NCBI GenBank assembly: GCA_009746045.1
Contig: RPFO01000231.1
Location: 1,981,840-2,045,839, forward strand
Direction: 5' to 3'
DNA length: 64,000 bases
Source: Mesostigma viride
Lineage: Eukaryota > Streptophyta > Mesostigmatophyceae > Mesostigmatales > Mesostigmataceae
Position numbers and translations under genes: made by a program. The stretch's first letter is position 1. Each line of letters opens with the position of its first letter. Below the pieces are notes generated by a model. That model was given only the letters and a program-made list of their open reading frames with translations. It was not told the origin of the DNA and did no database searches. This document shows positions 1 to 64,000 of this stretch, in pieces.

Positions 1-2873
1 TGCTTGAGCGCGGTCAGGCACGCAGCAGACAGCTTTTTCTTGGCATCCAAAGACACCAAGTGGCGCGAGGTGGGCTTCTTCGCCGGGATCCAATAGGTGA
101 GGATGACCTCGGATGCTGCGATGGTGACTGTGTGGGAGTGTACGGACGACTTGCTCGGCAGAGGCCATGTGGCGCTGTTCGGGTCCCACTGATGCCAAGC
201 ATCGGTCATGCTCCTGGCACGGTATACAGAGAGGACCAGGTGAGGCTCGCTGCCCCCCTCATCGGCAGGCTGCTCTACCTTCTTCACCACCCCCACCAAT
301 ATGGGGGGCCAGGGGACGTCGGTGTTGCAGAGCATTTGGCACGTGGGATGCCAGTATAGCACGACCGAGCCCTCCTTCAGCCCCTCCATACGCCGGTCAT
401 GCGCCACCTTGGCGGCATAGGCGGCATCTTCCTGCCGCCACTCATCAAGCGTGCGGCCTTCATGGCAGACAGGGTCCACGTGTGGCACCACTCGCAGTGC
501 AGCCTCGTTGACGAGCGCCATGTTGTCCGGCGCCACGGCAGGCTGCGGCCCTGCAGGGGCGGCACGGTCAGCGGCTGCCGCCATTTCAATGGCATACCGC
601 CACGGCAGTGGGCACCACTCTTCCGGCACGTCATCCACGGAGCGCGGGACCTTTGCAAAGAACTCCTCGTTGCGCTTCTGCATGTCCTCGCAGCCGGGCA
701 CGTCAGGTTTAAAAAAGATTCGCCCTTGGCCGCTGGGTAGGTCGAGAACCTTCTTCTTGATGCCCTTCATGAGCTTGGTGGTGATGAACTGCATGTCGAT
801 GGGAGCGGGAGGAGGAGCATCGGCCAGGCCATGCTTGGCCAGCAGGTCAGGGTCGACAGCACGCACCCCGTACAGAGGCCTCCCCTTAGCATCATGTTTG
901 TATGGGGCGACCTTGACCTTGCCGCTGCGTGGCGCCTTCTCCTCTCGCATACCTTCTGGCAGCCACGGCGTCACCGTTGCCTCCGTGGTACGATAGACAA
1001 ACCACTCTTCATCGCTGCCCTCCACCCTGAAAAATGCCACATGATGCGGCTTCATTGACTGACCGACCTTCTCAGGCACCTCCTCCCCCACCTTGGCGCA
1101 CCAGTCGCGTGAGCTGCACCATCGCAGCAGCTTGAGGCTTTTTAGGATGAGGAGGAATGGGCGGCAGTCCCATGCCTTCCCGAGCACCTTGACCTCCGTG
1201 CCCATTGGCACTGTGACATTGCAGCTACCGGCGAGGCTGCTGGAGTGGAATGCGGCGCGGATTGCGTCCACCCAGCTCTCCAGGGTCCCATACGCGTGCG
1301 CCTGCCCGGATGCGCCATCGACACCATGTGACATGGACCCGAGTAGGACACCAAACTTCTGATCGGTGTCCGCGTGGGTGTGCCCCCGGCGCATCCGGTG
1401 CATCTCGACCACATCGAAGACACCGATGTGGACGAGGTACCACGCAAAGAGCAGGACGGTGTAATTCCTGTTCTCACTGCCACCGTCAGCCTGCAGCACC
1501 AAGCAGCGTGGCCTGGGCTTCCCGGACTTGCTCCAGGGACGGTCACGCATCACACATGCCAAGCAATGCATGAGCATCGTCACGGTCAGGCTTCCGGATA
1601 GGTTGTCGCACATCAGCACCCAGGGGAGGACCACAAACCAAAAGGCCTTGTAGCCATGCACGGGCGCGCAGAAGAGGGAGAACTGCACCATGTCTTTGCC
1701 ATCCCAGTTCTTCGAGGCTTGGAGGAGCTTCGGCCAGAATGTCTTGGCGTGGTCCAGTTTGTCAATATTCATGGAGATGAACTCCCACACCAGCGCCAGA
1801 TCCCGTCTCGTCCAGTAATTCTGGCGCGCAAAGCGCACCAGCGCGACGTGAAGCTGGATGAGATGCTTGATCAGCGCACGCTCACCTTCAGTCGCGGCGT
1901 ACCTCAACAGCTGTCGCAGCTCGGCGCATGTCTCGCACTCGCCCGTGTTCCGGCTGTGTGGATTTACACACACCTTGGGCGATCCCTCGTAATAATTTCC
2001 CTCGCGGTAGCGATGCCACACGGCGTAGAAACCGTGGTAGCCCAGGATCATCGACCGCGCGGCCTTGTCATTCCCAGGGAAGTCGCGCTCCGCATCCTCC
2101 ACGTACATGCTATGCATGTGAGTTATCGGCATGGCGTCCATGTACACCACGTCGGGCCGCGCAGGGTCACAGTCACCTAGATCCCTCACTAGGTTGCTGA
2201 TCCACCTTGCTGCATACTCCGTGGCATCGGAGCGCCCCTTGACCCGCTCACGTCGCTCAGCATCCGCACGCGCACGCAGCAGCTGGTATTGGCCGACGTC
2301 ATCACGGGCATCGAAAAACTGAGTCGAATGAGCGATGCACTTTACCACCTTGTTCCAGCCTGAAGAGTCAATGCCAAGGAGTTTGCGCATCGCAGTTGCG
2401 CACGCACTGAGGGTGACGGTTTGACGGCGAGGCCCGTCGCCGAGCTTGACGTCCACATGCACTTGACCCGTGATCGTGATGGTGCAGTGCCCACCCACCT
2501 CTGAGGGCTTCACCCGAATGTTGCCCACACCTACAGAGCGGATGATGCTGTTAAGTCGTTGAGTGCGTGCCTTGTCTGAGAGACTGTAAAAGTCCTCGCG
2601 CACGGCTGTCCACACGTCCGGGTTCGCGAGAAGACTGTCGTACGTCGTGAGGCAGTGGTTGTTGCACTTGCAGCTGCGGTCGTTGTGCCAATCAGCATTA
2701 ACGGCAGCCACCTTCTTCTTTTTAAGCTCGCTTCCCGTCTGCTTGCCAGGACGCTTCGGCCGAGATGGCGCGTCTGCAGATGGGTGCATCGGGTCTCCGT
2801 CATGGTACGCAAAATCGTCATCGTCGTCCGAGTCGGAGACAATACCTCCGTCCCACTCGACATGTTCGGCCAT
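1..2873 (-). CDS. DUF7869-like protein, 3' end outside window
   Basis: Seen: an uninterrupted reading frame of 957 codons runs from ATG at 2873 to the window edge with no stop, so the C-terminus is missing. The ATG is the first after an in-frame stop at 2883-2885. The N-terminus is acidic (a run of Asp), then basic; a Cys/His cluster (CKCNNHC) lies near residue 72. Residues 461-468 read QADGGSEN and 497-508 GHTHADTDQKFG. Known: the pairing of a D-N/G-x-x-x-N motif with a GHTHxDxDQ motif is typical of the DUF7869 family, common in algae, dinoflagellates, corals and plants. No function is established; the spaced Asp/His motifs could suggest a nuclease or transposase-like fold, which is inference only. 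It is transcribed away from the gene at 4278, with a large palindrome between them. Family assignment is fairly sure, function is unknown. Confidence 0.75.
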   Translation of the reverse strand, partial: MAEHVEWDGGIVSDSDDDDDFAYHDGDPMHPSADAPSRPKRPGKQTGSELKKKKVAAVNADWHNDRSCKCNNHCLTTYDSLLANPDVWTAVREDFYSLSDKARTQRLNSIIRSVGVGNIRVKPSEVGGHCTITITGQVHVDVKLGDGPRRQTVTLSACATAMRKLLGIDSSGWNKVVKCIAHSTQFFDARDDVGQYQLLRARADAERRERVKGRSDATEYAARWISNLVRDLGDCDPARPDVVYMDAMPITHMHSMYVEDAERDFPGNDKAARSMILGYHGFYAVWHRYREGNYYEGSPKVCVNPHSRNTGECETCAELRQLLRYAATEGERALIKHLIQLHVALVRFARQNYWTRRDLALVWEFISMNIDKLDHAKTFWPKLLQASKNWDGKDMVQFSLFCAPVHGYKAFWFVVLPWVLMCDNLSGSLTVTMLMHCLACVMRDRPWSKSGKPRPRCLVLQADGGSENRNYTVLLFAWYLVHIGVFDVVEMHRMRRGHTHADTDQKFGVLLGSMSHGVDGASGQAHAYGTLESWVDAIRAAFHSSSLAGSCNVTVPMGTEVKVLGKAWDCRPFLLILKSLKLLRWCSSRDWCAKVGEEVPEKVGQSMKPHHVAFFRVEGSDEEWFVYRTTEATVTPWLPEGMREEKAPRSGKVKVAPYKHDAKGRPLYGVRAVDPDLLAKHGLADAPPPAPIDMQFITTKLMKGIKKKVLDLPSGQGRIFFKPDVPGCEDMQKRNEEFFAKVPRSVDDVPEEWCPLPWRYAIEMAAAADRAAPAGPQPAVAPDNMALVNEAALRVVPHVDPVCHEGRTLDEWRQEDAAYAAKVAHDRRMEGLKEGSVVLYWHPTCQMLCNTDVPWPPILVGVVKKVEQPADEGGSEPHLVLSVYRARSMTDAWHQWDPNSATWPLPSKSSVHSHTVTIAASEVILTYWIPAKKPTSRHLVSLDAKKKLSAACLTALK

Positions 2874-3301
2874 TTTGCTATCCTAGCCTTTATCTCTAAC
2901 ATTTATAAAAGTTTCAACCTAAACCAAAAGCAGGACTCCCCCGGCGCTGAATGGATGCCGGACCTCATAAGAGTAAGCAGCTCAGCGCCTATTACTGTCC
3001 TGTGTAAACCTAATCCCATTTTTGTCATCAATGCTAACAACTCGTCTCCAAATCAACTACGTCGGCTATTTTTCGGCTCCGTGCCTATTCATTTCGGCGT
3101 CACTTGTTAAACCACAAAATAATATCCTGTCAGCCTTGTCTGCCATAAATCCAACTATAAACTGCTAAGGTACCGAAAGCTTCACGGCTATTTACGTAAT
3201 AATGATGTGCCGCCAGGGCACGCACTGAAGACTTGAACGCAGGCGCCCCTGTTGGCAGTCACGTTGCGAAGTCGTTGCAACAACTTGCCTAAGCAGCGAA
3301 C
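2874..3301. other. Intergenic 5' flank of the DUF7869-like gene
   Basis: About 430 bases, more AT-rich than the flanking gene. It should hold the promoter of the minus-strand gene that starts at 2873, but I see no convincing TATA box or other defined element. Confidence 0.3.
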
Positions 3302-4090
3302 AGCTGGGGAACTTGCCGCCAAAATGTACGCAGCCTGCTTCGGCAGCTGGGGAAGTAATTACTTGCGTCTTGCGGCCAAGATACGCAGCCTGCCTCGAGA
3401 GGGCTGCGTATCTTTGCCGCAGCCTGCCTCACCAGCTAAAAACCTTGCGGCCAAGATACGCAGCCTGCCTCCTCGAGGATATCCTCGAGGAGGCAGGCTG
3501 CGTATCTTGGCCGCAAGGTTTTTAGCTGGTGAGGCAGGCTGCGGCAAAGATACGCAGCCTGCCTCGGCAGCTGGGGAAGTAACTACTACTTGCGTCTTGC
3601 GGCCAAGATACGCAGCCTGCATCACCAGCTAAAAACCTTGCGGCCAAGATACGCAGCCTGCCTCCTCGAGGATATCCTCGAGGAGGCAGGCTGCGTATCT
3701 TGGCCGCAAGGTTTTTAGCTGGTGAGGCAGGCTGCGGCCAAGATACGCAGCCTGCCTCCTCGAGGATATCCTCGAGGAGGCAGGCTGCGTATCTTGGCCG
3801 CAAGGTTTTTAGCTGGTGATGCAGGCTGCGTATCTTGGCCGCAAGACGCAAGTAGTTACTTCCCCAGCTGCCGAGGCAGGCTGCGTATCTTTGCCGCAGC
3901 CTGCCTCACCAGCTAAAAACCTTGCGGCCAAGATACGCAGCCTGCCTCCTCGAGGATATCCTCGAGGAGGCAGGCTGCGTATCTTGGCCGCAAGGTTTTT
4001 AGCTGGTGAGGCAGGCTGCGGCAAAGATACGCAGCCCTCTCGAGGCAGGCTGCGTATCTTGGCCGCAAGACGCAAGTAGTTACCCAGCTG
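3302..4090. repeat. Nested giant palindrome
   Basis: The segment is built from one ~45-base module (core TTGGCCGCAAGGTTTTTAGC and CAGCCTGCCTCCTCGAGG) in both orientations. Four perfect small palindromes with the centre GAGGATATCCTC lie at about 3480/3481, 3673/3674, 3767/3768 and 3957/3958. These centres are themselves symmetric about 3720, so the whole ~790 bases form a palindrome of palindromes with a ~24-base asymmetric centre near 3706-3730. Arms end with TTACTTGCGTCTTGCGGCC near 3358 and its complement near 4062-4080. Short open frames here are by-products of the repeat. Confidence 0.9.
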
Positions 4091-4277
4091 CAGCCAAATG
4101 ACGCCGCAGCCTCTTGCCTAAACATATATTCAAAGTTCCAGATCCCGCGCAAATTGACTCGATACATTGCAGCGTGCAGCGCCCAGCAAACGAAGGTTAA
4201 ATCGCAGCCGGCATTATTGGAAGGTTGCGTGCAATCTTTGTCTATTTTCCGGTGGTTAAATCTGTAGCAAGCGAAGA

Positions 4278-6068
4278 ATGCAGGGGTCAAGCGGCCCCTG
4301 CTACGCAGGCGATAGATGCAAGAAATTGCCCGGCGCTGATCATGCAACCGGATTTGATAGTGTCGACAAAAATGAGCTGCTGGGCGGAGCCAACCATCCA
4401 TGCTCAGGCCAGTGTGGCAAGCACTTGCATGGGCTGTGCACCGGGATGTTTAGGGATGCATCGGCGGGTGAGGATGGCACAGAGTGGACCTGCCAGGAGT
4501 GTGGCGGCCCTTGGCCGCCTACCGCCATCAGCAAGGAGGCCTCGCCTGTCGATTTTAAGGAAAAGGTGGTCGACGCCCAACTGGCCGGCCTTGGTGCTCT
4601 TTATTCGCTGGGCGGCAAGGGCAAGGTCGTTAAGGTTCCATCACGGAAACTCGTTAAGCTAGCCAAAGTCATCGTGGATGGAAGGGTCGACGATGGTGAG
4701 CTGGGTTCTGGTGATAATATTGACGAGGGTCATGTCGATGATGATGCAACGGGTGGTGGCGTCGAGGAGAAGAACGGCCCAGGCGGTGTTGCGCTTGGTG
4801 GTGGCGTCGAGGAGGAGAGCGGCGCAGGCGGCAATGGTGCGATGGGTGATGGCGAGGAGGAAAAGAACGGCGCAGGCGGCAATGGTGCGATGGGTGATGG
4901 CGAGGAGGAAAAGAACGGCGCAGGCGGCAATGGTGCGATGGGTGATGGCGAGGAGGAAAAGAACGGCGCAGGCTATGGTGCGATGGGTGATGGCGAGGAG
5001 GAAAAGAACGGCGCAGGCAAGGGTGCGATGGGTGATGGCAATCAGGACAAGAGCGGCCAAGGTGATGCAGCTTTGCGTGCTGCGATGGGCCCCACGGTTG
5101 GCAAGCATGCTGTTGGCGGCGCGCACATTCCCGTGGTTGAGCGCGACGCCTCCAAGAAGGAGAACACCCCGGGCCCTGCAGCTGGTACCTTTCGGGCTTC
5201 GGCGTCGCGTCATTTCGATGTCGGCGACACAAGAAAAGAACTAGCTTTTTCTCCTCCACCGGCAGGGCCGGGGATGCACAAAACACCAGGCGGTGCTTCC
5301 ACCAGCGACAGCGAGGATGATATCGTGGCCCTTGCAATCCCCGAATGGCCTCATGTGGGGGTGGTAGTGGGGGCAATCGCGAGCTCGTCAATCTGCGCGC
5401 ATTTTGTGAGGCAGAGCCGCTACAAGAAATTTAAAAACTTGCTCGACCGACTCAAAGGCAGCCCAACCAGGCGACCGTCCGCGATCGGATTTTTCGACGC
5501 AGTGGTCATCGTTGTCAACGACAAGAATGCCACCACGTTTCCCACTACCCTGGGGTTGGAGCACAAGGGCGTTCTCCCATCATCCGCTTGGAATGAGGAC
5601 ATGCAGGCGGTGATGAGTTGGGCCATCAAGAACAAGGCGGACCTGCTGCCCCAGATATTGAGTGCTGGCCCACCGCCATTCATCTTGTCCGCTGAGCAGT
5701 TTCCAGAATCGGCCCTCTTGGCGAAATACCCGGCTACGCTGCCACGTCTGCCAGCTTGCATAACACAAGACTCTGACATGCCCGACCCACAAATTGCAGG
5801 GCTGCCCGCGTTGCAGGAGGTCACCAACGTGCATGGGCGCGGCAAGCGCATCGTGAGCAAGCAGCCTGCCAAAGAAGCTGCGGCGACGAAACCAGTCAAG
5901 CGCCAGCGCCGCTCAGAAAACGGCTCAGCGCCTGCCAAGCAGCCTGACGCCCCGGCTGAAAATTCGAAGGGGATGGCAGCGCTGCTGCAGCAATTCGACA
6001 GCATGATGAAGCAGCAACAGCAACAGCAACAGCAGCAATTTAATGTCATGATGACAAAGCTGCAGCAG

Positions 6069-6099
<31 letters not shown>

Positions 6100-6962
6100 G
6101 ACTGCTGCAGAAGCATAAAGAGGCGGCGGCGGCAGTGGCAGCGGGGGCGGCAGCCGCCGCACCCACCAAAGCAGCGGTGGCGGCAGCCGGTGTGCCCACC
6201 ACGGCAGCTGCGGCAGCGGCGGCAGCGGTGCCGGCAGCCAGTGCGCCCCCTGCGGCAACAGCGGCAGCGGTGCCGGCACCAGACTATGCGCCACGCGAGG
6301 CGCCGCGCATGTATGTGCCATACGAATCTGCGCCACGCGAGGCGCCGCGCATGTATGTGCCACGCGAATCTGCGCCACGCGAGGCGCCGCGCATGTATGT
6401 GCCATGCGAATCTGCGCCACGCGAGGCGCCGCGCATGTATGTGCCATACGAATCTGCGCCACGCGAGGCACCGCGCATGTATGTGCCATGCGAATCTGCG
6501 CCGCGCATGTATGTGCCATGCGAATCTGCGCCACGCGAGGCGCCGCGCATGTATGTGCCATGCGAATCTGCGCCACGCGAGGCACCGCGCATGTATGTGC
6601 CATGCGAATCTGCGCCACGCGAGGCGCCGCGCATGTATGTGCCATGTGAATCTGCGCCACGCGAGGCACCGCGCATGTATGTGCCGTACGAATCTGCGCC
6701 ACGCGAGGCGCCGCGCATGTATGTGCCATGCGAATCTGCGCCACGCGAGGCGCCGCGCATGTATGTGCCATACGAATCTGCGCCACGCGAGGCGCCGCGC
6801 ATGTATGTGCCATGTGAATCTGCGCCACGCGAGGCGCCGCGCATGTATGTGCCATGTGAATCTGCGCCACGCGAGGCGCCGCGCATGTATGTGCCATGTG
6901 AATCTGCGCCACGCGAGGCGCCGCGCATGTATGTGCCATACGAATTTGCGCCACCGCGTTAG
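4278..6962 (+). CDS. PHD-like repeat protein (polyQ, polyA, 14-aa repeats)
   Basis: An 894-residue single-exon frame. Residues 8-75 hold eight potential zinc ligands (C8, C14, C42, C46, H51, C54, C72, C75) with Trp two residues before C72; this is the C4HC3 order and H-x2-C spacing of a PHD finger, though the C14-C42 gap is long. Next come five copies of an acidic Gly-rich unit (GAMGDGEEEKN), a globular stretch near residues 375-500 that I do not recognise, a basic segment, two Gln runs near 575-610, an Ala-rich stretch, and sixteen C-terminal units of APREAPRMYVPxES, one shortened to 10 residues. The stop follows directly after the last unit. The role is unknown; a nuclear chromatin-reading protein is a guess from the PHD-like motif. 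It could instead be encoded by a transposon. The ATG is the first downstream of the palindrome. Confidence 0.65.
4822..5040 (+). repeat. In-frame 45-48-bp tandem repeat, 5 units
   Basis: Five direct copies with the core GGTGCGATGGGTGATGGCGA, the last two shortened or diverged. All units keep the reading frame of the 4278-6962 gene and encode an acidic Gly-rich repeat. Confidence 0.9.
6288..6954 (+). repeat. In-frame 42-bp minisatellite, 16 units
   Basis: Tandem 42-base units (core GAGGCGCCGCGCATGTATGT) that encode the 14-residue C-terminal repeat. One unit has lost 12 bases without breaking frame. Copies differ mainly at the codon after Pro (Tyr, Cys or Arg). The unit length is divisible by three and lacks stops in several frames on both strands, which gives long spurious open frames. 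Confidence 0.95.
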
Positions 6963-7053
6963 CGTCCCAACAGGACCTTGTGACTAATTATTACTAGAGT
7001 AACCCGCTGGCTCCGCCCAGCCCAAAGCAGGGTCCCTTTTTTTGGCAGTACTT

Positions 7054-7405
7054 TGCCCCGCTGCCCGCTGCCCGCTGCCCGCTGCCCGCTGCCCGCTGCC
7101 CGCTGCCCGCTGCCCGCTGCCCGCTGCCCGCTGCCCGCTGCCCGCTGCCCGCTGCCCGCTGCCCGCTGCCCGCTGCCCGCTGCCCGCTGCCCGCTGCCCG
7201 CTGCCCGCTGCCCGCTGCCCGCTGCCCGCTGCCCGCTGCCCGCTGCCCGCTGCCCGCTGCCCGCTGCCCGCTGCCCGCTGCCCGCTGCCCGCTGCCCGCT
7301 GCCCGCTGCCCGCAGCCCGCTGCCCGCTGCCCGCTGCCCGCTGCCCGCTGCCCGCTGCCCGCTGCCCGCTGCCCGCTGCGCGCTGCCCGCTGCCCGCTGC
7401 TCGCT
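7054..7405. repeat. 7-bp satellite (GCTGCCC)n
   Basis: About 50 nearly perfect copies of GCTGCCC with only two or three single-base variants near 7314 and 7379-7402. It begins about 90 bases past the stop of the repeat-protein gene, so it may lie in its 3' UTR or just beyond. Not a known telomere unit. Confidence 0.95.
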
Positions 7406-7875
7406 GGAATAGGATGTTTTATGACATGCGTAGATCACCGCCCATTCATGCATTATAGGACATGGCATTATTATTAAGAGCAACATCATGGGTATTGTGG
7501 TAGTGCAACATCTTGGCTAATCAGGCCACAACGATTTGTTTCTCAGACAACTAGTAACGGCTTGTACTTACACGACGTTGGACCGCCTTGCGTCAAGGAA
7601 TAGTTGTCTCACTTAATCTATGCTCACGTGACGCAGTCTACATGATTACTAATTACTTTTAATAAATTAATTGATGTGCATTGTGCATAACTCAATGCTG
7701 AGAACATTTGTGTATTCACATACATACACGTGAAACAAGACGGCAGTTATATACACATAAAAACAGTTGAATCCCATTCAAAAAATTATCATGCAGAAGC
7801 AAGCATGCGTAAGGCACCAATAAGCTAATGTTTTCACGCTTTGGCTGCAGGACTGTCCTAAATGGACAAATCTGT
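7406..7875. other. Intergenic, no gene recognised
   Basis: AT-rich, without an open frame of note, between the 7-bp satellite and the LINE fragment. Nothing convincing seen. Confidence 0.5.
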
Positions 7876-8785
7876 CCTAACCCAAACAAACCACCCGCAG
7901 GGCCCCCACCCACACTCCGCCTCTTAGACGACACCGAGGTCCCCTACCTACTTCAGGCCGCTTCAAGCTGCTTGGCAGTCGGCTTCCCGACTGCGAGGAC
8001 AACCTGACGACACGGATCAGCATGGCGTGGGCGCACCTCCATGACCACCGCCGCTGGTGGAGCAACCCCGCCCTACCCCGGATCGTCAAGCGTGACCTCT
8101 TCAAGGTCGTCATTCTGACGATCCTGACCTACGGCGCCGAGACCTGGACACTGGCGCAGGAGCTGGAGCAACGACTCGACGGCAACGTCACCCAGATGCT
8201 GCGCAAGGCCCTTAACATCCCCTTTGGTTTGCACATTAGTAATGAGGATTTGTACGTTGATTTGCCCTATGTTTCCCACATTATTAGGCACAGGCGCCTG
8301 GGCCTAGCCGGGCACCTGGCTCGCACAGATCAGGTAGACACATCAGATAGACTAGCTGGCATCAAACCCGCCCAGCCTGGGCGATATGTCCTCACCTGGC
8401 GTGGCAGCCCCAGGCCGCGCGCGCGGCAGGGCCGCCACCCGCGGACTTTTCGTGATAGACTCGGCATGGACATGTGAGCACTATACACTAGACGCGACGG
8501 GCTCGCGCCCGGGCAGCCTCCTGGTTTGTCTGTAATATGGAGGCAGATGGTACGCAAGGATAGATGGCAAGTAGTGATGAAGGAGACCCCACCCCCAAGT
8601 CTGTGGGGGCTCCGCGTGTGACCGCGTATGGCATTCATAGCGATTCGGGCCGCGGTGCCCACACCCCTGTAACTAGGACCTAGATATTAGCTTACACCAT
8701 CCATTCCATCCCATGTTCCCCTCCCACTGAGGACTTATGCTCAGGTGAAGCAGTCGATCACGTGTCTATAGTCCTTTTTAATTAA
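7876..8785 (+). mobile_element. 5'-truncated LINE (RT C-terminus plus 3' end)
   Basis: The frame 8022-8477 (open upstream to about 7965) encodes the C-terminal part of a non-LTR reverse transcriptase: KLLGSRLPDCEDNLTTRIS, then TYGAETWTL near 8132-8160 and RHRRLGLAGHLARTDQVDTS near 8287-8350. The same blocks in the same order occur in the LINE at 24612-25911. Upstream, LLDDTEVPY near 7922-7950 is homologous but in another frame, so the copy is broken. From 8478 to about 8785 follows a 3' UTR ending in a degenerate hairpin around CACGTG and a TTAATTAA tail. Bases 8570-8770 recur inverted at 50666-50871, which marks the 3' end of this family. Dead copy. Confidence 0.8.
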
Positions 8786-8804
8786 TGGATGCAGATAGGA
8801 TATC

Positions 8805-8975
8805 AGCCACGAGGTAGCCATGGCTGACGGCGGAGCTCATAACTTTCACGTTTGAGCACGGAATTCGGCTGTGAATATCACTATCGCTTCGTCTTTCTAA
8901 GACGCACATGCTGATATAATTTTCAGAGGCTATTACGCAATATATGACGAGCAAACGCTCCTCGACGCAACGCAG
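8805..8975 (+). repeat. Dispersed repeat (second copy 45310-45483)
   Basis: About 170 bases starting AGCCACGAGGTAGCCATGGC and ending CGACGCAACGCAG occur again in the same orientation at 45310-45483 with few differences. No coding potential seen. Confidence 0.85.
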
Positions 8976-9239
8976 CCCTACAAAAACCCAAGGTGACCCC
9001 AGAGGGTCCACCTGACATGCACATTCATCCACATGAAAACAACCTGGCACACCCTGGGGTGTGACAGTTACTAGCACAGGAAAATACATTACACGTGGGC
9101 ATGCATGGACAATTAATTTATTATCATTCACAATAAAATGATTTCATGCATTCTGACATTATGTAAATGCTCATCAAAATAAGCCTTTATCACCACACAT
9201 GTGTTCGTGTGTGCATTCCACAAATTATAGTAACACCAT

Positions 9240-10165
9240 TCACTTCTTCTGCTGAATGGTTGCGAACGTATTGAGTGCATCCTTCTTAATTTCTTCGCCA
9301 GAGAGCCCCTGATCTTTCGGATTCCTCATCATGTCAGCCTGCATAGCCAGGGCAATCCTGACAGCTGCCTCGGCTGCACAGGCCTGCTTCACCGGTGAGG
9401 TCGAGTTCTTTGGAGCTGGTGGTGCGGCTGAAGAGCCTGCCGCCTTAGCGGGGGACGAGGTATTTGCAGCAGGTGCTGCAGCTGAAGGCCCTGCTGCCTC
9501 AGGGGGGGACGGTGCCGGTGTCTTGGCGCCGGTGTTCTGCTTCTTCAATGCCGGCTTGAGCTTTCCGGCTTCTTCGAAGTTGACGCGCTTGGCGGGAGGG
9601 CGAACGATGGCGTCTTGCACAGGTCTTCGACGGCTGGGGTGCTGCAGCTGGCATGGCTGCCTTCTGAGGTGTGTTATTTTCGACGTCGACTTCTTCTTCT
9701 TCTTGGTCTTTGTCGTCTTCGTCGTCTTCTTCTTCTTCTTCCTCGCTTGAGATGGGGTGAGCTGTCTCGTATGCAATCCGAGCTCGCTCCTCCTTCATGC
9801 GGTCAGCCCGGGCAGCACGCAATTCCTTGATGGACACTGTCACGGTTGTCACGGGGGATGCTGCCTCCGCTGCCCTTCCCCTTGGCGATGAAAGACAGCG
9901 CATATGCAGGTCTGCGGATACGTCCAGCTTGTTAATTGGCTCCTAGCTCTTCACGCCATCGACAAAGTGGCGTGTAAACTTCCATAACCCCGTCGTTATT
10001 TCTACGCACACCTGTAAACTCGCGGATGTCATTCGTGTTCAAGGTCGCGTCTTCCTGTTCATCTTTACCCTGATCCTGCGAGTCATCATCCTCCCCTCCC
10101 TCCTCATCAGAAGAGGAGGTGGAGGACTGCTCGGCCCGCGACCTGCCTGCACGCGAGTCTGCCAT
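9240..10165 (-). CDS. Hypothetical acidic/Lys-Ala-rich protein
   Basis: Not recognised. From ATG at 10165 (another in-frame ATG lies at 10198) the first exon encodes an Asp/Glu/Ser-rich start and the segment FTGVRRNNDGVMEVYTPL. This frame stops at 9932, but a 47-base segment with GTGAAG donor and CCGCAG acceptor (about 9963-9917) would join it in phase to the frame containing MRCLSSPRGRAAEAA. That part has a Glu/Asp run (near 9715-9760) and then shifts frame near 9620-9650 into KRVNFEEAGKLKPALKK, an Ala/Pro-rich region, and an end at 9240 (IQQKK). The last shift has no clear intron, so it is either a mutation or an assembly indel. The composition suggests a disordered nuclear protein; it could also be a transposon accessory frame. 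Confidence 0.45.
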
Positions 10166-11105
10166 CAAAATTGTCTGACAGCTCCTGTAATTTTTCACCT
10201 AATGCGCAACAAATTGCGTCCAGAGGGAACTTCTTAATGTGATTGGCGTTGTCCCTCAAAATCTCATTAATCTTCATTCTCTATAGCGTTTGTTGTATGC
10301 AGGGCTATGGGGCAGCTTCGTCTTCCAAAATTAATTAATTACATTCATGCATGCACGCGAGCCGCCTTTTTTTTTAATTTTGGATCCATTCGACCAACCC
10401 GCGGGCCAGTACTTGGCAATTACGAGTGCCAAGTCCCGAGTCGGCCCGTATCTTTGATTCGTATACATTATACTGCATTCGTACGGCGTCAGTACCGAAA
10501 TTTTGGGTCGTACGGTGCAGTACCGGCGCGGCATCGAATTCGAGACTCGGGACAATTTGCCGAAGTCCCTAACACTAGCTAGGCAAAAGGGGCCTGCCAC
10601 GCTAGTGCACAGGCCAAACTACTTGTCCAATCGCCAAACAAATTAAATAGGCGTGTCACTGAGGCTCGTTGAGTAGATGAACATGTCCAAAACCGTGCAC
10701 TAATTAATTATTCCCGTGGCATATACATGCACTACAGTACGGTAAATTTACGTACGTCCAAAAATGGGTCTGCCACGAAAGTGCACAGATCGAAAAACCA
10801 CCTGTCCACTTGTCAAATAAATTATACAGGCGTGTCAGGCTCATTGAGTAGATGAACCAATGAATGCTCACATGCAAAAAACTGTTAATTAATTAGTTAA
10901 TTAATTCCGTCATCAACATGCCATAAAAGTTGTACGGTAAGTTTGCTATCTAGCAGAGACAAAGGTACAAAGGCAAGGGCCTATCTGCAAACGTCAAAGG
11001 GCTATTTATCGAAGGCCCAGCATCATCATAAGGTGTCTAGAACACATAGACAACCTTGTCATCAATCTTCTCCTTCTTCACCACTGGCTCCTTGGCAGGT
11101 GGGGG
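10166..11105. other. Intergenic with ~170-bp tandem duplication
   Basis: Two diverged copies of a ~170-base unit lie at about 10590-10757 and 10766-10940 (shared blocks include GGCGTGTCA and TTGAGTAGATGAAC). A short inverted repeat AGTCCCGAGTC / GACTCGGGAC lies at about 10432 and 10549. No gene recognised. Confidence 0.5.
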
Positions 11106-11806
11106 TGTCGCGTTTGCGTGCAACTGTCTCCGGCATCACTATATGTCCTGGCCATTCAGCTTTTGGGAACCCCAGGTGAGCTATAAAGCTGAAATGCCTG
11201 GCCTGGTCCCATGCACATGCAGCTGCAACATCTTTGGGAGACGTAGGTCACTGCCATATATGTATCAATTAAAGAATGAGCAGACGCTTACCATGCGTCG
11301 CTCTAGACCCCCGTTGATTGGCCACGAATTAACTGACCATCTAAGGACGCCTATTGAGATGTATCCCTCTGCTCTAGAAACTGATAGCATCGTGACTTGT
11401 CTCATGAATAAATAAGATGGTTCACAGCTGCAACTTGAATTGCACTTTTTAATTAATTATATTGGTAGTCGACCTTGTACAATCACATCCGCAATTGTGT
11501 TGCTCACGACTGAGGACGAACACACCCTACACAAGGAAACGGATGTCAACAAGCCTTGCCTCTGACAAGATGTGAGGACAAACGAAGGCTCGACATGAAG
11601 GTACATGAAAGAGACTACACGCTGCCGGTGTCTCTTTCCCACACATGTAGTCAAGCCCACACGAGTCACCAAAGCAACACACGCTTGACACACGTTTGTC
11701 AGAACACGATAAACGTTTGTCGTGATTCCTGACACAACAAAACCGCATTCCAGAAATGCCGTCCTGACATTTTCATGCACCACACATAATTAAGAGCATC
11801 TAAAAA
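11106..11806 (+). repeat. Dispersed repeat, uninterrupted copy
   Basis: This ~700-base sequence is repeated at 20527-23428, where it is split by two insertions (20683-21362 and 21836-23365). Shared blocks include GCATCACTATATGTCCTGGC, ACCATGCGTCGCTCTAGACC and AAAACCGCATTCCAGAAATG. Because this copy is continuous it gives the empty sites for both insertions. No coding function seen. Confidence 0.85.
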
Positions 11807-11842
11807 CTGGCATCATGGCAAACTAAAATTGCCGCCACACTG

Positions 11843-12315
11843 AGTTAGAATGCGGTGGGATATATTGCTTGAGAACACTGTAAGCTGTGAGCAATGAATT
11901 GCTTGGTTCATTAGAAAATAGGTTTACCCTTTATCAACGTTCCTCTCACCGGCTGCGCCGCCAGTGACCGTTGGGTGCAGACCGTTGGCCCGAGGCCGCA
12001 CGATGACAGGTAGCTGCCTAGTCACTGCATCGTGCGATCACAAATCAATGCACGCTGCAGTACGGTCCCTATCTAGGATACTCTAGTACCGTCCAATGAC
12101 AGGACACTACGTATACTGGGTACTGACATCTGTCACGTACCTCAGTACCCAAAGTACCTATCTAGGGAAACGTATGCGACTCGACTAGCATCCCTATCTG
12201 CATAGCCCACGTGGTATTTATATTCACATACCAACGTGGGTTTACAAGGCTTATTCATACGTTGTATTCACAATGCCTTTGAGACTTAGTCTACAGCAAA
12301 GCATGGAGACTAACT
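11843..12315 (-). repeat. 3' LTR of element A
   Basis: 473 bases, near-identical to 19024-19495. Ends are the inverted hexamers AGTTAG and CTAACT. The next 5 bases outward (CACTG) match the other flank of the element. Just inside the LTR the minus strand has an A-rich purine stretch (AAGAAATAAATAATAAAACA) that may serve as polypurine tract, though it is not clean. Confidence 0.95.
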
Positions 12316-12689
12316 CCAGTATTGTTTTATTATTTATTTCTTAATGCAGGTCTGCACCCCCAACATTATTGTTATTGTTTTTAAGTTGATTAGGGGTACA
12401 AAAGAGACATGGCTGGTTGAGCCAGGTTGGTTACAGCTGGCTGTTCTGGCCAGGTGTTATATTGCACATTAAATAAGGTGTACACAGCTGGCTGGTTTGG
12501 CCAGGTACTGAAGCACACATTAAGTAAATGGATACAAAGCTTGTGTCCTCAAGCTGCAAATGGATACAAATCTGACCTAGCCAGCACTCACACCCCACAA
12601 CGAATGTGTTGAATTTTATGGCGCCCAGCAGCTATCGCTGTGGTAAGGGGGTGTGGTGGTTGTGTACTGTGCTATGGCCAGTCATTTAT
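12316..12689 (-). other. Element A 3' untranslated segment
   Basis: Between the RNase H stop and the 3' LTR. Contains a loose repeat of a ~60-base unit with GGCTGGTTTGGCCAGGT-like blocks (about 12408-12510). No coding sequence. Confidence 0.6.
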
Positions 12690-14917
12690 TCAAACACTGA
12701 CTCTGATATCATAGGGGTTCATGTTCTGAAAGAGGAGCTGGTACTGTTGGCCAGCAGCATCCCGCAGCTTCGTGAGAGCGTCTGCTGGGTTGTCCTCATC
12801 ATCCACATGAGTCCAGCTGGAAAAATAGGTGGCCTCCTGTTTGAGGATCACCCAATCCAGTCAGTGTGGACAGCAGCAGAAACAGATTTCTTGGTTAGAA
12901 AACTGATCACAGATTGGCTGTCAGTATAGAGATGTGAGATGACATTGCATGTGCTGCCTGCCTGGGTTTGTAGCCAGGTGAGCATGTGCTGCAGGGAACG
13001 AGCATGCAATGCAGCAGACACCACAGCACGACATTCAGCTGAGTTGCTGCTGCCAGGTTTTCTGCGGTGTAGCCTGCTGTACCAGGAAGTGAGGGACATG
13101 TAATCTGACCTGTTGGTGAGAAAAAACAGCCCTGATTCCCGTGCCCCCATCTGATTGATTGTTCTGCTCTCCATGGAGCTGTCCATGACACATTGGATGT
13201 GGATGTCTTCCATCAGATTCAGGCCATGGAGGATGAGGGGGGGACAGTCATTGACCAACTTCCTGATGTGACTGCATTTGATCTTGACTAGAACATCATG
13301 GGTGACCCTGCTGATGACAGCTAAGGGAGCCCCACAGATGGCTGACCACCACCCCAGTTTGCCCTGAACAGTGGCACACATATGTAAGGGGAGGTAGTTG
13401 TCCTGCAGCAGATCTAGACAATCTTGGATATATTCTGCAGGAGGGGAGAGAGAGCAGACCCACTGATCTGGCTGCCTATGCAGCTGCAACATGATGCCAC
13501 AGAACTGGATGGGGGTTGTGCTCAATTCCACCTGTTTGCCAATCTCATATGATTCCTGGACCTGCTGAATAAAGGTTTCCACCTCAGCTCTAGGCCCACA
13601 AATGAGTTGGTCATCTCCATGCCACACAAAGAACAGCAGTCCAGAGGGGGTGGGTACAACAAAAAAGCATGGGTCCAGGTCATCATACGTGGCCTTGAGC
13701 TTTTTGAATACTTCCTCTGCTGAGTCTCTGAAAATTTTTGGGGCACTGACAAGCCCTTCCACCCCAATGTTGATGATAAGGTGGGGCTCATCAATATAAG
13801 GTTTCCACACAGCTGGGGTGTCTACCACGTACACCTTCCCTTTCCACACAGATTCAGCCTTTTCTGGGTCCCCCCTGAGGAAGGCCCTTTTAATATCAGT
13901 GGCTTTGCAGACATAGTCTTGGCCTGCATTGAGGTTGTGGAGGAAGAGGGAGAGCATGATCCTGAGTGAGGTTTGTTGCAGCCCAGGTGTGTATGTTTCC
14001 CCTTTTGGCAGTGTGGAGGTCCCCTTTAATTCTGTGACACATGGTCTGGCATGGAAGATTGGGGAGCCCACTTTTTGTGGTTTTTGTTTGAGAACAAATT
14101 TTAATCTGAGCTTTTTGGCTCCCTCTGGCACGTCCCATGAAGGGGTGACAGGCGGTTTGTATTGAGGGTTTTTGGGGTTGGGCAGGACCCATTCCTGCCT
14201 GGCTTGGTGGACAATGGCCATCAGCCACTTGGTAAACCCTTTTTGTGTTTTGCATTCTTGTATGACGTGGGAGATTTGGTGGGGTGAGTGCATGGCTATG
14301 TCCCACTTACCCAGCCCAAAGGCTGAGGGATGGAGGAACTGGCTGTGCACTAACTTGTCCAGATCAGGGATCTCCCCTGGTGCATACTGAGTGTTGACTG
14401 CCTTGATGACAGCATCCATACCAGGGACAATACTGGAGAGAGGGATTTTAAAGTGGTCCAGAGGAACTGCACCCACCCCTGTGACACTGAGCTCATTAGC
14501 TGAGATAAGCACCCCAGGATAGGATACAAAAGGTTCCCCCAACAAGGTGTTACCAGAGTACCCCTCCACCACCTGGAAGGGTGTCTGAATACCAAGTATA
14601 GGGAGCATCACTTGTCCCACTACATCCAGTGAGCTTTGGCCTGAGAAATCCTGCACCCGTGCCCAAAATGAAGGTGCAATCTCAAGACCAGGGATGGCTT
14701 GTGCACTGATCACACTGACCTGTGCCTGAGTGTCTATTGCCAGGGTCCAGGGGTCCTGACTAGTGCACACAGCTGAGACTTTTGCCAACCCTGCGGCCAC
14801 AGCAGCTTGTTGCTTATGTGACCTGTGTAATGCTTGCAAGGCGACTGCCAATCTTGACCTCAGAGCGGGAGGGTTGGCAGACAATTTGGTGCCTTGGGGC
14901 TGAGCTAATGCTTCCAA
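12690..14917 (-). CDS. Element A protease, reverse transcriptase, RNase H
   Basis: The frame opens around 14950. A retropepsin-like domain comes first: IDTQAQVSVI (residues 61-70 from 14917) and LLGEPF (125-130). The catalytic triad D-T-G is D-T-Q. The reverse transcriptase follows: DIKRAFLRGD (341), VEGLVSAPKIF, DPCFFV, and VWHGDD (431-436) in place of the copia YVDD. RNase H blocks are MDSSMES, SWYSRL, SAECRAVV and LYTDSQSVI. The continuous frame stops at 12848; one base shift near 12860 leads into a frame containing EDNPADALTKL that ends at 12690 and aligns with the C-terminus of element B. So the pol is intact in domain content but broken at one or two sites. Confidence 0.88.
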
Positions 14918-14937
14918 CCCAGCTACCTCGTGCCTGG

Positions 14938-16520
14938 TTAAGCAATCCCCAGGTTGTGAAGTGGGCCTGGCTTCACTGAGGGTGGAAGGTTCACAGAGGG
15001 TGCTGTGGTGCTGTCAACAGCAGTAATTGGTGGCTCAGAGCTACTGCTGGGCATGCTGGAGTTGCCAGATAGAAGTAGTGAGTCCATGCTTAAAGACTCT
15101 TCCCCAGGCACGTCTGCCATGGGAGAATAATACTTCTTAATTCTATGACAGCTCACCCTGTGACGCTTCCCATTGATATTGTGCTTGACCTCCACGGTCT
15201 TGCTGTTTTTGGTAAATCCACGGATGGTAACTGGACCTAGCCAAGTTCCAACCTTACCAAAGCTGTTTTCCTTGTAATAGAGAACTTGATCACCTTTTTG
15301 GAATACTGGCCTGGAATGGGTTTTATCTTTTTCTGCCAGTTTTGCTGAGGTTTGTGCACGTGCAGTGTTGTACAGTGCTATCACCTCTGGGGGATATACA
15401 CCTGCCTGCAGGCCTGCTGGGATTACTTCACCCCACGTGGCATGCAAGACAGGTCTCATGTTTAGGGTTGTGCACATTTCATGACACCAGAGTGCCCTGT
15501 CACAATAGACCCCTGAAGTAGCATCCTTGGAAGGATTTTTGGCTAGTAGGGTTTTGACAGATCTGATGGTTCTTTCAATGACCCCCTGACCCTCATGATC
15601 TTCCAGCCCAGCAATCTCTATTGCTTCACACCCTTCCAGGTCAGTCAGACAAGAAAATTGTTGATCAAGCAAAATTCTGTCAACTGGGTAGAATCTGGGT
15701 AAAGCAATCATGAGTGCAACACGTAGCTGCCCTGCAGACATGCCAGGTAGGGGTTCCATTACTGTGAACCTGGACCATGAGTCTTTTAGGATCAGGTAGG
15801 GTTGGACATCTTTGTTGATGTGCATCACATCCCCCACTATCATGCCCCTATTGGTGGAAGGAGTTGCAGTATGCCATTTTTGAGGTTTGGGGCTATTGAA
15901 CTGACATTCTTGACAGTGTTGTCTAGCCAGTTTTACTGCATTCCTGAGTTGTTTTCCCATGCTACTACCCCCCAGCCGTCTGGCCAGTTCCTCAGCCACT
16001 GTTTCATGACCCATGGCTAGGTGCAGCTGATGAGCAAGCTCCTTGATATCTATGGAGTTGTCAACAGTAGGGGTTAGTGCTTTTATGTAAGGTTCCAGAA
16101 CAGGGTGTTGGGAGGACAGTAAGGTTGCTGCCTCAAAATCAATTATGCCCTGGTTGCCATCCCCAATGGTAATGAGATCATCATCCTCAGAGTACATAAG
16201 GTGAGTGAACTCACATTGATTTGGGTAGCGAGGCCTGTTGCAACGGCTGCCTGGAGGCCCCAGGGGATGACGTGCGTGCCAGCAGCCCGGGCAGAGATCC
16301 ACCCCGTTGGCCAGGGAGTCGTTGTTGGGGCAGTTGTGCCGTGCGTGCCCTCGTTGGAAGCACCTCAGGCACCTTATGGACCCCCCAGGGTTGCCAGGCT
16401 GGTTGTTGTTGTTGTTGTTGTTGTTTCCCTGCTGGGACCGGTTCTGGCCCTGCTGGGACCTGTTGTTGTTGTTGTTTTGGCCCTGTTGGGACCTGTTGTT
16501 ATTGTTGCCCTGCTGGGACC

Positions 16521-16554
<34 letters not shown>

Positions 16555-16575
16555 GGGGTTGCCATGCAGGGGCAC
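14938..16575 (-). CDS. Element A zinc knuckle and integrase
   Basis: 545 residues from the first start codon, though the true product is likely continuous with gag. Asn-rich runs are followed by a CCHC knuckle (C69-x2-C72-x4-H77-x4-C82). The integrase has its zinc-binding part (HQLHLAMGH then CQEC) near residues 160-210, first Asp in GDVMHINKD, second in LLDQQFSC, Glu in GQGVIER, and a C-terminal DNA-binding part with KGDQVLYYKENSFGKVGTWL. The D-E spacing (about 29 residues) is a little shorter than usual for copia. No D-T/S-G protease motif lies between knuckle and integrase, where copia normally has it. The stop at 14938 is followed by an open +1/-1 frame leading into the protease, so another frame break lies near 14950. 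Confidence 0.85.
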
Positions 16576-17777
16576 ACGGTGCCACGTGTTGCCACGCCCC
16601 TGAGAGCCACTGCCCCCTTGGTGGGAGGACTTGTGGGTCTTGGGTGCCCCCCCTGGCTGGCCTGCCCCTTGCGTTTGTGGCCTTGGACACCCTGGACCTT
16701 GGGGTCCTGGGCCTGGTTGTTGCCAGTACCCAGGGGGTCCACTGCCTCCTCGATATAGAGCATGGCAGCTCTGAAGTTGTCCCAGAGGGACTTGAGGCCT
16801 GTAAGCAGGGTAGCCAGGACAGAAGGTTGCAAATTAGCTTTTGTTAGCCAGGTGTGGATGAGATACCTTGGTTGGAGCTTGAGAAGCTCAAGGTCTTTCT
16901 CAATCATTACCCTGTATGTTTTTGCATCCCCAGAGAGGTTATTCTTGTTCACCTTATATGCAGCAAGCCAGTTGAAACGTTCTACTGCTTCCATGTGGTT
17001 ATTGGTAAGCACTAGCTGTTTCAGATCAGTGATAAAGGTAGGCCACTGTTCAATGGCTGCTTCAGGTGTCAGGGTACGTTCCTGATAGGTTTGAATCAAT
17101 GCTCTGATTGCAGGAGATGATTGATGGAATGTGGAGGAGGCCCTGAGAGCCTTAAACTGATGTCTAAGGTTAAGACCTTCCATCCCATACTCCAAAGCAA
17201 AAACAAATTGCTTAGCTTGTTCAACAGTGTGACCCTCAGGCAAGCCAGCAATATTGATTTTGGATTCCTTTTTATGAGGGTTAAACACACCTGTGAGAGG
17301 GGGGTTGGCCCTCAAGAAGCTGTCGGTTGCTTGTTGCAGGCGGGTGGGGTCCAGGTTGATGGTCCCCCGCTCATACCGCGACATCAGGGCGCGCAGGCCC
17401 TCGACAGTTTGCAGCTGGTTAGCTGTTAACTGCTGATCTTGCAACGAGGCCAGCTGGGCCTGGAGAATGGCGAGCTGTTCCAGGACATCCCCGCTCCTTG
17501 GGGGGGCCTCAGCAGGCCTGTTGGGTGCCTGTGGCACCTCTGCACCTCCCCCCAGGGCCTCCTGGGGTCCTGGCCACCCCCCCTGGTTTGGGAGGGGGCC
17601 CCAACCCACAGGGCGAACCTGGGGTGGTGGGGGAGGGGGAGGGGGGGTCATGGTGGCCCTGGGGGAGCCCGGGGGTGTCCGGGTAACCCCACTGGGTCCA
17701 GCCCCATCGGTGGAGGGGCGGGCAGGGGTGTCTGCCTCTGCTCTCCTCCTGGCCTCCTCCCGCATGAGACGCTTCAT
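16374..17777 (-). CDS. Element A gag, capsid-like frame
   Basis: 467 residues. After a Pro-rich segment there is a helical region (LEQLAILQAQLASLQDQQLT) and a capsid-like helical domain (near residues 170-345) followed by a basic Gly/Gln/Lys tail; this is the layout of copia gag. The frame ends in a run of Thr encoded by an ACA/CAA-type repeat. The same DNA read in the next frame gives Asn/Gln runs and the CCHC knuckle, so the natural product probably changes frame just before the repeat. A seven-base C run (G on the coding strand) at about 16646-16653 is the likeliest slip site, since the alternative frame looks gag-like immediately after it. Confidence 0.7.
16393..16560. repeat. (GTT)n microsatellite inside gag-pol
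   Basis: Interrupted GTT/TTG runs on the plus strand, read as Asn/Gln in the pol frame and Thr in the gag frame of element A. The runs are separated by copies of CTGCTGGGACC (read RSQQG). Length changes here are frame-neutral only in steps of three. Confidence 0.9.
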
Positions 17778-17859
17778 CTCCTTGCGTACCTCATGCTCCC
17801 GGAGGGCTGCCTGAAAGGCAGCCTCATCCTCGGGTATGTCAGGGAGTGGTCTCCCATGA

Positions 17860-19005
17860 TCATAGCAGGCCGGACTGGACAGTCCGCCTCTTTGCCCTTC
17901 CTCGCCCCAGGGCCAGCAGTCCCTCCTTGTACTGCAGGGGTTGGGGGGGAGAGGGTTTCTTGCTGGTGGTTTCCAGCGGGGGGGCTTCTTCAGCTACCAC
18001 CCCATGTTTGGCCAAGATGGCCTCCGTGACCCTGGCTTGGGTGATGGAGGACATGGTTTTAAAGTGTGCTGACCGAGCAAGCTCGGCCAGGTCTTGACTG
18101 TCCGCATAGTCCATGGGATAGTCAGCATTTTTTAAGAGGTCACGTAACCGCTGGGTGGCCTCGCGGTACGCGTCCGCCATCGCCTGGTGGGTAGCCAGGC
18201 GACGGGCGGCTTCCTCTTCATATTCTTGCCGCTTAGCGGCGAGCCGAAAAGCCGCCTCTCGGCGGACCTCTCGGTCCCGCTGCCGCGCTCGGCGTTCTTC
18301 ATTTGCCACCAGCGCGGCCTGCTCGACCGCCAGGAGCGCTGGGGTAAGATTGATCTCAGTCTCCCCATCGGGGAGACTGGCAGTGTCGGATACCTCATCG
18401 TCGGACATTGGTTGTCCGGCGATGGGTTCCACAGGTTTTCGCACCACCCGTGCGAGTTTAATACTCTCCATGTCCTTCTTCTTGCGAAGAAGGGACGCAG
18501 AGGGTCGCCCAAACGTTAGCTCAATGTGGTTATGTCCCTGGGCGAAAGGGACATTAAGGTTTGATGTGGCGGGACGAAAGGTAATCGTCCCGTCCGGTGC
18601 CACCGAGGCCGTCTGACGGGGCATACGCTCCCGAAGAGATGGCAACGTGGGGCCGGACTGTGGAGCCTCAGTGGGGTTTACCACCGAGGTCTCCGCAGCC
18701 ATGGCCGCGCCAGCCGTGGTTGCGGCTGGGGCGGCCGCCGGAGTCGAGGGTAAGCCGGTCTCCCCGGGGGGAGCCGTCTCGGCCTCCGGCCTCGCAGGGG
18801 AGGGGGGTAGGTCGGTCGGCTTTGCAGCCGCCGTCCCCTCGTCCTGGCAACCATTGTGAGTCTTTTTGTTCTTTTTCTTTTTCTTGGAAATGGCCGCATC
18901 GCCAGCCGGCTTCTTGTTGTTGTCTCTGGGCATCCGCCGATCCTGCCCATCATCATCCTCGTTGTAGGTAAGCTTCTTAGCGACATTCTTGTTCGTGATA
19001 GCCAT
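17860..19005 (-). CDS. Element A gag, first frame
   Basis: 381 residues from ATG at 19005. Rich in Ala, Pro, Arg and Glu: a basic N-terminus with a KKKKKNKK run, then a charged helical stretch near residues 210-300 (many Arg/Glu, likely coiled coil). I see no conserved enzymatic motif; the position directly behind the 5' LTR identifies it as the gag start. The frame ends near 17860, while the frame that encodes PDIPEDEAAFQAALREHE continues into the second gag frame, so one frame shift lies near 17870-17900. That shift may be a mutation, a programmed shift, or an assembly error. Confidence 0.7.
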   Translation of the reverse strand: MAITNKNVAKKLTYNEDDDGQDRRMPRDNNKKPAGDAAISKKKKKNKKTHNGCQDEGTAAAKPTDLPPSPARPEAETAPPGETGLPSTPAAAPAATTAGAAMAAETSVVNPTEAPQSGPTLPSLRERMPRQTASVAPDGTITFRPATSNLNVPFAQGHNHIELTFGRPSASLLRKKKDMESIKLARVVRKPVEPIAGQPMSDDEVSDTASLPDGETEINLTPALLAVEQAALVANEERRARQRDREVRREAAFRLAAKRQEYEEEAARRLATHQAMADAYREATQRLRDLLKNADYPMDYADSQDLAELARSAHFKTMSSITQARVTEAILAKHGVVAEEAPPLETTSKKPSPPQPLQYKEGLLALGRGRAKRRTVQSGLL

Positions 19006-19023
19006 GGTAGCAAATAAAATTCA

Positions 19024-19495
19024 AGTTAGAATGCGGTGGGATATATTGCTTGAGAACACTGAAGCTGTGAGCAATGAATTGCTTGGTTCATTAGAAAATA
19101 GGTTTACCCTTTATCAACGTTCCTCTCACCGGCTGCGCCGCCAGTGACCGTTGGGTGCAGACCGTTGGCCCGAGGCCGCACGATGACAGGTAGCTGCCTA
19201 GTCACTGCATCGTGCGATCACAAATCAATGCACGCTGCAGTACGGTCCCTATCTAGGATACTCTAGTACCGTCCAATGACAGGACACTACGTATACTGGG
19301 TACTGACATCTGTCACGTACCTCAGTACCCAAAGTACCTATCTAGGGAAACGTATGCGACTCGACTAGCATCCCTATCTGCATAGCCCACGTGGTATTTA
19401 TATTCACATACCAACGTGGGTTTACAAGGCTTATTCATACGTTGTATTCACAATGCCTTTGAGACTTAGTCTACAGCAAAGCATGGAGACTAACT
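19024..19495 (-). repeat. 5' LTR of element A
   Basis: 472 bases, matching 11843-12315 apart from one missing T. As the 5' LTR on the minus strand it should carry the element promoter; the gag ATG (19005) is only 18 bases downstream of its inner end, so the leader is very short. I do not recognise a tRNA primer-binding site there. Confidence 0.95.
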
Positions 19496-19500
19496 CACTG

Positions 19501-20526
19501 CCCGTTTTATCTGGCACAAATCGAAGCATTCTTCTGTCCAGGACATATCTAGTAATGAGTGCCGAACGACCAAACCTGAAGGACCGTCGCAGCATATAAT
19601 ATCTTTCACACGATCTGCACTAATTCACCCGTGACTGGCGACGCAATCGACGTACGCTTCAAATGACACGTGTGAAGGGTTGTCGTAAGCTGCGGCATCT
19701 GTGCCATAATAAGAGGTAGCCAGGTTGAAATCCTGCCAGAAACACAATCGAAGCCTAGGCTCCACCACGCCCTTTAATTCCTAATTCCTGGACAACCCAC
19801 ATAACGTTGCCCAGGACCTGTCTCAACCAAGTCCTGACTGTGCGTCGCGCCTATATTGCCTGAGCGCCCACGCTATTCCAAGCATAGCCTAACCAGCGCA
19901 TCTCAGTGTCCCAATAACTACTTGTGTGCTGATTCTGTCGGACGCAACTCCATGCGTAACTCACGCACTGGCAGCGTCCCTATGCTGACTGGTCCCGATG
20001 TGGTCTGTTGCTATCAACAAGACCTATACTGCATTACTGCCGATAATACCATTCCAACCCTTGTCACCCGTAGTGACCTGTCGCATAGCTATTGCCTGCA
20101 CCAAGATGAAATTAAGTGCGTGCTTAGCTTACCGACTTCCACGCATAGCATCGCTATCAAACGACCTGCTTCACAGCAATTCCTGCATTGCGTCCTTTGG
20201 CAATCATACCCCAAGCCTGGCTACCTAGGGTCTGTTACGACACGGACATTCACAACACAAAAGAGTATCGGCAGTGCCCTTGGCCCGATATGGTATCTTG
20301 TTGAGTCGACTGGCATTGGAACCATTGGTATCCGGGGTTAATGCCACAACCCCCTGACGTTGAACTGCTTCAGCGCTACAACGTCTCCGTAAGTGTTTCC
20401 CACACCAGTTGTCTATATTGCGCAAGCATTCTTGGCTACCGTATCCATGGCAGCACCGAGCGAACCGCCATCGCTATAATGTATCCTCGCTGTGTGCGGA
20501 TGATCTAGCTCACGGACGTGACAGCT
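19501..20526. other. Unassigned segment right of element A
   Basis: Unique-looking sequence that would have been continuous with the DNA left of 11838 before element A inserted. It contains one 160-codon frame (19856-20341) that opens at TTG and shows no recognisable domain, so I do not call it a gene. Confidence 0.4.
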
Positions 20527-20682
20527 GTCGCGTTTGCGTGCAACTATCTCCGGCATCACTATATGTCCTGGCCATTCAGCTTTTGGGAACCCCAGGTGAG
20601 CGATAAAGATGAGATGCCTGGCCTGGTCCCATGCACATGCAGCTGCCACATCTTTGGGAGACGTAGGTCACTGCCATATGTA

Positions 20683-21362
20683 TCAACTCCCCCCCTCGCT
20701 CGCGACCGGCCCCATCACGAAGACAGCGATCGTACCAAGACAAGGGCAGCGGTGACCGCAGTCAAGCTGCGGGAGGTAAACTGCGCAGCGGTGCACACTG
20801 GACAAAACCAATCCCCCGCTCCGGAATGCTGGTGACCACTGGCTGCAAACACTGCATGTGCCAACCACAGTTACACTGATCACACAATAACATGGACTCC
20901 GCCTGATCGACCCGGTGACAAACCTGACACTGGGCGTCCTTGACTCGGCGAGACGTGTGGGGGTGTAGTTCATGGACCAAGTTGGGCAGCGAGCAGGGAC
21001 TGAGATTGCTGAGGTTGTCAGTCGTACGGCTCCCGTCGGCGCCCTCCAAAATTGCCACTCCCGATGGTTTGATAGCCACAATGCGCAAAATGTTGGGCCC
21101 CGCCTCCACATCCAAAATGTTCTTCAGCTGAGTGCGCAGGAAAACATACTGCCCTGGCCTAAACCGCAGCTGGCGAGCCATGTATGCGCCCCCCCGGCGC
21201 TGAGCGTAGCGCAGGGAGTCCCTACGCTGAGCAATGAACAAGTTGTTCATCGCGATGGGCATGACCTTCTTAAAAGTCTCTGCCCTGGCCAGCACCTCAA
21301 CCAAAAATTGCTGAGCGTTGTCGAAGGCCATGGGTTCGGGGTGCGCAACCTGTGGTTTCATG
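20683..21362 (-). pseudogene. Gypsy-type integrase C-terminus with PHD finger
   Basis: The minus-strand frame (21418-20762) encodes inside the insertion an integrase C-terminal part: NNLFIAQRRDSLRYAQRRGG, then RFRPGQYVFLRTQL and a small beta-type segment (ILRIVAIKPSGVAIL), typical of the region after the catalytic core. It is followed by CQVC-x8-LLCDQC-x4-H-x2-C, a PHD finger (about 20835-20905). Integrase plus PHD finger is known from some algal retrotransposons. No catalytic core, RT or LTR is present, so it is a fragment. Relative to the empty site at about 11261-11272 the inserted DNA lies between TGTATCAA and TAAAGAATGAG. Confidence 0.7.
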
Positions 21363-21835
21363 TAAAGAATGAGCAGACGCTTACCATGCGTCGCTCTAGA
21401 CCCCCGTTGATTGGCCACGAATTAACTGACCATCTAAGGACGCCTATTGAGATGTATCCCTCTGCTCTAGAAACTGATAGCATCGTGACTTGTCTCATGA
21501 ATAAATAAGATGGTTCACAGCTGCAACTTGAATTGCACTTTTTAATTAATTATATTGGTAGTCGACCTTGTACAATCACATCCGCAATTGTGTTGCCCAC
21601 GACAGTCTGAGGACGAACACACCCTACTACACAAGGAAACGGATGTCAACAAGCCTTGCCTCAAGATGTGAGGACAAACGAAGGCTCGACATGAAGGTAC
21701 ATGAAAGAGACTACACGCTGCCGGTGTCTCTTTCCCACACATGTAGTCAAGCCCACACGAGTCACCAAAGCAACACACGCTTGACACACGCTTGTCAGAA
21801 CACGATAAACGTTTGTCGTGATTCCTGACACAACA

Positions 21836-23365
21836 ATCGGGGTTCTTTGAACGGAGTTTCTTCTATACGTGAATGCGGGAACAAGAGGCCGCTGATTGAG
21901 CGGCTTATAGGTCGTAGTGTTTTCTCGTAGCTGTTTGGCTAGAGCTTTTGTGATTAGTAGATGCAGTATAGTGCATGGTTGAAAGATGAATTAAATAAAA
22001 TGTGCGTTCCGCGCTTGGGTTGATTATACCCGGGCGGAATGGGGCGTGAGGTGCAGTGCCCCTGAAAAGAACAACCTACGCATTATTTAATACTAGCCGT
22101 GCAGATTCGGGATATTCTACCCCCGGTCTGTACGGTTAGCGTCTTACTAGCATCACTGAACATAAGGGTTTAATGACGTCAGTTAGCTAGGGATAAGGGA
22201 GGTTTTGCGACTAAAAGCCGCTGAGCTGGCTGGTTTTGTCGGCCTCTTTCTTTGCTCGTTGTCGTTGCGGCGGCAGCCGCAGCTATGGGTGCTGCGGAGC
22301 AAAATCCCAAAAGCACTGGTTGCACTGGCCACTTGGCCAGTGGTGAGACTTCCAGTTGTTAACCGGCCAGGCGTAGTTCCTCGCCCGGTTAACTAAAAGA
22401 AAAGAAAATGAAGCACCCCGGGTCTATGGGGAGACGGCCATAGCGGTACCGACTCGGGGCCCCGAGAGGGGTCATGATAGGCTGGCAGTGCGCAATCGCA
22501 GTGCAAATGCGCTGGGCCTTTTTGGGCCTGGCCATGCATCCACAGCCGCCGGGCACACGCCTCCCGATGTGGGGGGGCTCCCGTTTTGCGGCAGGGCGGT
22601 CACTTGTGACAACGAGCAAGGTGGAGTGCGGCTTCAAGGGAAAGCCAGGGCGGGGGTGATTGGGCAACGTACTTCATGAAGGGCCTTGAACGGCGTGCCT
22701 CCGGGCATGTCAATAGTGTCACATTTATGCTTCCACTTATTGTTTTAATGAAGATGCTGGTTTTTGTGGGAGCTACGTGGGACATGAATCGGGGTTCTTT
22801 GAACGGAGTTTCTTCTATACGTGAATGCGGGGACAAGAGGCCGCTGATTGAGCGGCTTATAGGTCGTAGTGTTTTCTCGTAGCTGTTTGGCTAGAGCTTT
22901 TGTGATTAGTAGATGCAGTATAGTGCATGGTTGAAAAATGAATTAAATAAAATGTGCGTTCCGCGCTTGGGTTGATTATACCCGGGCGGAACGGGGCGTG
23001 AGGTGCAGTGCCCCTGAAAAGAACAACCTACGCATTATTTAATACTAGCCGTGCAGATTCGGGATATTCTACCCCCGGTCTGTACGGTTAGGGTCTTACT
23101 AGCATCACTGAACATAAGGGTTTAATGACGTCAGTTAGCTAGGGATAAGGGAGGTTTTGCGACTAAAAGCCGCTCTGGCTGGTTTTGTCGGCCTCTTTCT
23201 TTGCTCCCCACCCACCCACCCTTGTCTTGGTTGCCTCTAGGGCAACGTACTTCATGAAGGGCCTTGAACGGCGTGCCTCCGGGCATGTCAATAGTGTCAC
23301 ATTTATGCTTCCACTTATTGTTTGAATGAAGATGCTGGTTTTTGTGGGAGCTACGTGGGACATGA
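21836..23365. mobile_element. Two-unit tandem insertion element
   Basis: Two direct units, 21836-22787 (952 bases) and 22788-23365 (578 bases), both begin ATCGGGGTTCTTTGAACGG and end GTGGGACATGA. They share ~420 bases at the start and ~125 at the end; unit 2 has 33 unrelated bases where unit 1 has ~408. Compared with the empty site near 11738 at most 2 bases (AA) are duplicated. No coding frame is convincing. It could be LTR-like ends around a tiny internal part, or a tandem non-autonomous element. Confidence 0.6.
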
Positions 23366-23428
23366 AAACCGCATTCCAGAAATGCCGTCCTGACATTTTC
23401 ACCACACATAAGAGCATCTAAAAACTTC

Positions 23429-23815
23429 CCCACTCACGGGACAAGGCGGCTCCCCCACCAGTCCTGCTCACCTTCCCGCCTCCCGTGAGGACAAGCAGCG
23501 GTTCCTCTCTCGTCGCAAGCGGTTGCACGACCTCACCTGGACGCTGGATGACGACCTGACCCCCGCTCAGCAGCAGCAGCGACGTGACCTGTGGCCTGAA
23601 TTATTACCTCCGCCACAAGCAAGACCCCCAGAAGCCCAAGGTGTACTGGAGGGGCGGGGACCTGATGATCAACCACAAGATGTGGACGCCCCCAGCGGGC
23701 TAGACTAGAATAGCCCTAGCTTGACTTCATTGGCAGTCACTGCCGCCATGGCAGCCATGCTTAGAATGTTTGCCTAGCTGTGCCACCATACCTAGTCACG
23801 TGCACTAGCCAGCAG
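23429..23815 (+). pseudogene. LINE ORF1 C-terminal fragment
   Basis: Homologous to 49735-50125. Encodes RKRLHDLTWTLDDDLTPAQQ and then, after a frame change, the RHKQ/VYWRGGDLMIN region seen in the better copy. The 3' UTR-like part after the stop (23701-23815) also matches 50010-50125. Lacks the N-terminal half and the 3' hairpin. Confidence 0.75.
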
Positions 23816-24611
23816 GTGCAGGTTTGTTTCGGTAGCAAGCTGATCGCCCTATCATCCACCCCCCATGCGGTGCTGACATGAGTTGCAATAAGTGTTTGGG
23901 TGGTGAGCATGATGAGCTCATTTTTGAAGAATCTCGGAGCTTTCACTCTTTCTTTGCAACAGCAGTAACAAGAAACGAGAGTGCTATGCCACGTTGCCGC
24001 ATCTGGATGCCCCTTTGCAGAATCCCATTTGACTCGCTGCGACTCAAGGGCATGAGTGTGCTCAACCTCGCCTCTAGCTAGCCTGCGCAGCTACTCACGC
24101 GAATACCTGCGCATATGGACCTATGCCAACACACTCTATGGGGACAACGACGGCACCAAAGCTGACACGCCAGTTTGCGGGGGGATGCTAAGTATCACTG
24201 GCAGGGCAAGGCGTGTTGAAGTGCCCATGCTGATCTCTGAGTGCTTGGATAGCCTGCATGAGCTCCAGTATATCAAGGAGACAGCCAGCGCAGGCCAGAA
24301 ATCGGGAGAATCCAGTATATGTCTTATTATGTAGGATCCTGGTTTGATGTTGAAGGCCTGCACAGCCACCACTTTTTTACGAGGGTAAAATTATGAGACA
24401 ACTAGATATTATGAGACAGCTATTCCTTGACGCATGGCATTCCAACGTCGTGGAAGGACTAGGGTAGTTGTCTGAGAGGAAAGAAGCAAAGACCGCGGGA
24501 GCCGCGTGGCTATCTGTAGGAGGACCTGCATGTATATTCATTGAGAGTGCTAAATTACGGATGTACATGTCGGTCATGCAGGAATTGTCTTCTCTGCCAC
24601 CAAGCAATAAT
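23816..24611. other. Unassigned segment
   Basis: No gene recognised. A ~42-base block with GACAGCCAGCGCAGGCCAGA at about 24280-24320 recurs at 30090-30130 and in diverged form near 44250-44285. Confidence 0.4.
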
Positions 24612-25911
24612 GCTATGCGCCTGTCGCGGTACAACAAAGCTTTCCCGGCGCAGTACAGGCGCTCTTCGCTACTCGCCGACTGGTGGAGGAACTGCAACGC
24701 CTTCAGCCTGGTGAGTCCCCTTTGCACCTTGTGCTGGTGGACTTCATCAAAGCCTTCGATTCGGTTTTCTGGCCTGCGCTTTGGGACATCCTCGAGTTGT
24801 TCCGGATCCCCCGCCCCCTGATTGCTGTCATCCGCAACCTGTATGAAGGGTCCACCACTTCGGTGCGCACTTCTTACGGGACCACGCCCCCATGCCCTTT
24901 ACAGAAGGGTGTGTGGCAGGGCTGCGTGCTGTCGCCCTACCTGTTCATTATTGTTGTCGAATACGTAATGATTCAGGCGCGCAAGCGATTTGCCCGCATC
25001 GTGGGCAGGGAACCAGGAGTGCAGGTTGCTAACAAATTCTGGCATGGCGGTGCGGACACGGAGATTCGGCTAGCAGACATCATTTACGCAGACGACACCA
25101 CCCTCTTCGAGGACACTGAGCACGTGCAGACATGGCTTGACTGCCTGGCTCTCGAGGCCCGTGCAGTGGGGCTTGAGGTCAGCAAGAAGACAGAGGCCCT
25201 GGCGGTTGGGCTCACCAACTCAGCGCCGCCCCTCTATCTCCTAGACGGCTCTCGAGTCCCGTATCGGGACCGCGTCAAGCTGCTGGGCAGCCTGCTCCCT
25301 AGCTGCGAGGTTGATGTGGACCATCGCATCTCCCTCGCCTGGCACGCTTTACGCCAGTACCGGGCCCTGTGGCGCAAGCCCCTGGGCAGGATCGAGAAAC
25401 AGGACCTGTTCAAGGTCCTCGTCCTTCCTGTTCTCACGTATGGCGCCGAGACGTGGACCCTCACCGCCGACCTGGCCCGCAAGCTGGACGGCGCGGTCAC
25501 CAGCATGCTGCGTTCCATTTTCAGAGTAGGATATGCTGCTCATGTCCGCAATGAGGACCTGTACCAGGGCATGCCCTATATCACCAGCACCATTAAGCAA
25601 CGCCGCCTGCAGCTCGTAGGGCACCTAGCTCGCACCAACCAGGTAGACACCTCACGCGGCCCCCCGCAGGACTGCGACCAGCCCAGCCTGGCCGGCACCT
25701 CCTGACGTGGGCTGGGCCCAGTGATGTTAGACGCCGCAAGGCCCGCACCTTCAAAGAACAGCTAGTAGAGGACCTGGGGGGCCTAGGCCTCTCCGTGATT
25801 TGGAAGAAGATGATGGACAAGGCCAAGTGGGCCCAGGTCATAGAGGACAACGAGCCCCCCCCAGTGGGGAAGCGCCCGCGTGTGCAATCCCGCGGGAGGC
25901 ACGCCAGATAG
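24612..25911 (+). pseudogene. LINE reverse transcriptase, 5'-truncated
   Basis: The frame 24683-25705 (open upstream to about 24612) encodes a non-LTR reverse transcriptase lacking its first motif. Seen: VDFIKAFDSVFWPALWDIL (motif A), QKGVWQGCVLSPYLF (motif B), IIYADDTTLFED (motif C, catalytic YADD), VKLLGSLLP (thumb side), TYGAETWTL and RRLQLVGHLARTNQVDTS. A shift near 25690 moves to another frame with RRRKARTFKEQLVEDLGG and PPPVGKRPRVQSRGRHAR ending at 25911. The YADD and conserved GxxLSPxLF motifs place it with the L1-type/plant-like LINEs. No endonuclease remains because of the 5' truncation. The same family is represented by fragments at 7876 and 50991. Confidence 0.88.
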
Positions 25912-26044
25912 CTCCCCTAGGGCAGCGTGCGGCTGCCTAGATAGATGTTGTAGTTAGAATGTTGTTAGATAGATGTAGTATGTAGCCAATGTAGATAGAT
26001 TAGACCGGTAGGAATGTTTGCACCAATCCATCCATCCATCGGGG

Positions 26045-26101
26045 TTAATGCTCCGTGACTCCCCAACGGGAGCACGAGTCTAATTAATTAATTAATTAAT
26101 T
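26045..26101 (+). other. LINE 3' terminal hairpin and tail
   Basis: TGCTCC...GGAGCA stem around ACTCCCCAACGGG, followed by CGAGT and about five TTAA repeats. The same hairpin and tail end the elements at 47664-47715 and 50410-50459, so it is the family's 3' recognition end. Confidence 0.8.
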
Positions 26102-26291
26102 TCCCGGCGCAACAAAGGTCCTGAGGGTCAGGGCACCCTTATTTTACGTACAAGCATGTTATTATACAGTAAATGTATGTCCAAAGCTTTCGTTCCATGA
26201 CACATGGGTAAACACTGTATTTACGGACAATGGAGCCTGGCCAACCCATGCACATGCACGGCATGAATACTAAGTCGAGCTACCATGCACT

Positions 26292-27998
26292 TCATGGCAT
26301 GGGTGATCCACCAGTTGTGCCATTCCCCCTAGCCACCAGGACACTCACCAACTGGCACATTTCCGATTTCATGAGCCAGAGCGATTTCATGTCCGAGAAC
26401 GTCTTGTTAAACGCCGGATTAAACAGCACGCCTGCCCGCAAGTCCTCCCGCCATGTCATGTACTCCCCATATGCCTCGTCATCCACGGCAAGCCGCTTGA
26501 TTTCTTGGAAAAATAGCTCCTCGCTCGCAAAATTCCCCCTATCTACGATCATGCGCGATGCGTTGTATGGTAGGAGCTCCTGGACATTCGGCGCGCCCCA
26601 GTATAAGGGCAGGCACCCTGAGTACAGTCCTTGGTACACCTTCTCGGTCACATAGTCGTTCTCGATCGCGTTCTCAAACGCGACGCAGAAGCGGTACTTT
26701 GCGATTATCTTCTTCTTCACTACGTTCAAACTTCTGTCCCCATATTCGAACGGCCCCATGTTGTTCAGGCACGTCCCGAACGAGTCCACTCGGAAAACCG
26801 CCATAAGCCGTTTGACAAGTTCCTCGCGTTTGTTCGGTGTGTTGCAATTCGAGGTCACGACCACAATGGCGTTGATCTTTTCGTGGACGGGCAGGGGTGG
26901 CATGTTCAACCCCCACACAGTCTGCCCGGCCTTAATCTTCTCCCAAATCCCCAGGCCATATAACACCGGGATCTGCACGGGGACGAGCTTGGATGACACG
27001 CGGTAGCTCTGCTCGATGTCGAATTGCCGCATGAACGTTGGATTGTTCATCCAAGGGTAGTGGACCGCCGACTCGGTGGAAAACCCGACGACGGGCACGT
27101 CGGGCCCCAGGTGCAATGGCTCCGCCGATTCATCCATTCTCGGCAGGAAATACCACAGTGCGCTGATGTCGGCGTCTCGCGGGGGTGGGTGGGCCGGATC
27201 GCCCTCCTTGGCGCAGAAGGTGGCATGATTCGCCGATCCCCTGACATGTGCGTCTCCCCTTAATTGCCGAGCATCGACATGCCCAACAACGTCCCCAACC
27301 CAGCAGCGGCCGCAGTGCGCGGGCTCCCAATCCAGGGGACGAACCACCATGAGGATGGTGAAGTCCACCCTGTCGTTCATCGTGACGGGAGGCAGGGCCT
27401 GTGAGGTGACATTGGGGGTGGCCGGAGCGGTGGTGTCATTGTTATTAAGGGTGGCCGGCTCCGTCTTGTTCACTTCCTGACCACCCACTAGAGCCTGAGA
27501 CGCCCCCGACAACACCGAGTCACCAATAGCTTGCTGGCCGCCCGCTAGAGGAGGCCCAAGGGTTGGCGGCACCACTTGGCTAATCCGCTTCCCTTCCCCT
27601 GTGACAGGCCGGTCAGGACGTGGCCAGCGTGTCGGTGAAGCCTGCCCCATACTGTTCGCATATTCACCAGGAGGGGGCGTTGCCATCGAGCGGGAAGAAG
27701 AGGAGCTCCGAAAAATATGCCAACTGGCCTTTTGGAAGGGGCCTGGGAGCCCTTTGTAGTAAGCGGACCTGCGAACTGGGAATGGTTGCAAGTATGGGAA
27801 CCGGAACTTGGCGCCTCGGAGGCCCGGCCGTGGCTGTCCACCGGGCCGTCTCCCGCGCATGTTGCCGTTCGTGACGGGAAGTTGATCACCCTGGACTGGT
27901 GAAGTTTGCTCGAGCAGGCCGCTCGCCAAAAGCAGCAGACCATGGCACAGTAGTCGATAGTGCATCCTCCAGCTAGTAGAAGGCAGGCCTCCAAGCAT
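26292..27998 (-). CDS. Alpha-1,3-fucosyltransferase-like protein (GT10)
   Basis: 568 residues from ATG at 27998 (another ATG 11 codons on; the frame is open upstream to 28064 without an ATG). A short N-terminal cytosolic part is followed by a hydrophobic anchor (LLCHGLLLLASGLL), the pattern of a type II Golgi protein, then a Pro/Thr/Gly-rich stem. The catalytic part begins near VDFTILMVV; the GT10 hallmark lies at about 441-470: FENAIENDYVTEKVYQGLYS followed by GCLPLYWGAP. GT10 enzymes transfer fucose from GDP-fucose to GlcNAc or similar sugars of N-glycans. Acceptor specificity cannot be told. It is a single exon of ordinary length with no break, and sits 190 bases from a LINE tail. The gene looks functional. 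Confidence 0.88.
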   Translation of the reverse strand: MLGGLPSTSWRMHYRLLCHGLLLLASGLLEQTSPVQGDQLPVTNGNMRGRRPGGQPRPGLRGAKFRFPYLQPFPVRRSAYYKGLPGPFQKASWHIFRSSSSSRSMATPPPGEYANSMGQASPTRWPRPDRPVTGEGKRISQVVPPTLGPPLAGGQQAIGDSVLSGASQALVGGQEVNKTEPATLNNNDTTAPATPNVTSQALPPVTMNDRVDFTILMVVRPLDWEPAHCGRCWVGDVVGHVDARQLRGDAHVRGSANHATFCAKEGDPAHPPPRDADISALWYFLPRMDESAEPLHLGPDVPVVGFSTESAVHYPWMNNPTFMRQFDIEQSYRVSSKLVPVQIPVLYGLGIWEKIKAGQTVWGLNMPPLPVHEKINAIVVVTSNCNTPNKREELVKRLMAVFRVDSFGTCLNNMGPFEYGDRSLNVVKKKIIAKYRFCVAFENAIENDYVTEKVYQGLYSGCLPLYWGAPNVQELLPYNASRMIVDRGNFASEELFFQEIKRLAVDDEAYGEYMTWREDLRAGVLFNPAFNKTFSDMKSLWLMKSEMCQLVSVLVARGNGTTGGSPMP

Positions 27999-28504
27999 GC
28001 CGTCAGCCACCTGGACTCCTAGACAGGGAATAGGCAATCCCGGGCAATCCGTCGGGTAGTCCACGAACCGAAATACGGATGCTGGGCTCAGTCTCCATCC
28101 ACCAAGCTGTCCGCGGAAGGTCTCAGCTGGTTGTCCGTTTCAGTAAGCGATTCGCTGAGGATGGCCGGTTAGGCTCTCAAGTCCGAGGTCCTCAAGTCCC
28201 GACGCATCATCGCCCATGCTTTCATCCCGGCATGACGAAGAACGGAAAGGCTATCGTCACTTGCAACTTGCCACAGGGCATTTTCTTAAGAAGAAGGCCT
28301 CAACCCCCCCGTCGCCTGACATTTAGCGGCGTAAAATAGCCAAGTGTCCGATCGCTGCTGGCAACATTCCAGGAACGGTGATTGTTTGATGACAAGGTTT
28401 TAGTTTAGGGTTTTGAGGATGTAATAATGGCGCTTGCTGCTGCTGCTGCCGTTGTTGTTGTTTCGGGTGAAATGGGTGTTTGTTTATTTCCATATAACAG
28501 TTAA
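27999..28504. other. 5' flank of the fucosyltransferase gene
   Basis: No second gene seen. Contains the likely promoter of the minus-strand gene and a short CTG/TTG run at 28436-28466. No defined promoter element recognised. Confidence 0.3.
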
Positions 28505-28612
28505 CACTCCGTCTGTAATTCCAGGTAAATAGGTGTACGTTTATTCCAAATATAGCCAGTAATTAATCCCTGCTAAGCCTAGGGTATCAAGATGTCAGTG
28601 GCCCGTCTGTAA

Positions 28613-28878
28613 CACTCCGTCTGTAATTACGGGCGTGGTCCGTAATACGGGTGTCACCCGTAATGAAGGCCTGTGACATTATTGGTGGATACTTAATACC
28701 TTATAGTCAAATTTCAGATTTTATTGGATAGGATGAAAGCTAACTTCAATGCCAACAAGAAAATCCTATTTTCACGGCCACCCCATGTCAGATGCGCCGT
28801 GGCCACCCCATGGCAACAGGCGCATTTCTGAGTAAGATACGGGTCACACCCGACGGAATTTCACAGACGGAGTGTCGG
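28613..28878. mobile_element. MITE-like element with ACACTCCGTCTGT ends
   Basis: About 265 bases bounded by the inverted ends ACACTCCGTCTGTAATT (28613) and AATTTCACAGACGGAGTGT (28859-28877); the inverted similarity continues inward through GGGTGTCACCCGTA / ACGGGTCACACCCG. A further copy of the left end (ACACTCCGTCTGTAATTCC) lies at 28505, so the element may be 370 bases or carry a duplicated end. No coding sequence. Superfamily not assigned; the CACTC start recalls CACTA elements. Confidence 0.6.
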
Positions 28879-29431
28879 GGTAATTATAAGATTGGCTCTT
28901 TTTTCTTGCAAAGTCACTAAAGCAAATAGGCAGTGAGAACATTCTACAAAAGAGCTCGGGCTTTAGAGAAGTAGTACCTGCCTGTTAAAAAATGGAACAA
29001 GGATACGGTGCCGGCATCCGTTTATTCCGAAGCCGGTACGGGCAAGGCTAGGGAACCGGCGTGGGAATAAACTGAACTGAACATAGCTGAAATAAAGGCC
29101 GTTATGGCGCCGTGAAATAGCCGCATGACGACAGTGCCGTTCCAAACTTTCAACTTCGCGCCCTACCTCTCTTAACCGTTACCTGTAGACCGTTGGTCCA
29201 ACGAGCGAAAAATTAAGAAAGGTTGCGATTAGGCAACGCGACCCTGCACCTAGCCGCACCCATGAACGCCTTCAGCAGCCATGTTAGGCAACGCAACCCT
29301 GCACCTAGCCGCACCATTCCATAAACGCCTTCATCAGCCATGTTAGGCCGGAATAGACACGGCATTTCCACTTTGGGATACGCACTAGTCAAGTCACTTG
29401 CTCAGATAGTATATCACTAGCTCTGACCCGC
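28879..29431. other. Intergenic with a short tandem duplication
   Basis: A ~60-base unit with AGGCAACGCRACCCTGCACC followed by TAGCCGCACC is repeated at about 29230-29285 and 29287-29348. No gene seen. Confidence 0.45.
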
Positions 29432-29822
29432 CTTCAAGCGGTTTGGTAGTGCAGCGGCTGTGTGTGGTTCTACCAAACGACTTTGAGAAATATGTGCCTA
29501 CTCCATGGCCCCATCGGGGCAAGTAGCGGGGGCGCTTGCAGAATGTAAGTGATGCTGCGCCTATACCGAACCCCGTCTCTGCCGCCATGAACCATGACTC
29601 CGGACGGAGCTGCGATGACGTAAAGATGGTTGAAGGTCGCGGGTTGCTGTTCTGTAGTTGCCCCGATGCTGTCCTGTAGTGCTCCGATTGATGTGAGCTG
29701 ATAGCGGCCTCTTCAATACCTTGAGTTTTGCACGTGCTCACGTGGGGCCATGGAGTAGGCACATATTTCTCAAAGTCGTTTGGTAGAACCACACACAGCC
29801 GCTGCACTACCAAACCGCTCGC
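29432..29822. mobile_element. Long inverted repeat, MITE-like
   Basis: Arms of about 80 bases (29437-29517 and 29740-29820) are near-perfect inverted copies; each contains GGTTTGGTAGTGCAGCGGCT and CTTTGAGAAATATGTGCCTA. The arms are separated by ~220 bases. Each arm is itself a hairpin (GTTTGGTAG ... CTACCAAAC). No coding sequence; target duplication not clear. Confidence 0.65.
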
Positions 29823-29850
29823 GTGGCAAGAGCCGCACTGCTGGCAAGTC

Positions 29851-30028
29851 CATGGCAGCGGCTAGTGGCAGCGCATCGAGCCCTGATGACATAGCTAGTG
29901 TTTCGTCGTTCAGCAGCAACGGTGAGGCATGCATTCCCTCACAAAGGAGAAGTGAGAGGCAGCGTGCTGTAGTAAATTATGCGGACAACTCTGACAGTGC
30001 TGCATACACTGATGAGGAGTGGCATTGA
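29851..30028 (+). CDS. Short hypothetical reading frame (58 aa)
   Basis: ATG at 29851 to stop at 30028. Ser/Ala-rich start, then RRSERQRAVVNYADNSDSAA. I do not recognise it. It starts at the edge of the inverted-repeat element and may be an exon or a fragment of a larger gene; no splice partner could be fixed. Confidence 0.2.
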
Positions 30029-30289
30029 TTATATTTCTGGCAATGATGCCTGTAATGTAACTTGTTGTGTGCTTGTCGCACTGCATTATCAAGGAGACAG
30101 CCAGCGCAGGCCAGAAATCGGGAGAATCCGGACCATGCATTATATTTCTTTATTTCCAATGAACATGTGTGTCAAGTGCATCATTTGAGCGTCCACATAT
30201 AATGCATAAGTGTCCTGTCTTCATGCACTTGAGAGTTCTCAAGTGCCTTGCTCAGTGTCCTGATTTTCCTGATTTTTTTCTGATTCAGC

Positions 30290-30595
30290 GGGCTTTCTCA
30301 AGATCTTGAGATTTTTTGTGTTGTTCCGACATGTTTCTCAGGATCTCAGTGGTTTCTCAGTGTGTGGCGAGAAAAATCTCAGGCAGTTCTCAAGATTCTC
30401 AGGAGAAAGTCCTGATATTTGAGGACCAAATCTCAATCTCAAGATAAAAAATCTCAAAATTTTTCAGGATATCAATGTTTGTTGAGCAAAAAATCAGGAA
30501 ATCTCAGAAAAATCTCTGAATCCTGAAAAAAAACTCTGAATCCTGAAAAAAAATCTCAGGATCTTGAGAAAAATCTCAGACCCGACTTCCTAGTG
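30290..30595. repeat. Low-complexity CTCAGGAT/AATCTCAG segment
   Basis: Degenerate repetition of TCTCAGGATCTCAG-like words and AATCTCTGAATCCTGAAAAA-like blocks, many self-complementary (CTCAAGATCTTGAG). Not a simple tandem array and not coding. Confidence 0.7.
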
Positions 30596-31127
30596 ACCCA
30601 CATTACCCAGTCACGTGCTAATTCATTAATTAACCAATTAATTAAATAAGTAAGTAGTACTTGCGTGCCGTGTTGGTTCGTACGGCACCTCGGGTATGAA
30701 AATACGCCGTATTCCACGGTACTGACGCTTTTGACCGCGTACGCCGTACGATTTTCACTGTTTTTCACTTTGGACTTAGCCGATTTTGGAGGTCGTGGGC
30801 GTGTCACGCGGTGGGGAGAGGCCCAGAACTGTTAGTGGTACTGAAATTGCTGAAATTGCAGCGAGTGCATAGCTACTTGCTAGTACACGCGTGACGGTGT
30901 GCCTTTCTACATTTTTTGACAGGATTTTTTATTGCGCGGGAGAAAAGCTGTAAGGGGACAGACAGCATATGCATGGCAGAATCATAAGGTTTAGCAGACA
31001 CGTGTGTAGTACTCCTACACACAGATCTCGAGTGATTTATCTAGTACCAAATCCGAAAGGCTTGCATCACTCCCCGGAAAGGAGAACTTTTGCGGATGAC
31101 TGTAGGTGTAAGTTGGCGATGCCCTAG
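30596..31127. other. Intergenic, nothing recognised
   Basis: No convincing gene or repeat. Several TTAATTAA words near 30623-30650. Confidence 0.4.
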
Positions 31128-31205
31128 GATCCGGAGACGTCCGTCCTATAGTCAGCGAAAGTTGGTGCGAGAGGTCCCCAGTTCGATTCCGGTCGGATTC
31201 ATTTG
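31128..31205 (+). other. tRNA-like (SINE head or decayed tRNA) sequence
   Basis: CCCAGTTCGATTCCGGTCGG near 31180-31199 resembles a tRNA T-arm and Pol III B box; TATAGTCAGCGAAAGTTGG about 30 bases upstream could be a decayed A box. The T stem pairs poorly and no acceptor stem closes, so this is not a functional tRNA. It could be the head of a SINE. Confidence 0.25.
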
Positions 31206-31404
31206 CAGATCGCGTTTTTCCGCGTTTTCCGTGGACCGGCACTGAACGCAAATGGTTTTCACCTTTGCGGCGTGCCTGATCAGAATAAGGTTTAGGGACG
31301 GGTGCACTTACAGAAAGACGCAGAAGAGTGAAGACGCAATTAAAGCACATAGAGGGTGCCGGGTGCGCCGGTTCATGTATTGTGCGCTAGGCAATCCTAA
31401 AAGA

Positions 31405-31720
31405 GGCGACCATGCCTAGAGTTCCAGTCGTCAAAAGGGGAGAGGAGTATCAATACCTCCACCTGATTGACGAGGTGGAAAAGACCGTGAGTGGGGAAGA
31501 CGTGGTAGTCAGCCAGAGGTGGCCAGGCGTGCAAGCTGTGCGATTACAAGTTCGGCAGGCCTGGCAACTTTAGCAAGGATCGCGCTGTCGGCCATCTCGG
31601 CCACATCCCCAACAAGGGAGCCACATTTTGCCAGCAGTCTAGGAATGTAGAAGGCCTGATCGGGAGGCTTCAGGCGGCTGCTCAAGGCAGCCCGGTTGGA
31701 AAAGAAGGGGCAAAAGGCAG
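31405..31720 (+). pseudogene. BED-type zinc finger fragment (hAT-like)
   Basis: ATG at 31412 opens a short frame (MPRVPVVKRGEEYQYLHLID). After a frame change, CKLCDYKFGRPGNFSK and RAVGHLGHIPNKGATFC follow, i.e. C-x2-C ... H-x2-H ... C. This layout resembles the N-terminal BED finger of hAT transposases. No transposase core is found downstream, so it is a fragment at best. Confidence 0.35.
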
Positions 31721-32529
31721 TGCTCGGTGCCCGCGTTGCCAAGGCCCTTCTGCCTGCCGCTGCCCCGGGTGCTGGCCCTTGTGGCTCTGGCAAGGCAGCG
31801 CAGAAGACGATTCCACAGTGCTTTTCCAATGCGCAGCTCCAGGGAGTCCGCCTTGCCCAGGCCTCTTTCTTTTACGAGAATGGCATTCCGTTTCATGTCG
31901 CCGCCATGCAGCGCCTCGTACAGGAACATGATCGCGGCAGTGGCAAAGTATGGACCTGCCGCAGCAGTGAAGGTCAATTCTGGGTTCATTGCCAATGATT
32001 TTATTTTTTAGGGATTCGTGGCATGCACTTGTTGTCATTGTGCAGCGAAGCTGCCATCTATAGTGCTATGACATCCTCTGCATCGAGGCTGCCAGAGCTC
32101 TGGGTGCATTATACCATTCAATAATGTATTATGTTGTCAATGATGCATTGTAATAAAAGAGACCGGTGTTAGATGGTCAATAGTTTGCATGTCCACAATA
32201 TACAAATGTACTTGAAGGATGTATTGCAATGTCGATCTAAGTGTGGCAGGTGGCAAGTCACTGCTATTATGCTCATTAATTAATAGCAGAGAGCATAGTA
32301 CATAGTAACATTTGTTGGCTGCAGCCCGCCTGCAGGGCCACACATCCTTAGAATACCCCATACTTTAAGCCTTGGCCTCAATAATACCCCGTACTTTTTT
32401 ACCACAACAATTTCAAAAATACCCCGTATGCCATACTGCGTATTTTTTCGCGTATTCTTGACCCCTCGCAAAAATACCTGTTTTTTTACAGTACGCAAGG
32501 GTTTTACCGAGTACCCCGGGTACTGCCGT
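31721..32529. other. Unassigned segment
   Basis: Holds overlapping frames of 100-120 codons on both strands without any recognisable domain, and near 32350-32500 several words of the type AATACCCCGTACTTTTT that recur within 150 bases. No gene called. Confidence 0.35.
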
Positions 32530-34660
32530 ATACAGACCAACACGGGAGCAAGGTCATTTGTCGCCAACAAAAGGCCCCCGAGTTTCGCGCCTACTTCTGC
32601 CCCAACCGGAGTGATCAATGCTGAGGAGTCCGTCGCGGCCCAGCTTGGCGTCGCCGCCAAAGGGGGCAGCGACATCATCGTGCACACAGTTCAGGCCTAC
32701 CTAGAGACGCATCCGACCCATGTGGCGCTGAAGGTGGATTGCCACAACAATGCGTTCAATGCTGTCACCAAGGCTAGCATCTTTGAGGCCGTCGGCGAGG
32801 CATTCCCTGACCTTCTCGCGTGGACAGCAGCCTGCTTCGGCGAACCCACTCAAGTGACTCAACTCTCCTTCCTCATGGAGGATGGGACGTTCGCCGACGT
32901 CGCTTCCCGCACGGGAGCCCATCAAGGTGACCCCCTCGGCCCCTTTTACCTGTCTGCCCCGCTGCACAAGGCTCTCCAAGGTGTCCACGCTGCGCACCCG
33001 GATGTCGTGCTCCTCGCCTATATGGACGATATCCATGCCGGCTTGGCCCGGCCGACGCTGTGGTTCCCGCCGGCCTGGCTGCCCTTGAAGTGGCCATGGC
33101 GGCCATCAACCAGTTCGGCTCACCCTCACCACGCAAGTGTGCGGTCTTTTCGCCCCAGGGGGACTGCTCTGGCTTCCCCGCGGCTATCCCGGGGGCATTG
33201 GCGCGGGCGCGTGGTTTCTCTTGCCTGGGCGTCCCTGTGGGTGACCCTGACTACGTCGAAGAGGAGCTCCGGGCCACCGTGGAACAACGCACCCATGTCC
33301 TCGAGACTTGGGCGCGCCTTGAAGGACCCCTAGACCAAAGGGCTCCTCCTGTGATTTTGCGCCCCCCCGCGGGTGGTTCACTGGCTCCGTGGCGCTCCCC
33401 CTCATGCACTTGGTGTGGCTTGCCGCGGAAGGCCATGGCGAGCGCATTCAGGCCGCCTTGCAGGTGCTCCTCCCCGGCCCTGGCCTGCCAGCTCACTCCA
33501 TGCGCTTGGCCACCCTCCCCTGCCGCATGGGCGGGTGTGGGCTCACCCGCGCCGCCCGCCTCGCCCCCGCCGCCTTCCTTGGCTCTGTTGCTCAGGCCTG
33601 GGCGGAGATCCGCCGGTTGGTCCCCAGCGCCGTCAGCGCCATTCCCGACTTGGTCACCCCATCCCCCTTCCCCTTTGTGCAGGCTGTGCAGGATTCTTAC
33701 CTCGGGATCCAACACGGGCTTGCGACCTCGTCTGCCCCGCTCAGGCCGTCCACCGTCGCCTGCCCCGGGGCACGCCCGGCGTGTCCATTGTCGTCAGTCC
33801 TAGTGTCTTCCCTGCCTGCGTTAATGAAAAACAACAAAAGACCTACGCGGGTATACTACACTGTGCCGACTGGATGGGTCTGCATGCGAGCTTGAACGAT
33901 AAGGGGAAGGCTTGGCTTCACTCCGTTTCCCTTGAGGGGAGCGTGGGGTCCGCATTCCTGCGCGCCCTCCCCATGAGCCCTTTGTTCACGCTGGTTCCGG
34001 CCCTTGACGCCATCGCGCTCCGCCATCAGCTCTTTGCCCCGCAGCCTCTCATCACGGCGGGTGCGTCCTGCGGCAGCTGCGGGCTTGCTCTGGATACTAC
34101 TGGGACGCACTACATCGCGTGCATGGGTGGCCAGCAGAACCAGAACTCATCCTCTATCTCCATACCGCTCTCCTCCGGGTGGTGGTTCGGTCGGTCTTTC
34201 CCCACTCCGCCATCAAGTGCGAGGACGCGGATGGGGCCGCCCTCTACTCACCCAACCACCGCCCCGACATTACCGTGCTTGACTACGACGGGCAGTTGCC
34301 ACCTGCTCATCGATCGATGTCTCCGTGGCTCGGCCGCTCTCCGGTCGCCACATCCTCCGGCCGGACGGCTGTGGATGCCGGCGCTGCTGCCGTTGTGGCT
34401 GAGCGCGACAAGTTCGCCTCCTACGGCAATGTGGGGCCCCACCGGGTCATCCCCTTTGTCCTTGAGGAGTTCGGGGCCATGGGCCCCAAGACAACGGAGT
34501 TTTTCCACGAGTGCTGCCAGCGCCGTGACGACCGCCTCGACCTCGAGGGTCAGACCGCCCCGTGGTCTGCCCGCACATGGTCCTCGTATTAGTGTTGGCG
34601 GCAACGCCTGCAGTGTCACTCGCCCTCACTCGCACCGTAGCTGATGTGTTATTCCGCCGC
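32530..34660 (+). pseudogene. LINE with restriction-like endonuclease, broken frames
   Basis: A 5'-truncated non-LTR retroelement polyprotein spread over frames with at least three shifts (near 33040, 33340 and 34130-34310). RT: LKVDCHNNAFNAV (motif A), GAHQGDPLGPFYLSAPL (motif B), LLAYMDDIHAGL (motif C, YMDD at 33017-33030). Then SPRKCAVFSPQG, LPCRMGGCGLTRAARLAPAA (near 33510-33570), a zinc motif CGSC ... H-x3-C (34075-34125), RPDITVLDYDG (34263-34295), an IDVSVARPLSG segment in a shifted frame (about 34315-34350), and AERDKFASY (34400-34425). RPD ... D-x-x-V ... K-x-x-Y is the PD-(D/E)xK restriction-like endonuclease signature of R2-type LINEs, placed C-terminally as expected. Dead by its frame shifts. 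Confidence 0.75.
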
Positions 34661-34923
34661 ACCCGGGCCGACTTTGTCGCGACCCATGCGGTCTAGAACC
34701 CTCCCAGGCCTGCATGGTCGGGTGGGCCGGCAGCGATGTTGCTGCGTGTCGTAGTTTTGTGATGTAGTTAGTTGTACCTTGTGCAGCTGGCGTGATCCTT
34801 GGATGTCCGTGTCAGATTCCTATTAATTTCTTCAGGTTTATTCTCCTTATCGGTTTTTTCCTTATCGGTTGCATGCCCATCTCACCTCCGTAATCTATCA
34901 TTCTCAATAAATATATATTTTAA

Positions 34924-35610
34924 TACACCCCCCGTCTCATGTTTAAGACGGGCGGGGTCTGGCAAACCCAGGGCTGCGATCTTAAACCTAAAATCAAATC
35001 CAGGGTTGACGATCTTAAACCTGAGTCGATCTTAAACCTGAGGAGGCGCCGCGGCGCGGCCGCGCGCCCCGCCCGGCCGGAGTCCGCCATTTGATACATG
35101 AGTGGAAGTGAGTTTTTGAAATTAATAGCAACACCGCCACGGAAGTAGTGCCGGCAAATTGAAGCCTGCAATCCGTCGGAGTCTTCACGGAACGAGTTAT
35201 CAGTATGCAAGCAGGGCAGCATAGTATCATTGGGGATGGTTAACAAGTTGCTTAATTAACGAGTATACCGGTAGTCAGCATCATGGAAGGGAATTCGAAC
35301 CGAATATAGTTTTGGTAAAAAACGCAGGCACTACTATGTGGCTACACCCGGCGTATACCTCACCGCCGCCCTGACCAAAATATCTAGCATGGACTTTCGG
35401 CGACTTTGATGCTGCAGCTGGATCGGGCTTGACGAGAGCTGTCGATACACTGGGCACTGGCCGGAACTTGGCAGCTTTTTGTACTACAGTATACCAACTT
35501 TAAGATCGTTTTGCCCAAAACCAGCCCTGCGGTCTTCAACCTGAAATTTCAAAATCCAGGGTCTCGTGATGTTAAACCTGAGAATCTGAAACGTGAGACT
35601 GGGGGTGTAC
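34924..35610. mobile_element. TTAA-flanked MITE (piggyBac-like)
   Basis: Inverted ends TACACCCCCCGTCTCATGTT (34924) and its partner ending AACGTGAGACTGGGGGTGTA (35590-35609). The element is flanked by TTAA on both sides (34920-34923 and 35611-35614), the piggyBac target. Inside are three copies of CTTAAACCTGA-like words, and an extreme GC stretch (GGCGCCGCGGCGCGGCCGCG, 35043-35062). No transposase frame, so non-autonomous. Confidence 0.65.
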
Positions 35611-35934
35611 TTAAATTATTTATTGAAATTAATTGGGTACCTAGTACGGTACCTAAATTACAAGACGTGGTATTATTGCCGTTCAGCTGGAAGGATCGAA
35701 TTCCGCTATGAAAAGCCAGAGCTGGATATGAATGCATTTACCTGGAACAGCTGGATATGAATGCAAACCAGTCCCGATGCCAATGCCCCGATCTTTTCTC
35801 CAACGTAGGAACTTGTTATACTCGTGGCATCCCTGTCTTCTCTCAAGTAGTTGAGCTTTTCGCTTCGTGTGGGTGAATACGGGCTCTAGCTGCGTAATCG
35901 AAAACGTTGTAAATTGATTAGCAAGCTTGGAGTA

Positions 35935-43567
<7,633 letters not shown>

Positions 43568-44394
43568 ACTATGGTGCAGGAATGCCATAGGCATGTGATA
43601 AGAGAGATAGCAGGGCATACATTCCCCTATTGAGACGTGGTGCGAACCTCTGCTGGGGTGTTTTACCACTGAAAGCTGGATCTTGGGTTTTGGCCCGGAC
43701 ACTTTGCCAAGAGATACCTTGTTACACCCAGTTACCGACGGAGAGTTACACCCCAGTTACGCACACTGGTTACACCCAGTTCCGCCGTGCTCTGGGCTTG
43801 GACTTTGGCTGCCGATTGTTGACATACGATGAGCAAGTGTTTATGGTTAGATAGTGAACATGGTCATGCATATGGCCATGCATGTATACCATGCGATGGG
43901 GTGTTTGTTGCTTCTGTTGACAATATATCTTGCTGCATGGGGCCACAAGCATGCATGGTTGCCACACTCACTGTGTTTATCAGTTTTTCATTCATTCGTG
44001 CGCTTTTGTGGATCTAGAAGGCACAGGGTACGAACTGCAATCAAGTAGGTACCTTTCATCCCTGCTTGATGTGTGACAAGAACGGGGCAGGGACCACTGC
44101 CTTCTCATTACCTTGAAAGGTAGACCAGCGGTTCAACTGCTCACGTACTGGAAGCATCTATAGCAACTATTGTGGGTACCAGAAAGCGTCGTCACGGCGA
44201 AATCACTTTTGCAGATGCACACAGAAAATTAATTACAATCATCAATGAGTCAACCAGCGCATGCAGGCCAGAAATCTGGGAAAATAATTTTTTTAATGAA
44301 ATTCATTGTGCATGTCCCACACATTGTGCAGGGCCACGGGACTTAGCCGATTCCCGTGGCCCAAAACCAAATCTGCGGAAACATGGGGTCACCC
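43568..44394. other. 3' flank of the dioxygenase gene
   Basis: No further gene recognised. A short repeat of GTTACACCCAGTTACC-like words at 43720-43785. Confidence 0.4.
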
Positions 44395-45300
44395 TCGCGG
44401 AGCGTAGCCTGGCGGCTGCGCTCGGCCATGAAAATATGTCTGCAGCTTCGCCCTCAGGTCCGGCAGGCAGCGGTGACACTAGTCGAGCACTGGTGCCGGT
44501 TGCCCCTCGAACCCTTCCGGGCTTAATAACAACTTCATTTTACCCATACTAGGATGTGCCGAACTCTCAAACTCTCAAATTCTCAAAATTCTCACTTCAT
44601 TCACGCCGGCGGACTACCTGCGGACTGCTTGACGCGGAGTCGCCGGGCTTCAAGTTCTGTAACTGACCAAACTCGCCGTAAGATGCCGCCGCGCTTTTTT
44701 GTACTTATTTTGGTACATGGCTTGCGTTGGGTTCATCGACGAGCATCGACGGTGCCATCCGACGGCGGAGAATAAGTTCGCCACAGCACAGCGCGACGCA
44801 ATGGCTCTTTTCCATGTACAACGTGAGATGCAAAGTCCGCAACGCTGACCGAAATTCCGTCCAACACCATCGTACAGTACTACCAGTCAACCTCAGCCCC
44901 CGCCCTCTGAGAATTTGAGAATTGATTCCGAGTAGCCGTAACTAAAGCATGCCTCTAATTGGTACGTACCCCCCGTTGTAACACCGCCCCCCCCCCCCTA
45001 ATAGAGTCATGCCTCTTATTTCATTTGAAGGTACCTCAGCCCCCGCCCTCTGAGAATTTGAGAATTGAGAACTCTGGAGCCAATTTTACCCCGACTTAAT
45101 GCCTCGCCATCGGCATCGCCTGATCCTAAATGCATGCAGCCGCCCAGCTGACAAAACAGGAGGGTTTTCGCGCCCCACAGAACCGCGCTTTCGGCCCCAA
45201 CCTTTCAAGGTCGACGATCACGACTGGACCAACATGTCCCCGGCAACTGCCCTGCATTGCCTCTTCTACGGGGACTACGCCTCGCTTTACGACCTAGAGC
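44395..45300 (+). pseudogene. LINE ORF1 N-terminal fragments
   Basis: Two pieces match the N-terminus of the ORF1 protein at 45492: 44400-44530 (AALGHENMSAASPSGPAGSG) and 45099-45300 (EPRFRPQPFKVDDHDWTNMS, HCLFYGDYASLYDL). A duplicated block CCCCCGCCCTCTGAGAATTT at 44896 and 45040 lies between them. The second piece is cut by the dispersed repeat at 45310. Confidence 0.7.
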
Positions 45301-45309
45301 CCAGCCACG

Positions 45310-45483
45310 AGCCACGAGGTAGCCATGGCTGACGGCGGAGCTCATAACTTTCACGTTTGAGCACCGAATTCAGCCGTGAATATCACTATCGCTTCGTCTT
45401 TCTAAGACGCACATGCTGATATAATTTTCCGAATCTAAAAAGGCAATATATATTACGAGCAAACGCTCCTCGACGCAACGCAG
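45310..45483 (+). repeat. Dispersed repeat (first copy 8805-8975)
   Basis: Same orientation and near-identical to 8805-8975. It separates the fragment 45099-45300 from the next ORF1 copy. Confidence 0.85.
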
Positions 45484-47243
45484 TTTAGCGGATGCGCTCG
45501 GCCATGAAAATGCGGCAGCTCAGGCTGCAGCTTCGCCCTCAGATCCGGCAGGCAGCGGTGACACTAGTCGAGCACTGGTGGTCGCCCCGAACCCTCCCGG
45601 GCTCACTGCATCGCCATCGGCATCACGTACCTGACCCTAAACGCACCCGCTCAGCCGACAAAACAGGAGGGTCTTCACGCCCCTCGGAACCGCGCTTTCG
45701 GCCCCAACCTTTCCAGGTCGATGATCACGACTGGACCAACATGTCTCCGTCCGATGCTATGCACTGCATCTTCTACGGGGACTACGCCTCGCTTTACGAC
45801 CTGTGCCTCCATCTCCACGACACCAATCGCCTCCTCTGCACCGACGGCCGCCGCTGGCACAACGTCAGCATGGTTTTCGGATCCCCCCGCCCCCGCCTCC
45901 AGCATGCCATCCTCAACTCCCTTCTCCAGCGCTCTGACGGCGAGATCTGGGCTCCATCCATCTCCGCCCCCACCCTTCGTTCCATCCTTACGGAAGCCTT
46001 TCAGCAGCACGTGACCCCCCTTGCCGCCGATGTGGCAGCAATGGGGGGCACGCTGGCTACTGAACTTCCTCACCTCTCCACCACCGCCGACTCCACCTCC
46101 ACTGCCATTTCCGCCTCCACTGCCGACATCAAAGCCCAGCTCCTCGACCTCGACCACCGCCTTCAAGCCACCGCCACTGCCCTTGAGTGCTTGCATGACA
46201 CCGCCGGCCTCACCGCCCAGGCGGTGAAGGACATCGCCGCCCAGCCGGCACGTGCTGGCCCGGCCGGTGGTGCTCCCACCACCTGGGCGGACTTGCTTAA
46301 GCATCACACCACCTCCACCACCTCCACCATCGCGGCACAACTCAAGCAACAAGCCCTCGACCTTCGCGAGGAGGCCGACATCACCCAGCGCAGCCACAAT
46401 GTCATCGTCAAGCACTTCGACCAGCCGGCAGGTGAGACCTCCACGAGCCTTCTCACGGCATTTAAGCGCGACATTTTGCCCCCATGCAACTCACTGGTGA
46501 GCTGCGGATGTCGGCTGCCCGCCTTCCCCGCGCGCGGGGTAAGGCTGGCCCGGCACTCGTGCTCCTCACCTTTAAGTACATGGCGGACAAGGTGGCGTTC
46601 CTTAAATGGCACCGCAAGAAGCTCTCGGAGACTGGCTTCACGCTGGACGACGACTCGACCCTGGCCCAGCAACAGCGACGACGCGAGCTATGGCCGACCT
46701 ACCTTCAGCTCCGGCAGAGCGCAGGGGGGAAGCCGGTATACTGGAGGGGGGCGGTCATCCACGTTGACCACAAGCCCTGGCAGGCACCTCCTGCCACCTC
46801 AGACTAGGGAATATATACCAGTAGTGTAGATTAGTCAGGCTTAGCCTAGCATGTGGCCCACGCGCATGTGCACCCATAATGGCCCCCATGAATGATGCCT
46901 TCAGAAATTATCCAAGCCATGCCTGTAATGGGACCCCCATGGATGTTGCATTAAGAATTTAGCCATGCTATGCCTATTATGCAGAGAGATGCTCTCTGTC
47001 GAGAAGCCATGCCCTAGCTCTTGTATAGCCATGATGATCTTCCCCACCTATGACGGGCTCCCCTTAGCTGGGAGTTGCCCGAGACTCTGGGTGGTGCAGG
47101 TGCCCTAGTGCACCTAGAGCAAGTGTTGTTTACATTCCCACCCTTGCAGGAAGTAGCCTAGAATGTATTATAGGCCATCTGCCCCTTCTCAAGGGCTATG
47201 TGCTACAGATACTCCCAACGGAGTTATGTTCCTAACTAATTAA
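45484..47243 (+). mobile_element. ORF1-only LINE derivative
   Basis: ORF1 (45492-46807) is followed directly by a ~430-base 3' UTR and then the hairpin ACTCCCAACGGAGT (47209-47222) and the TTAATTAAT-type tail. No endonuclease or RT lies between ORF1 and the 3' end, so the element looks like a LINE reduced to ORF1 plus the 3' recognition end. Confidence 0.65.
45492..46807 (+). CDS. LINE ORF1-like protein (frame-shifted near 46470)
   Basis: The first frame (start near 45492) encodes a Pro/Arg-rich N-terminus, the block VDDHDWTNMSPSDAMHCIFY, a helical Ala/Thr/Asp-rich stretch near residues 180-270 that probably forms a coiled coil, and HNVIVKHFDQPAGETSTSLL. Near 46470-46500 the coding sense moves to the frame 46484-46807: ARLPRARGKAGPALVLLTFK, LSETGFTLDDDSTLAQQQRR, and VYWRGAVIHVDHKPW. 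Coiled coil, RRM-like part (PALVLLTFK) and a C-terminal domain with DDD/LAQQQR is the layout of L1 ORF1 RNA-binding chaperones. The shift at a GGTGAG could be an unspliced intron edge or a mutation; the same kind of break occurs in the copy at 48525. Confidence 0.65.
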
Positions 47244-47480
47244 TTTACGACCTGTCGTCGGCCTCCATCTCCACGACATTGACCGCCTCATCCACCCCGA
47301 CGGCACCTGGGTCAGCGGACCCAACTTTCTGTTCGGGTGCGCCCGCCCCCAACTCCAACACATCATCGATCCTCAACTCCCTCCTCATGCGCTCTGACGG
47401 CGAGATCTGGGCTCCATCCATCCCCGCCCCCATGCACCCTCCGTTCCATCCTTACGGAATTAAGCCTTTCAGCAGCATGA

Positions 47481-47715
47481 GCCCCCCCCCCGTGGGGAAG
47501 CGCCCGCGTGTGCAAACATACGGGAAGCACGGCAGACAGGTCCCCTAGGGTAGAGCTGATCAATGTTTGTGGCTTGAGTTGATAGATTTAGAATCAGATG
47601 TAGATAGCTGTTGTAGATAGATTAGACCGGTAGCGGACTGTTTGCACCCATCCATCCATCCATCGGGGTTAATGCTCCGTGACTCCCCAACGGGTGCACG
47701 AGTCTAATTAATTAA
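47481..47715 (+). mobile_element. LINE 3' fragment with 11-bp target duplication
   Basis: Matches 25855-26100: last codons (VGKRPRV) of the RT frame, TAGATAG blocks, CATCCATCCATC, hairpin and TTAATTAA tail. Flanked by TTTCAGCAGCA at 47467-47477 and 47716-47726, a clean target-site duplication; the bases after it join the two halves of the host ORF1 copy. Confidence 0.88.
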
Positions 47716-48435
47716 TTTCAGCAGCACGTGACCCCCCTTGCTGCCGATGTGGCAGCAATGGGCGACACGCTGGCTACTGAGCTTCCTCACCTTTCCACCA
47801 CCGTCGCCTCCACCTCCACTGCCATTTCCGCCTCCACTGCCGACATCAAGGCCCTGGCAGCTCCTCGACCTCGACCACCGCCTCCAAGCCACCGCCACCG
47901 CCCTTGAGTGCTTGCATGACACCGCCGGCCTCACCACCCAGGCGGTGAAGGACATCGCTGCCCAGCCGGCACCTGCTGGCCCGGCCAGCAATGCTCCCTC
48001 CACCTGGGCGGACTTGCTTATAAGCATCATACCACCTCCATCACCTCCACCATCGCGGCACAGCTCAAGCAACAAGCCCTCGACCTTCGCGAGGTGGCCG
48101 ACATCACCCAGCGCAGCCACAATGTCATCGTCAAGCACCGCGACCAGCCGGTAGGTGAGACCTGGACGACTCTTCTCACGGCATTTTATAAGTGCAACAT
48201 TCTTGCCCCCATGCAACTCACTGGTGAGCAGCCTGCGGATGTCGGCTGCCCGCCTTCCCCGCGCGCGGGGTAAGGCTGGCCCGGCACCCGTGCTCCTCAC
48301 CTTTAAGTACATGGCGGACAAGCTGTCGTTCCTTAAAGGCCGCAAAAAGCTCTCGGGGACTCGCTTCACGCTGGACGATGACTTGACCCTGGCCCAGCAA
48401 CAGCGGCGACGCGAGCTATGGCCGACCTACCTTCA

Positions 48436-50459
48436 TGCAGCTGCATGCATTGAAATTATGGCTGGCTTACGTGTAGAGCGGCTAGATGACCTAGACGATG
48501 TAGAGCGCCGCACTCAAGTTGTTCATGCGCACATGTGATGATTGTGATCCTTTTAACTTTTTGAGACGCACACGCCAGTATAATCGGTTACGGCTGAAAC
48601 GCAGTATTGCCATTGAAGTTACGCACGTGACAAGCAGCTATGACGACCCCAAAAGCAAAACGGGGTTTGGAAAAGGAGCTTTCCGGCTCCCAGCCCAACC
48701 CACCGGCTCGCCATCGTCCTTAATTGCCCAGCAGCCTGGGCTCGCAAATCCACAGCCAGCAAACCCATCGCCAAGCGCCTCGCCCGAGCCCAAGAAACCC
48801 TGCCACGGGCACAAATGGCGAAAGTACCTACCAGATTACGACCACTTTTCTTTCAGCGACTGGATGCAATTGACCAACGACGAATGCGTCGAAATAGTGC
48901 GTTTCTTAGCCCAGGAACGCAAGCTCCGTGGGGCCACAGCGCCCATCCGCGACGAGAACCTGGAGAGGTTCTTTGCCAGGGGTGACCACCGCATCGCTAT
49001 CCTGTGCAGCCACTTCCAGCTCACTGAAGCCGCCATCATCGCTCAGCTCCGCACCCCAGCCCAGCCTGCGCGGCCGACAGCCACATCGGCTCCCTCCCTC
49101 TGCAAGGATGACATCCGAGTAGTGCTGGAGGAGCACGTGACCTGGCCATTGGCCGAGAAGCTGACCTCGCTGAACACGACGCTCAACACGGTGGAGGCCC
49201 GGGTCTCCAATGTGGAAACCAAGGTCATCCACAAGCTCCCACCCCAGTTCACGGCGCTGCACACCGCGGCGCAGGCATCTGAGACGCACGCTGCACTTGT
49301 CTCTCGCCTCAACCAGGTGGAGGGCAAGTGCGGCGTGCTCATGAAGAAGCTTGAAGCCATCACCGCTCACACCGAGGCCCTGGCCTCACAGGTCCCAAAG
49401 ATAGCGGAGCAGACGGCCACCATCGCATCCCAGCCACCCCGGCTGGATGCTGGCGACCTCCCGCCGCTCTCCTATGCGAACCTGCTGCGGTCATCGACCG
49501 CCTCAACCACCGACGCCATCGCCACGAAGCTCCAGGAGCTGGAGGACCATCGCCAGGCCAACCAACGGGAGGCCACCGACCGCGCCCGCCGCGAGTGTCG
49601 AGTGGTGCTGCGTCGTTTCCCCCAGAAGCCAGGTGAGACGTCAACCTCCCTTGCCGACGAGCTCAAGGACCAGCTCCTTACCCTCATGGATGGGCCTGGT
49701 AGGTGAGGTAGAACTGCGTGGGTGTCACCGCCTTCCCCACTCACGGGACAAGGCGGCTACCCCACCAGTTCTGCTCACCCTGAGTCCCCTCCCGTGAGGA
49801 CAAACAGCGGTTCCTCTCTCGTCGCAAGCGGTTGCACGACCTCACCGGCCTGGACGCTGGACGACGACCTGACCCCCGCTCAGCAGCAGCAGCGACGCGA
49901 CCTGTGGCCGGAGTACCTCCGCCACAAGCAGGACCCCCAGAAGCCCAAGGTGTACTGGAGGGGCGGGGACCTGATGATCAACCACAAGATGTGGACGCCC
50001 CCCGCGGGCTAGACTAGCTAATAGCCGCTAGCTTGTATCCACTGGTATAGTCACTGCCGCTATGGCAGCCATGCTTAGAACGTTTGCCTAGCCGTGCCAA
50101 CCTACCTAGTCACGTGCACCGCTAACGCACCAGCCATGTAGCCTTAGCTTAGTCCTTGTACAGCCATGCTACGCCCTGGCTATGATCAGTTTACTCGCCC
50201 ACGCTCCTTGTTATGCCATGCTCACATGGGTCTTATTGCACCCACACATTGCCGGATCGTTACTAGCGTGTCCGTTTAGCTAGCGCGCCCGAATGCAGCT
50301 GTGGCAAGGATGCCTTAGGCTGTTAGGCATGAAGGAGACTGGGGGTCTCTGGAGTGCCCTTAATTCTCCTGTTGTGCACACTGTCACAGGAATTAAAAGC
50401 ACTTCGGTGCTCCGTGACTCCCCAACGGGAGCACGAGTTAAATTAATTAATTAATTAAT
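48436..50459 (+). mobile_element. Full ORF1-only LINE derivative with target duplication
   Basis: About 2.0 kb flanked by TACCTTCA (48428-48435 and 50460-50467). Contains a 5' leader, one ORF1 and a ~450-base 3' UTR ending in TGCTCCGTGACTCCCC/AACGGGAGCA hairpin and (TTAA)5. No RT or endonuclease. Because both ends and the duplication are present, this is a complete insertion and not a fragment. Confidence 0.82.
48525..50012 (+). CDS. LINE ORF1-like protein, second family
   Basis: The frame from ATG 48525 runs to 49706 (393 residues): a Pro/Ser/Lys-rich N-terminus, HKWRKYLPDYDHFSFSDWMQ, a block with FFARGDHRIAILCSHFQLTE, then a long helical region (about residues 205-345, heptad-like, with LVSRLNQVEGKCGVLMKKL) and RRECRVVLRRFPQKPGETST. 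The C-terminal domain continues in other frames (about 49715-50012): PVLLTL, FLSRRKRLHDL, TLDDDLTPAQQQQRRDLWPE, VYWRGGDLMINHKMW. So at least two single-base shifts fall between 49690 and 49860. The order coiled coil, RRM-like, C-terminal domain matches L1-type ORF1p. The C-terminal part recurs at 23429-23815. Confidence 0.65.
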
Positions 50460-50665
50460 TACCTTCAGCTCCGGCAGAGCGCAGGGGGGAAGCCGGTATA
50501 CTGGAGGGGGGCGGTCATCCACGTTGACCACAACTGCCCTGGCAGGCACCTCCTAGCTGCATGCCACCTCAGACTAGGAATATATACCAGTATAGTGTAG
50601 ATTAGTCAGGCTTAGCCTAGCATGTGGCCCACGCGCATGTGCGCCCATAATGGCCCCATGGATGA

Positions 50666-50871
50666 TTAATTAATTATAATTGATAGACACGTGACTGCGT
50701 CACGTGAGCATAAGTCCTCAGTGGGAGGGGAACATGGGATGGAATGGACGGATGGTGTAAGCTATCTAGGTCCTAGTTACAGGGGTGTGGGCCCACCGCG
50801 GCCCGAAATATCGCTATGAATGCCATACGCGGTCACACGCGGAGCCCCCACAGATTTGGGGGTGGTCACCT
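50666..50871 (-). mobile_element. LINE 3' fragment, inverted, with target duplication
   Basis: Reverse complement of about 8570-8785. On the minus strand it ends with the hairpin CACGTGACGCAGTCACGTG and an AATTATAATTAATTAA tail. Flanked by TGGATGA at 50659-50665 and 50872-50878. Inserted into the 3' UTR of the older ORF1 copy. Confidence 0.82.
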
Positions 50872-50990
50872 TGGATGATGCCTTCAGCATTTAGCCAAGC
50901 CATGCCTATAATGGGACCTCCCATGGATGTTGCATGCATTAAGAATTTAGCCATGCTATGTCTATGCAGAGAGACGCTCTCTGTTGAGAA

Positions 50991-51350
50991 AAATTAAATT
51001 AAATTAAAGTTAAATTAAATTAAATTAAATTATAACATGACTCCGTGGGGAGATCATGTAGCACATATTCCCGTGGATGGATGGAGGGGGAACAAAGCCG
51101 CGAAACCGAACTAATCTAACTCTAAGCTAATCTAATCTAGAAAACCCTACCTATTCTACTCAGCAAAGCGCCCCTTCCGCTCGGGGGGAGGGGGCTTGCC
51201 CACAGGGGCGGACGTATGAGCCTGGACAATGGTCTTCCACCTCTTCTTGTCCTGCATAGCAGTCCAAGCAAGAGAGAGGGAGTGAATGCGATGTTCAAAC
51301 TGAGCTGGGACCACTAGGTCAGCCAGCAACTGCTGTGGATAGGTCATGAC
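50991..51350 (-). mobile_element. LINE 3' end, third family
   Basis: On the minus strand the last 63 codons of an RT-like C-terminus (51347-51156: LSLAWTAMQDKKRWKTIVQA, then PVGKPPPPERKGRFAE) align with the end of the LINE at 24612 (WKKMMDKAKWAQVI, PPPVGKRPRV). A 3' UTR follows, then the hairpin ACATGATCTCCCCACGGAGTCATGT-like (about 51036-51060; stem CTCC/GGAG) and an (AATTT)n tail at 50991-51034. Confidence 0.7.
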
Positions 51351-52727
51351 ATGTTTACCTACTTTAACACGTATGGCTATTTAAAATAGCGCCTTCATAA
51401 TTGAGAACGAATGCGAAAGACCTTAATTTGACTTCCTATGCGTCACAGCGCACAATGGTGGCTTAAGAATACTTGTCACACAATACGAATAAGCTCAAAC
51501 CGGGAAAACCGGTTTCGTATATTACAATGTTACCACACAGATTAAAACACTCAATGCGGGAAGACTTACACCCAGTAGGCGAGGGATTCACACTCGAGCC
51601 CACAGGAGGATTACACTCCAGGATTAAGCGATGGTAAATAATCTGTAGAGCAACGTGGTAAATTACGATACAAGGTCCGGATTGCTGGCATAGCTCGTGC
51701 CTTGCCTATTTTGTCCCTTCGTCGCCGTTGGTGGCTGCGCCTAGCGCTGCCAACCAGGCATGACGTCAGGTCCGCGGGGACGGGCTTCTCGAACCGTCTA
51801 GAACACATTAAAGACCAGTACGGCTAGAGGCCTCTCCTGAAAAATATCCAAATGTCCGTAGGTACCATCACAACGCATGTGCAGTGCCACTTGGCTGCCC
51901 CGTAACTCCCGTTCAGGCGCTAGGTCTGCCTACGGCGCAAAGGCCAAGTTCGTCAGCAAAACTTCTACACTTACTTCCACACGGATTGCCTCGGCTGCCA
52001 TCTATACTACTATGGCCTCGGCACTGGCGCCGGATTACGGTCGGCGCCGATTGACCGGGACGGATAATTTAATACCACAAACGTTATGTTGCATCCGTAC
52101 AACACACCTCCCCCCCCCAACAAAAGAGGCGGCTACTCTTGTAGCCGGGACTTATAAATGACTGTATACATGGTCACTGTTCCCTTCCAGGGCACGCATG
52201 GATCGTGCCAATTGTCACCATCGGTTCAGGCGATGATTTACGGCGCCGGGCGGTAAGGGCTCGGGCGGTGACCCCCACGAGCGGGGCCCCCACGGCCATG
52301 CCCGCGCAGAGGTGCGGCCGGCCGGCGTTGACGCAGGTGGACACGCTCAGCCGGCGCGGCCTCAGCCGGCTCGGGAAGAGGCAGGCCATTGGCCTGGACT
52401 AGGGCGTGCTGGAAGGTGAGTTGCCGCTCGCCGGCGCGTGCATCATGGCGTTTGGCCAGGTTGACATCCCGCAGCGCCTCCAGTGGGAAAACGCTCAAGA
52501 AGGCGGCGAGGAACGTGTGTCGGGTGAGGGACACCGAACCTCCTGTCCAAACGATACCGCACCGAATAACTCGATGTCGCCCATGGACCCCTGGGGCGGG
52601 GCGGCCTGCATCAAGGCAATGCACATATGCAAGGAGCATTACGCAAAAGGTAGGAGGAGGGCCGGAATTATGCCAAACCTGCCCGGGCTTTATACTCCTG
52701 TTGTAGCAAGCGTGCACAGCCCGTGAG
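51351..52727. other. Unassigned segment
   Basis: No recognisable gene. A minus-strand frame of 159 codons (52238-52717) is Ala/Pro/Arg-rich and shows no domain; it lies just beyond the chromodomain remnant and may be a decayed 3' part of that gypsy element. Confidence 0.35.
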
Positions 52728-54133
52728 TCCAGCCTCAGCTACCCATGAGTGCTCTAGCTCTGTTTGGGAGAACTTCCACTAAAGGAGGTACTCGCGGCGG
52801 CGGCCTCGATTGCGGTGGGCTACAATGTCCTCCACCTCATCCTCGGGTTCGCCCGTCTCGGGGTTGAACTCCAAGGGGGCGGGTGCCATGACCGTACGAC
52901 CTGGGAAGGTGCTCTTGCGGTAAAGCTTAGCTGGTCAACGTGGAAAACATTGGACTTCAGCTGCCACGAGTCCGGGATGGCGACAGACACCATCACCTCA
53001 TTGAACACCTTCTCCACCAGATACGGTCCAAGGAATAAGGGGCGGAGCTTGACCATCAGGCTGTCCTCGAACTTGTGCGAGAAGCGGCCTTGGTGGGGGC
53101 CCTCAATTAAAACCAAGTCACCTGCTTCGATTGCAGGGGTGCGCCCGTCCAGGGTACCTTGGACTCGCGCCATGTATACTTGGCACGCGCCTGACGTAGG
53201 CCACTTATGGCGCTGGAATGAGCTTGCACCATCCGTTGTACCAGCTCCCGCGCCCCTGCGACTGTGGAGCGTAGCTCCGTTGTCGTGGTGATAGTTAGCA
53301 TATTGGGGCACCAATGTGCTAGATGGATGCAGGTTGAGGAGACCTTTCCAACGCCGTGTCAACCGCCTAGAACAGACATTAAGGGACTAGAAAGATATCA
53401 AGTCCCGAAGTACTGCCGACCGGTGGCCGAGGGCGGTGCACTCTCAGGGCATAGTGGACAGGACACGTGGCAGGCCGTGCCTGCACAGGCTTAGCCTGAG
53501 CTCTCACGTGACTGGGACACAGTGTACTGAGGACGCAACGGTCCTGTGGCTAGTAGAAGCCAGTAGCCAGCCAGCAGGTCTGCAAGGATGTAAGTCCATG
53601 CAGGACTGTGGCAGGTCCTGTGCTGTCCTAGACACAGGATAGCCAGAGATTCATGTATGCTGCCTGCAACAAGGATGCAGGGCAGCGATACGAGGCTCTG
53701 GCAATGTAGCGTTGCCCAGCGTTGCTCATGACCGAGGAACAAGGATGGAACGAGGTTGCATATAGCTCGAGGCTCAACGAGGCAACGAGCGTCTTCACAC
53801 ACGAACCTTGGTCGTCACGACGAGTGGCGAGCCTATCGAGGGTCGTAGGCCTGGTGTGAGGATAAAGGTTGCTAGCCAGCAGCCTAGGGTCATTCCAGCC
53901 GGCAAGGACCAGGAGCTCACAAGCTCTGCTGACGATCGAGTTGCTGCGCAAATGTGATGGCTGGGGCGGTCAAGAGATCGGTGGGAGTAAGGGGATGCCT
54001 GCCTGTATCAAGAAAGAACGGGGTATACCCGTGGGCAGAATGGGGTGCATTATTGAGCGAAAACTCAATGAATCCCAGCACTTCGTCCCAATTCTTCCCG
54101 TCTCGATCCAGGTAGTGCCGCAGTGCCTCTTCC
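52728..54133 (-). pseudogene. Gypsy chromovirus integrase and chromodomain remnant
   Basis: Read on the minus strand: end of an integrase core at 54133-53959 (LRHYLDRDGKNWDEVLGFIE, NNAPHSAHGYTPFFLDTGRH), then after the solo LTR ELRSTVAGARELVQ, GDLVLIEGPHQGRFSHKF, LRPLFLGPYLVEKV and SNVFHVDQLS (about 53280-52940), the usual C-terminal integrase domain of Ty3/gypsy. Further on, in another frame, EVEDIVAHRNRGRRREYLL, an in-frame stop, and WKFSQTELEHSWVAEAGL (about 52860-52740) form a degenerate chromodomain. The rest of pol is missing because element B begins at 54134. Dead remnant of a chromovirus. Confidence 0.8.
53293..53953 (+). mobile_element. Solo LTR related to element B
   Basis: 661 bases, diverged but collinear with the LTR at 54134-54785, starting AGTTAGCATATTGGGGCACC. 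It is flanked by GTGAT at 53288-53292 and 53954-53958. Removing it with one GTGAT restores an open integrase frame across the site on the minus strand, which confirms a clean insertion followed by LTR-LTR loss of the internal part. Confidence 0.85.
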
Positions 54134-54785
54134 AGTTAGCATTTTGGGCAACCAATATGCTAAGTGGATGCAGTTTGGAAAGACCTTTCCAACGCCGTGC
54201 TGACCGCCTGAAACAGACAAGGGACGAGAAAGATATCAAGTCCCGAAGTTCTAGCCGTCCGTGGCCGACTAGGGTGCAGTCCTCTGGTGTAGTGGACAGG
54301 ACACGTGGCAGGCCGTGCCTGCACAGGCTTAGCCTGTCTATCACGTGACTGTGGTCCACGTAGACCAGGAGGAGCAGCAGCCTGCAACTAGTAGGGTACC
54401 GGAGCTGGCACAGGGCTGCAAGGATACTAGGCCTTGCAGGCTTGTGACAGGTCCTGTACTTCCTAGGTTGCAGAGTCTAGGCAAATCCAGTTCGTCCTGG
54501 CTCTGCACTGATGCCAGTGGACGTTGAGGATTTGCTTGCACGCCTGCACGTGCCTCGTCACGCCGATGGGAACGAGGAACAACGCAAGGATATAGCTTGG
54601 TCATGGGGGATGACCAGCTATCTCGGAAAGCACGAACCGTGGGTGCCACCTTCACTAAATGGTCGTGGAAGTGCCCATTGTGGTCGTGGCCTGGTGAACA
54701 GATTTAAGGTTGCTGCCTTGCAACATTGGCTAAGACGCGCTGTGAAAGACCAAGAGCTCACACTCGTGGGGAGCTCTTTCTAACT
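54134..54785 (+). repeat. 5' LTR of element B
   Basis: 652 bases, starts AGTTAGCATTTTGGGC and ends TTTCTAACT. First ~530 bases match 61655-62196. The last part has counterparts in the solo LTR at 53293-53953, which supports the full length. The gag ATG lies 25 bases downstream. Confidence 0.88.
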
Positions 54786-54810
54786 CGTATTATTGTCTCC
54801 TTACTTCTTC

Positions 54811-55668
54811 ATGTCCAACGTGCCGAGGGAACAGGCCATTGAGCCTTCGCAGCTGGATTTGGCGCGGGAGGCACTGGGCCAGATTGTGGCCATTGGACTG
54901 GGAGCAGCGCGACTGTTCAACCATCAGGTGGCAACGTCTGTGCTGGGCGCGGGAGTTGAAGTCCCGGACGTGATCAGGCAAGCGCAGGCGCGCGAAGTCG
55001 ACAACCCTTGGTCGTCGGCGGAGGTGGTTTCACAAACGTGCGAACACCTCGTGAACATTCTTTTGCAGGAGTCACGGGGTAACGCAGACCGGTGGGTGAT
55101 AACCACACGACCATTTGGGATTTGGTCAACACTCGACACACCGCGGGCGGCGGAACCAGACGCACACGATCCAGTGGTCGAGGTCATCACGGGTCGGGAG
55201 GTAACGCCAGAAGACTTCCATTACCAATTCGTTGATCAGCCAGAGGGGATCATCGAACGTTCATCTCAGCAGATAGATCAAGGCGACGGTACCACAGAAG
55301 GGTACGCTGCACGACGTCGTGCTGAGCTGCACGTCCCGCAAGAGCCCGAACACGACTACGGTGGTCGTGGGGCTTGCAACGACAAGCGGGGTGGTGGAAC
55401 GCGGTGGGTGAGGAACCTTGAGTGGGATCGCTCGAGTGGGAGCGAGCCCCGGATCCCAGTGGAGAAGTCTGCAGACGGGCGACCCGTTAGCAGAGTGTTT
55501 GGACCCTACGCCGACGGGGAGGACGCCGCTGGCAGCGACGAGGAGCGGCCAGAGACGCCCATCGCAGCCACTGCTCAAGAGCGAGAGCTGGAGGCAGCGA
55601 ACCAAGCAGGTGCTGAGTCAGTAGCTGGGACGGTGCCCACGGCATCCCCCAGCGACGCCAGTGCTTGA
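54811..55668 (+). CDS. Element B first gag-region protein
   Basis: 285 residues from ATG at 54811 (the frame opens slightly upstream without ATG). N-terminus MSNVPREQAIEPSQLDLARE; helical first half, a central Gly/Arg-rich part, and an Ala/Glu/Ser-rich tail. I do not recognise a domain. Its place right behind the 5' LTR and before the capsid-like frame suggests a gag N-terminal part comparable with the 381-residue frame of element A, although the sequences are not obviously similar. It ends 53 bases before the next ATG. Confidence 0.6.
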   Translation: MSNVPREQAIEPSQLDLAREALGQIVAIGLGAARLFNHQVATSVLGAGVEVPDVIRQAQAREVDNPWSSAEVVSQTCEHLVNILLQESRGNADRWVITTRPFGIWSTLDTPRAAEPDAHDPVVEVITGREVTPEDFHYQFVDQPEGIIERSSQQIDQGDGTTEGYAARRRAELHVPQEPEHDYGGRGACNDKRGGGTRWVRNLEWDRSSGSEPRIPVEKSADGRPVSRVFGPYADGEDAAGSDEERPETPIAATAQERELEAANQAGAESVAGTVPTASPSDASA

Positions 55669-55721
55669 GTCAGTTCTTCCTTTTTCCTTCGCCTTTATTG
55701 TTGTGTCCCCACTTGTATATA

Positions 55722-57074
55722 ATGCCTCGTGGCAAACCGGGCGACGGCGACAAGGGCGAGGAGGGGGCACCGGCTGGAGAGAGCCAGGAGCCTGGGAAGG
55801 GCAAGGAGGCGCTGGTGGGAGAGGCGATCCCAGCCAGCGACGGCGATGGGGGAAAGCGACCAGGGAGCAAGAGGCGACACGAAGACTCGGTGGAGGAGGC
55901 GCGCAAGGCGCGGGCGCTGGGGGCATCTGATGCAATAACGGTGGCGAATGGGCAACCTGCCGTGGAGAAGCGTAAGAGGGACCCCTCTGCTGACGGCAAT
56001 GGTAAGAGGCCTCATGTGGATGTGCTCTCCCCTGTGCCTGCTGGACCAAGTGGTGCTGTTGTTGTGACACCCGCTGTGGTGGAGCCAGTGAAGGCGCTGC
56101 CAGGGTCGAGACCTCACATGAGTGCTGTCACTGTTATGAATGGACAAAAGCCTCTTAACCCACCACTAGCACAGGAAGCTTTGGACAAGTGGCTAGAGGA
56201 CATGGAGCTTGTTGTGTTCTCCGTGGACCCCACTGTCAACCTAGTGCAAGTGTTTCACTCGTCCACGTGCAACAGGGACTCGTCAGAGCGTGTCAGGGAG
56301 AAGGCTAGGACTGCTGTCAAGGATAAGCTAACCTGGGCACAGTTCCTGGAAGGGTTGAGGGAGAGTTCTCTGACAAGGTTCTCAACCTCACCAACTACTA
56401 CAAGCACAGTATGACACCTTTGAGATAGTGGGCCCTGTGGCAGAGGAATGGGCTAGGCTCAACCGTATCAGGGACAAGGGGGCCAAGTATGGCTTCCTGG
56501 TCACAGATAGGGCCTTGGCAGACTATTTCCTGGACCGTATGGGTTTGAGTGTGGATGGGAGGAACGGTGCCCGCATGTTTCTTAACCAGACTGATGGCTC
56601 CTTGCGTGCTCTGGAGCTTGTAATCCTCAGCATAAGGAAGCCAGATCCTGCCTGCAAGGCTATCCAGTCCCATGGCAGCAATGCCACCTCCGCTGTGCAG
56701 GGCCAAGGTGATGTCCCCGGGTACCCAGCCCGTGATGGGGCAAGGCCCAACAAGCGTAAGCGCTTCAGGCGCCAGAGGCAGGGGCTCAGGGTGGCAAGGG
56801 TGCAGGTCCCCAAGGAGGGGTTGGGGGCCAGCAAGCTGGTGGTCAGCAGGGTAAGGGTGGCCAAGGGCAAGGCAAGGGCCAAGCTCAAGGCAACCAGGGC
56901 AAGCAGGGTGGGCAGCCTCAGGGAGGCCAGGGGAAGCCTGGCAAGGGTGGGGCTGGGTCTGGGAAGAAGGGTGGAGCATGTTTTGTGTGTGGCAAGGAAG
57001 GTCACTGGCGTCGTGAGTGTCCTGACAGGAAGGCCAAGCCTGCTGGGGCGGGAGGCCAGTCTGGGCAGCAGTGA
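55722..57074 (+). CDS. Element B gag with CCHC knuckle (frame-shifted)
   Basis: ATG 55722 opens MPRGKPGDGDKGEEGAPAGE; Lys/Arg-rich N-terminus with KRPGSKRRHE and KRKRDP (nuclear-signal-like), then a capsid-like helical part (ALDKWLEDMELVVFSVDPTV). The frame stops at 56414; one base earlier or later it continues as EEWARLNRIRDKGAKYGFLV and DYFLDRMGLSV. A further shift near 56780 leads to the Gly/Gln-rich tail and CFVCGKEGHWRRECPDRK, a C-x2-C-x4-H-x4-C knuckle, ending at TGA 57074. So two shifts break gag. Confidence 0.7.
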
Positions 57075-57122
57075 CTAGATACATCATCCCCTGTAAATAG
57101 TCAATCACCCCTTGGGGAAGGT

Positions 57123-59197
57123 GTGCTGGATGTACATAAGGACGGGGGTGTGCCCCTTGTGCAGCACCAAGGGTGTAAAGATGTTGTTCTTCCACTGGAT
57201 TGCAATAACAATGCTGCAGCTGAATACCCTATGCCTCATGCAGGTGGTGGGTCTCCAGCACGTGCTGGCCTGGAGGGCCAAGGGACCTTGCTGGAAGGGC
57301 CTGGAGCGGTCCAGGGTGCAGGGCCTGACTTGGGGCGTCAGGACGGCCTGCAGGGAAGCCCTGGAACCTCAGGAGTGGATCATGTGTCCCCACACACGGT
57401 TCAGACGTCTCGCCAGGTCAGTACTGACAGAGTGCTGAGCTATGCTGAGGCTGGCCATAGGTTGCATCACATATGTTTGGGCATTCTGGGCAGGCAGCAA
57501 TGTTTGCTTGGAAGCTAGGTAGGGAGCCTTTGTGGGAAGCTTGCCAGGCTGCTGCTGAGAACTGTGGTTGCCAGGAGAATGCTGTCCACCCACCTCAGTC
57601 CCATGCTAGGGAGCCTGCTAGGGAGCGTGGCGACATCCAGATGGATATCCAGCATATAAGGGGCTTGTATATATTGGTGGGGGTGGACAGGTTCAGCAGA
57701 TATAGGCTGATAGACGTTCTGCCTGGTATGCAGGAGCACCACTTGTTGTTGGGTATGAAGGCCCTGATCCCAGGCTTTGGGGTGTGCAAGAGTGTGCAGG
57801 CAGACTTGCAGTTTGACTGTTTGCTCAAGCATCAGGACCAGCTGCCTTGTAAGCTGGTAGTAGTCCCCAGGGAGAGTCATGGGCAGCAAGGGGCTGTAGA
57901 GAGATCCATACGTGAAGTGAAGACAGTGGTGCTAGCAGCAGAGTCAGTGCCACTTGTGGCATCTGCCTTAGAGAGGGCAGCCTGGTGTAAGGGGATAGAA
58001 GAGCAGCTGAACCACAGGGTTAACTATTACTTTGATGGTGTGGCTGTCTCTCCCCTGGCCCTGCAGTATAGCTTGTTGCCTGAGAACGTGGTGCAGGCCA
58101 GTCTTAGGAAGGCAGATAGGTTATTTGCCCAGCTGAGACGTAAGGACAAGAACTGGAATGTGCTGAGGCCTCAGGTGGGGCTGAAGGTCAGGATGTGGAA
58201 GGAACCATCTATTCCAGGCAAGCGGGGGAAGTGGCAGGATGGGGTTGTCACTCGTGTGGAGGAAGCTAACAGATCTTGCCTGGTGGCTTTGGAAAAGGAT
58301 CCAAGGCACGTGTACAGGTTGTCCTGGGCTCATGTCAAGGAAAGAAGGCCACATGCAATCTGGCCTGCAGACGGGCCAGGCCCTCCCAGCTGGGTTGAGG
58401 AGCCAGGCCAGAGCCAGGCAGCAGCAGCTAACAATCCTCTGGTGGTGGATGATGGTCTGTCCCTGCTGGAAGATGACGAGCAGGAGGAGGCTGCTGAAGC
58501 AACTGTCACAAGGCCAGAGGGGACGGGGCAGCCACCTAAGGCCCGGGGGCCTCTCATGGCGGACGTCATCCGAGCACTCATGCGCAGCAAACATGATCCC
58601 AAGGTATCCAAGCTCACGGGGTGGGGGTCGTGCTGGGCAGCTACAATGGAGGTAGATACCAACTCACAGGTGTCTGTCATCAGGGAAGAGGATGCTGTAG
58701 GCTTACAGATGTCCCATCCCAGTTGCCTTGCTGTGTCTGATTTCTCAGGAAAGGTGTCCATGAAGATCCTTGGGGAAGTGAGTGTGCCTATCTTAGGGGT
58801 GCCCACCACGTTCTGTGTGGTAGAGGGCTATCAGGGGCCTGCCATTCTGGGTCAGAACTTCTTGTGCATGCCAGGGGTTACTTTGACCTCTGATGAGTTG
58901 GCACTAGAAGGCAGGGGCAGCCTCCCCCTTGAAAGATATCACTATTCCCAGGGTCTTGCAGTGGCGGTGAAGGCTGTTAGGAGTCAGCCAGCTGAGGGTC
59001 CTCAAGGTCAGGAGCCCATAGCTGAGGACCTGTTGATAATCCCAACCACCTTTGATCCAAGGCAGTTAGGGGTAAACAGGTACCAGATAGCTGCTCACAG
59101 TCCTATTCCCTGGCGCCAGCTAGTCGAGATGATGCAAGCCCCAAGATGGCTAAGGCATGGACTCTTGGCTTTGTTGCTTCTGGGCATGAGTGGATAG
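57123..59197 (+). CDS. Element B integrase and protease
   Basis: A lead-in frame (57123-57518) with EAGHRLHHI joins by a shift near 57470 to the main frame 57473-59197. Zinc part: H-x-x-H/MFGH ... CGCQ; catalytic residues D58 (MDIQHI), D111 (ADLQFD) and E143 (GAVERS), numbered from 57473; C-terminal part with VGLKVRMWKEPS. An acidic linker (near 325-345) follows, then the protease: MEVDTNSQVSVI (392-403) and AILGQNFL about 60 residues later. The D-T-G triad is D-T-N. The frame ends at 59197 after a shift near 59140 into the RT frame. Integrase before protease is the reverse of normal copia order. Confidence 0.85.
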
Positions 59198-60648
59198 TTT
59201 CCAACTGTGCAGAACCTGTGGATGAGCTGCCAGAAGTTCACCAGCTGCTCAGATTGATGTTTGTCCTCAAGCTCAAGGAGGTAGATGGTGTCCAGGTGCC
59301 ACATGTCAGACCAGTTGTAACCGAGTATCATGGCACTGGCCAGTTGTTAGATGAGGAGCTCTATACTCCAGGGATGCTGCATGACACGTGGAGGATTCTG
59401 CTGTGTATATTTCTGTCTTTTCTGGTTAAGGGTGTGCCCTATAGCTCTGTGCTGATTGATTTCAAGAGGGCTTTTCTCAAGGGTGACCAAGATCAGGCTA
59501 GGCAGACTTGGAGAGATATCCCTCCTTTCTTTGTGACTGTACCTGCTGTATGGAGAGCAGAGATAAAGGCCAGGTACCTGAGAATTCTGAAAGGGTTGGA
59601 AGGTCTCAGGTCCAGTCCCATTATCTGGAGAAAGAGCCTAGAGAAATTCTTGAAGAATACTTGTGGGTTTTCTGTGTCTCCAGTGGATCCCTGTTTGTTC
59701 CAAGGGTCCCACAATGGCCTTCCTGTCTTTGCCTCACTGCATGGTGATGACCTGCATCTCATAGGTCCACCAGACTGGGTTGAGGCTGTCTTGGCTAAGA
59801 TCCAGAAGCGGTTTGAGCTGGGTAAGATACAGCACATGGTGGAGAATGAGCCTATGGTCTTCTGTGGCATGCAGGCTACGTTGTTCCAAGCCAAGGGCTC
59901 GTGGTTCATCAGGATGGAGGGTGGTAAGGACTACCCACAGCAGATTGTAGATGCATTGCAGGAGCCCATCACGCAGGCTAGGTGTGCTACCATCAGGGGC
60001 ATGCTGGCATGGCTTGCAAGTATATGTGCCCCTGACTTGCTGGTTCTGAGTCGACTTACTGATTCCCAGCTGGTTGAGGTGGGTGCTGAGAGTGTGGTGC
60101 AGGCTGTCATGATGTCTCCCCCTCTCATACTGGGTCCTGTGGATTTGTACAAGCCCCTTGACATGGTTCTCTATGTGGACAGTTCTATGGATAATAGGAA
60201 GGTCACAGAGGTCAGGGGCAGGGCAGCAGCATTAGTTACCCTGGAGCAAGATCACACCTCACTTGTTACCTGGTACAGTCGGTTGCAGAACAGGGTTACA
60301 CCCAGCAGTGATATTGCTGAGTGCAGGGCAATCTGTGAAGGGCTGCATACTGCTCTTTACTTGAGGGAGCTCTTCTACCAGCTATGTCAAGTGGCTTCCT
60401 GTAGGTTGCAGCTGCACACACTGGTGAGGACTGATAGCATGGGCATGGTGCAATTTGTGCACAGGCAGCTGGCCAGGAGCAGGGACCTTGACTACTTGTT
60501 GCTCAAGGAGATGTCCTACCTAGCTCACATTGAACATGTGCCTGGTGTGGACAACCCTGCAGATGCCCTCACCAAGCTGGAGGAGAAGGCGGAGAGGCAG
60601 TACCCCCTGCTCCGTGGGCTCATGGACCCCTTACACGGGCGGCCATAG
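59146..60648 (+). CDS. Element B reverse transcriptase and RNase H
   Basis: 500 residues. RT blocks: VLIDFKRAFLKGD (103-114), LEGLRSSPIIWRKSLEKF, VDPCLF (180-185), SLHGDDLHLIGP (197-208) where copia has YVDD, and MVFCGM. RNase H blocks: LYVDSSMDNRKV, VTWYSRLQNRV, IAECRAICEGLH, LVRTDSMGMVQF, and the tail DNPADALTKLEEKAERQYPL. Intact as a frame, unlike the homologous part of element A, which has a shift before the DNPADALTKL block. The 5' part of RT is in the previous frame. Confidence 0.88.
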   Translation: MAKAWTLGFVASGHEWIVSNCAEPVDELPEVHQLLRLMFVLKLKEVDGVQVPHVRPVVTEYHGTGQLLDEELYTPGMLHDTWRILLCIFLSFLVKGVPYSSVLIDFKRAFLKGDQDQARQTWRDIPPFFVTVPAVWRAEIKARYLRILKGLEGLRSSPIIWRKSLEKFLKNTCGFSVSPVDPCLFQGSHNGLPVFASLHGDDLHLIGPPDWVEAVLAKIQKRFELGKIQHMVENEPMVFCGMQATLFQAKGSWFIRMEGGKDYPQQIVDALQEPITQARCATIRGMLAWLASICAPDLLVLSRLTDSQLVEVGAESVVQAVMMSPPLILGPVDLYKPLDMVLYVDSSMDNRKVTEVRGRAAALVTLEQDHTSLVTWYSRLQNRVTPSSDIAECRAICEGLHTALYLRELFYQLCQVASCRLQLHTLVRTDSMGMVQFVHRQLARSRDLDYLLLKEMSYLAHIEHVPGVDNPADALTKLEEKAERQYPLLRGLMDPLHGRP

Positions 60649-61654
60649 AGACCAGGCCTTGCTTCAGCTTGGGTGTCCCCAGTGGGCTGCTTGACCAAAG
60701 TACCAAGTGGTGACTGGTGCTTACTGGTTGACAGCCGGTCCTTCAGGGTTAGGTACACCCTCCTGGACAGGAGTTGGTGTGGAATGTCACTCCTACCAGC
60801 TGAGAATCATGCCTGGCCCTCCCCATGGGGTTCAGAAGAGTCGCCAGGACTTAAGTCGACGCCTTTGGCCTCAAACAGTTAGGCCATGCAAGGGCAACCC
60901 GAATGCTGGTTCTTACAGGTTGCTGTATATATGTTTTCTAGTGCTTGTTTCCAACCTGTTGCTAATAAAGAACCTGGTTGTGTGACCATGTGGAACATGG
61001 TTGCCAGGGAGCCACATTCTGGGTTATATAATGCTTGAATAAAACATAATCATGTCATCTCTCATGTTGTTTCATGGTTGTAATGTTTCTCTTGTGTAAA
61101 GTTCCAGGTCACCTATAAACCTGGAGGTTGGGGTGGGGTTCAATTCCCCAGCAGAGCCACAGCCTGGCATGAGTGATTCCTGGGCTTAACACCCAGTGAA
61201 GACATGGGCTCCCCAATAAGGCAGTATTTGTATAGGTGCTACCTGAGTCTCTTTGAGCATAAAAGGGAAAGGCTGGCCAAGGCGGGCGCCATAAGAACGG
61301 GCGCCTGTGATAACTGTGAAAGATCAGGAACTCACAATAATACGTTCTTGGCATCCTTTAATCCCAGCCATTGGACTAGGTAATGTGCCTTGACTTTAAT
61401 CTAACACCAAGTTCCCAAGGAAAGGTTGGGAGCTGACCAAGGGGTCAGGGGATAACCTGGGGTGACCTCTGATTCACTGGCCAGTACACCTAGCCTGGTC
61501 CAAGGGCGTATATGTTGTTACCCAAAAGGAGGCAGGACCCTGGGCCCTATCAGGTCTGATCAACCCAAGGGACCAAGCGGTCTGTGGCTGAGTGGGCACA
61601 AGCAAGGTTAGGCTTGTTTCAAGCTGGTCCAGCTCCAAAAGAAGAAAGGGTTGG
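60649..61654 (+). other. Element B 3' untranslated region
   Basis: About 1 kb without a coding frame. AATAAA-like words at 60964 and 61039 might act in polyadenylation. It ends in the purine tract AAAAGAAGAAAGGG (about 61637-61650) next to the LTR. Confidence 0.6.
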
Positions 61655-62196
61655 AGTTAGCATTTTGGGCAACCAATATGCTAAGTGGATGCAGTTTGGA
61701 AAGACCTTTCCAACGCCGTGCTGACCGCCTGAAACAGACAAGGGACGAGAAAGATATCAAGTCCCGAAGTCCTAGCCGTCCGTGGCCGACTAGGGTGCAG
61801 TCCTCTGGTGTAGTGGACAGGACACGTGGCAGGCCGTGCCTGCACAGGCTTAGCCTGTCTATCACGTGACTGTGGTCCACGTAGACCAGGAGGAGCAGCA
61901 GCCTGTGACTGGTAGGGTACGGAGCTGGCACAGGGCTGCAAGGATACTAGGCCTTGCAGGCTTGTGACAGGTCCTGTACTTCCTAGGTTGCAGAGTCTAG
62001 GCAAATCCAGTTCGTCCTGGCTCTGCACTGATGCCAGTGGACGTTGAGGATTTGCTTGCACGCCTGCACGTGCCTCGTCACGCCGATGGGAACGAGGAAC
62101 AACGCAAGGATATAGCTTGGTCATGGGGGATGACCAGCTATCTCGGAAAGCACGAACCGTGGGTGCCACCTTGGTCGTGGAAGTGCCCATTGTGCA
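61655..62196 (+). repeat. 3' LTR of element B, truncated
   Basis: 542 bases matching the start of the 5' LTR; similarity stops after GTGCCCATTGTG. The missing end means no target duplication can be tested. Confidence 0.88.
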
Positions 62197-62701
62197 CTAT
62201 ACTTTTCGTCCGAGGGTAGTAAAAAGGATCCGAGGCGTAAATTACGAGGTCTTATCTTACTACCTAGATACGAGGCGTGAGATCCAACGCCGTAATCATT
62301 ACTACCTATCATCCTACGTAGTAATTTTACTAGCCGTAAGTAAGAGTAACGTTACGACTGCACATCTTTGGTAGTACATTACCGACAGAGTAAATTACCG
62401 CGACGGGTCTTGGTTGGTAATCTACCACCTGTAGATTAGGTGCCAGTGATCCGATGCTGTAAGATACGTTTCAGTAAGTTACTTCGGGGATCTTTGCCTG
62501 TACACGGCCAGATGGATAATTATATTGTAATGGAGAAGTGGGAGAACGTGCGTGTCTATTCGCAAATGCAGCGAAATATAAAAATGTAGTTATCAGCCTT
62601 TTTCGCCTATTCAGCAGTTGTCGTTGTCGGCCGTTGTCATTAAGCGGCTATAGATTATGTGTGCTGGGGCCGGTGAAAAGACGCTAGCAAAGTTCGTCTG
62701 A
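62197..62701. other. 5' flank of the zinc-finger gene
   Basis: AT-rich, with scattered TTACTACCTA and GTAGTA words near 62213-62400. It should hold the promoter of the gene starting at 62702; no defined element seen. Confidence 0.35.
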
Positions 62702-63812
62702 ATGGCGTCCAATAGAGGGGATTTTATTCTTAGTGGATTGTTGGACGAGGAGAAGGCGAGGTTGCTGGCGGAGAATGCGAAAGAGCAGAGGGAAGCAGCG
62801 GAAGCCGTGCGTGGAAGATGAGGTAACGGGATGGAGTGTGGGCCCTGGCTTCTGGTTATGAAATGATGGCGGTTGCAGGCCAGCCGTGCTCGCTGGTAAT
62901 GGGTGCGTGGTGTTGAAATCCAAGTTCTGCGCGTATTCTGTTTTTTGGTCAATGATTGAAGGGATGTCGCCTTGTTTTATTTTTGTGCATCTGCGTCCCG
63001 TCGTGACTGCCTCGTCATGGACGCCCAGGGGTAGAAGTTCGAACGAGGGAATGATTTTTCAAACGCCTGGATATGTTATGATAGTACGAATAAATGGTAA
63101 TGGGTAGAGGCGGCCAAAATTTTGTTGGAAGTGTGCCAACGCCGCACATACGACTTGAACAACCCTAGGTATCTTAGGAAAAGGAAACACGGATACGTCG
63201 GAGTGGAGGAAGAGGAAGACGATGACGATGGTGAAGATGGAGAGGTTTACAATGGAGGCCTTGAGAATGGGGAGACATTGAATCAGGAGAGCAGGGTAGC
63301 GGTGAGTGGCCCGTCATGAATTACATTGTGGTTGCAGTTGTTAGCGAGGCGTGTTGATTGCTTCTTGCCGCGGGTAATCGCTAGCGCGCATAACCTTCTT
63401 TTTTCAACAGGTGTTCTGGTGCATTGACTGCCGCAAAGCAATTAATGGGACTGATTATGTGCCTATCATGCCGTTTGGGAATCATACATTGCCAACATTT
63501 CGTGTTTAGAAGGCGCGCCTTCAGAAGCATATTCAGCACCGCACGAGCCAGGTGCTGAAGGCGTGCTTGGAGAGGAAGGGGTATAAAGTGCGCATGACCG
63601 CATCGAAGAAGAAGAAGCAGCAGGAATCGGGCAAGACCATGATAACCGAGCCAGGATTGGCTTTCGTGCATGCAGTACATGGTGCGGCGCAGGCAGTGAA
63701 TGCTGCATCGATTGCAGCGGTGCAGCCTGTGGCCATGGCGGTGCAGGGCGCGGGTCCTGAAGTGTGGGCGTTGGCGAAGCAGATTCACGATGCTGTCATG
63801 GCCACGTTGTGA
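62702..63812 (+). CDS. C2H2-like zinc-finger protein, 4 exons
   Basis: Exon model with consistent phase 0 joins: 62702-62806, 63110-63301, 63411-63458, 63510-63812; 215 residues. Donors GTGCGT, GTGAGT, GTGCCT; acceptors TAGAG, CAACAG, GTTTAG. Exon 1 encodes LLDEEKARLLAENAKEQREA (helix), exon 2 a basic part and an acidic run (EEEEDDDDGEDGE), exons 3-4 FWCIDCRKAING and ARLQKHIQHRTS, giving C-x2-C-x13-H-x2-H, followed by KKKKQQESG and an Ala/Val-rich helical end. The last intron is only 51 bases and removes an in-frame TAG at 63507; if it is not spliced the protein would end there. Function unknown; could be host or transposon-borne. Confidence 0.55.
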
Positions 63813-63891
63813 AGCCAAGGAATGGGTGTTGGTTCCAGTCAGGTGCCTCGCCCGGAGGAAGCTTTTCTGCTGTAAGCAGAGGTGCGGCATC

Positions 63892-63983
63892 AAGCATTTG
63901 CAATCGCCATGAGAGCAGTGGAGATGTCAGCGGCATGAAGCATTTGCAATCGCCATGAGAGCAGTGGAGATGTCTGCGGCATT
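63892..63983 (+). repeat. 46-bp tandem duplication
   Basis: Two copies of a unit starting AAGCATTTGCAATCGCCATG and ending GATGTCWGCGGCAT, just after the zinc-finger gene. Confidence 0.9.
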
Positions 63984-64000
63984 GGGAGATCTGCAGACAA

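Follow-up and report, generated by a model that had tools for sequence, protein, structure and literature searches.

Two LTR retrotransposons of Mesostigma viride (i.e. elements A and B), contained in a window of 64,000 nucleotides (the whole stretch of DNA analysed), share one arrangement of domains in which a CCHC knuckle is followed by an integrase (INT), a retropepsin-like domain (PR), a Copia-type reverse transcriptase (RT) and an RNase H (RH). The INT-PR-RT-RH order is genuine; at least three diverged families have it, and it sets them apart as a distinct clade related to Copia. Both elements probably belong to a Copia-related lineage of M. viride in which the Copia-type protease was lost and a clan AA protease of another kind lies between INT and RT. 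The order of pol domains is one of the standard criteria by which LTR retrotransposons are classified, with Ty1/Copia reading PR-INT-RT-RH and Ty3/Gypsy reading PR-RT-RH-INT.

Structure of the window elements

The features of both elements are collected in Table 1. The paired LTRs are 99.8% identical in element A and 97.6% identical in element B (blastn). Element A has the termini AGTTAG...CTAACT and a target duplication of 5 bp (i.e. CAGTG). Element B also begins AGTTAG, and no target duplication was found with its ends at 54134 and 62194. Inspection by eye recognised no primer binding site adjoining the 5' LTR. The RNase H frame of element A ends short of a C-terminal tail that is present in another copy of the same family (i.e. 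L043). The coding regions of both window copies are broken into several frames, and element A is flanked on both sides by repeats of a different sequence.

Table 1. Features of elements A and B, with window coordinates and the basis of each assignment (Pfam E-values given here are under the cut-off)
Element	Feature	Position	Strand	Basis
A	whole element, LTR retrotransposon	11843-19495	-	
A	target site duplication CAGTG, one flank	11838..11842	.	sequence reading
A	3' LTR	11843..12316	-	blastn LTR vs LTR; ends CTAACT, then CAGTG
A	RNase H, limits approximate	12851..13207	-	motifs
A	reverse transcriptase, RVT_2-like, limits approximate	13334..14146	-	HGDD from 13621; Pfam RVT_2 E 4.2e-5
A	retropepsin-like domain	14450..14782	-	IDTQAQVSVI ... 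LLGEPF; catalytic Asp codon 14734-14732; new-PR profile; Pfam gag-asp_proteas E 0.15 / 0.2
A	integrase C-terminal part, limits approximate	15121..15528	-	alignment with B and C
A	integrase, zinc part and DDE core	15529..16038	-	motifs and profile; zinc part GH from 16011, C..C near 15915; core starts GDVMHI 15834, LLDQQF 15672, VIERTIR 15582
A	CCHC knuckle CX2CX4HX4C	16330..16371	-	motif scan; Pfam zf-CCHC_3 E 0.005
A	gag second frame, by position	16377..17993	-	ORF list
A	first ORF, gag N-terminal part by position	17863..19020	-	ORF list
A	5' LTR	19024..19495	-	blastn LTR vs LTR; begins AGTTAG
A	target site duplication CAGTG, opposite flank	19496..19500	.	sequence reading
B	whole element, LTR retrotransposon	54134-62194	+	
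B	5' LTR	54134..54682	+	blastn LTR vs LTR
B	CCHC knuckle CFVCGKEGHWRREC	56979..57020	+	motif scan
B	integrase	57470..57946	+	motifs and profile; starts GH 57479, MDIQHI 57641, QADLQF 57797, AVERSIR 57893; Pfam rve E 0.065 / 0.03
B	retropepsin-like domain	58601..58939	+	VDTNSQVSVI ... ILGQNF; catalytic Asp codon 58655-58657; new-PR profile; Pfam gag-asp_proteas E 0.11 / 0.046
B	reverse transcriptase, limits approximate	59227..60015	+	HGDD from 59740; Pfam RVT_2 E 3.5e-5
B	RNase H with ADALTK tail, limits approximate	60172..60645	+	motifs
B	purine-rich tract ahead of 3' LTR	61635..61654	+	sequence reading
B	3' LTR	61655..62194	+	blastn LTR vs LTR

Domain order in three diverged families

The order CCHC-INT-PR-RT-RNase H, claimed for both elements in an earlier sequence-only reading, was seen both by motifs and by profile placement. 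A profile search found no second protease upstream of INT, in agreement with the claim that none lies between knuckle and integrase. A profile generated from the new PR domains (circular for identity, being built from the domains themselves, but not for location) produced one match per element, 3' of INT. In L043, the new-INT profile matched at 652-821 and the new-PR profile at 1071-1181, and the same sequence of matches was obtained for L047 and L053. A Copia-protease profile did not match the new elements at E<1 and matched 4/4 canonical Copia controls, of which L012 alone was absent from the profile build. These canonical elements were read from the M. viride genome, with L009-L011 recognised by Pfam and L012 by profile, and have PR first.

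A third family (i.e. C) with the same order is marked by P0011, a Mesostigma protein that has a 100% match in this genome. Families A, B and C exhibit 28–34% identity to one another. A single open frame spanning INT-PR-RT-RH was read in each family (i.e. L043 for A, L053 for B and L045/L047 for C), and the unbroken frames across this order measure 1190–1767 aa in the copies read; L044 was unused, and L001-L003, L007, L008, L046 and L048-L052 were read for lengths only. Genome matches, among those listed, numbered 62 for A, 81 for B and 71 for C (some of the last being fragments of one copy), and many of the matches are near-identical. The motif check of family A detected INT-PR-RT-RH in 30/30 loci, these being the first 30 of the 62 matches with the window copy included. 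The earlier reading took one order in two diverged elements as an argument against a chance rearrangement, and the order is in fact common to no fewer than three strongly diverged families.

An artefact of assembly or nested insertion, by which parts of different elements were fused, might be suspected from the several frames of both window copies and from the repeats of another sequence on either side of element A. This explanation can practically be dismissed in the face of the dozens of dispersed matches in three families with unbroken frames, and was rejected because the copies read carry the order without interruption.

Identity and origin of the retropepsin-like domain

The observation of a downstream retropepsin-like domain was upheld. 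Of the two outcomes named in the earlier reading as refuting it, a protease profile match upstream of INT was not obtained, whereas the lack of a significant downstream match was, if taken literally. None of the retropepsin families in Pfam reached its cut-off (best E 0.046), and the domain was accepted as PR because it exhibits 33–48% identity among three diverged families, as compared to 19–28% for the linkers beside it, and retains Asp-Thr and a hydrophobic-hydrophobic-Gly motif. The corresponding identity of RT is 37–40%. In one Pfam search with the protease pieces of A and B, gag-asp_proteas was the sole family (E 0.15 and 0.046, respectively, under cut-off); across searches, this family appeared for A and B only at E 0.046–0.2. 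Two of four protease pieces matched gag-asp_proteas and one matched SPT16 at E 0.4, and the proteins P0010 and P0011 matched no Pfam family. The motif of the new families is DT[QNM][AS].VS[VI], and the domain closes on [LI][LI]G..F. The active-site triad reads DTQ in A, DTN in B and DTM in C, with D[ST]G not being found, and the closing motif reads LLGEPF in A and P0010, ILGQNF in B and LIGNPF in C. A retropepsin pattern of our own making matched the pol proteins of families A and C and 0/20,000 shuffles of each of A, B and C; B itself escapes it, owing to a Glu at residue -2. Sequence searches of the PDB with the protease returned no solved protease; the lone match, an aminotransferase (E 0.74 and 0.38), was taken as chance. 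Structure prediction from four sequences produced a poor model (pLDDT 38). Identification as a protease, a putative assignment made on motifs, conservation and sub-threshold Pfam matches, is a weak point of the analysis.

The sequence-only reading had described the Copia protease as moved, a description that finds no support in a PR without detectable similarity to its supposed source. In hhalign profile comparisons with Copia, E-values of 1.4e-15 for RT, 1e-5 for INT and 0.37 for the protease were obtained, the last of these no better than the 0.15–0.7 of unrelated domain pairs and referring to a comparison confined to Copia proteases. Replacement fits better than a move because the RT and INT profiles link to Copia whilst the protease does not, its Pfam family being gag-asp_proteas at sub-threshold level. 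Relocation of the Copia protease itself downstream of the integrase, followed by divergence, would suit the Copia-like nature of RT, INT and RNase H and has a precedent for changed pol order in the Gmr1 lineage of Ty3/Gypsy (PMC2774666). This origin appears improbable given the absence of profile similarity, and the new motifs are unlike DSAASSH (L009, L010) or DTGATYH (L011). A short, fast-evolving protease domain may have diverged beyond detection, which counts against replacement. A further explanation is that the retropepsin-like fold has been kept with no working protease, processing being performed by a host protease or hardly occurring. In 3/3 families where readable, Q, N or M indeed stands in place of the triad Gly, but Asp-Thr is constant in all three whilst the third position varies, the domain is conserved about as strongly as RT, the families have multiplied as near-identical copies, and canonical Copia elements L009 and L010 likewise lack the triad Gly (i.e. 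DSA); loss of activity is hence held to be unlikely.

For the preferred reading, we infer that the Copia-type protease was lost and that a different clan AA (retropepsin-fold) protease sits between INT and RT. In other LTR elements, the protease works as a dimer upon Gag-Pol assembly, and by analogy the new protease would become active as a dimer once Gag-Pol assembles. It would free INT at its N-terminal side and RT-RH at its C-terminal side, and the Gag-INT boundary would be left without an adjoining protease of its own. A successful, high-copy lineage with PR after INT indicates that the position of the protease, and perhaps its origin, can change. Such a lineage is a natural experiment on the dependence of Gag-Pol processing on the location of the protease and on the DTG glycine.

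Placement among LTR retrotransposons

The new group formed one clade with support of 100/100 on a long branch of an unrooted RT-RH tree made from Copia-type sequences only. The branch to other Copia-type RT-RH sequences measures 1.88 changes per site. L004 and L005 (near-copies) and P0015 were omitted, as was L012 because the anchor failed to locate its RT start; a long branch was flagged by the tree program for P0013. In a shuffle test, 68/500 relabellings gave a grouping as good as that of the new clade, which is therefore supported by its branch values and not by this test. RVT_2 was the only RT family matched in Pfam (E 3.5e-5 to 1.9e-4, under cut-off), and no RVT_1 match was found in the element ORFs at E<=10. 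INT lies upstream of RT, as in Ty1/Copia, and the Ty3/Gypsy order was not found.

Whether the group constitutes a separate LTR retrotransposon superfamily rather than Copia, as proposed for Troyka, was weighed on these data. The long branch, the sub-threshold RVT_2 scores, the unusual termini and the altered domain order point that way, but RVT_2 as the sole RT family, the profile match to Copia RT (from a direct comparison that covered Copia RTs only) and the Copia-fashion position of INT speak against it, such that separate rank is doubtful though conceivable. A fuller version is quite unlikely, namely a superfamily beside Copia, so far in Mesostigma viride only, that lost the ancestral protease and gained between integrase and RT an independent clan AA protease active without the DTG glycine. 

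Features shared with Ty1/Copia are a Copia-type RT and RNase H, INT before RT, LTRs, a CCHC knuckle and the 5-bp target duplication of A. The new elements differ from Ty1/Copia in having PR after rather than before INT, a protease that cannot be recognised as Copia-type, HGDD instead of the HVDD of L009-L011, and ends of AGTTAG...CTAACT (B being read at its beginning) instead of TG...CA. The diatom CoDi lineages are likewise algal Copia-type elements, set apart by description, being reported with the pol order PR, IN, RT, RH (PMC2806351). Pol order is altered as well in Gmr1, a Ty3/Gypsy lineage with INT in a Copia-like position (PMC2774666); Gmr1 displaces INT in a Gypsy element whereas the new lineage displaces the protease in a Copia-related one. 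Troyka elements, formerly classed under Gypsy, were proposed as a new superfamily on odd termini and an independent RT branch, but have a Gypsy-like order (i.e. RP-RT-RH-IN), 3-bp target duplications and animal hosts (PMC12440569). Searches of a library of open-access papers listed no description of the INT-PR-RT-RH order, and the lineage may be undescribed, as the earlier reading suggested. Surveys with Pfam-type profiles may overlook such elements because their domains score under Pfam cut-offs.

Relatives were sought by protein searches among the 8000 candidates scored in each, and none were found in IMG/VR. The close relatives were P0010 and P0011 of Mesostigma, and P0012-P0016 were distant Copia-type proteins. 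For P0012 and P0014, Pfam found no protease. By hhalign, the INT of these two Copia-like proteins resembles the new INT (E 1.2e-9), but they form a separate RT-RH clade of their own.

Domain order in three element families

The genome (G000; 439,911,974 bases in 2243 contigs) containing the window (G000:C1713:1981840-2045839) was scanned for further copies of its two LTR retrotransposons, A and B, in which the sequence-only reading had described a Copia-like lineage with the protease moved between integrase (INT) and reverse transcriptase (RT). Only the best candidates were scored and copy counts are lower bounds; outside the loci named below as read, open frames are known by length only. Family A had at least 62 matches, these being the best 62 of 8077 first-look candidates; 33 of those listed have an open frame of 1270 aa or more. 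Family B had at least 81, with a frame of 1183-1190 aa in 11 of those listed. A third family, C, marked by the Mesostigma protein P0011 from EukProt (100% match to the genome over 699 residues in several places, consistent with Mesostigma viride as the host), had at least 71 matches, some being pieces of one copy, with a 1249-aa frame in 13 of those listed.

All copies read held the order INT, retropepsin-like domain (PR), RT and RNase H (RH). The family A locus L043 carried a gag-like stretch, a CCHC zinc knuckle and then INT, PR, RT and RH in one 1767-aa frame; the family B locus L053 had the four domains in a single 1190-aa frame; and two family C loci (L045 and L047) showed this order again. 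In family C, a separate 423-aa frame that ends in CCHC motifs lies directly upstream (L054). A motif check recovered the sequence INT, PR, RT, RH in 30/30 family A loci, these being the best 30 matches to the window copy's own frame. Both window copies are broken over several frames; the intact copies across three families indicate that the order is not peculiar to two damaged elements, and the anatomical claim of the earlier reading is sound. A fourth member, the Mesostigma protein P0010, has a gene model that begins within the protease, continues into RT with no INT between, and is too short at its start to show the position of INT.

At 27 of the 30 checked family A loci (L013-L035, L038-L041) a frame change separates INT from PR, just as it does in the window copy; at the other three, INT and PR share a frame. 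For the first 20 of at least 81 family B rows, the match to the 530-aa frame of the window copy reaches that frame's first residue; these rows apparently have the window copy's PR/RT frame break too. Frame-broken subfamilies of A and B have spread, behind which could lie recoding or mobilisation by intact copies.

Identity of the domain downstream of integrase

Pfam scans of the elements gave matches below the cut-off to RVT_2 in A (E 4.2e-5) and B (E 3.5e-5), to a zinc knuckle (E 0.005) in A alone, and in B to gag-asp_proteas (E 0.11) as well as the integrase core (E 0.065). When PR pieces were scanned alone, gag-asp_proteas was the sole family obtained (E 0.15 for A and 0.046 for B, both below the cut-off), and the same scan gave no Pfam family for P0010 or P0011. 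Aligned PR pieces matched gag-asp_proteas in two of four cases (best E 0.051) and SPT16 in one (E 0.4). The first base of the catalytic Asp codon is at 14734 in A and at 58655 in B, in agreement with the earlier placement. In place of the usual active-site triad, the families have DTQ, DTN and DTM; to our knowledge, Gly is almost universal at the third position within this protease clan. Two canonical Copia proteases from the same genome (L009 and L010) have DSA, indicating some tolerance for loss of this Gly. Overall, the domain is likely to be a protease. In alignment, the integrases carry the zinc-binding histidine and cysteines and the D, D, E residues. The third catalytic residue is Glu in A and B and Asp in family C (L047, GLIDRHISSVK).

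A second protease was sought by hmmsearch --max with PR and INT profiles, each of the new and of the canonical Copia type, against 912 six-frame ORFs of A, B, L043, L047, L053, L054 and four canonical Copia elements (L009-L012). The new-PR profile gave one match each in window A, window B, L043, L047 and L053, always after INT. The Copia-protease profile, constructed with L009-L011 and without L012, matched all four canonical elements, each before INT; in the ORFs of the new elements it gave no match at E<1. As far as these profiles can detect, no protease occupies its usual place ahead of the integrase.

Relationship to Copia and origin of the protease

By blastp, A shared 34% identity with C over 1190 columns and 32% with B over 1140, and B shared 34% (685 columns) and 28% (327 columns) with C. 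Identities among families by block were 33-46% for the INT core, 23-27% for its C-terminal part, 33-48% for PR, 37-40% for RT and 35-38% for RH, with 19-28% in the linkers adjoining PR. RVT_2 elements are plentiful in this genome (at least 150; best 150 scored of 1981 candidates), and all four checked (L009-L012) had the canonical order. Profile comparisons related the new RT to Copia RT (E 1.4e-15) and the new INT to Copia INT (E 1e-5) and to that of two distant Copia-like proteins, P0012 and P0014 (E 1.2e-9). Pfam found no protease in the latter two, whose stretch ahead of the integrase we take, by eye, to be cytosine-methyltransferase-like. In an RT-RH tree, A, B, C and P0010 fell on one side of a branch of length 1.88 with 100/100 support; this tree of 12 rows, unrooted and without Gypsy or BEL sequences, fits both a clade inside Copia and a sister of Copia.

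The new PR matched Copia PR (E 0.37) no better than unrelated pairs matched (0.15-0.7). The position after INT was upheld by profiles and by the copies read, and 'moved' was not; 'displaced, probably replaced' is the better wording. As no trace of a Copia protease was found and the domain weakly resembles gag-asp proteases, we think that the old protease was lost and another retropepsin-type domain gained. In known LTR elements, Gag-Pol assembles into particles, and the protease dimerises and excises itself. By analogy, particle assembly would permit PR dimerisation and self-excision, and PR cutting would free INT upstream and RT-RH downstream. Retention of Asp-Thr, strong conservation and many near-identical copies argue, at the sequence level, for PR activity.

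No report of the INT-PR-RT-RH order was found among the papers listed by searches of the open PMC library. The reported pol order of diatom CoDi elements is the normal one (PMC2806351). For an altered order, Gmr1 offers the closest precedent (PMC2774666), and Troyka is an example of how an unusual lineage may be given superfamily rank (PMC12440569). The word 'copia' is absent from the main text of one of the two Mesostigma genome papers (PMC6947507).

Structure and surroundings of the window elements

The LTRs of element A are 99.8% identical, with ends AGTTAG...CTAACT and a 5-bp target duplication (CAGTG). Those of element B are 97.6% identical and likewise start with AGTTAG; a purine-rich tract precedes the 3' LTR, and no target duplication surrounds the element, given its assigned ends. 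Other features are listed with the elements.

Features of the window
Feature	Position	Strand	Description
Element A	11843-19495	minus	
Element B	54134-62194	plus	
ORF	1-2882	minus	Matches DUF7869 (E 3.9e-14)
Minisatellites	6198-7483		42- and 14-base units, within and beside a 900-aa ORF
Flanking repeats	11262-11740; 21355-21836		96.7% identical, one on either side of element A, the arrangement expected had A landed within a different, shorter LTR-like element
Direct repeat	21830-22129; 22782-23081		300 bases, 98% identical, 952 bases apart
RVT_1 ORFs	24611-25705; 32299-33333		Reverse transcriptase matches (E 2.9e-16; E 2.4e-5); retroelement of other type than A/B
Likely host gene	26292-28139	minus	Has a fucosyltransferase domain, Glyco_transf_10 (E 3.4e-28)
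GC-rich stretch	40001-42000		GC 0.727, strong strand asymmetry
Repeat arrays	40084-42579		Long arrays with repeat units of 8 and 28 bases
LTR-like stretch	53381-53498		118 bases sharing 84% identity with a portion of the element B LTRs; may be what is left of a related element's LTR
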